Virus record (IMG/VR): IMGVR_UViG_3300042557_000251
Location: 1 to 30,190 of that record
Reading direction: 5' to 3' (one strand)
DNA: 30,190 nt
From: a virus
Shown piece after piece: positions 1 to 30,190 of this stretch (position 1 is the first letter of the stretch; each line of letters starts with the position of its first letter). Under the pieces are notes generated by a model that had not been told where the DNA came from, ran no database searches, and saw nothing but the letters and a program-made list of their open reading frames with translations. Made by a program: the position numbers and the translations under genes.

Positions 1-127
1 ATAATATAAATTTGTTACATAAATTAGTTTTAACAATTATTTAACTTTTCAAATGTTCCGATGCTATTAAGTACATCTTTTGCATTTTCTTAATTTCACC
101 TATATTACGTGGTAGGTTTATATTCAC
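1..127. repeat. terminal direct repeat, left copy
   Basis: These 127 bases are identical to 30064-30190. A 127-base exact overlap equals a common maximum assembly k-mer, so this is best read as the overlap left when a circular or terminally redundant genome is assembled, not as proof of physical direct terminal repeats. Removing one copy gives a unit of about 30,063 bp. The left copy contains the 3' part of the 49-aa gene at 41-190. Confidence 0.95.
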
Positions 128-190
128 CTCTTTACCTGTAGTGTGATGAATATAACATTGTATTGCTGCTATCATTTGCCCGTAAGTCAT
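41..190 (-). CDS. small conserved-looking phage protein, 49 aa
   Basis: An ATG at 188-190 opens a 49-codon frame that begins MTYGQMIAAIQCYIHHTTGK and ends at TAA 41-43. The composition is that of a normal soluble protein (mixed helix, IEIKK-like turns). It fills the space between the large terminase gene and the circular junction. I do not recognise a function, although similar small proteins starting with T-x-G-Q-M-I-A-A-I occur in flavobacterial phages as far as I recall. Its 5' side carries an inverted repeat that overlaps a promoter-like box. The end of the gene lies in the terminal repeat, so a truncated copy is seen at 30104-30190. Confidence 0.65.
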   Translation of the reverse strand: MTYGQMIAAIQCYIHHTTGKEVNINLPRNIGEIKKMQKMYLIASEHLKS

Positions 191-225
191 AGTTTAATTT
201 GTCAAGTTTCCGACATCATTTACTT

Positions 226-254
226 TGTCGCAAGTATAGTATTAATTTGCGACA
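226..254 (-). promoter_or_regulatory. inverted repeat overlapping a promoter-like box
   Basis: Perfect 8-base arms TGTCGCAA (226-233) and TTGCGACA (247-254) flank a 13-base spacer, directly after the large terminase stop codon. Read on the minus strand, TATACTTG (231-238) is one base from the Bacteroidota -7 consensus TAnnTTTG and overlaps one arm. There is no T-run after either arm, so it is not an ordinary intrinsic terminator. The layout fits an operator on the promoter of the 49-aa gene; a packaging or processing site is also possible. The role is inferred. Confidence 0.45.
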
Positions 255-1463
255 TTAATATATAAAATAGTTTCCTTTGTTAGCATTTCCTAATTGATAT
301 GTAACAGCGTAACGCAATGGGTCAAGTAAATGGTTGTGGGCATCCTGTGGCGTTTTTGACTTTTTTTCTAACCAACAGTAATTGTTTAATTCCCTAATTA
401 AGTTTATTGAATCAGGCGATACTATTAAATCATAATCTTGCAATACACTAATACCATAAGTAACAGAATCAGGCCCTTTAATTGCAGGAACTATATTTAA
501 ACCTAATGTAGCTAATTCAGATATTAATCTTGGTTCAGCACTATCTGCAACTATTAAAGCATCGTTTGCGTGTTGCTTGTTTAATTGATATATCTGACTT
601 GTTGTTAAACCTTTTAAATAAAACCTTTCATTAATATAAATTCGTTTGTTAGAACTATCTATATTACATTCTAATAAAGTTGATTCATCTGAAGCAAAAC
701 CATAATCTTGGCCAAAGATAGATTTACCTATTTGTTTATATTCTCCTATAGTCCAATTAGTAAATATAACTCCTTCTGCTTTATCTAACCAACCACCTAA
801 TATTTGATGCTTATACTTTTCAGGTCTGCGTTGTTTTATATTCTCTATTTGATTTATAAATGATTCAGATAGATTTTCTATATTATCTTGGTACGTTGTA
901 TGTATGTAGGTAGTATCGCCTTTAATTAAATTGCTTCCTGCTTCTACACCTTTATCTTCAAAGAACTTCTTATATATAAAGTGTTCTTTTGTTGCAGGGT
1001 TCAATACTAATAAAACCCTATTATGAATTCCTTTAGTACGAATACTGAAATCTATCTTTTCAAAAGTTTCTTCATCTGTTAATTCTTCTGCTTCATCTAA
1101 TACCCAAGTAGTAACACCTGCTAATGATTTTAAAGAAGCTGTTTGTGTACCACTACTTGTTTTAATACCTTTAAATAAGATTTTAGACCCTGTTTTAAGA
1201 TTTACTATTTCATCTTTAGTTATATAAAAATCGTTGCTTAAATCGGCTGTATCGATTTTATCTATAAATTCAGGTATAATAGAAACACTTGCAGAAGTTA
1301 AAGTGTAACGTGTGAATAATATCACGTGACCTGCTTCATAGGTTAATAGTAATAAAAAGGAATTAAGGGAATATGATTTACCACTTCCCCTTCCACCTGT
1401 AATTACAAAGTAACGACTATCTGAACCTAATAGATTATATTTCTGATTTATTGCTATTCCCAA
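255..1463 (-). CDS. terL: terminase large subunit (TerL)
   Basis: This is the DNA-packaging motor: an ATPase plus a nuclease that fills the prohead through the portal. The Walker A motif GGRGSGKS is at residues 23-30 and Walker B WVLDEAEE at about 120-127. The C-terminal RNase-H-like nuclease shows GQDYGF, VADSAEPR and DPLRYA, which carry the expected metal-binding aspartates. At 402 aa the length is normal. The start is unusual: the frame is closed by a TAA only six codons upstream, there is no methionine codon anywhere in it, and the best start is TTG at 1461-1463. The gene overlaps the small subunit gene by 29 bases, so translation is probably coupled. A frameshift from the small subunit is a less likely alternative. 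Confidence 0.95.
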   Translation of the reverse strand: MGIAINQKYNLLGSDSRYFVITGGRGSGKSYSLNSFLLLLTYEAGHVILFTRYTLTSASVSIIPEFIDKIDTADLSNDFYITKDEIVNLKTGSKILFKGIKTSSGTQTASLKSLAGVTTWVLDEAEELTDEETFEKIDFSIRTKGIHNRVLLVLNPATKEHFIYKKFFEDKGVEAGSNLIKGDTTYIHTTYQDNIENLSESFINQIENIKQRRPEKYKHQILGGWLDKAEGVIFTNWTIGEYKQIGKSIFGQDYGFASDESTLLECNIDSSNKRIYINERFYLKGLTTSQIYQLNKQHANDALIVADSAEPRLISELATLGLNIVPAIKGPDSVTYGISVLQDYDLIVSPDSINLIRELNNYCWLEKKSKTPQDAHNHLLDPLRYAVTYQLGNANKGNYFIY

Positions 1464-1734
1464 CTTTGAAGATATCTTTTATATTAAAATCGTTTACGTT
1501 GTGTGTAGCTTCTATAATTTCTTTTGGTTTACCAAATATATGTTCTGCAATAAATAATTGACCCCTTTGTGATTCCATTAATGTACCTTTAACAAAAGCT
1601 ATTTTAGTTTCTTCTTCTGTTTCTTTATTGTACAGTTCACCTAAAGCTTTTAAAAATACATTGTTTACCTTTTGTTCTTCTACTTTTGATTTACGACCTG
1701 CGTTTGGTCTTGCACCACCTCTTGGTTTTTCCAT
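1435..1734 (-). CDS. terS: putative terminase small subunit (TerS)
   Basis: A 99-aa protein starting MEKPRGGARPNAGRKSK. The G-G-A-R-P-N-A-G-R-K opening is a recurrent start of small-terminase-like and other DNA-binding phage proteins. The rest is helical and charged, which suits DNA recognition. It sits immediately upstream of, and overlaps, the large subunit gene, which is the main reason for the call. I chose the ATG at 1732-1734 over an upstream TTG at 1756-1758, which would add eight residues. The role is inferred from position and motif; a different small DNA-binding protein cannot be excluded. Confidence 0.65.
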   Translation of the reverse strand: MEKPRGGARPNAGRKSKVEEQKVNNVFLKALGELYNKETEEETKIAFVKGTLMESQRGQLFIAEHIFGKPKEIIEATHNVNDFNIKDIFKVGNSNKSEI

Positions 1735-1781
1735 TTGAAATAAATAATGATTATTCAATTTTAAATAATAATAAATAAAAA

Positions 1782-2180
1782 CTATTGTTGTTTAAGATTA
1801 TCAATAACTAAACTAAATACTTCGTGTGTTTCTTTTTCTGCCCAAGTTATTATTTCTTCTTCTAATTCGATATTATAATTATGAATTTCAAAAGAGTGAT
1901 GTAATAGTTCGTGAAATACACCCCCGAAAGTTTCATAATCATTACTGCATCTTTGTAGATTTATAAATACAAAAGTATCATCACCATTATTATAGATATT
2001 GTTTTCTTTTGGTACATAGTTTGCCAAACCCCATATATAAGCATCGTGTTTTGTGTTTTGATATTTTTCGCAATCATAACAATTCAATCCGTGCATTTCT
2101 TTAACTGAATAATAATAAAATATTTCGCAAGGGTTTTCACCTAATAATAAAGTATAACTATTTCTTTTTATTGCTATCAT
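1782..2180 (-). CDS. putative zinc metallopeptidase-like protein
   Basis: A 132-aa protein with the zinc-protease motif HELLHH at residues 90-95, followed by H100 and an acidic EEE at 107-109 that could supply the third ligand. Preceding hydrophobic strands (TFVFINLQ) resemble the edge strand of a metzincin or SprT-like fold. A CxxC pair (C34, C37) is also present. The start is set at ATG 2178-2180, which overlaps the TGA of the upstream gene as ATGA; a TTG at 2208-2210 would add ten residues. It lies just before the terminase genes. Substrate unknown; it may act on a virion or host protein. Confidence 0.55.
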   Translation of the reverse strand: MIAIKRNSYTLLLGENPCEIFYYYSVKEMHGLNCYDCEKYQNTKHDAYIWGLANYVPKENNIYNNGDDTFVFINLQRCSNDYETFGGVFHELLHHSFEIHNYNIELEEEIITWAEKETHEVFSLVIDNLKQQ

Positions 2181-2398
2181 AAGTTTACCTGTATCTTCAT
2201 TGTTGCACAACTTAATTTATGTTTGCCATTTTCTTGGTTACAATACTCACATACTTCCCAATAGTAATCACATTGATTATTTATATTAGGTGGTTTTACA
2301 AAGTATGATTGTCTATATTCTGATGGTTCTGCTTTATATCTGTAGCAGGTCTTTGCTAATTCGCAATAGTTACCATTACACATTGTTATATCAGGCAT
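2177..2398 (-). CDS. cysteine-rich small protein, 73 aa
   Basis: Eight cysteines spaced as CxxxxC near the N-terminus (CNGNYC) and CDYYWEVCEYC towards the C-terminus, plus HKLSC at the end, suggest one or two structural zinc sites. The start is ATG 2396-2398; its TGA overlaps the ATG of the metallopeptidase-like gene, so the two are coupled. Function not recognised; small zinc-binding proteins of this kind are common in phage early and middle regions. Confidence 0.7.
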   Translation of the reverse strand: MPDITMCNGNYCELAKTCYRYKAEPSEYRQSYFVKPPNINNQCDYYWEVCEYCNQENGKHKLSCATMKIQVNL

Positions 2399-2400
2399 AG

Positions 2401-2601
2401 TTATTTATTATTAAATGTTTCTTTGTAGTATTGTTTTGCATTAATTGTAGGAAATGAATTTTGACCATCTTCCCAAGCATCCATTATTTGTTGCTTGTGT
2501 ATTTCTTTAGCTTGTTTAATTTTATTTCTAAAATCAGGAGTACAATTTTCAATACTTCCAAAATGTTTTTCAATTAACCATTCTATTGCTGTTTGTTTCA
2601 T
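2401..2601 (-). CDS. small phage protein, 66 aa
   Basis: Begins MKQTAIEWLIEKHFG and continues with a charged helix containing AKEIHKQQIMDAWEDG. This MKQTA-x-EWL...QQI-x-DAW layout recurs in small proteins of Bacteroidota phages as I remember them, but no function is known to me. It is soluble, lacks cysteine clusters, and sits in a run of closely packed genes two bases from its neighbour. Confidence 0.7.
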   Translation of the reverse strand: MKQTAIEWLIEKHFGSIENCTPDFRNKIKQAKEIHKQQIMDAWEDGQNSFPTINAKQYYKETFNNK

Positions 2602-2603
2602 AA

Positions 2604-2762
2604 TTATTTTTTATAAAGTTTTGCTAATTCTTTTGTTACTTCTTTCCAATGCTCTGTTTGTTGCATTGTACCCATACATACACGCCTGTTATATTCTTTA
2701 GTGTATTTATTAAATAACATTTCAGCACGTTCTTTTGGTGTTATTGGTTCTATTGTATTCAT
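2604..2762 (-). CDS. small helical protein, 52 aa
   Basis: A frame from ATG 2760-2762 to TAA 2604-2606, starting MNTIEPITPKERAEMLFNKY. The sequence is charged and helical (KERAEMLFNKYTKEY; EHWKEVTKELAKLYKK). It fills the gap between two accepted genes exactly, with two bases to the next start. The opening P-K-E-R-A-x-x-L resembles a common family of short flavobacterial phage proteins. Function unknown. Confidence 0.75.
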   Translation of the reverse strand: MNTIEPITPKERAEMLFNKYTKEYNRRVCMGTMQQTEHWKEVTKELAKLYKK

Positions 2763-2768
2763 ATCTTG

Positions 2769-3044
2769 CTAAATAAAATAAGGTCTTATTGTTAATACTC
2801 CTAAGCTAAATCCTAATGCAAATGCTAAAGCTATTAAGAATCTTCCGTAAAATGTTTTTACTTCTATTGTAAAGTGATTCATTGGTAAACAAAGAAAAGG
2901 ATTTATAAATACCATTCCAACCATACCATACCAATTTTTTTGCATTAAATATGTAAAGCTTGCTATACTGTTTGCTTCTAAAACTATTGCAGATATAAAT
3001 ACTATTAATAGTTTCCACCAAGTAATTTTATCTTTTACTATCAT
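2769..3044 (-). CDS. small membrane protein, 91 aa
   Basis: Three hydrophobic stretches can be seen: about residues 12-32, 38-54 and 70-86, separated by short polar loops. This predicts an inner-membrane protein. Its ATG (3042-3044) overlaps the TGA of the DnaA-like gene as ATGA. Position in the replication/packaging transcription unit gives no direct clue to function; roles in superinfection exclusion or membrane anchoring are possible but unsupported. Confidence 0.7.
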   Translation of the reverse strand: MIVKDKITWWKLLIVFISAIVLEANSIASFTYLMQKNWYGMVGMVFINPFLCLPMNHFTIEVKTFYGRFLIALAFALGFSLGVLTIRPYFI

Positions 3045-3565
3045 ATCTTAATATTGTTATTCATTTTATAAAATGCTTCTAATCTATCGTTAATTAGTGT
3101 GTGTTGTATTGTACCTTTTGTGTTGCTTAATAGGTTGTTTAAATTATCTATTATTTGGTATTCGTATCTTGGTCTATCTAATTGTTCTTGTAATTCTTTT
3201 TTTAGTTTATCATTTTCAAATGTTAATTTATAAAGCTGTTGTTTTACTTTTTCAATTTCAGATAGTTCTTTTAATTCTTGTTCATTATCTATTGTAAAAT
3301 AACTTAATACAGTTGTTCTAAATTTCTTTAATTCAGGATTATATTCTTCATACATTTTATAATTCTTTAATGCGTGTATTACTGTAGCGTGGTTTAGTTC
3401 TAATGTATCACCTATTGCTTGAAGTGTTTTATTTGGCTTTAATTGTTTTAATACGTTACAATATAGTGAACGTAATTCAATAACTTCTCTTTTACGTGTT
3501 CTAATATCTATATCAGTGTTTGTCTCTTGCTTAATTATATCTTTTAATCTTTGTGTAATTTCCAT
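3041..3565 (-). CDS. DnaA domain-IV-like DNA-binding protein
   Basis: Residues about 22-70 match the C-terminal DNA-binding domain of DnaA: RKREVIELRSLYCNVLKQL leads into a helix-turn-helix with LQAIGDTLELNHATVIHAL, comparable to the DnaA signature G-R-D-H-T-T-V-x-H-A. The AAA+ domain of DnaA is absent. A long coiled coil (about 95-135, EIEKVKQQLYKL...) follows, so the 174-aa protein may dimerise. A role in recruiting or blocking replication initiation on phage or host DNA is inferred. It lies directly upstream of a membrane protein and downstream of an exonuclease gene. Confidence 0.75.
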   Translation of the reverse strand: MEITQRLKDIIKQETNTDIDIRTRKREVIELRSLYCNVLKQLKPNKTLQAIGDTLELNHATVIHALKNYKMYEEYNPELKKFRTTVLSYFTIDNEQELKELSEIEKVKQQLYKLTFENDKLKKELQEQLDRPRYEYQIIDNLNNLLSNTKGTIQHTLINDRLEAFYKMNNNIKI

Positions 3566-3574
3566 ATTTATTTT

Positions 3575-4348
3575 TTATAAAATTCCTCTTAATACGTATT
3601 GGTTTAAATCTACTTCTTCTTCGCCAAAGAAATATTTATAGTTTGCAATACCTTGTTCTAATTTTCTCTTTCCACTTTCATAAAATTCATCACTACATTC
3701 AAATATTCCAATATCTAAACTACCTTTATCTATTGCAACAAATACAAAATTATCTATACCAAACATTTCACGATATAAATATGCTTGTAAATCATAACTA
3801 TATTTAGCTGCAGAATATCTAAATTCATTTAACCCTGTAGTAGTTTTTAAATCTACAATAGTATTACCTTTTAATATATCTGCTTTTGCTCTAAATGGTA
3901 TTCCATCTATCATAGATATTGCAGGTATTTCAAATTGTGCTTTATTCATATAACTAACAGCTTCATCATTTCTTAATAGTGCATCTGCTAATCTTTCAGC
4001 ATCTTTTACTTCTTTTGAAGTATAAACATCTAAACCTTGTTCTTTAGCTTCTTTGTATGCTTTTCCTGCCTTTGTTGCTACATCTACAATTACTAAATCA
4101 TCTATCTTATGTGGTTCTAAAATCATAGTGTGAAATAATTTACCATCACGTAACGCTTGTGATTCACCTGAACCATATTTAGTAACATACTTATATGTTT
4201 TAGGCGATTGTATCAGCATTTTTAAACTTGAACTACTTAAAGCGTTTTTACCTAAATAACCATAATAAAAATCATCTTCATACATATTGTCTAATAGTTC
4301 TTGTTTATCCCAAATTTTGTTGTCGAAAGTTTTAATTGTTGTTTCCAT
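3575..4348 (-). CDS. RecE/RecB-type exonuclease (PD-(D/E)XK)
   Basis: A 257-aa nuclease of the exodeoxyribonuclease-VIII type. In order: LSSSSLKMLIQSPK (37-50), the conserved histidine in GKLFHTM (H73), the core AKADIL (D157) and IVDLKTT (D166, K168), and QAYLY (Q188, Y192) for the QxxxY motif. Such enzymes resect dsDNA ends to give 3' single strands. The ERF annealing protein and SSB elsewhere in the genome complete a phage recombination set. It overlaps the next upstream gene by 17 bases. Confidence 0.85.
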   Translation of the reverse strand: METTIKTFDNKIWDKQELLDNMYEDDFYYGYLGKNALSSSSLKMLIQSPKTYKYVTKYGSGESQALRDGKLFHTMILEPHKIDDLVIVDVATKAGKAYKEAKEQGLDVYTSKEVKDAERLADALLRNDEAVSYMNKAQFEIPAISMIDGIPFRAKADILKGNTIVDLKTTTGLNEFRYSAAKYSYDLQAYLYREMFGIDNFVFVAIDKGSLDIGIFECSDEFYESGKRKLEQGIANYKYFFGEEEVDLNQYVLRGIL

Positions 4349-4535
4349 TTATTATTATTAGTTTTAAAATATAGTTATAAATACTTAATTCACGTGTTGT
4401 ACTGTCAATAGCTTTGCTTAATTGGTCATCACTTAATAAACCTTGACCTGATATTAATTCATCTACATATCCTTTTAGTTCTCTATCTAAACCAAGTATT
4501 ATAGATTGTACTTTGATTAATGCGAGTTCATTCAT
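4332..4535 (-). CDS. small helical protein, 67 aa
   Basis: Helical, with leucine and isoleucine repeats (ALIKVQSIILGLDRELKGYV) and an asparagine-rich tail. It overlaps the exonuclease start by 17 bases and its own ATG overlaps the preceding TAA as TAATG, which supports translation. It may be an accessory partner of the exonuclease, but only position suggests this. Confidence 0.65.
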   Translation of the reverse strand: MNELALIKVQSIILGLDRELKGYVDELISGQGLLSDDQLSKAIDSTTRELSIYNYILKLIIINGNNN

Positions 4536-4744
4536 TATCTTATTTTTATGTTATTTAAATTAAACATTGTTTCATCGTAATTTAATACATCTTTTACTTC
4601 TTGTTCGTATGTATCAGAGTGATTAAATTCAGTTCTTAATGCTTCTGTAATTTCTTCTAATTCGTGTTTAACATAAGTGTTTTCTACTTCTGCCATTAAC
4701 CAAGTAATGTTTTCTAATCGTTCAATAATTTCTTGCTTTGTCAT
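4535..4744 (-). CDS. small acidic helical protein, 69 aa
   Basis: Begins MTKQEIIERLENITWLMAEV and is acidic and helical throughout, with a second helix HELEEITEALRTEF. The ATG is preceded by an A-rich leader (TTTTAAAAACAAAAACT). No domain recognised. It belongs to the string of small genes between the promoter near 5180 and the exonuclease. Confidence 0.7.
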   Translation of the reverse strand: MTKQEIIERLENITWLMAEVENTYVKHELEEITEALRTEFNHSDTYEQEVKDVLNYDETMFNLNNIKIR

Positions 4745-4755
4745 AGTTTTTGTTT

Positions 4756-4956
4756 TTAAAATTTTAAATATAAATCGTGATAAAATTTAACTCTATAATT
4801 ATAATTATTAAATTTTGAATAATCCATTGGTAAACTTTCTATTGATATAATTACTACTTTTTCAAAAGATTCTTTTATATTATCTAAAAATTCATTTATT
4901 TCTAAATTTGATTTCTCAGTTATTTCTGTTGTAGCTGTTACTTTATATGATTGCAT
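4756..4956 (-). CDS. small protein, 66 aa
   Basis: Starts MQSYKVTATTEITEKSN. It has an N-terminal beta strand, a helix (EINEFLDNIKESFEKV) and a C-terminal strand pair rich in Tyr and Phe, suggesting a small alpha/beta fold. I use ATG 4954-4956, one base after the upstream stop; a GTG at 4969-4971 would add five residues and overlap that gene. Function unknown. Confidence 0.65.
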   Translation of the reverse strand: MQSYKVTATTEITEKSNLEINEFLDNIKESFEKVVIISIESLPMDYSKFNNYNYRVKFYHDLYLKF

Positions 4957-4957
4957 A

Positions 4958-5134
4958 TTATTTATTATCACAGTTATTAATTAACCAATTCTCAAAATCT
5001 TTTTTCATTTGTTCAAAATCAAAATCTAAAGATAAAATTTGTTTTTCTCTTGGTAAGTAAAATTCATTACAATCTTCTGACATTAATAATTCGTTTGCAA
5101 AATCTTTTTTAGTTATTGTGTTTAAATCAATCAT
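4958..5134 (-). CDS. first gene of unit 3, 58-aa acidic protein
   Basis: ATG 5132-5134 to TAA 4958-4960, beginning MIDLNTITKKDFANELLMSE. Acidic, with a helix DFDFEQMKKDFENWLI near the C-terminus. It is the first gene after the promoter box TATATTTG (5174-5181), behind a leader with the A-rich initiation motif AACAAATAAAAACAAAAATT. Function unknown, but as the promoter-proximal gene it should be well expressed. Confidence 0.75.
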   Translation of the reverse strand: MIDLNTITKKDFANELLMSEDCNEFYLPREKQILSLDFDFEQMKKDFENWLINNCDNK

Positions 5135-5173
5135 AATTTTTGTTTTTATTTGTTATTGTTTTAAATTGTTATA

Positions 5174-5236
5174 CAAATATAAACAAGTTATTTACAATAA
5201 AAAACTTTTTATTAAATTTTATGAAAACTTTAACAT
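5174..5236 (-). promoter_or_regulatory. Bacteroidota-type promoter of transcription unit 3
   Basis: On the minus strand TATATTTG (5174-5181) matches the -7 consensus TAnnTTTG. AGTTTTTTATT (5196-5206) lies 14 bases upstream in the -33 region and ATGTTAAAGTTTT (5224-5236) further upstream. The last two elements also occur at the promoter near 12485-12536. It sits just after a terminator and before a run of genes extending to the terminase. Confidence 0.7.
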
Positions 5237-5238
5237 AT

Positions 5239-5269
5239 AAAAAAAGCTACCTTTTATTAGATAGCTTTT
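5239..5269 (-). terminator. intrinsic terminator ending unit 2
   Basis: Minus-strand stem AAAAGCTA (5262-5269) pairs with TAGCTTTT (5242-5249), followed by a run of T. The stop codon of the 44-aa gene (TAG, 5247-5249) lies inside the stem. The promoter of unit 3 follows directly. Confidence 0.75.
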
Positions 5270-5381
5270 GAATTATTATTTTTCTATAGACTTCATTAAC
5301 AGATTCTTTATTGTTTCCACGTTTCCAAAGAAAATCCATTATTCTATTTATTCTTTGCAGAGGTGATTGTTTACTTTTCAT
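5247..5381 (-). CDS. small basic protein, 44 aa
   Basis: ATG 5379-5381 to TAG 5247-5249, starting MKSKQSPLQRINRIMDFLWK. Basic, with an amphipathic helix, and it overlaps the upstream gene by 11 bases. Its last codons form one side of the terminator stem, an economical arrangement. Function unknown; nucleic-acid binding is possible from charge alone. Confidence 0.6.
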   Translation of the reverse strand: MKSKQSPLQRINRIMDFLWKRGNNKESVNEVYRKIIIQKLSNKR

Positions 5382-5556
5382 ATTGTTTTAATTTTTCTAA
5401 ATATAAGATTAAATCCATAGCTTCTTCCTGTGCGTGTTGTATCCATTCTAAGCGTGTTAAATCTGTTCTATCTAATGTTGTATTATATTTCTTTATTCCT
5501 ACTTCAGAACGTTGTTTAAATTGTTCTATTACTGATTCTACTATTGTATCTTTCAT
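5371..5556 (-). CDS. MazG-like small helical protein
   Basis: A 61-aa protein with the pattern R-S-E-V-G-I-K-K-Y-x-x-T-L-x-R-x-D-L followed by EWIQHAQEEAMDLILYL. This resembles a compact phage family related to all-alpha NTP pyrophosphatases, in which the H-A-x-E-E-x-x-D segment supplies metal-binding acids. If so it could hydrolyse modified or excess dNTPs. It is shorter than typical MazG, so the activity is uncertain. ATGA overlap with its upstream neighbour. Confidence 0.55.
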   Translation of the reverse strand: MKDTIVESVIEQFKQRSEVGIKKYNTTLDRTDLTRLEWIQHAQEEAMDLILYLEKLKQYEK

Positions 5557-5813
5557 TTAAATCTTTTTGAGTGTAATGTATATAATTCCATTGTTTTTTT
5601 TAAAGCATCGTATTCTGTAAATTCAACATCAATATTATTTTCTTTGTAATTGTGAACTTCTAACCTGTTTGATATTTGAAATTTAACTACTTTATATTTC
5701 TTTGTATATTGTATTGGCTGTATTACGTATGCTAAATCATTTCTATTGCAAATATACATTGATTGTATTTCTGATTCTGTAGGTAAATATGTTGCTTCTT
5801 GCTTTTTAGTCAT
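5553..5813 (-). CDS. hypothetical protein, 86 aa
   Basis: Mixed beta-rich protein (AYVIQPIQYTKKYKVVKFQI) with a helical C-terminus EYDALKKTMELYTLHSKRFK. No recognised domain. It overlaps both neighbours by 4-8 bases, which indicates a coupled operon. ATG 5811-5813. Confidence 0.7.
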   Translation of the reverse strand: MTKKQEATYLPTESEIQSMYICNRNDLAYVIQPIQYTKKYKVVKFQISNRLEVHNYKENNIDVEFTEYDALKKTMELYTLHSKRFK

Positions 5814-6165
5814 TTAATTTTAAAAATTCTGTTTCACCATATTCTTTAAACCATTCTTTGTTTTCTTTATATTTATCAATTACTGCATTTATAAATACTA
5901 ATTCATCTATTGAACTTGTTTGCAGCTTTTTAATAATTGTTTCAATACTGTTTAAAATATTAGTTGTAGTTTCAGGGTCGGTATTATAAATTATTTTATA
6001 TTCGTTTCTTACTACTTCTTCTAAATCTTTATTTAAACTATTTATCTTGTGTTTTATTTGCTGTTTGTATTGTGTTGTAAAAAATAAACTTTCGTTTGCT
6101 TCTAACAATAATTGACTTAATAAAACGCTTTTTAAATATTCTTGTTGTATTATGTTTTGTTCCAT
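5806..6165 (-). CDS. hypothetical helical protein, 119 aa
   Basis: Almost wholly helical, with heptad-like leucines (EYLKSVLLSQLLLEANESL; INSLNKDLEEVVRNEYK). It lies directly downstream of, and overlaps by one base, the endonuclease-like gene, so it might be a partner or inhibitor of that protein. Only position supports this. ATG 6163-6165. Confidence 0.65.
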   Translation of the reverse strand: MEQNIIQQEYLKSVLLSQLLLEANESLFFTTQYKQQIKHKINSLNKDLEEVVRNEYKIIYNTDPETTTNILNSIETIIKKLQTSSIDELVFINAVIDKYKENKEWFKEYGETEFLKLND

Positions 6166-6809
6166 TATATTAAATTTGTTAATAGTATATTTATTTGATT
6201 TAATACCTTTTGCTTTTCATATAATTTACCATTTTCATAGTAGATTAAAAAATGTGGTACTTTAAATTTTTCTTTGTAGTTTGTTCTTTGCCTTTCGTGA
6301 TTTAATTTAGCTTGATTCTGATAGGGAGTATTCATATACATATAAGTTATTGGTTTAATCTGTAAACCTAAAAATAATTTATCATTTGAATATGCTTGCC
6401 AATCAGTAAAATAGTTTTCATCTAAATCATAATCAGCTTTTTTAAAATCAATGTTTGGGAATTCCTGTTTTAATTCTTCTATTAAATTTATTTCATTTAG
6501 CATACCATTCCAAGTTTGCCCAAGTACTCTAAATTTTACATAGTCATAACAAACAGCTTCACTTAAATTAGTTAATTCAATTAGTTTATTTGTTACTTCT
6601 TTTAAAATAGTAATTCCCATTACTGATTCATAGAATCTATACCATTCTGCAGGTTTTAATTCTATTGTTGATTTGTAGTAATCATCAAATATTTTAGCAC
6701 ATTTACCAACAGATGAACTTCTAAATAAATAAGATATTTTTTTATCTTTATTAAGTTTAGAAAATTCATCTTTACTTAATGATACTTCAAACCTATATTT
6801 ATTGTGCAT
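6165..6809 (-). CDS. restriction-endonuclease-like protein (MjaI-like)
   Basis: A 214-aa protein whose second half looks like a PD-(D/E)XK nuclease: a helix with GQTWNGMLNE (E106), then TDW (D136) and LGLQIKPITY (Q150, K152), giving an E...D...QxK arrangement. The T-W-N-G-x-x-x-E and Q-I-K-P-x-T-Y combination reminds me of the MjaI restriction family, whose founding member cuts CTAG. No cognate methylase is adjacent, but a cytosine methylase lies in the same unit. It could be a defence, counter-defence or host-DNA-degrading enzyme. The fold is moderately supported; the MjaI assignment is tentative. Confidence 0.5.
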   Translation of the reverse strand: MHNKYRFEVSLSKDEFSKLNKDKKISYLFRSSSVGKCAKIFDDYYKSTIELKPAEWYRFYESVMGITILKEVTNKLIELTNLSEAVCYDYVKFRVLGQTWNGMLNEINLIEELKQEFPNIDFKKADYDLDENYFTDWQAYSNDKLFLGLQIKPITYMYMNTPYQNQAKLNHERQRTNYKEKFKVPHFLIYYENGKLYEKQKVLNQINILLTNLI

Positions 6810-7179
6810 CTACTTTATATTCGTTGTAAACTTTTCTTAATTCCTGAATTTTACCTGCCCAACAAGAACCACAAGAACTTAACTGTAACCTATAATTAAA
6901 TACGTTGTAATAAATTTCAGCTATTGTATTTTGTTCTTCTGATGTTAATGAACTCTTTTTAGGGTCTATTAATTCAGTTAAAGCATTGTAATCTTTTTCG
7001 GTTAAACAATTAATGTTTCTGTTATAAGAAAATAACTGATTTAATTTTTCTTTACGTTCATCGCATCCACAATCTAAACCTGTTGCTTTGCTAAACATTT
7101 CTACTGCTTTTTTAATTCCTGTTGCTTCTGTGATTTGTTCTAAAGTGTCCCCTAAACCTTTTGCTTTTTGTTTTGTCAT
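6799..7179 (-). CDS. Bacteroidota phage protein with CGC / CGSC motifs
   Basis: A 126-aa protein starting MTKQKAKGLGDTLEQITEAT, with DCGCDERKEKLNQLF at about 36-50 and SSCGSCW at about 101-107. The G-L-G-D-T-x-x-x-I-T-x-A-T-G-I-K-K opening and the D-C-G-C-x-x-R-K-E-K-L-N motif recur in Bacteroidota phages as I recall, with no assigned role. The four cysteines could hold zinc. It overlaps the endonuclease-like gene by 11 bases. Confidence 0.7.
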   Translation of the reverse strand: MTKQKAKGLGDTLEQITEATGIKKAVEMFSKATGLDCGCDERKEKLNQLFSYNRNINCLTEKDYNALTELIDPKKSSLTSEEQNTIAEIYYNVFNYRLQLSSCGSCWAGKIQELRKVYNEYKVDAQ

Positions 7180-7190
7180 TTTATTAAATT

Positions 7191-7820
7191 TTAAATTAGT
7201 ATTAATTGTTTATTTATTATTTTATTACCTTTACTTAAATTATCAAATGCCCACAAAGGTTGAAAATTAGTATAATGATTTAATTTAATTACTTCTTGTT
7301 CATCTTTTGCTAAAGACATAGGATAAATATGGTCTAAATGCCATTCACCTTGATTATCCCAAGTCATACCTTTAATAAATTGTTTTTCTATATGTATTTT
7401 AAATTCTTCAAATGTACATCCTAAATATTCATAGGTTTTAGATTTTTTAGAATAACCTTGTCTTGTGATTGATTTTAATATTAAACTACCAATATTACAA
7501 CGCAATCTAAATAAAGGATTTTTAATTTTTTTATTTATTCTAAAATCATTTAATTTTTTTCTATTATTTAATCTATATTCTTTATTTCTTGATAATACTT
7601 TTTCTTTATTATTCAAATAATATTCTTTTTGTTTTTTTATAATACATTCTTTATTATTTAATCTATATTCTTTATAATATTCTTTTAAAGATTCTTTATT
7701 ATTTAATCTATAATCATTTGCACAATTTTTACAAATAACATTATATCCATCAATTCTGCTTTTATCTTTACAAAAATTAAAATAATCTTTATTAACTTTA
7801 CATTTAGTACATTCTTTCAT
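7191..7820 (-). CDS. HNH homing-type endonuclease, repeat-bearing
   Basis: The N-terminus is a zinc ribbon (C4, C7, C30, C33). Residues 37-86 then carry four YRLNNKE-like copies about 15-17 residues apart, probably a helical DNA-binding spacer. The C-terminus is the HNH core: WHLDHIYP (160-167, D163/H164), NHYTNFQPLW (181-190) and KGNK (197-200). The core is nearly identical to that of the gene at 12997-13503, so the two are recent paralogues. It is a likely free-standing homing endonuclease inserted between the sigma-like and CGC-motif genes. Confidence 0.85.
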   Translation of the reverse strand: MKECTKCKVNKDYFNFCKDKSRIDGYNVICKNCANDYRLNNKESLKEYYKEYRLNNKECIIKKQKEYYLNNKEKVLSRNKEYRLNNRKKLNDFRINKKIKNPLFRLRCNIGSLILKSITRQGYSKKSKTYEYLGCTFEEFKIHIEKQFIKGMTWDNQGEWHLDHIYPMSLAKDEQEVIKLNHYTNFQPLWAFDNLSKGNKIINKQLILI

Positions 7821-8362
7821 CAGTATATATTATTGTAATCGTTTGTTATATAATCTTGGTAATCTTTTTCAAATTTGTTTTTAAGTATTTCTTTGTAGTT
7901 TTTAATGCTATGAAATATTGATATTAAACTAATATTTGTTTCACTTGCAATATCACGCATACTCATATCAGTATCCCTGTAAAGTTTAAATAGCTTTTTA
8001 TCGTACCAATGCCAATTATCTATTTCCTCATCAATCATTAAACATATATCATTATAAGCGTTTTGTTCTTCTATGTTTGAATCATCAAATAATTCCCAAC
8101 ATCCATCAAAAGGCACTTTATTTACAAGTTTCTTTTTATTGTAGTATTGGTAGTATAAAGAACGTAATGTAAAAAACATATATCCTTTACGTACATTTCC
8201 TTTATCATCTATTAACTTTTCTGCATTTGCATACTTCATTAAAGCAATATAAGATTCTTGTACTATATCTTCAGCGTAATCATATTCACCAAGTTTCTGA
8301 ATAGTTTTAACCCATTCTTTGTGGTGCTTTGCTACTTGTTCAAGCCATTTGAAGTTGTCCAT
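7820..8362 (-). CDS. sigma-70-family (ECF-like) RNA polymerase sigma factor
   Basis: A 180-aa protein with region 2 at about 12-75 (YAEDIVQESYIALMKY, then YMFFTLRSLYYQYYNKKK) and a region-4 helix-turn-helix at about 118-162 (LYRDTDMSMRDIASETNIS). Such proteins redirect host RNA polymerase to selected promoters; in this genome it would be a natural driver of the late unit, though this is inference. The TGA overlaps the downstream ATG as TGATG. The acidic linker (LFDDSNIEEQNAYND) is typical. ATG 8360-8362. Confidence 0.8.
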   Translation of the reverse strand: MDNFKWLEQVAKHHKEWVKTIQKLGEYDYAEDIVQESYIALMKYANAEKLIDDKGNVRKGYMFFTLRSLYYQYYNKKKLVNKVPFDGCWELFDDSNIEEQNAYNDICLMIDEEIDNWHWYDKKLFKLYRDTDMSMRDIASETNISLISIFHSIKNYKEILKNKFEKDYQDYITNDYNNIY

Positions 8363-8556
8363 AAAAAGTTAAATGATATAAATAATATTACTATTTGAAT
8401 TGTATGGTCTGTTTCAATATCATATACATCATTATTATATAAAGCACCAAACATTACTCCTTTAATTGGCGTTATAATAACATCACATTCAAAAAAACTT
8501 GTTGCTAAAAATACTAATGCTAAAATAATTACTAATGCTACTGTAAATAATTCCAT
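8332..8556 (-). CDS. small membrane protein, 74 aa
   Basis: Two hydrophobic segments, about residues 3-22 (FTVALVIILALVFLATSFF) and 53-66 (IQIVILFISFNFLW), with an acidic loop between. It overlaps the start of the sigma-like gene by 31 bases. It could be an inner-membrane protein regulating the sigma-like factor, analogous to an anti-sigma, but nothing beyond position supports that. ATG 8554-8556. Confidence 0.65.
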   Translation of the reverse strand: MELFTVALVIILALVFLATSFFECDVIITPIKGVMFGALYNNDVYDIETDHTIQIVILFISFNFLWTTSNGLNK

Positions 8557-8557
8557 A

Positions 8558-8854
8558 CTATAAACTTTTAATTGTTAAAAATGCTTCTTTTTTTTCTGTT
8601 GTTACTTCTTTAATTTTAAAATTTACATTAATGTTAGTTAGTTCTGAATCTTGATTTTTTAACAGGTTCATTATATTTTCTATTTCTAACCAATTATACT
8701 TTGAATCCATTTCTACTAACTGCTGTAAATATATTAACTTTTCTGTTAAGTCTTTAAAATAACTTATTAACATTTTATTATCTGAATTTAATACTAACAT
8801 TCTTGTAGCAGAAGTATGTAAATCTTCTAAATGTGTTTTAATTGTAGTTTGCAT
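8558..8854 (-). CDS. hypothetical helical protein, 98 aa
   Basis: Helical and moderately acidic (SYFKDLTEKLIYLQQLVEMD), with a beta-rich end (NVNFKIKEVTTEKKEAFLTI). No recognised domain. It lies between the cytosine methylase and the membrane protein genes with 1-3 base gaps, so it is co-transcribed with both. ATG 8852-8854. Confidence 0.65.
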   Translation of the reverse strand: MQTTIKTHLEDLHTSATRMLVLNSDNKMLISYFKDLTEKLIYLQQLVEMDSKYNWLEIENIMNLLKNQDSELTNINVNFKIKEVTTEKKEAFLTIKSL

Positions 8855-8857
8855 TGT

Positions 8858-9712
8858 TTATTGTTTTATAAATGAAAAAATATGTTCTATTATTGGTAAA
8901 GTCCATCCATCACCTAATAAACTACCTGCTTTTCTACTTGTAAGTATATCACAATAATCATCAGAAAAACCCTGTAAACGACACATTTCTATTTTATTGC
9001 AAGTTCTATAAATATCAACTTCTTTAATTAATGTAATCATACCTGTAGTTTCGTTTCTATGTGTTAAATATTCTTGTTTTGAATTTTCCATAGAACCACT
9101 TAAAGTATTTAAACAAGTATGTTTATTTATATCTACTTTGCCACTTGTTAGAATTTGATTTAAAAGTATTCCTTTGTCTTTTGGTTGTGGTATATCTGTA
9201 ACAATATCACCAAACATACCATCTTGTTTTGTTCTTATATTACTCCAATAATACCTATCACGTAATTGTGCTGTTACTAAACTACTATTAATTCTAACAG
9301 GGTAAACTCCTAATGCTCTTGACATAATACCTACATCTTCTTTTCTTGCACTACCTACATTTTCTTGCAAAAATAAAACATTTGGATTTAATGATTTTAT
9401 ATGTTCTAATATTTCTACAAATGTAAAAAATAGACTTGACTTTTTACCATTAATACCTGCACGTTTTCCTGCAGCACTTAAATCTTGACAAGGTGAACCT
9501 GATAAAACTAAATCAATACTTTTCCAATCTATATCCCATTCACGCCATTTAGTAACATCACCAACTTGAATTGTATCAGGAAAATGATATTGTGTTAATT
9601 CAATAGCATAAGGTTTAATTTCGCTTGAATAGTATTTGTTTACTTTGATGCCTACATTTTCTAATGCTTGGCGACCTGTATTCATTCCGTTAAATAATGA
9701 TAGTACATTCAT
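8858..9712 (-). CDS. DNA (cytosine-5) methyltransferase, DNMT3-like
   Basis: A 284-aa enzyme with the full C5-methylase motif order: I VLSLFNGMNTG (3-13), IV SGSPCQDLS (catalytic C75), VI QENV (116-119), VIII QLRDRYYW (149-156), IX with RLQGF (245-249) and X GDGWTLP (267-273). The N-terminus and the D-L-S after the catalytic Cys resemble eukaryotic DNMT3 and its phage relatives more than Dcm. The target-recognition region between VIII and IX is short (about 80 residues), so the specificity is probably short. It may protect phage DNA against restriction; the target is not predictable here. Confidence 0.92.
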   Translation of the reverse strand: MNVLSLFNGMNTGRQALENVGIKVNKYYSSEIKPYAIELTQYHFPDTIQVGDVTKWREWDIDWKSIDLVLSGSPCQDLSAAGKRAGINGKKSSLFFTFVEILEHIKSLNPNVLFLQENVGSARKEDVGIMSRALGVYPVRINSSLVTAQLRDRYYWSNIRTKQDGMFGDIVTDIPQPKDKGILLNQILTSGKVDINKHTCLNTLSGSMENSKQEYLTHRNETTGMITLIKEVDIYRTCNKIEMCRLQGFSDDYCDILTSRKAGSLLGDGWTLPIIEHIFSFIKQ

Positions 9713-9713
9713 A

Positions 9714-10556
9714 TTAAAATATATCTTTTAGTGGGTCATAAAAAGCACCTTCAACTTGTGGTAAACCAAAACTATTAACTTTAAATGAAAAGTTTTCAAA
9801 TGGTGCGTTTCTACTTCGTTTGCAAGATACTGTTACTAAACCCTTGTTTACTGTATTTAATTCTAATTGTATTTGTGTTTCTGCTTTCTTTTCTAAAAAT
9901 GAACCTAAATGACCTGTAGGTTTATCTGAACCAAAATTTGAGTGAATAACAGTAACTATATGGCAATTTAATTCTTTTGACCATTTCATTAACTTTTGTA
10001 CTACAGCGTTTGATTCTTCAATGTTGTTTACATCGCTACATAAATCAGCAATACCATCAATAATAACTAAACCTATTTCTTTACCTTCTAATTTGTCATA
10101 AAGGTAATATTCTATAAAATCTACTCTCTCTTTAAATGATAATTGTCTTAATGCTAATGTATGATATCTATCAGTTTTTATAGAAGTCATATCTAAAGGG
10201 CGTTTAAATACCATTTGTGCGTGAAAATTACCCTGTTCTGTATCAAAATGTATTATATGCTTATTTTCCCTATTTGCTTTTAAATCACCGCAAAATGATT
10301 CTAAATTTTCTGCTAAATAAACTGCAGATAATAAACTAACAAAAAATGTTTTCTTTGATTTTGGTGGTGCTTGAACAAAGCTAAAATTCCCATAAGTTCC
10401 TAATGGTACAGGATATTCTTTTGAACCATCTTTTGTATCATAACTTTTTGTACCAAATGATATTGCAGGTTTAGGATATTCTATTTTTTCTAATGGATTT
10501 ATTAAGCAATCTTCCTCGAACATTTGCATTAATAATCTTTGTGCTTCTTTATCCAT
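9714..10556 (-). CDS. RepA/RecA-like ATPase with degenerate P-loop
   Basis: A 280-aa RecA-fold ATPase of the AAA_25/RepA type, the small replicative-helicase-like group of phages and plasmids. The P-loop is APPKSKKT (63-70): the lysine and threonine are kept but all glycines are missing. HFDTEQ (103-108), Walker B LVIID (163-167) and the sensor VTVIHSN (201-207) follow. It lies directly downstream of SSB, separated by a terminator, which fits a role in replication. In related Bacteroidota phage proteins the P-loop is also often K-S-K/R-K-T, as I recall, so activity is not ruled out. Confidence 0.75.
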   Translation of the reverse strand: MDKEAQRLLMQMFEEDCLINPLEKIEYPKPAISFGTKSYDTKDGSKEYPVPLGTYGNFSFVQAPPKSKKTFFVSLLSAVYLAENLESFCGDLKANRENKHIIHFDTEQGNFHAQMVFKRPLDMTSIKTDRYHTLALRQLSFKERVDFIEYYLYDKLEGKEIGLVIIDGIADLCSDVNNIEESNAVVQKLMKWSKELNCHIVTVIHSNFGSDKPTGHLGSFLEKKAETQIQLELNTVNKGLVTVSCKRSRNAPFENFSFKVNSFGLPQVEGAFYDPLKDIF

Positions 10557-10576
10557 ATTATTATTTTCTTGTTTTT

Positions 10577-10603
10577 AAAAAAAGGGTAGCTTTTACACTA
10601 CCC
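10577..10603 (-). terminator. terminator after SSB
   Basis: Minus strand GGGTAG (10598-10603) and CTACCC (10584-10589) form a stem with an 8-base loop, followed by seven T. The next gene (ATPase) has no obvious promoter of its own, so this terminator probably leaks and lowers expression downstream of SSB. Confidence 0.8.
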
Positions 10604-10611
10604 AATTAAAT

Positions 10612-10911
10612 TTAGAAAGGCAAATCATCACCTACTACTTCTTTAGTAGCAACGCCTTCTTTTTTCTCTGCTAATTGAATAGTTCCATTAGTCCAAATTA
10701 CGTTACCATTACCCAAGTATGATTTAGGTTTTTTAGCTTCACGTTCTTCTTTAGTTTGAGAATCTGTTAAAGAAACATTTTGCCCCCATTGGTTAGATTC
10801 ATCGTTTACTGCAACTGTAAAATTGTAATAAACAGCACCATCTTTACCTTGAACAAATTTTTCTTTTGGTAATTTGTCAACTCTTAAACTTACATTAATT
10901 AATGCACTCAT
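10612..10911 (-). CDS. ssb: single-stranded DNA-binding protein
   Basis: A 99-aa OB-fold-like protein (INVSLRVDKLPKEKF, then VYYNFTVAVND, then VIWTNGTIQLAEKK) ending in the acidic tail GDDLPF, the protein-interaction tip typical of bacterial SSBs. It is short compared with cellular SSB (about 170 aa) but normal for a phage version. The leader TTAAAACAAATAAT is a strong Bacteroidota-type initiation region, and the gene is followed by its own terminator, both in line with high expression. Confidence 0.85.
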   Translation of the reverse strand: MSALINVSLRVDKLPKEKFVQGKDGAVYYNFTVAVNDESNQWGQNVSLTDSQTKEEREAKKPKSYLGNGNVIWTNGTIQLAEKKEGVATKEVVGDDLPF

Positions 10912-10967
10912 ATTATTTGTTTTTAATTTGCTTACCTTTTTTTTCTGTTGTCAGCTATTCAGTTTTA

Positions 10968-11483
10968 TTAAATTGATATAAAATTTAAATCATTTTCTAA
11001 TTCTAATTTATGTGTAAACCAAGTTGTTTGAAACCAAGCACCGCTTTTTTTATTTGGTATAAAATTAAATCTTTTATTTGGTATTAATAATTGTATTTTA
11101 TTATTATTAAATAAATCACCTCTTTTAACACCCTCTAAAGTAGTAATAGGTAATAAAAACATAAAAGGTTTATCTAATTCAAATGCTCTTTTTAAAAATT
11201 TATCCTTTAATGAATAAGGAGGATTTGTAATAATCATATCATATGCTTCAGGTTCATATTTAAAAAAATCTTGTTCATTTTCAATATGTGAAGTTATAAC
11301 ATTATATCCATTATTTTTTAAAATTTCTACTATTTTACTATTTTTTATTGCTGTACACTCCCAAATTGTTTTAACATTTTTAGGTATAAATTTAATAATC
11401 ATTTCTACAGCTTCATAAGGAGTATATAATTCATCATAAACTCCTCTTTTAATAAAATCTATTTTTGTTTCTAATAAACTCAT
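10968..11483 (-). CDS. N6-adenine methyltransferase-like protein, degenerate motif I
   Basis: A 171-aa protein with the catalytic motif TNPPY (86-90) preceded by YDMII, and the C-terminal GAWFQTTWFTHKL usual in small phage adenine-methylase-like proteins. The SAM-binding motif I should read like W-E-P-A-x-G-x-G; here it is WECTAIKNSKI (41-51), without the glycines. It may be inactive, bind SAM atypically, or act on a different nucleobase. It lies between SSB and ERF genes, with a 56-base gap to SSB. Confidence 0.65.
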   Translation of the reverse strand: MSLLETKIDFIKRGVYDELYTPYEAVEMIIKFIPKNVKTIWECTAIKNSKIVEILKNNGYNVITSHIENEQDFFKYEPEAYDMIITNPPYSLKDKFLKRAFELDKPFMFLLPITTLEGVKRGDLFNNNKIQLLIPNKRFNFIPNKKSGAWFQTTWFTHKLELENDLNFISI

Positions 11484-11484
11484 A

Positions 11485-12066
11485 TTATTTAACTTTTAAC
11501 AATTCATCTTTGACTACTTTAGTCATTTTATATTTTGATTCTATTGTTGCAATATTACCACCATTTTTTAAATAGTCTATTGCTTTATTAAATTCAGGAG
11601 TATTTTTATTTAACCATTTTAAATCATCTTTAGCAGGTGTTTTATCGTGCTTATTAGTTGCATCAGGGTCTTGCGTATCATCAATCAATAATAAATTACC
11701 TAATGCGTATTTTTTACCATAAGAAGATGCAGAACCAAATTGTTGAGGTACTTGCATTCCTTTTTGTTGTAAATCTATACCTACAATTGCTGTTGCTGAT
11801 ATTTCATTAATTCCATTGTTGTCTAATATAGTTGCTTTAGATTCAATAATTGGCAAAAGTGTGTTTTCAGTGTATAATTCTATAACTCTTTCTGCAATAA
11901 TAAAACTTACTTGATACTTTTCGTTAAATGGTTTAAGTGCTTCTAATATATCTTCTGCACTTCTAAAATTGTATTTTCCAAAGCTGTTAAACTTTGATTT
12001 ACTTGCTTTAAATTCTTTCTGAATTAAAGATAATTTTTGGTTTAATGTTAATTCTTTTGTTGCCAT
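11485..12066 (-). CDS. erf: ERF-family single-strand annealing protein
   Basis: A 193-aa protein with the ERF signature: KYNFRSAEDILEALKPF near residue 31 and QFGSASSYGKKYALGNLLLI near 109, followed by DDTQDPD. These proteins anneal complementary single strands during phage recombination, in partnership with the exonuclease (3575-4348) and SSB. The start has the A-rich leader TTTAAAAACAAATAAT. The C-terminal 50 residues are lysine-rich and probably flexible. Confidence 0.88.
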   Translation of the reverse strand: MATKELTLNQKLSLIQKEFKASKSKFNSFGKYNFRSAEDILEALKPFNEKYQVSFIIAERVIELYTENTLLPIIESKATILDNNGINEISATAIVGIDLQQKGMQVPQQFGSASSYGKKYALGNLLLIDDTQDPDATNKHDKTPAKDDLKWLNKNTPEFNKAIDYLKNGGNIATIESKYKMTKVVKDELLKVK

Positions 12067-12083
12067 ATTATTTGTTTTTAAAG

Positions 12084-12182
12084 TTAATCTTCTATTTTTA
12101 TAAATTCTGCGTGTTCTTTACACTCGTTACATATTCCTGTGCCATCAATCCATTCTCCTGCACCACAACATTCGCTTTCCAT
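12084..12182 (-). CDS. tiny zinc-ribbon-like protein, 32 aa
   Basis: ATG 12180-12182 to TAA 12084-12086. The sequence has CCGAGEWIDGTGICNECKEH, so Cys5-Cys6 and Cys18-Cys21 can hold one zinc. Tiny proteins with a C-C-G...C-x-x-C-K-E-H layout are frequent in flavobacterial phages as far as I remember. It fills the gap between ERF and the 59-aa gene. Function unknown. Confidence 0.6.
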   Translation of the reverse strand: MESECCGAGEWIDGTGICNECKEHAEFIKIED

Positions 12183-12183
12183 A

Positions 12184-12363
12184 TTAATTGTTTTTTGAGT
12201 TGTAAATTTCTTTTTTAACTATTGTTTTGTATTCATCAGGACATTCTAAATCTGCTAATTCAAATATGTATGTTTCTAATACTGAAATATGATGTTCTAA
12301 TTTGCAAATTTGTTCCTGCATAGCTTCCATTCTAAACCTGTTGTAGTCTAATAAATCTTTCAT
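12184..12363 (-). CDS. coiled-coil small protein, 59 aa
   Basis: ATG 12361-12363 to TAA 12184-12186, beginning MKDLLDYNRFRMEAMQEQIC. Residues 10-40 form a good coiled coil (EQICKLEHHISVLETYIFEL), so it may oligomerise. The gene lies one base from each neighbour. Function not recognised. Confidence 0.65.
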   Translation of the reverse strand: MKDLLDYNRFRMEAMQEQICKLEHHISVLETYIFELADLECPDEYKTIVKKEIYNSKNN

Positions 12364-12364
12364 C

Positions 12365-12454
12365 TTAAATAAAGTTACTAATTAATAATTGCATTGTAAA
12401 TAAACCTGCCCATAATAAAAGAGCTAATCCGAAATTTTTTAATGTTTGTTTCAT
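12365..12454 (-). CDS. 29-aa single-span membrane peptide, first gene of unit 2
   Basis: ATG 12452-12454 to TAA 12365-12367: MKQTLKNFGLALLLWAGL followed by a short hydrophobic end. There is one transmembrane segment from about 8 to 27 behind a positive N-terminus. It is the first frame after the promoter box at 12485-12492, with an A-rich leader (AATTAAAAACAAACATT) and a one-base gap to the next gene. The tight fit supports expression; it might be a membrane-active early peptide or act as a leader peptide. Confidence 0.55.
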   Translation of the reverse strand: MKQTLKNFGLALLLWAGLFTMQLLISNFI

Positions 12455-12484
12455 AATGTTTGTTTTTAATTGTTATTTCTTCTG

Positions 12485-12536
12485 CAAATATATAAATACA
12501 TTTTAAATAAAAAACTATCATATAAAACTTTAACAT
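12485..12536 (-). promoter_or_regulatory. Bacteroidota-type promoter of transcription unit 2
   Basis: Minus strand TATATTTG (12485-12492) fits TAnnTTTG. AGTTTTTTATT (12506-12516) is 13 bases further upstream and ATGTTAAAGTTTT (12524-12536) beyond it. Both upstream elements recur at the unit 3 promoter, pointing to a shared regulator or duplicated promoter. It follows a terminator directly. Confidence 0.72.
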
Positions 12537-12548
12537 AATTTTATGATA

Positions 12549-12582
12549 TAAAAAAACCCTGCATAATAAATACAGGGCTTTT
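12549..12582 (-). terminator. intrinsic terminator ending unit 1
   Basis: Minus strand AAAAGCCCTG (12573-12582) pairs with CAGGGTTTT (12553-12561) with one G-T pair, around an 11-base loop, followed by a T-run. It lies after the NinG gene and before the unit 2 promoter. Confidence 0.82.
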
Positions 12583-12606
12583 AGAAACAAAGAAAAACAA
12601 GAAACT

Positions 12607-12996
12607 TTACAAAGTGTTTACTTTTTCGGTATAATAATCTATTAACTCAATTAAATCTGATTCTGTAAATTTAACTATTTCTTTTGATTTTAACATTAAA
12701 TCTTCAGCAAAGTTATCACCATATTTTAAACAAAGTTTTTTACCAAATTCAAATTGCATACCTTGATTACAAATATTACAGGAATAACATTGTACTTGTA
12801 CATTATATTCATTCCATCTTGTTGAATAATGCCTTCTTGATGCGAAATGACCTGCTTGTTGTTTTTTATAATCATTTTTAACTCCACAAGTAAAACATTC
12901 AGATATATTATTAATAGCATATCTTCTACGTATATATTGACTAAAAATTGTGTCAAGTTTTTTTATTAAAACGCTTTTTTTTATTTTTGTAGCCAT
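12607..12996 (-). CDS. ninG: NinG/Rap-like recombination protein
   Basis: A 129-aa protein matching lambda NinG (Rap), a structure-specific endonuclease that resolves recombination intermediates. The zinc/HNH-like core can be read as CFTCG (34-38), QAGHFASRRHYSTRWNEYN (47-65) and CYSCNICN (70-77), followed by the conserved LKYGDNFAEDL. It is the last gene of unit 1, next to the terminator, and adds a branch nuclease to the ERF/exonuclease set in the neighbouring unit. Confidence 0.85.
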   Translation of the reverse strand: MATKIKKSVLIKKLDTIFSQYIRRRYAINNISECFTCGVKNDYKKQQAGHFASRRHYSTRWNEYNVQVQCYSCNICNQGMQFEFGKKLCLKYGDNFAEDLMLKSKEIVKFTESDLIELIDYYTEKVNTL

Positions 12997-13503
12997 TTAT
13001 ATTTTATTTCCTTTTCTTATGTTATCTTTTGCCCATAATGGTTGAAAATTTGTGTAATGATTTAGTTTTATTAATTCATCTTCATCTTTAGCAAGTGATA
13101 CAGGGTAAATATGGTCTAAATGCCACTTACCTTGATTTTCCCAAGTCATACCTTCCGTAAATTTATTTTCTAAATATTCTTTAAAATATTCATAAGAACA
13201 ACCTAATATTTTAAAAGATTTTGTTTTTTTACTATAATTATTATTTTTTATAGAATTACCAATTAAAGTTCTAATGTTAGATTTTAATTTAAATAAATTA
13301 TCTGTTAATCTTCTTTTTTTATTATAAATTCTATTGTTTTTTCTTTTTCTTTCAATATTATTTACACTATATTTTTTATGATATTCTATTTGATATAATG
13401 TTATACAAACTTTACAAGTTCCTCTTAAACCATCTTTATTTTCTTTGGCTTTTGAAAAATCTTCTAAATTTTTTTCTATATTACATTTTACACATTTTTT
13501 CAT
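12997..13503 (-). CDS. HNH homing-type endonuclease, paralogue of 7191-7820
   Basis: A 168-aa protein with a zinc ribbon (C4, C7, C30, C33), a basic linker and the HNH core WHLDHIYPVSLAKDE (127-141) and HYTNFQPLW, ending at KGNKI. The last 50 residues closely match those of the 209-aa HNH protein. It lacks the YRLNNKE repeats and nine terminal residues. It directly abuts NinG and is preceded by its own promoter-like box only four bases from the ATG, as expected for an inserted mobile gene. Confidence 0.85.
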   Translation of the reverse strand: MKKCVKCNIEKNLEDFSKAKENKDGLRGTCKVCITLYQIEYHKKYSVNNIERKRKNNRIYNKKRRLTDNLFKLKSNIRTLIGNSIKNNNYSKKTKSFKILGCSYEYFKEYLENKFTEGMTWENQGKWHLDHIYPVSLAKDEDELIKLNHYTNFQPLWAKDNIRKGNKI

Positions 13504-13507
13504 ATTT

Positions 13508-13515
13508 CAAATGTA
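13508..13515 (-). promoter_or_regulatory. possible promoter of the HNH gene
   Basis: Minus strand TACATTTG fits TAnnTTTG. Its 3' end is only four bases from the ATG at 13501-13503, so a transcript started here would be leaderless or nearly so. No clear -33 element is seen. Confidence 0.35.
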
Positions 13516-13575
13516 AATTTAAGATATAAACAATCTTGTTAAAAACTTTTAAAATTAATGTATCTTTTTTTTATA

Positions 13576-13583
13576 TACCTTCG
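13576..13583 (+). promoter_or_regulatory. possible rightward promoter
   Basis: Plus strand TACCTTCG is the TTCG variant of TAnnTTTG. It stands 20 bases before the only convincing rightward gene (ATG at 13604). No clear -33 element is seen. It faces away from the box at 13508-13515, making a divergent pair. Confidence 0.4.
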
Positions 13584-13603
13584 TGGAATCAAAAACGATA
13601 TAT

Positions 13604-13750
13604 ATGAAAGTTAAATTTAAAATAAAAAATGAAAAAGATAGATTAAGAGAATTTATAAAAGAATTTGAAAATATTGAACATTTAAATAATTATAGAAATA
13701 GTTTAATAAAAACAAATTGCTTTATATTTAAAGAAACTTATCTTCCTTGA
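13604..13750 (+). CDS. lone rightward small protein, 48 aa
   Basis: ATG 13604-13606 to TGA 13748-13750, starting MKVKFKIKNEKDRLREFIKE. Highly charged, with an amphipathic helix (KDRLREFIKEFENIEHLN) and codons similar to those of the rest of the genome. It is the only frame on the plus strand that sits in a gap free of leftward genes, has a promoter-like box, and looks like a protein. Its end overlaps the 3' end of the leftward 44-aa gene by 13 bases. Function unknown; a regulator or anti-defence peptide would fit an opposed gene, but this is speculation. Confidence 0.5.
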   Translation: MKVKFKIKNEKDRLREFIKEFENIEHLNNYRNSLIKTNCFIFKETYLP

Positions 13751-13872
13751 CCTTTATAGATTTTTTTATAGTTCTTTGAAGATTTTAATTTAGAACTTTT
13801 ACTTTTGCTATGAATATTTGGTCTTGAAATATGTTTATCTTCTTTTACAAGAACAATTGTTTGCTTCGCCAT
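13738..13872 (-). CDS. small basic Ser/Lys-rich protein, 44 aa
   Basis: ATG 13870-13872 to TAA 13738-13740. Starts MAKQTIVLVKEDKHISRPN and ends in a Ser/Lys tract (SKSKSSKLKSSKNYKKIY) with a final KGQGR. Very basic, so nucleic-acid or membrane-surface binding is likely. A similar S-K-S-S-K-x-K-S-S-K-N-Y-K-K tail followed by G-Q-G-R occurs in many Bacteroidota phages in my memory. It overlaps the spanin gene by 28 bases. Confidence 0.65.
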   Translation of the reverse strand: MAKQTIVLVKEDKHISRPNIHSKSKSSKLKSSKNYKKIYKGQGR

Positions 13873-14327
13873 ATTAAATATAAAATTATTATTCCTAAAA
13901 TAAACCACAAATAAATAAAATAATTAGCTTTTTTATCTATTTGTTTTTCTTTAATTTTTTCTTTACTTGATGTTTTTATCTTACTATCAGTTTTAACGTG
14001 TTTTAAAGTGTTTTCTGATACTTTTATTCTATTGTTAGATAAAGTATTAGTTTTAGTTTTTTTATAGCTTAAAACAACGTTTTTATATGTTTTACCTTCT
14101 ACAATAAATTCTTTACAACTATCTAAAGGTTTAATTATAATTTCATCAATATCAATAATAGTTTTAATATTAGTTTCTGCAATAGAATCTTTAACTTTAT
14201 TTTCAGTTAAATCTATTTTTGTTTCTACTAAACTATCTTTTTTAATTTCTACTTTTTTAACATCTACTTTACGTGATGCACAAGAAAATAAAACTGCACC
14301 ACATATGATATATAATATATATTTCAT
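13845..14327 (-). CDS. unimolecular-spanin-like lipoprotein
   Basis: A 160-aa protein with a lipoprotein signal, lipobox LFSC (C16), at the N-terminus, and a C-terminal transmembrane segment (about 136-153, YFIYLWFILGIIILYLIW). The 110-residue middle is polar and Lys/Ser/Thr-rich, able to span the periplasm. A lipid anchor in the outer membrane plus an inner-membrane anchor on one polypeptide is the architecture of unimolecular spanins such as T1 gp11, which fuse the two membranes at the last lysis step. The gene directly follows the peptidoglycan-enzyme candidate and the holin-like genes, which supports the call. Confidence 0.75.
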   Translation of the reverse strand: MKYILYIICGAVLFSCASRKVDVKKVEIKKDSLVETKIDLTENKVKDSIAETNIKTIIDIDEIIIKPLDSCKEFIVEGKTYKNVVLSYKKTKTNTLSNNRIKVSENTLKHVKTDSKIKTSSKEKIKEKQIDKKANYFIYLWFILGIIILYLIWRSKQLFL

Positions 14328-14710
14328 TAAGATATAATTAAAGTTATTTCTTTTGCTTTTTGCATTTTAGCAAATAAAGAATCAAATGCTTTACGTGATT
14401 GACCTATAAAATCTTTTGAGCGTGTTCTACCAACTAAAATACAACCTTCTGTATTATGATTAGTGTTACCTGAGTGTATTCGCACACCTTCAAAATTAGG
14501 CACGTTTAACAATAAAGGCAATAATCTTTTAAATCTATTAGATTGATTAATTATAACTTTATAAGTACCTTTTGGAATAGCAGTTTCATTTTTAATTTTT
14601 ACATCACGTTCTACATCTTCTAATGTATAACATTCCCAAACACCATCAACTAATAATTCACCAATAGTAGAATTTTCTGTTCTATGTAATCTTTTAATTT
14701 GTATTTTCAT
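14327..14710 (-). CDS. DUF5675-like putative endolysin
   Basis: A 127-aa protein of the DUF5675 type: YTLEDVERDV near 29, IPKGTYKVI near 45, and a conserved core RIHSGN (78-83) with TEGCILVG (87-94). The H79-x-G...C90 pair recalls the catalytic His/Cys of YkuD-type L,D-transpeptidases, so a peptidoglycan-acting role is plausible. It is placed among two small membrane proteins and a spanin-like lipoprotein, and no other lysozyme or amidase is seen in the genome, so it is the best endolysin candidate. It overlaps both neighbours. Confidence 0.7.
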   Translation of the reverse strand: MKIQIKRLHRTENSTIGELLVDGVWECYTLEDVERDVKIKNETAIPKGTYKVIINQSNRFKRLLPLLLNVPNFEGVRIHSGNTNHNTEGCILVGRTRSKDFIGQSRKAFDSLFAKMQKAKEITLIIS

Positions 14711-14870
14711 TATTTTTGTTTTTTTCCATTAAATACCATCTACGCAAAGTATATCCTGAAGCTAACATAAATGCTAAAACTTTCATTGTAGCATCCACAT
14801 TAGCAAAAGATATTGCAAAATACGTTCCTGTTAAAAGTGATAATTTCAAATCTAAAAAATATTGTTTCAT
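14694..14870 (-). CDS. holin-like small membrane protein, 58 aa
   Basis: ATG 14868-14870 to TAA 14694-14696, starting MKQYFLDLKLSLLTGTYFAI. Two moderately hydrophobic segments (about 10-24 and 30-42) are followed by a charged tail (RRWYLMEKNKNNENTN). The location between the endolysin candidate and another holin-like gene suggests a holin or antiholin. The ATGA overlap with the upstream gene and 17-base overlap downstream show tight coupling. Confidence 0.65.
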   Translation of the reverse strand: MKQYFLDLKLSLLTGTYFAISFANVDATMKVLAFMLASGYTLRRWYLMEKNKNNENTN

Positions 14871-15049
14871 TTTCTTAATCGTTCTACTATATTAGTAACA
14901 CCTTCAATTCCTATATAAGCTGTAGCAATAACAACCCAATCAGAAGAAGTTAATGTTTGATTAAATAAACCAATACAAGCAATTACGAAAACCGATAATT
15001 TTCTACTTATTAATTTATTTAAAATAACATCAAATTGTTGCCTACTCAT
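14867..15049 (-). CDS. holin-like small membrane protein, 60 aa
   Basis: Two hydrophobic stretches (LSVFVIACIGLF, about 18-29, and WVVIATAYIGIEG, about 38-50), with basic residues at both ends (ISRKLS; VERLRK). This is the size and profile of class II holins. The start ATG is 15047-15049 and the TGA overlaps the next ATG. Which of the two small membrane proteins is holin and which antiholin cannot be told from sequence. Confidence 0.65.
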   Translation of the reverse strand: MSRQQFDVILNKLISRKLSVFVIACIGLFNQTLTSSDWVVIATAYIGIEGVTNIVERLRK

Positions 15050-15051
15050 TG

Positions 15052-16150
<1,099 letters not shown>

Positions 16151-16157
16151 TTATTTA

Positions 16158-16373
16158 TTAAATTAATGTTTGGTCTGCTTTAATTAATGTTGAATCTGCT
16201 TTATATAATGTCGAATCTGCTGTTAAAGGTACTTGTGCAATTATTTCTAATAATGTTTCACCTGCATAAGATACTGAATAACTTGAACCCCAATCAATAG
16301 AATTATTTGTTGAACCTTGCCCCCAACCAATATTATTATCTACACCTTCGCCCCAATTTATATCATTTGCCAT
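16158..16373 (-). CDS. small virion-associated-like protein with WG repeats, 71 aa
   Basis: Starts MANDINWGEGVDNNIGWGQG; the N-WG-x-G unit occurs three times (NWGEG, GWGQG, DWGSS), and the C-terminus repeats TADSTLYKADSTLIKADQTLI-like heptads. The INWG...GWGQG opening is typical of short proteins next to fibre genes in Bacteroidota phages as I recall. Possibly a fibre or baseplate accessory; function not established. Confidence 0.65.
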   Translation of the reverse strand: MANDINWGEGVDNNIGWGQGSTNNSIDWGSSYSVSYAGETLLEIIAQVPLTADSTLYKADSTLIKADQTLI

Positions 16374-16449
16374 TTTTCAATTTATTTAAAAAGATTTCTA
16401 ATTTTTTTACATTAGTTTCTTTTGGTTTGTATGTTTCTTTTGTAGCCAT
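16363..16449 (-). CDS. possible 28-aa basic peptide
   Basis: ATG 16447-16449 to TGA 16363-16365, starting MATKETYKPKETNVKKLEIF. It overlaps the end of the HNH gene by 38 bases and the WG-repeat gene start by 11 bases. It may be an original phage gene whose upstream side was displaced by the HNH insertion. Its small size keeps confidence low. Confidence 0.35.
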   Translation of the reverse strand: MATKETYKPKETNVKKLEIFLNKLKNGK

Positions 16450-16849
16450 CTTTTTTTTGATAATGTAATAAACCATTTTCTACAGCGTGCAAATGATTTT
16501 CATAATTTGTAACCCACTCTAAATTTTCAAGTCTATTATCTGTTTTTATACAATTAATATGATTAACTTGTTTTTTATTTTCTGCATTATCTATAAAAGA
16601 TTTTGCCACTAATTGATGTACTAAATGATTCTTTTTAATTCCATCAATATTTAATGTACATCTACAATATCCTTTAGGAGTTATCCAAAAAGGAATTAAC
16701 TTTCCTTTGTAGGTATATAAAGTTTTTTGTGTAGGAATAAAAGGGTTTGTCCTTTCTATTTTTCTTGTTACACTTCTTACTCTACCTAAATCACTTACTT
16801 CATAATAGCCATTGTATCCACTTATTGGCTTCCAAATTTCTGTTTGCAT
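16412..16849 (-). CDS. NUMOD4-HNH homing endonuclease
   Basis: A 145-aa protein with the NUMOD4 opening IWKPISGYNGYYEVSDLGRV (5-24) and a C-terminal HNH_3 core: HLVHQLVAKSFI (75-86), VNHINCIKTDNRLENLEWVT (95-114) and ENHLHA (117-122). This is a compact free-standing homing endonuclease, unrelated to the two zinc-ribbon HNH proteins elsewhere in the genome. It lies between the connector and the WG-repeat gene in the late region, a common insertion point for such genes. Confidence 0.88.
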   Translation of the reverse strand: MQTEIWKPISGYNGYYEVSDLGRVRSVTRKIERTNPFIPTQKTLYTYKGKLIPFWITPKGYCRCTLNIDGIKKNHLVHQLVAKSFIDNAENKKQVNHINCIKTDNRLENLEWVTNYENHLHAVENGLLHYQKKDGYKRNIQTKRN

Positions 16850-16884
16850 ACGCTTTTTTATTTATGTTAATTATTAATTTTTTC

Positions 16885-17385
16885 TTATAAAACCCAACTT
16901 ACAAAGTTAACATCTTTATCAGGGTATACATCTGCATTTGAATTTAGATTATATTCAGGAAATAAAGATTGGTTAAAAGTCATATAGTCAATAAATCTAT
17001 TTGTATAGCTTTGTGCTGTATCACGTGATTTTTCAATCAAATAATCTATTTCTGTTTTATCTACTACTGTACTATTTTCAGAATTATGTTTAAATACACC
17101 TTTCTCGCTTATTTTAATAGATGCATAAGGTAAAAACTCTACCATAGTCCAATGCACTACCATCATTTTAATATAATCGCTTAAAAGCGTTGTATATGGA
17201 CTTGCTAAATTACCTGCTACAATTCCATCGTTAATTTTATTATATAATTTAGTACCTAAATAATTTTGTATATGAACCTGTTGTGCTTGAAAAATATATT
17301 GTGTATATGTATCAGGGTCAACATTACCATTTAAAATAGTATATTTAACTAAATCGTTTGTTGTTATAAATAATGCTTTTGCCAT
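16885..17385 (-). CDS. head-tail connector-like protein (DUF6712-like)
   Basis: A 166-aa protein starting MAKALFITTNDLVKYTILNG, with HIQNYLGTKLYNKI and a helical bundle similar to head completion proteins of the gp6/gp15 type. Tryptophan at the end (NFVSWVL) and the DIYPD-like segment are typical of the Bacteroidota phage version. It follows the portal gene, which fits a connector that sits under the portal ring. Confidence 0.65.
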   Translation of the reverse strand: MAKALFITTNDLVKYTILNGNVDPDTYTQYIFQAQQVHIQNYLGTKLYNKINDGIVAGNLASPYTTLLSDYIKMMVVHWTMVEFLPYASIKISEKGVFKHNSENSTVVDKTEIDYLIEKSRDTAQSYTNRFIDYMTFNQSLFPEYNLNSNADVYPDKDVNFVSWVL

Positions 17386-17395
17386 TTGTTATTAA

Positions 17396-19126
17396 TTATT
17401 TAGGTAAAAATCCTTGATTAGGCATATTAATTGGTTTTTGATATACTAATGGATTGTTAGTTGGTAATATTTCACCTTCTTTTCTTGCTTTTGCAGGGCT
17501 AATTTCTTCTGCATTAGGATTGTTTACATCGGCACGTTTTCTGTATGTTTCACGAGTCCAAAAATGATGACAAGCACCTCCGCCTTTATATAAAAATACA
17601 TCGTAATTATCAGCACCTTCAGGACCCCAACCTGCATTAACAGCACTTAAACTCATTCTTTGTATATCTTCTTTGCGATATAATTTATCTGCATTTAACA
17701 TTTTTTTACAAAATGGTCTACTATTATTTGATATTGTACCACTATATCTGTAACGTGATTTAAATAATTCGCCATCTTGCTCACTTTTTGCATTAGGATT
17801 TGCAACACCTGTACTTACAAAGTTCCAAATTTTACTTAATGTAGATTGTTTAGGGTTGTTTAATGCTTCAAGTTCTTTATCTAATATTTCTTCTTCATTA
17901 TAATCAACTTGTCGTGAATCAATTAATTCCCATTCGTTTAAATCTATATCTTCACCAAAAGAATCTAAATCAATATCATCTAAATGTTTTGACATTTTAA
18001 CACCTGTTTCTTCTTCTTTTGTTTGTGCATCTAAACCTGCAGTTTCAATAAATTCTAAAGGTTGTATTGTTTTAAAATATAATTTTAATGATATACTATT
18101 AATAGCTAATATTTCATCTAAAGCATCAATTATTTCTAATTGGTATGGTTTAATAACTATATTATCAAATAATAAAGTAGCAGTTTTAATTTCATCTGCA
18201 TTGTTACCAAGTCCACCATCACCTGTTCTAATTCCTAAAAGCATTGGAGAAGTAACTCTATGACCTACAATTAATTTATCAAAACATTCTTTAGATAAAT
18301 ATTCGTAATGTGCAGGTGCATCGTTTAATGGTAAATCTTCAACTGTAGTTTTACTTTCTGCATTAGCGTTAAAAGCAATAATAACTTTTTCGCCTCTTGC
18401 ACCTGTTAATTTACCCATTACATCACGCTTCATTTTATCACGCATTTCTTCTGAAGGAATACCATTATTGAAGTTAATTACTTTTGTACCACTAAAACCA
18501 TTTTGTACATCGTTTATTTGATAATCAGCAATATTTTCTTCTAATAAAGCATAAGGTAAAGAACCTGAATAATCTATTGGTGAATAATAATCAAAACCTG
18601 ATACATAAGGTTGTATTACATAAATTTCAACTTCATTTCCGTTACCAAAACCAAAAGCAGGAATACGTTTTACATCTTCACTTGGCTTCTTTTTAGTCCA
18701 ATCGTGATGATAGTACCAAGCTTCAATCTGTCCTTTATCGTTGCATTTTTCAGCACGTAAAGTTTGCATAGGAAAGTGTAGAACTTGTTTAACTAAATTC
18801 TTTTCTTTTACTACCTGCATAGCAGCCATTCCTAATAACTTACGTTCTAAAGCTATTTTACGCAAATCTGAATCTTTAATAATAGATTTCATTTGTGCAT
18901 ATTCATTTGGCTTTTTGTTAGAATCTAAAGCATCTAAACCTTTACCATAAATCATATTTGCAATACCTGTAATAATTGCACCATTGGTAGCAGAATATAA
19001 ATACCTATCAATTAAATATTGAAAGTAATTATTATCACTTCCATATTCAATATAACTATTCTTTTTATTTTCCTGAATCACAGGGCTTGTATAAGCACTT
19101 AAATTTACTATTGATATATTACTCAT
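17396..19126 (-). CDS. portal protein with MuF-like C-terminal domain
   Basis: A 576-aa protein. The first 380 residues fit a phage portal: helical opening, YLIDRYLYSATNGAIITGIA, a beta domain (EVEIYVIQPY) and KLIVGHRVTSPMLLGI in the stem/clip region, with an acidic stretch after it. From about 457, SRYRYSG...NSRPFC (469-473), KEDIQRMS and GGGACHHFW (515-523) resemble the end of MuF/SPP1 gp7 minor head proteins, in which Cys/His residues probably bind metal. A fused portal-MuF gene would replace two separate genes. The portal call is firm; the MuF likeness is by motif. Confidence 0.85.
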   Translation of the reverse strand: MSNISIVNLSAYTSPVIQENKKNSYIEYGSDNNYFQYLIDRYLYSATNGAIITGIANMIYGKGLDALDSNKKPNEYAQMKSIIKDSDLRKIALERKLLGMAAMQVVKEKNLVKQVLHFPMQTLRAEKCNDKGQIEAWYYHHDWTKKKPSEDVKRIPAFGFGNGNEVEIYVIQPYVSGFDYYSPIDYSGSLPYALLEENIADYQINDVQNGFSGTKVINFNNGIPSEEMRDKMKRDVMGKLTGARGEKVIIAFNANAESKTTVEDLPLNDAPAHYEYLSKECFDKLIVGHRVTSPMLLGIRTGDGGLGNNADEIKTATLLFDNIVIKPYQLEIIDALDEILAINSISLKLYFKTIQPLEFIETAGLDAQTKEEETGVKMSKHLDDIDLDSFGEDIDLNEWELIDSRQVDYNEEEILDKELEALNNPKQSTLSKIWNFVSTGVANPNAKSEQDGELFKSRYRYSGTISNNSRPFCKKMLNADKLYRKEDIQRMSLSAVNAGWGPEGADNYDVFLYKGGGACHHFWTRETYRKRADVNNPNAEEISPAKARKEGEILPTNNPLVYQKPINMPNQGFLPK

Positions 19127-19448
19127 AAATTATAAATTCGTTGTTTGTTACGTTTGCCACGTATTGATTTTGGTTTACTGTATAAGTATCGTTTGCTTGA
19201 TTTGTGCAAAAGATAATATCTTTGTAAACTATATTTGCACCATTTTTAATAGTTAAATTATAAAATGTATTTTCTTTTAAATCAAAAATAGTTGTAGTAG
19301 TTAAATAATAACTTGATAAAGCAAATGTAGCACTAATTGTAGTTTCTTCATTTGTAGTTTCATTTCTTAATACAATAGTTGTAGCACTCATAACTCTTGG
19401 TATAAATGTTAATGTTTGTGCTGTAGCTTGTTCTCTTAAAATTATCAT
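19119..19448 (-). CDS. putative virion structural protein, 109 aa
   Basis: A beta-rich protein (TLTFIPRVMSATTIVLRNET; TFYNLTIKNGANIVYKDIIF) resembling a small Ig-like or tail-completion protein. It overlaps the portal gene by 8 bases and follows a terminator. The family is widespread in Bacteroidota phages next to structural genes, as I remember it, without a firm function. Confidence 0.6.
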   Translation of the reverse strand: MIILREQATAQTLTFIPRVMSATTIVLRNETTNEETTISATFALSSYYLTTTTIFDLKENTFYNLTIKNGANIVYKDIIFCTNQANDTYTVNQNQYVANVTNNEFIIYE

Positions 19449-19493
19449 AAACTATTTTTATATATTAATAATTTAAATTCAAAATTGTTTTAA

Positions 19494-19529
19494 AACAAAA
19501 AAGGATGCTAAATAAATAGCACCCCTTTT
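19494..19529 (-). terminator. terminator after the major-tail-like gene
   Basis: Minus strand GGGTGCTA (19517-19524) pairs with TAGCATCC (19503-19510) with one G-T pair, flanked by A and T runs. No promoter box is evident before the next gene, so read-through is probably needed for portal expression. Confidence 0.75.
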
Positions 19530-19548
19530 AAAAAAACAAATAATAATA

Positions 19549-20091
19549 TTATGCTACAGTACCTTCAATAATAGAAGCTAAAATACTTGTAGTTAATGGC
19601 CCTGTTACAAAGTTTGCAGGTACAGGTTCCATTCCTTGAAATTCCATAGAATAACCTGATTTATCAGCCATAGCCGCACCACTTGAAATAGTTGCAGTAA
19701 CTAAATCCATTCCTTTTGTTAAACCTGCCATAAAGAAGTTTCCGTTGTTATCTTCTATAATAATTTGAGGTCTACCGTAAGCTAATAATTTTAATTGCTT
19801 GTGGTCTGCAATAGTTAATTTATTAATGCTTAAAGTTAGTTTTTGGTCTACAAATGTAGTACCATTTTCTCTTGATGAAGTTACAGTTTGTTCAAATGTT
19901 GAAGTTCCCTTCAATTCATATTTGTACCCAACAGGCGTTCCACCTAAAGCTGTAATTACATCTTCTTGTCCTGCAGTTGCAGAATAAGTTACCGTTGTAG
20001 CATCACCCCAATTAATGAAGTATGCTGCTCTCAATCCACCGATGCTATTTTTGCATTGTTCGGCTCTTCCTAATGATATATCGCAAGGCAT
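19549..20091 (-). CDS. putative major tail (tube) protein
   Basis: A 180-aa beta-rich protein, starting MPCDISLGRAEQCKNSIGGL, with FEQTVTSSRENGTTFVDQKL and a C-terminal strand pair before SGYSMEFQGMEPVPA. The size, composition and end motif G-Y-x-x-x-F-x-G-M-E fit tail-tube proteins of siphoviruses. It follows the major capsid gene and is bracketed by two terminators, as expected for a protein made in large amounts. Decoration protein is the main alternative. Confidence 0.6.
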   Translation of the reverse strand: MPCDISLGRAEQCKNSIGGLRAAYFINWGDATTVTYSATAGQEDVITALGGTPVGYKYELKGTSTFEQTVTSSRENGTTFVDQKLTLSINKLTIADHKQLKLLAYGRPQIIIEDNNGNFFMAGLTKGMDLVTATISSGAAMADKSGYSMEFQGMEPVPANFVTGPLTTSILASIIEGTVA

Positions 20092-20110
20092 AGTTTTATA
20101 TTTTAAAAGT

Positions 20111-20142
20111 TAAAAAAAAGGGAAGGCATTTTACCTCCCCTT
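20111..20142 (-). terminator. terminator after the major capsid gene
   Basis: Minus strand AAGGGGAGG (20134-20142) pairs with CCTTCCCTT (20118-20126) with one G-T pair, then a T-run. It would enrich capsid transcripts relative to downstream genes. Confidence 0.8.
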
Positions 20143-20164
20143 ATTTAAGTAAACTAAATTAGTA

Positions 20165-21118
20165 TTAGTTAGCAGCGTTTGTAATTCCGTATGTTACAAT
20201 ATCTTCTACAGCAGAATATTGAACACCTGCAGTAAAACGCATAACAACTCTTACATTTTCAGAACCATCAATATCAGCCATATCAATAACTTTTACTTCA
20301 TTGTAATCAGATAATAAACCTGTACCAAAGTATAAGTTAGATTTTTGTGCTGCAATAGCAACGTTAGAAGCTAAACCATTTGCAACAAAGATTTTAACAC
20401 CATCAAAAGATAAACTTCCGTTGTTAAACCATTGAGTACCCATAGCATTAGAACCATTAGCACCTAAACCTGATGCACCAAATCCACCTAAAGCACGTAC
20501 ATATGCTCTTGCGATGTTTTGTGATACATAGATATATAAATCTTCTTTTCCGTAAAGTGAAGCAGGAATAGCATCAACGATTTTTCCTAATTCAGTAATT
20601 ACGTTTGCAGCAGTTACAGTAGTTCCTGCAACTTCATTAGCAGTAGGTAAAGCAGCATCTAAAGTTAACAATCTTGTAAATCCGTTAAACTCACCTGCAT
20701 TAGCAGTTACACCTCTCCAAATGTTTTGTTCTGTTTTTTCAGCAACTTTAGAAGCAACGTGTGCTAATAAGAAATCTGCAAAAGCAGGAGGCAAAGAATC
20801 AAATGCAGAATAACCCATTTGTACAGCTTCCCAATCAGATTTAAAATCTTTTTTACAAAGTTGTAAATTTACTTGGAATTCTTCAGGTTGAAGGATTTTT
20901 TCAGTTAAAGTTAAAGTAGAAGTAGCATCGAAATCACAAGTAGCATCTTTAACGATTGCATCTGTAGAAACTTTTTTAAGTACTTCTTTGAATTTTACGT
21001 TTGGTTTAACTTCGATTCCACCATTTGCAATAGTAGAACCTGATAATAATGCAGCAGAAACATATTTCCCTGCGAACTCACCTGCATAGGTAGTAGTGAT
21101 ACTTGTTGTAGTAGCCAT
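20165..21118 (-). CDS. major capsid protein
   Basis: A 317-aa protein with the profile of an HK97-fold capsid subunit: an N-terminal arm, a long helix (FADFLLAHVASKVAEKTEQN), a central domain ending in DLYIYVSQNIARAYVRAL, a Gly-rich loop, and a C-terminal strand set (KIFVANGLA, NVRVVMRFTAGVQYSAVEDI). It uses better-balanced codons than its neighbours and has a strong terminator behind it, both in line with very high expression. It follows the scaffold-like gene and the protease. Confidence 0.85.
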   Translation of the reverse strand: MATTTSITTTYAGEFAGKYVSAALLSGSTIANGGIEVKPNVKFKEVLKKVSTDAIVKDATCDFDATSTLTLTEKILQPEEFQVNLQLCKKDFKSDWEAVQMGYSAFDSLPPAFADFLLAHVASKVAEKTEQNIWRGVTANAGEFNGFTRLLTLDAALPTANEVAGTTVTAANVITELGKIVDAIPASLYGKEDLYIYVSQNIARAYVRALGGFGASGLGANGSNAMGTQWFNNGSLSFDGVKIFVANGLASNVAIAAQKSNLYFGTGLLSDYNEVKVIDMADIDGSENVRVVMRFTAGVQYSAVEDIVTYGITNAAN

Positions 21119-21124
21119 AATTTA

Positions 21125-21676
21125 TTAATTAAAAAGTTTTGACATAACTATATCTTGTGTAGTTAATTGTCGATTAGATGAAAATTTATTTAGTTTTACT
21201 TCGTTTTTAACTTCAGGTGAGTGTGTTAATGGTTCAACAACTACATCTGAACTTAATTCTTCTTTAACAACTTCTTTTACTGATTTTAATTCAGCAATTT
21301 CTGTTCTTAATTTTTCAATTTCTGCAAAAAACATTTCTTTAGAAACTGATTCTACAATTCTTTTTGGAGTAGCTACTGTTTCAGCTTGTGCTTCAACTTC
21401 AACTTCTACTTCAGCTTCAGGTGCTTCTTCTACTTCTACAGCAGGTTCTTTAATTTCAGCAATAATACCTTCAACGGATACTACTAAAATCATACCATCT
21501 TCTAATTCGTATTCTCCAACAGGCATAGGAATTCTTTCCTCGCCATTAACAATAAAAACAGCATTATCCATTTCAAAAGCATCTGCCTCTAAAACAGTAA
21601 CGCCATCCATTAGTTTCATTTGAGCAAGATTTACATCCATACCCAAAAGAGTTTTAATTTCATTGATTACATTCAT
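21125..21676 (-). CDS. putative scaffold / capsid assembly protein
   Basis: A 183-aa protein with a beta-rich N-terminal domain (KLMDGVTVLEADAFEMDNAV), an acidic Val/Glu tract (79-97, EVEEAPEAEVEVEVEAQ) and a coiled coil (about 113-140). The acidic spacer, coiled coil and position immediately before the major capsid gene are typical of scaffolding or delivery proteins. A decoration function is possible. It has six bases of gap to the capsid gene. Confidence 0.65.
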   Translation of the reverse strand: MNVINEIKTLLGMDVNLAQMKLMDGVTVLEADAFEMDNAVFIVNGEERIPMPVGEYELEDGMILVVSVEGIIAEIKEPAVEVEEAPEAEVEVEVEAQAETVATPKRIVESVSKEMFFAEIEKLRTEIAELKSVKEVVKEELSSDVVVEPLTHSPEVKNEVKLNKFSSNRQLTTQDIVMSKLFN

Positions 21677-21726
21677 ATTAATAAGTATTTATAGTTTAAA
21701 TTATTATTATTTATTTTTGTTATAAA

Positions 21727-21912
21727 TTAGCCATTAGAACGCACCATAGTTCTTTCAGTATTTACATTTGTAACTGAACTTGATTGTTGTGCTACAGTTG
21801 AACCAATACCTTGTTCTTGTAATTCACCTTGGCAACATTCAGAACTATATTTTCCATCTTTACAAAGGCATCCACGTTTTCCACCTTTAGGTGAACTTGT
21901 TTTATTTCCCAT
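21727..21912 (-). CDS. small SEC-C-like cysteine protein in the head module, 61 aa
   Basis: Starts MGNKTSSPKGGKRGCLCKDG, with CLCKDGKYSSECCQGEL: C-x-C...C-C, close to the SEC-C metal-binding layout. Similar tiny proteins accompany Bacteroidota phage head genes, as I recall. I use ATG 21910-21912, four bases after the protease stop; an in-frame ATG at 21934-21936 would add eight residues and overlap it by 20 bases. Function unknown; zinc binding is likely. Confidence 0.6.
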   Translation of the reverse strand: MGNKTSSPKGGKRGCLCKDGKYSSECCQGELQEQGIGSTVAQQSSSVTNVNTERTMVRSNG

Positions 21913-21916
21913 AATT

Positions 21917-22507
21917 TTATTTATTAATTTCAGCATTACTTATTATTGATTTAATTTTTTCAATTAATTCTAATTCTTTTTCTTGTTGTAAAGACATTTC
22001 TAATTTATCAGCAAAGTAACCTTCGATTGAAAAACCTTTTACTTTACCTGTTTTAACAAAGTCATTCCAAATAACATCATTGTTAACTTTCATTGAAACT
22101 ACCCAAGAACCAACAGGTGCATCTAAACCATATTTTTTAGATTTATCCATTTCTGCATCTTCAACAATCCAAGATTCAACAATACTTAAATCTTTTAATT
22201 CTTTTTGATGTTCTAATGTAGCGTTATTTTGATTTGAGTTCATTAAAAACAATTCACTTGCTTTACGTACTGTTTCATCTGAAAAGAAAATGTAATATTC
22301 ATCATTACCATTTCTTCTATAAATGTGCTTGTTAGGAATTAAAGCAGCACCCATTAAAATACGTTTTTCATCATCAACTTTTGCCAAAGCTAATTGTTGA
22401 TTTAATGAAACAAAATTAGATTCTATTGCAGGAAATTCTACTATTGAAACAGCATCTACCCCTGATAGTTCTTCATTTTCATCTATTATTAGTTCTATTA
22501 TTTTCAT
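21917..22507 (-). CDS. XkdF-like prohead protease
   Basis: A 196-aa protein of the XkdF-type putative serine protease group: GVDAVSIVEFPAIESNFVSL near the start, AALIPNKHIYRR, the histidine in NATLEHQKEL, a long strand IVESWIVED, then YGLDAPVGSWVVSMKV and VKGFSIEGYF, where the serine of GFS is the likely nucleophile with the upstream histidine. It would trim scaffold and capsid during maturation. The gene lies between the tape-measure and scaffold-like genes. ATG 22505-22507. Confidence 0.8.
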   Translation of the reverse strand: MKIIELIIDENEELSGVDAVSIVEFPAIESNFVSLNQQLALAKVDDEKRILMGAALIPNKHIYRRNGNDEYYIFFSDETVRKASELFLMNSNQNNATLEHQKELKDLSIVESWIVEDAEMDKSKKYGLDAPVGSWVVSMKVNNDVIWNDFVKTGKVKGFSIEGYFADKLEMSLQQEKELELIEKIKSIISNAEINK

Positions 22508-22542
22508 ATTATTAAAATAAATTAAGTTTTGTTTTGTTTTAA

Positions 22543-24450
22543 TTAACCCATTGATGCGTTATTAATGATATTTCTGTTCAATGCTTGACCTGTTGTAACC
22601 GCACCTGCTACTACATATGCTTGAACAGGTTGCATATTTTGTTCTGCCATACCTTGTGCTATTTGATTTGCACCACCTTGACCTACTACATTAAAAGAAG
22701 GGGCTGAACCTGCACCTGCACCCCCACCTGTTCCTGCACCTGCACCACTCGGAGCACCACCACCACCTAAAGCAGAAAGTGCTTTTGATGTAGCTGCTAT
22801 ATTCGCTGCAATACCTAAACCTGCAGAAACTTGATTCATTACTTTTTTAGTAGCTAAATAAGGAATACCTGCAGGACCCATTAAAGCTGCTGCTGCTGTA
22901 TCGGCTGCATTCGCTGCTTGTGTACCAATTATAATTCTTGCAATACCCATAGCACTTTCAGCAATAATTAAACCTTTTTGTATATCTTCATTTCCTTCAA
23001 ACAAACCTTTTAACAAACCTAAACCGCCTTCTATATTTGCTAATGTAGCTTCTTGTATTGCTTTTTTACCTTCTAAAGTTGCTTTTTCTTGTTCTAATAT
23101 TTTTTCTTTAGTTTGTGTTGCATTAAGAATTAAAGCATTGTCAATTTCTTGTTTTTTAGTTTTATATTCTAATTCAGCATCTACCCTTGCTTGTGTTCCT
23201 AAAGCTGCAATATTTATATTATTTTGTAACCTTGTTAGTTCAATGTTTTTTTCTTCTTCTAAATTTGCTCTTTGCTGTTGTAATTTTTTAACCTCATCTT
23301 TTTCTAATTCTTCATTAAATTTCTTTTGCTCAATAGCTAAAGCATTTATACCTTCTATTTCGGTTTTATTTAAATCAACCTTTTCTTTTTGTAATGAAAT
23401 ACTATTTGCAATTTGCTCACTTCGTAAACCTTCAACTTGTGCTAAAACACCTTGCTTATTACCTAAAGCATTTGTTAATTCTACTTGGCTTTCAATAGTT
23501 TTATTTGCAGCATTAGTAGCAGCAGCCGCTTGAACTTGTAAATCAGCTTGCCTAATCATAGCTTGCTGTTGTTTTTCTAAAACACTTTTTAATTCATCAT
23601 TTGCTTTAACTCTATCATCAATGCTTAATAAATCATTATCCCTAATTTGTCTTAATTTTTCAGCTTGCCTATCATATTGTTCAACTAAACGTGCTTGTTC
23701 TGCAGCAGCTAATTTCGCATTGTTTTGTAGTGCTACATTTGCTTTTGCTTGTTCATATGCAGCTTTAACAGATATTTTAGAAACTCCATCAATAGTACCT
23801 TCAACTACAGCACCTACCTCTTTTACAGCACCAACAAAATTCGTAGCTACTTTTTTCCCTGCATCTAAAGCATCTTTACCAACCTTTATAAGACTTTCTT
23901 TAGTGCCTTCAATTCTTTTATTTAATTCTGCAATTACTTTAGGGTCGCCATCTCCAAAGAAACTTTGTTCCCAAGCTAATTTCGCTTCATCAATAGCTAA
24001 TGAAATACCATAAAAAGCAGCTTTTAAAGGAGTTAATGATAAAGTTATAATACCACTTATTACTTTACCTAAAGAAGAAAAACCATTAGAAGATTTACCA
24101 ACCTTTTCAATAACTGAAACTAATACATTTACTACTTGTGTAAATACATTTGTGATAGTACCCATTACAGCCCCAAAAGTATCAGCTACTTTTTGATTGC
24201 TCATAAATACATCTTTCAACATTGATAAAGCAGATATTAATAAGCCAATTCCCATAGCTTTAATAGCCAAACCTGCAGCTTTAAAACCTTCGGATAAAGA
24301 TTTAGCAGAATCTTCTGTTTTTTCTACATTCTTTTCTAATTTTTTAACTTCCTTAGTAGATTCTTCAAGTCCTGAATTTAATTTTTTTACATCTTTAACT
24401 AATTCATCAAAATTATTTTTAACTTCTAAATTTACTATTTTATTTTCCAT
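22543..24450 (-). CDS. tail tape-measure protein
   Basis: A 635-aa protein that sets tail length. Residues 1-50 form a coiled coil (DELVKDVKKLNSGLEESTKE), followed by a hydrophobic segment (AGLAIKAMGIGLLISALSML), long helices rich in Ala/Glu/Gln (about 230-480), two further hydrophobic parts (about 500-570) and a Gly/Ala/Ser-rich linker (GGGGAPSGAGAGTGGG). This order is typical of siphovirus tape measures. At this length the tail should be roughly 95 nm, using the usual 0.15 nm per residue. Confidence 0.9.
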   Translation of the reverse strand: MENKIVNLEVKNNFDELVKDVKKLNSGLEESTKEVKKLEKNVEKTEDSAKSLSEGFKAAGLAIKAMGIGLLISALSMLKDVFMSNQKVADTFGAVMGTITNVFTQVVNVLVSVIEKVGKSSNGFSSLGKVISGIITLSLTPLKAAFYGISLAIDEAKLAWEQSFFGDGDPKVIAELNKRIEGTKESLIKVGKDALDAGKKVATNFVGAVKEVGAVVEGTIDGVSKISVKAAYEQAKANVALQNNAKLAAAEQARLVEQYDRQAEKLRQIRDNDLLSIDDRVKANDELKSVLEKQQQAMIRQADLQVQAAAATNAANKTIESQVELTNALGNKQGVLAQVEGLRSEQIANSISLQKEKVDLNKTEIEGINALAIEQKKFNEELEKDEVKKLQQQRANLEEEKNIELTRLQNNINIAALGTQARVDAELEYKTKKQEIDNALILNATQTKEKILEQEKATLEGKKAIQEATLANIEGGLGLLKGLFEGNEDIQKGLIIAESAMGIARIIIGTQAANAADTAAAALMGPAGIPYLATKKVMNQVSAGLGIAANIAATSKALSALGGGGAPSGAGAGTGGGAGAGSAPSFNVVGQGGANQIAQGMAEQNMQPVQAYVVAGAVTTGQALNRNIINNASMG

Positions 24451-24581
24451 TGTCTTTTTACTTGTTCAAAACCTTGTTTCCAAGAAGTTACTAATTTATA
24501 TTTTCCTTTTGCTATTTCTATTACTTCACTTTGCCCATAATGTTCGTGTAGTGATAATAATTCTAAAATGTTTTTTATCAT
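24435..24581 (-). CDS. small protein before tape measure, 48 aa
   Basis: ATG 24579-24581 to TAG 24435-24437, starting MIKNILELLSLHEHYGQSEV. It overlaps the upstream tail gene as ATGA and the tape-measure start by 16 bases, so translation appears coupled. Trp and basic residues at the end (VKRQWKIK). Perhaps a tail assembly accessory. No recognised domain. Confidence 0.65.
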   Translation of the reverse strand: MIKNILELLSLHEHYGQSEVIEIAKGKYKLVTSWKQGFEQVKRQWKIK

Positions 24582-26950
24582 ATTGCAGTTTGTAAAAAAT
24601 TAATGTATTCTGTTTTTTGTAATACTCCACCGATATAATATTCAATTCCTATCCTATCAGTTCTATCTGCACCTGAATTAGCAGGAATAGTAACTGTTAA
24701 AGAAGTATCTGTTACATTGTCTAATGTTGGCGTATAAATTAAAAAGTTTTCTGCACCTTTTAATGAAAAACTATCATAGTCATTTAAATAAATAATTTCT
24801 TCTAATACTTGTGCTGTTTTATCTACCTGTACATCATCATAACTTGCGTATCTATATCCAACAGAAGTTGCAGCATTTAAACCTCTATAGTCTGTAATCA
24901 ATTCTAAATTAGCTTCACCTGTTGTTAAATCAGTAGTCATATTGTTAATGATATACCTTTTGTTTCTAATTATTAATCTATCATTTAAAGCTATACCTAA
25001 TGCTCTACCTGAACCATTAGTAACTATTGAATTTAATAAACTTGTAGGAAACAACGCTTTACATTTAATAACTCTTGTTTTAATGTTATATAAATTATCT
25101 ACATAGTTTTTATAGTGTCTAAAATACAATCCTTTTGGTGCTAAAACATTATACCAAGGCGATTGTTCATTACCAAAATTCATAGACATTAAATAATTAT
25201 ATGTTAAATCTGTTGGTATACTATTGTATTCATTTGAAAACCTAATGTAATTATTTTGATGCGAGTGACCCGTTTCTGTTGTAATATAAATTCTATCAGA
25301 ACCTGTTAAATCAGTACGCAATTCACCATTATTATAAATCAACATTGGCTTAGGAGTATATGGTTTTAAATCTTTATCTATTAATGTTGCAGTTTCAAAA
25401 TTATATCCTGTAGCACGTTCAAATAAAACATTTTCAAATGGTAGTTTAATATCATAATTTGCACTTTCGTTTGAATTAGTATTAGTATAAATTAAATCAC
25501 CATATTCTCTATTGTATAAACCTCTATAAGCGTTGTTTAAAATGTTATTGCTTTTTTCATATTGAAAATTGATTGCCTTAAATAATTTAGGGCGTTCTAT
25601 TTCCATTTCATCTGCATAAACATATTTTGTTATATCTAATATTTTCCCTGCATTGTAATACATTTCTAAAGGTAAAAATTCAAATGTATTTATATCTTTA
25701 GGTATAATCATTAAATTAAACGCTTTAATAATTCCTGTAATAAAATCATTAACAGTAATATCAGGCACATAATCATTTAAATCAATTCTACCTGATGTTG
25801 ATTGTGATGAACTAAATGCACGTACAGTAACAACGCTTGAAGTACGTGAAGGAAAATGATTTACAAAACTTCTTCTATAATGTAATTCTGTTGTAAAATT
25901 AAAATTTGAATTAGAACTAATTTTAACTGTATATGTATAATTAGCACCTTGCACATCTGCATAAGCAAAATCATCTAATTGTGATTGTGAATTACCTACA
26001 CATTGATAGGTGCGATATAATAAATCATTTTTAAAAATATAAACAGTGTAATTAACAGCACCAAAACCCGAATCAGGCGTTACATATATATCAGATGTTA
26101 AACGTGCCGAAAATGAAGGTGATGTAGTAGGTGCAAAATTCCAATTAGTTGTAACTACATTAGTTGTTAAATTCATTTCAGGAAAAGGCCCTGCAAGAAT
26201 AGAAGTAAAATCTACCATTAATTGCTCGGTAGTATATGTTATTGTTTCACCATTCTTAAGGTACAAATATAAATTGTTCCATTGGTCTAAACTAAAGAAA
26301 CTACCTGTAAATGTTACTCCGTATTTTGTCTGTATAAATTCAAATACCTTCCACAAAGGTACAGCAGGAAATAATTCGTTCCATTGAATAGCACCTGCAG
26401 TTTGTGTAATATCTTCGTGTGATGCACCTGATTTATAATAGAATTTTCTACGTGAACCAATTAAAGGGTAACTAACTAAATAACTTGTTCCTGTAGGGTT
26501 TATCCTATTAATTACATTAGTTGAATTATAAGTGTGATTTAAACTACTGAAATCTACAGTGTTTAATTTATCATCTTTAAATTTATCTTTTAATTGTGTT
26601 AAGTTACCATAAAACGTAACTGTATAACTTTCAATAAATCCGTTCTTTTTATTTGCCTTTTCTAATTGTATATTACCTTTCTTAAATAGAACTGAATTTA
26701 CTTCTATATAAGCATCATATCTTTTACGATGGTCGTAACCATTATCTATAGAGCTTTCGTACCAATGTGATAGTATTTTATTATTCTTTTTAGATGCAGG
26801 TATTGTAAAAGATTGTGTAAAGTCAGTATAGATTTTCCCTAAATCATTAAAATTAGAAACAGCACTTGTAACAGATATTTTTTCATCTGAAAATAATTCT
26901 AATCTTTTTGAAGTTGTATCTGTATAAATATAAAGTGAAACTACATTCAT
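24578..26950 (-). CDS. tail / baseplate protein with BACON-like C-terminus
   Basis: A 790-aa protein. The N-terminus (LYIYTDTTSKRLELFSDEKI, then FTQSFTIPASKKNNKI) is typical of a large tail protein conserved in Bacteroidota phages. The middle is beta-rich, with FFLPLEMYYN-like turns. The last 67 residues (724-790) have the pattern SLTVTIPANSGADRTDRIGI followed by a strand pair and FLQTAI, resembling a BACON/Ig-like domain, thought to bind carbohydrate in Bacteroidota. It may be the tip or baseplate part that touches the cell surface. It lies two genes before the tape measure. Confidence 0.7.
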   Translation of the reverse strand: MNVVSLYIYTDTTSKRLELFSDEKISVTSAVSNFNDLGKIYTDFTQSFTIPASKKNNKILSHWYESSIDNGYDHRKRYDAYIEVNSVLFKKGNIQLEKANKKNGFIESYTVTFYGNLTQLKDKFKDDKLNTVDFSSLNHTYNSTNVINRINPTGTSYLVSYPLIGSRRKFYYKSGASHEDITQTAGAIQWNELFPAVPLWKVFEFIQTKYGVTFTGSFFSLDQWNNLYLYLKNGETITYTTEQLMVDFTSILAGPFPEMNLTTNVVTTNWNFAPTTSPSFSARLTSDIYVTPDSGFGAVNYTVYIFKNDLLYRTYQCVGNSQSQLDDFAYADVQGANYTYTVKISSNSNFNFTTELHYRRSFVNHFPSRTSSVVTVRAFSSSQSTSGRIDLNDYVPDITVNDFITGIIKAFNLMIIPKDINTFEFLPLEMYYNAGKILDITKYVYADEMEIERPKLFKAINFQYEKSNNILNNAYRGLYNREYGDLIYTNTNSNESANYDIKLPFENVLFERATGYNFETATLIDKDLKPYTPKPMLIYNNGELRTDLTGSDRIYITTETGHSHQNNYIRFSNEYNSIPTDLTYNYLMSMNFGNEQSPWYNVLAPKGLYFRHYKNYVDNLYNIKTRVIKCKALFPTSLLNSIVTNGSGRALGIALNDRLIIRNKRYIINNMTTDLTTGEANLELITDYRGLNAATSVGYRYASYDDVQVDKTAQVLEEIIYLNDYDSFSLKGAENFLIYTPTLDNVTDTSLTVTIPANSGADRTDRIGIEYYIGGVLQKTEYINFLQTAI

Positions 26951-28020
26951 TATATTACGTTGTTAATTAAACTATCTGAGTATTCAAAATCAATAGTAAA
27001 GTTTATATTCTTATCTAACAAATTAGTTTTATATTGTAACGATTGTGTTTTAATTGTTACAGGTTTTGTATCTAATAAAATAGTTTCACTTAACATTAAT
27101 TCTTTTATAAAAGTATTATATCCCTCGGTAACCCAACCTGTATTACAAGTTATAGTCTGCTTTCCGTTTATGTTAAATGATTTATTTGTTCCCTCATTTG
27201 TATTGTAATATATATCAGAAGGCATTAAATTATATTTGCTACCTTGTACATCAATTTTATTAGTTTGTGCTTTAAAGAACGTTATTTGTTGCCATCCGCC
27301 ATTTTTATTTACATAAGTACAATTTACAGGCGTATATTTACATTCTTCTATCTTTTCTGTATATACTCTATACAAAACTCCTAATGCATCACTTTCAATT
27401 TCACAAAAAGCAGAATTATTATAAGCTAATGGTAATTTATAATTAAAATAATCAGTTGAGCCACTTGGTAAAAAAAGATTTGAATGTATTGAAGTACCTG
27501 CAGAATTAAAATAAGTAATTAAATAATCATTTGCAGTTTCTCGTTTTACTAAAAAATTAAAAGATGGTATATTATTATAATATTGAATTTTATTATTTAA
27601 ATTATTTGAAGTGCCTAACAATACAAAATCTTCATCATTAGCAATACTATAATTTAAACCTTCTGCAACATCTGTATAAGCATTAACACCAAGATATAAA
27701 TTATTATCTAATAAAGTAAAAGTGCCCGATACGTTTTTATATCTTTTAACCCTAACAAAACACCAATCAGAATTATTTGTTATAGTAGGACTTGCAGAAT
27801 ATATAGGCGCAATTTGATTAACATATTCTAATATATAAGGTGATATATTATAGTTGGTTTCTATTTGTGTTGCTGAAGCAATATTAGAACTTAAAATATA
27901 TGTTGGAATTGTAGGTTCTGTTGTACCTTTATTCCAAATAAATAATTCTACTTTACTTCCTGTTTGTCCCGATTCATCTATTATTATTTGGTATGGGCTT
28001 CTTGCACTTATTACATTCAT
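26950..28020 (-). CDS. tail protein, 356 aa
   Basis: A beta-rich protein starting MNVISARSPYQIIIDESGQT, then SKVELFIWNKG, YNISPYILEYVNQI and DWCFVRVKRYKN. The S-P-Y-x-I-x-I...G-S-K-V-E-L opening and the central N-I-S-P-Y-I motif are familiar from Bacteroidota phage tail genes, where it is co-located with the 790-aa type. I infer a distal-tail or baseplate role. One-base overlaps with both neighbours. Confidence 0.65.
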   Translation of the reverse strand: MNVISARSPYQIIIDESGQTGSKVELFIWNKGTTEPTIPTYILSSNIASATQIETNYNISPYILEYVNQIAPIYSASPTITNNSDWCFVRVKRYKNVSGTFTLLDNNLYLGVNAYTDVAEGLNYSIANDEDFVLLGTSNNLNNKIQYYNNIPSFNFLVKRETANDYLITYFNSAGTSIHSNLFLPSGSTDYFNYKLPLAYNNSAFCEIESDALGVLYRVYTEKIEECKYTPVNCTYVNKNGGWQQITFFKAQTNKIDVQGSKYNLMPSDIYYNTNEGTNKSFNINGKQTITCNTGWVTEGYNTFIKELMLSETILLDTKPVTIKTQSLQYKTNLLDKNINFTIDFEYSDSLINNVI

Positions 28021-28526
28021 TATTTTCTATCTTTTAAATTATAATCTACTATTGTTTCAACATCTTGACCGAACGCTTTTATTAAATCTGTATCTATGTA
28101 TTTTTTATATCCTGCTTCAAATGGTTTTGTAAAAAATAAAGAAGGTTTAATACCATTTAAAAAAATACTTCTTGCTATTGCATATTGTAAACTTTGTCTT
28201 GATTGAAATTCACCCTTAGCGTTACGTGGTGCAATACCTTTTTTAACTATCCATTTATCAAACGCTTTTGCAGGTGGCATTTTATCTTTGTAACTATAAG
28301 GCGTATTGTATTTTTTTAATTTACCTGAAACTCCTTTGTCCTGATAATGCCCGTAATCTAACATTGTAAAACCTACAATAGTAAATTTTTTTTCTGTTAC
28401 TACTTCACCATCAATAGAATTATAAAGTGCCTTAGAACTATTTTTATTCCCTTTACTTAAATTGCTTCTTGATTGTTGTATTACATAATCTCTGAAGCGT
28501 TTTAATACTGTTTCAACTTCTAACAT
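28020..28526 (-). CDS. HK97 gp10-like tail completion protein
   Basis: A 168-aa protein with a helical start (LEVETVLKRFRDYVIQQSRS), a strand pair around FTIVGFTMLDYGHYQDKGVS and a C-terminal helix set (SLQYAIARSIFLNGIKPSLF). The Y-G-x-Y-x-D-K-G-V-S-G loop is usual in Bacteroidota gp10-like head-tail joining proteins. It overlaps the tail-terminator candidate by 7 bases and the next gene by one. Confidence 0.65.
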   Translation of the reverse strand: MLEVETVLKRFRDYVIQQSRSNLSKGNKNSSKALYNSIDGEVVTEKKFTIVGFTMLDYGHYQDKGVSGKLKKYNTPYSYKDKMPPAKAFDKWIVKKGIAPRNAKGEFQSRQSLQYAIARSIFLNGIKPSLFFTKPFEAGYKKYIDTDLIKAFGQDVETIVDYNLKDRK

Positions 28527-28975
28527 TTTGTCATTTTATTTTCAATAGCAATATCAAAAGTAAAAGTTACACCTGCTATTTTATTTTCAAATCTTTCAGT
28601 AAAGAATTCAATGTTTGCAGTACCATTAACTAATTCATAATCTTCTGCTAATGCACCTCTGCGTAATACTTCTAAAAATCTATTTGCTACAGCTAATTGT
28701 GTATTTAATACATCTTGTTCATTATCGTTGCCCAAGAATATATCTGTAACTTTTGATTTAGATTCATCTACAATATCCATACATAAAATAGATATATTAT
28801 AATTTAATACAGGACCTTGATACGATACTGAATTTACTATAATATGACTTAATGGAAATATAGTTTGCTTATTTAAATCTACTTTAAATATATCACCTGT
28901 TGTAACTGTATTGACAAATAAATCTTCTTGTAGTTTATTCTTTATTACTTGTGTTATTTCGTAAAATGTACTCAT
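28520..28975 (-). CDS. tail terminator-like protein
   Basis: A 151-aa protein with alternating strand-helix pattern (FPLSHIIVNSVSYQGPVLNYN, NTQLAVANRFLEVLRRG, GVTFTFDIAIEN) suggesting the tail-terminator fold that caps the tail tube. Its ATG (28973-28975) overlaps the stop codon of the -1 frame of the chaperone gene as TAATG, linking the two. Function inferred from fold pattern and position. Confidence 0.6.
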   Translation of the reverse strand: MSTFYEITQVIKNKLQEDLFVNTVTTGDIFKVDLNKQTIFPLSHIIVNSVSYQGPVLNYNISILCMDIVDESKSKVTDIFLGNDNEQDVLNTQLAVANRFLEVLRRGALAEDYELVNGTANIEFFTERFENKIAGVTFTFDIAIENKMTKC

Positions 28976-29226
28976 TATCTTTTTTTAATTAAATCCGATT
29001 CTATTTTGTTTTTTTGTTTTTCAAATGTTAGGTATGTTAAACATTGGTTAATTGGTAATTCTGTGATTGTGTCAAATCTTGTAATATCTCCTTGAGCAAG
29101 TCCATAGATTGAACTATACCAACCCCATCGTTTTCCGAATTGTGCTGTTGCAGAATAGTCTGCATCTGCGTGTTGTTCTCCAAATAGTTCATCGTACTTT
29201 TCAATAATTCGTTGCCTAAATTGTAA
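28975..29226 (-). CDS. -1 frame extension of the tail assembly chaperone
   Basis: An 83-codon open frame in the -1 frame that follows the U9 run. It starts LQFRQRIIEKYDELFGEQHA and contains FGKRWGWYSSIYGLAQGDI and CLTYLTFEKQKNKIE, a coherent protein similar to the C-terminus of tail proteins in flavobacterial phages. There is a TAA just upstream of the run in this frame and no ATG in the frame, so it should be made as a frameshift fusion (165 + 83 = 248 aa). Its TAA overlaps the next ATG, as for a real gene end. The alternative is a homopolymer length error, which would leave this as the true C-terminus. Confidence 0.75.
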   Translation of the reverse strand, partial: LQFRQRIIEKYDELFGEQHADADYSATAQFGKRWGWYSSIYGLAQGDITRFDTITELPINQCLTYLTFEKQKNKIESDLIKKR

Positions 29227-29720
29227 AAAAAAACATTAGCACCAAATACAACATCTAAAGGTGCGTGTTTCATTACATCACTATAAGTTATACTACCATT
29301 GTATTTTTCTATTTCGTATGTATTATTTAAACCCTTCTTTGTAATTGGTCTAAATAAAACAGCCATAGCTTTGTGCATATTTTCCCAATCACCAATGTAT
29401 GAATCTAAATCTGTATATTCGCCAAAAGTCATTTCATCTAAATCAGGAATAAAACCAAATTCAACTCCACCAAGTTTAAATCTGTTTATAAACCTATGTG
29501 ATTTAACATCAAACATTTTACCAAGTGATGCAGTTATTTGTAACACATCCTTATATTTAATTTCAGCTACATCTTTTAAATCTATATTGCAAAACGTTTG
29601 AACCATTTTCTGATTCAAGAATTCCATATCGTCATTATCTTTAGCTATCTTTAAGAACGCTTGATATTGTGATAACTTAATTTCATTTAATTCTGTTGGT
29701 ACGCTAATTTCTAATTTCAT
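29037..29720 (-). CDS. tail assembly chaperone-like protein (0 frame)
   Basis: A 227-aa protein, starting MKLEISVPTELNEIKLSQYQ and containing EFGFIPDLDEMTFGEYTDLD and AMAVLFRPITKKG. This family is common in Bacteroidota phages at the start of the tail genes. Codons 163-165 (GTT TTT TTT) form the slippery site. Past it the 0 frame continues for 62 residues and stops at 29037-29039. The short form and the longer frameshifted form together resemble the gpG/gpGT pair of lambda that guides tape-measure assembly. The start is ATG 29718-29720 (an upstream GTG at 29778-29780 lies in the terminator). Confidence 0.8.
   Translation of the reverse strand: MKLEISVPTELNEIKLSQYQAFLKIAKDNDDMEFLNQKMVQTFCNIDLKDVAEIKYKDVLQITASLGKMFDVKSHRFINRFKLGGVEFGFIPDLDEMTFGEYTDLDSYIGDWENMHKAMAVLFRPITKKGLNNTYEIEKYNGSITYSDVMKHAPLDVVFGANVFFYNLGNELLKSTMNYLENNTQMQTILQQHNSENDGVGIVQSMDLLKEILQDLTQSQNYQLTNV
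29225..29233 (-). other. U9 slippery sequence
   Basis: On the mRNA nine uridines are read in the 0 frame as GUU UUU UUU UAC. The core U-UUU-UUU is a perfect X-XXY-YYZ heptamer for a -1 slip, after which UUA CAA is read in the extension frame. No obvious pseudoknot was identified downstream by eye. Confidence 0.7.
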
Positions 29721-29767
29721 ATTATTGTTTTTTATATTAATAACTATTTTATGATATTGTATTAAAC

Positions 29768-29797
29768 AAAAAAAAGGCACATATTTCTATGCACCTT
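29768..29797 (-). terminator. terminator after the 68-aa gene
   Basis: Minus strand AAGGTGCATA (29788-29797) pairs with TATGTGCCTT (29774-29783), two G-T pairs, GAAA loop, followed by a T-run. It separates the short first gene of unit 1 from the tail genes, whose own promoter is not evident. Confidence 0.75.
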
Positions 29798-29828
29798 AAT
29801 TAACCAAATTAACTAATCTAAACAAAAT

Positions 29829-30035
29829 TTAATTTTCTATTTCCTCTATTGCTAAATCAATAATATCATTATATTGTTTTGTAGATAATATTTCATAAAC
29901 ATCAACACCTTGTATTAATACTTCTGCATCTTCAATACAGCTTCCTGTATAATCATAATCAGAACCTTTTATATAGAATCCTTTTACTTCAAATTCTATA
30001 TCGCAATAATTTACGAATACTTTTACTTTTTTCAT
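29829..30035 (-). CDS. small acidic protein, 68 aa, first gene of unit 1
   Basis: Starts MKKVKVFVNYCDIEFEVKGF. Two beta strands, then a Tyr/Asp-rich loop (GSDYDYTGSCIEDAE) and strand-helix (VLIQGVDVYEIL...). This V-x-V-x-Y-x-x-x-E-x-E-V-x-G-x-Y design recurs in short phage proteins that I cannot assign. It is directly behind the promoter box at 30059-30066 and is followed by its own terminator. Confidence 0.65.
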   Translation of the reverse strand: MKKVKVFVNYCDIEFEVKGFYIKGSDYDYTGSCIEDAEVLIQGVDVYEILSTKQYNDIIDLAIEEIEN

Positions 30036-30058
30036 TTTGCTTTGTTTTAAATTTTTAA

Positions 30059-30066
30059 CAAATATA
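30059..30066 (-). promoter_or_regulatory. Bacteroidota-type promoter of transcription unit 1
   Basis: Minus strand TATATTTG matches TAnnTTTG, 24 bases before the ATG of the 68-aa gene, with an A-rich leader (ATTTAAAACAAAGCAAA). A GTTAAAA element lies further upstream, like the GTTAAAG elements at the two other promoters. Its last three bases fall in the terminal repeat. Confidence 0.6.
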
Positions 30067-30190
30067 ATATAAATTTGTTACATAAATTAGTTTTAACAAT
30101 TATTTAACTTTTCAAATGTTCCGATGCTATTAAGTACATCTTTTGCATTTTCTTAATTTCACCTATATTACGTGGTAGGTTTATATTCAC
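30064..30190. repeat. terminal direct repeat, right copy
   Basis: Identical to bases 1-127. See the left copy for the interpretation as a circularising assembly overlap. Confidence 0.95.
30104..30190 (-). CDS. partial copy of the 49-aa gene
   Basis: This is the 3' part of the gene at 41-190, repeated at the end of the window because of the terminal overlap. The 5' end is cut by the window edge. It is not a second gene. Confidence 0.65.
   Translation of the reverse strand: MNINLPRNIGEIKKMQKMYLIASEHLKS

Follow-up and report, generated by a model that had tools for sequence, protein, structure and literature searches.

Restriction-modification of the MjaI type combines R.MjaI, whose target is CTAG, with M.MjaI, and the bacterial enzyme PacI has a site of 8 bases. 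In the excerpted text of PMC3488263, PacI is described as an unpaired enzyme that is tolerated because the genome lacks its site. Restriction enzymes with short targets are also encoded by chloroviruses, where they are presumed to degrade host DNA and have companion methyltransferases (PMC7019647, in excerpt), and phages lose the sites of type II enzymes encoded by their hosts, more strongly when they are non-temperate (PMC6286503, in excerpt). PhiPA3 encodes a nuclease, gp210, that damages other DNA but spares the genome that encodes it; gp210 is a homing HNH enzyme encoded in an intron, and its specific target lies in a gene of a rival (PMC11620839, in excerpt). Among titles and abstract openings of the open PMC literature, outside which most subscription papers lie, no phage restriction enzyme protected by missing sites was found.

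The viral DNA analysed here (the window, an IMG/VR contig of 30,190 bases) shares with MjaI-type systems a Pfam RE_MjaI protein and CTAG as the word concerned, but no cognate methyltransferase was found in it, the sites are missing rather than methylated, and CCAG/CTGG is missing too. Unlike in the PacI case, a 4-base word has been lost across a phage group; where chloroviruses have companion methyltransferases, the phages here seem to rely on site absence; the enzyme is phage-encoded, not host-encoded as in classic site avoidance; and, unlike gp210, the candidate would act on a short word, and its gene occupies a fixed slot. The relevant features of the window were the following:

1..30190, no strand: stretch without CTAG, CCAG/CTGG, GATC, CATG and AGGCT/AGCCT, with CTNAG depleted (counts and shuffles)
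3575..4348, minus strand: DUF3799 PD-(D/E)xK protein, family f9 (Pfam PF12684, 4e-18)
5806..6165, minus strand: conserved downstream neighbour of the endonuclease, family f16 (gene order in the contigs drawn)
6165..6809, minus strand: restriction endonuclease of MjaI-like type with 214 aa, a candidate for cutting CTAG/CTRG (Pfam RE_MjaI, PADLOC, structure model, residues)
6799..7179, minus strand: family f10, a conserved neighbour on the upstream side of the endonuclease (gene order in the contigs drawn)
7820..8362, minus strand: protein resembling sigma-70 (family f3), with which the conserved block starts (TIGR02985 match of 1e-8, short of the cut-off)
8858..9712, minus strand: C5-cytosine methyltransferase, not of the PF01555 type (PF00145, 6e-27)
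10968..11483, minus strand: adenine-methyltransferase-like protein (phrog_799, 3e-36; Pfam Dam below cut-off)

As the original prediction had stated from a reading by eye, CTAG, GATC, and CATG each occurred 0 times on both strands of the window. It had placed this absence in the whole genome, which stands for the whole 30,190-base contig but not beyond it, the contig not being established as a complete genome (related records reach 30 to 35 kb). Dozens of each word had been expected from composition, and about 70 were computed for each; the proposed comparison with a trinucleotide model did not predict the zeros either (64.2, 49.8, and 56.1 expected; z of -9.3, -8.1, and -8.7, respectively). 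When synonymous codons were shuffled 300 times in 48 reading frames (27.3 kb), the means were 42.0 for CTAG, 37.9 for GATC, and 34.2 for CATG, with minima of 28, 25, and 21. Codons ending in C preceded none of 146 Met and none of 82 Trp codons, compared with approximately 6.5% before other codons. Other palindromes, correctly noted as present, were found close to expectation (observed/expected GTAC 74/82, TGCA 176/188, and ACGT 62/59) in the window, whose GC content is 27%. Overlooked in the first reading were a fourth absence, CCAG/CTGG (0 versus 72 expected with orientations pooled; shuffle mean 71), the absence of AGSCT (AGGCT/AGCCT; 0 versus 21 expected), and a strong depletion of CTNAG (9 versus 58 expected).

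The prediction had also hinted at an MjaI-type endonuclease-like gene, and the 214-aa protein indeed passed the cut-off of Pfam RE_MjaI (PF09568; 26.0 bits versus 22.7) and matched PADLOC REase_II (4.7e-11). Its predicted structure (pLDDT 92.7) had Hjc as top structural match (rmsd 2.8, 101 aligned, with a modest Z of 8.1), followed by I-Bth0305I (7.5), BsaWI (7.5), and Vsr (7.4), all of which we take to be PD-(D/E)xK nucleases; with Foldseek alone, the model gave no E below 0.001. Residues D136, Q150, and K152, kept in all 145 relatives having these columns (of the 146 in the alignment, one is a fragment), are candidate catalytic residues, judging from the alignment. Three of four divergent phage members passed PF09568, with no match for L156, and the profile overlooked a homologue in G036 that was recovered with our alignment A1. 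Against the sequences of solved structures, A1 gave a single weak match (E 0.21), not to a nuclease. No match was obtained by tblastn of the endonucleases of the window, L156, and L146 against 50,697 phage records, or by megablast of window bases 1-25000 against cultured phages. With regard to homing endonucleases, the contigs drawn had the gene in a single conserved slot, many of them with the order f3-f10-[MjaI]-f16, and the words linked to the gene have 4 bases. In the window, an HNH-like ORF lies between f3 and f10. Among 14 relatives with a visible slot and no endonuclease, the slot was filled by an Hjc-like nuclease, f63, in 11 (Z 11.6).

In the phylum of G066, a likely host phylum, profile searches found RE_MjaI above its cut-off in 61 of 395 genomes; the two bacterial homologues from an earlier pattern scan of genome contigs therefore reflect an insensitive scan, not rarity. 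The 20 of these 61 genomes with the gene on a long contig all had an M.MjaI-like methyltransferase within 3 kb of the endonuclease. Unlike the phage contigs, these loci retained some CTAG (83 versus 425 expected, an approximately fivefold depletion) and had normal CCAG/CTGG (2785 versus 2805 expected). An M.MjaI-like match within 3 kb was seen in 5 of 146 phage contigs, though just 58 of these contigs extend 3 kb or more from the gene in both directions. No PF01555 protein, the type adjoining bacterial RE_MjaI genes, was found within the 30,190 bases of the window, and its C5-cytosine methyltransferase, whose family occurred in 10 contigs of the first set, differs from that type. The putative enzyme is thus solitary in the window in the manner of PacI, with its candidate target words absent and no partner methyltransferase found.

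CTAG absence follows the phage's own endonuclease gene, across lineages. In 146 listed viral contigs with the gene (1.85 Mb), a single CTAG was observed versus 4598 expected, and related contigs without a detected gene had 1076 versus 2691, so that the suggested comparison with related phages gave near-zero counts with the gene and variable counts without it. CTAG was present in 11 of the 14 gene-less relatives with a visible slot, and three cultured flavobacterial phages kept it (observed/expected 143/138, 99/111, and 82/130). A prediction of CTAG absence fixed before the scan held in 62 of 63 new gene-carrying contigs (GC 0.28-0.48; these belong to the 146), failing in L266 by a single site; the same-scan prediction for CCAG/CTGG held in 60, failing in L270, L289, and L298. 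Together these 63 contigs had 1 CTAG versus 1675 expected and 6 CCAG/CTGG versus 2559, with controls nearer expectation (GTAC 2513/2801 and TGCA 2997/3736). Of 121 gene families, tested when present in 5 or more contigs and with contigs having at least 8 sites expected, the endonuclease was the best predictor of absence for both CTAG (82/82) and CCAG (75/82), as it was again in 219 contigs (144/144 and 138/144).

In independent pairs on a tree of a neighbouring gene, CTAG absence went with the gene in 6, against it in 0, and showed no difference in 3 (p 0.031), and CCAG absence did so in 7.6, 0, and 1.4 (averages; median p 0.008). Neither GATC absence (4.0 versus 0.5) nor CATG absence (2.0 versus 2.0) was significant, and at looser thresholds the CTAG test was not significant either (median p 0.0625 at 5% of expectation; p 0.125, range 0.125-0.25, at 10%). 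CTAG was also missing in 20 of 74 contigs without a detected gene, and the gene is therefore not necessary for the absence. These included three of the 14 contigs with visible slots (G004, G010, and G023), in which CCAG was partly regained (5/97, 22/110, and 5/94) with CTAG still at 0, indicating some other pressure on CTAG. Given how common MjaI-type enzymes are in the likely host phylum, hosts would exert pressure on CTAG too, and this may explain its scarcity in relatives without the gene. The selective site loss put down to restriction in the original prediction is thus real, but long exposure to host restriction is not the best account of it for CTAG, considering the near-zero counts in gene carriers, the sites in most slot-visible relatives without the gene, and the CCAG/CTGG absence that also accompanies the phage gene.

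All counts come from metagenome contigs and cover part of the relatives (at least 599 capsid relatives; 122 and 214 endonuclease relatives reported). Since the contigs are related, 146 is not a number of independent events, and the trees are quick builds with several long branches. The comparison with and without the gene kept 158 contigs, excluding loci shorter than 4000 bases or replaced by the whole contig, and the partial L039, L047, and L150 were excluded from the enzyme tree. L018, which carries the gene block in two copies, one holding f63 and the other the endonuclease, and has five CCAG/CTGG sites only in the f63 part, was excluded from the 219- and 146-contig sets because it looks joined from two phages.

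With the clade that avoids only CTAG set aside, CCAG/CTGG was counted 10 times versus 5769 expected in 140 gene-carrying contigs. Leaving aside L018, the joined contig, those avoiding CTAG and tolerating CCAG grouped in a single clade of the enzyme tree. As CCAG/CTGG is as absent as CTAG except in this clade, the target in the phage group is probably CTRG (CTAG plus CTGG/CCAG). A CYRG target, with CCGG added, was rejected for the window's group, in which CCGG was kept in G046 (11/10), G049 (9/9), and G056 (34/31). CCGG was absent in some other contigs, e.g., G055 (0/14), and nearly absent in a GC-rich group (L295-L317 without L299), for which a CYRG target or a host enzyme is possibly responsible.

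GATC and CATG avoidance was common to contigs with and without the endonuclease gene, and no gene family had a comparable link to absence of GATC, CATG, or CTNAG (207, 205, and 219 contigs); the best family p values (2.7e-5, 2.7e-6, and 2.4e-4) were weak against 1e-31 and confounded by clade. The absence of GATC and CATG is separate from that of CTAG and probably caused by host restriction.

We favour, with a probability of roughly 0.8, the reading that the gene encodes an unpaired MjaI-family type II enzyme that is safe by self-avoidance and cuts host (most likely) or rival DNA, with GATC and CATG a separate matter. The gene would probably have been acquired from a bacterial restriction-modification system, with the methyltransferase left behind, and its product would most likely cut CTAG and CTGG/CCAG in this phage group. 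Self-protection would lie in a genome without target sites: a mutation creating a site would lead to the genome being cut and lost, which would hold the genome at zero. DNA that shares the cell and lacks protection would be cut. This would most likely be the host chromosome, with host shut-down and freed nucleotides as the result, and rival phages may be a further target. Somewhat better than even, in our estimate, are the chances of a more general proposition, a phage-group-wide restriction without modification, in which an unpaired CTRG cutter is kept to attack other DNA, immunity comes only from the complete absence, under continuous selection, of a word that should turn up about once per 220 bases (in the 30-kb window, 64 sites for CTAG and 137 with CTGG/CCAG added), and the target has shifted at least once, from CTRG to CTAG, together with the forbidden words.

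Chance, composition, and codon use were ruled out as the cause by the model expectations and codon shuffles. It is hardly credible that base composition, codon use, or TAG avoidance produced the absence as a side effect: the window is low in GC and CTAG is scarce in many bacteria, but dozens of sites are expected under both the trinucleotide model and the synonymous shuffles, control palindromes are close to expectation, and CCAG/CTGG contains no TAG. We also consider it quite improbable that Bacteroidota enzymes against CTAG, CCAG, GATC, and CATG drive all four losses, with the phage endonuclease being a bystander or having some other function. Such enzymes would fit the frequency of RE_MjaI in the phylum of G066, the CTAG deficit without a detected gene (down to 0 in G004, G010, and G023), the avoidance of GATC and CATG irrespective of the gene, and the well-documented precedent of site avoidance under host restriction (PMC6286503, in excerpt). 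However, they leave unexplained why the gene alone splits near-zero from variable CTAG, why CCAG/CTGG absence is tied to the gene yet not seen in the 20 bacterial loci, and why one enzyme clade avoids only CTAG. The three cultured flavobacterial phages keep CTAG.

The breadth of the target and the use of the enzyme allow two further readings. It seems unlikely that CCAG/CTGG was lost through a different phage gene in linkage with the endonuclease and not through a broadened target. M.MjaI appears among the homologues of CTAG methyltransferases in PMC5867850 (in excerpt), and CCAG/CTGG is not avoided in the bacterial loci, so that a broadened target would be new; moreover, the HNH-like family f50 has two copies in the window, and 13 of the 14 contigs with f50 avoid CCAG. 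Against this, f50 is confined to those 14 contigs, no other tested family matches the endonuclease for CCAG, and the CCAG-tolerant exceptions, L018 apart, are one clade of the endonuclease's own tree. Self-avoidance could also hold with the enzyme being chiefly a weapon against co-infecting phages and not a means of host takeover, which is a tentative but conceivable alternative. Some gene-less relatives also lack CTAG, as if rivals must evade the enzyme, and a homing endonuclease gives PhiPA3 such an advantage over PhiKZ (PMC11620839, in excerpt). On the other hand, the conserved block and the Hjc-like f63 in the slot of most gene-less relatives suggest a general nuclease role, and in chloroviruses it was breakdown of host DNA, not mutual exclusion, with which the restriction enzymes were associated (PMC7019647, in excerpt).

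Site loss in phages is usually taken as evasion of the host, and here the same signature points to the phage's own enzyme. If the self-avoidance reading is true, forbidden words could reveal phage-encoded nucleases and the targets of these, with sequence as the sole input, and avoidance of sites would be no evidence about the host unless the phage's own genes had been checked. In addition, the phage group provides a natural setting for testing how quickly sites are regained after loss of the enzyme.

As for other genes near the endonuclease, the f3 protein was barely over the cut-off for Pfam UPF0122 and under that for Sigma70_r2. The DUF3799 protein, f9, was encoded downstream of the conserved block in many of the contigs drawn and may be an exonuclease that follows endonuclease action.

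The original prediction, a reading by eye, was that CTAG, GATC and CATG are absent from the window. Counting bore this out, with 0 occurrences of each against 64, 50 and 56 expected, respectively, from trinucleotides; the zeros were therefore not predicted by the trinucleotide model, and synonymous shuffles of the 48 reading frames gave expectations of 42, 38 and 34. Other palindromes (GTAC, TGCA, and ACGT) occurred at close to the expected counts. Three depleted words had been overlooked, i.e., the non-palindromic pair CCAG/CTGG (both orientations together, 0 observed/72 expected; shuffle mean, 71), AGSCT (0/21), and CTNAG (9/58). Unlike in the window, AGSCT was present in most endonuclease carriers (viral contigs with a homologue of the endonuclease listed below). 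CTTA/TAAG was also scarcer than expected in the window (170/374), a reduction for which the CTNAG depletion accounts only in part.

The prediction had also named CTAG as an MjaI-type target, and this hint proved sound, since one reading frame scored above the Pfam RE_MjaI cut-off and CTAG absence goes with it. Two candidate nuclease genes were listed:

6165-6809, minus strand: candidate MjaI-like endonuclease (Pfam RE_MjaI above cut-off; PADLOC REase_II match)
16412-16849: NUMOD4-HNH_3 protein, similar in type to homing endonucleases, immediately upstream of the structural genes on the minus strand

The structure model of the endonuclease was confident (pLDDT 92.7), and its nearest solved structures included Hjc, I-Bth0305I, BsaWI, and Vsr, with modest Z scores (7.4 to 8.1); Foldseek alone gave no significant match to the model. 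D136, Q150, and K152, identical in 145/145 relatives having these alignment columns, are likely the catalytic residues of the predicted nuclease.

Viral contigs were gathered, among the matches listed, by the endonuclease (38 to 99% identical to that of the window) and by the capsid protein, and whole contigs were retrieved for many loci that had been cut. In this first set, CTAG was found at 0 of 2942 expected sites in the 84 contigs with the endonuclease vs 1076 of 2691 in the 74 without a detected one. Twenty of the 74 were at zero; many of these are short and may lack the relevant part, and three (L049, L050, and L051) have capsid proteins 96 to 99% like that of the window. Before a further search, this time with divergent members as queries, we put on record that any new carrier must be free of CTAG. 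This held for 62 of 63 new carriers (1/1675 in total), the sole site lying within an apparent terminator hairpin in L266. Over all 146 carriers (contig L018 removed), the count was 1/4598. The foremost new result is that this phage probably keeps out of its genome the very words at which its own enzyme cuts.

Shared ancestry and the gene itself were weighed in association tests. Among 121 gene families, tested when present in at least 5 contigs, the endonuclease was the best predictor of the absence of both CTAG (82/82) and CCAG (75/82), and again in a repeat with 219 contigs (144/144 and 138/144). A tree built from the sigma-like gene nearby (88 rows, of which 14 lack the endonuclease) yielded nine independent pairs: for CTAG = 0, 6 were in favor, 0 were against, and 3 showed no difference (p = 0.031); for CCAG = 0, the pair averages were 7.6, 0, and 1.4 (median p = 0.008). 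The link was not significant for GATC = 0 (4.0 for, 0.5 against) and lacking for CATG = 0 (2.0 for, 2.0 against). With five rows excluded as doubtful or long-branched, the tally for CTAG was 7 to 0 and that for CCAG = 0 was 8.4 to 0. Significance was lost at looser CTAG thresholds (median p = 0.0625 for a threshold of 5% of the expected count and 0.125 for 10%) because some relatives without endonuclease still have few CTAG sites. One of them, G022, near the window in this tree, has counts that might be expected soon after gene loss (CTAG 2/70, CCAG 12/80). Three others, G004, G010, and G023, speak against simple loss and decay: CTAG stays at zero (0/91, 0/95, and 0/87) while the return of CCAG has begun (5/97, 22/110, and 5/94), so another pressure on CTAG, e.g., from host enzymes, seems to act there. 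Five contigs without a detected MjaI-like gene, G003 (L059), G005 (L064), L055, L062, and L071, avoid CTAG but not CCAG; GANTC is nearly gone from several of them (L055 0/18, L064 2/31, and L059 3/28), which is a different restriction signature.

CCAG/CTGG was nearly eliminated in 140 carriers (10/5769). Six carriers (G036, L040, L041, L043, L045, and L046) retain it (223/244) yet have CTAG at 0/154; in the enzyme tree these six group as a single clade (SH-aLRT 85, or 99 when the sister L042, in which both words are avoided, is included). Since CTAG and CCAG/CTGG are avoided and CCGG is not in several carriers, the simplest predicted target of the window's enzyme, judged from site absence, would be CTRG, narrowed to CTAG in the one clade. 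A seventh exception, L018, has its CCAG/CTGG sites confined to the part with another gene in the endonuclease's slot; in L018:1-9083 the gene block is present in two copies, one containing family f63 and the other the MjaI-like gene, and the assembly probably fused two co-occurring phages into this contig. In the GC-rich carriers L295-L317 without L299 (GC about 0.43 to 0.48), CCGG is nearly absent (L296 0/23, L316 0/20), which suggests either that the target is wider there (CYRG) or that a host enzyme is at work; some CCGG is left in L293 and L294. All four CCAG/CTGG sites of L298 fall within about 230 bases (L298:3691-3917), which would fit a patch gained not long ago.

RE_MjaI genes are common in bacteria (61/395 genomes of one phylum), and in all 20 bacterial loci read, picked for long contigs, a methyltransferase like M.MjaI, itself homologous to a CTAG N4-cytosine methyltransferase according to PMC5867850, lay within 3 kb. 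CTAG was found in 19 of these loci, yet depleted (83/425), and CCAG/CTGG was normal (2785/2805). Among phage carriers, 5/146 had an M.MjaI-like match within 3 kb (21 to 40% identity; 58/146 have 3 kb on both sides). Any PF01555 methyltransferase was found in 7/26 large carrier records and none in the window, whose C5 methyltransferase and Dam-like protein need not be invoked to account for the lack of sites. The phage probably acquired the endonuclease without its methyltransferase; each new site would be cut and the genome would be immune once all sites were lost, leaving the predicted enzyme free to cut host DNA or a rival's. In unprotected DNA with the same composition as the window, a CTRG site should occur roughly once per 220 bases. 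We favor host takeover as the putative role, because chlorovirus restriction enzymes are presumed, as described in PMC7019647, to degrade host DNA; those enzymes have companion methyltransferases by the same account, whereas the MjaI-like phage enzyme is apparently unpaired. PacI is described as an unpaired enzyme whose bacterium lacks the PacI site (PMC3488263), and PMC11620839 describes a phage nuclease directed at a rival phage.

The original prediction had ascribed all three missing tetramers to restriction exposure. This interpretation was supported in part: for CTAG, host restriction is not the best account, its absence tracking the phage's own endonuclease. GATC and CATG avoidance is common to contigs with and without the endonuclease, and no gene was strongly tracked by either in the gene-association tests; here host restriction, given in PMC6286503 as the usual cause of such site loss, is still the best guess. 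The window, an IMG/VR virus record with terminase and portal genes, is probably a phage of Bacteroidota: the portal protein shares 37% identity with its counterpart in Nonlabens phages P12024S and P12024L, and the sigma-like protein has a match, below cut-off, to a model whose name refers to sigma factors of Bacteroidota. A megablast search with the first 25 kb of the window found nothing among 50,697 phage records.

Many of the contigs drawn share a block of the sigma-like gene (f3), f10 or f42, the endonuclease, f16 or f38, and a DUF3799 protein. In 11 of 14 relatives without endonuclease its place is taken by f63 (about 130 residues), whose modeled structure is similar to those of Hjc Holliday junction resolvases (Z 11.6, rmsd 2.7, 100 aligned); the two occur together in 1 of 12 contigs with f63 (L285). 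One predicted nuclease thus appears to replace another in this slot, which would fit a general nuclease job during infection. Two related proteins of one family, HNH-like by eye and with a zinc-ribbon-like start, are encoded at 7191-7820 and 12997-13503 of the window, one of them inside the conserved block.
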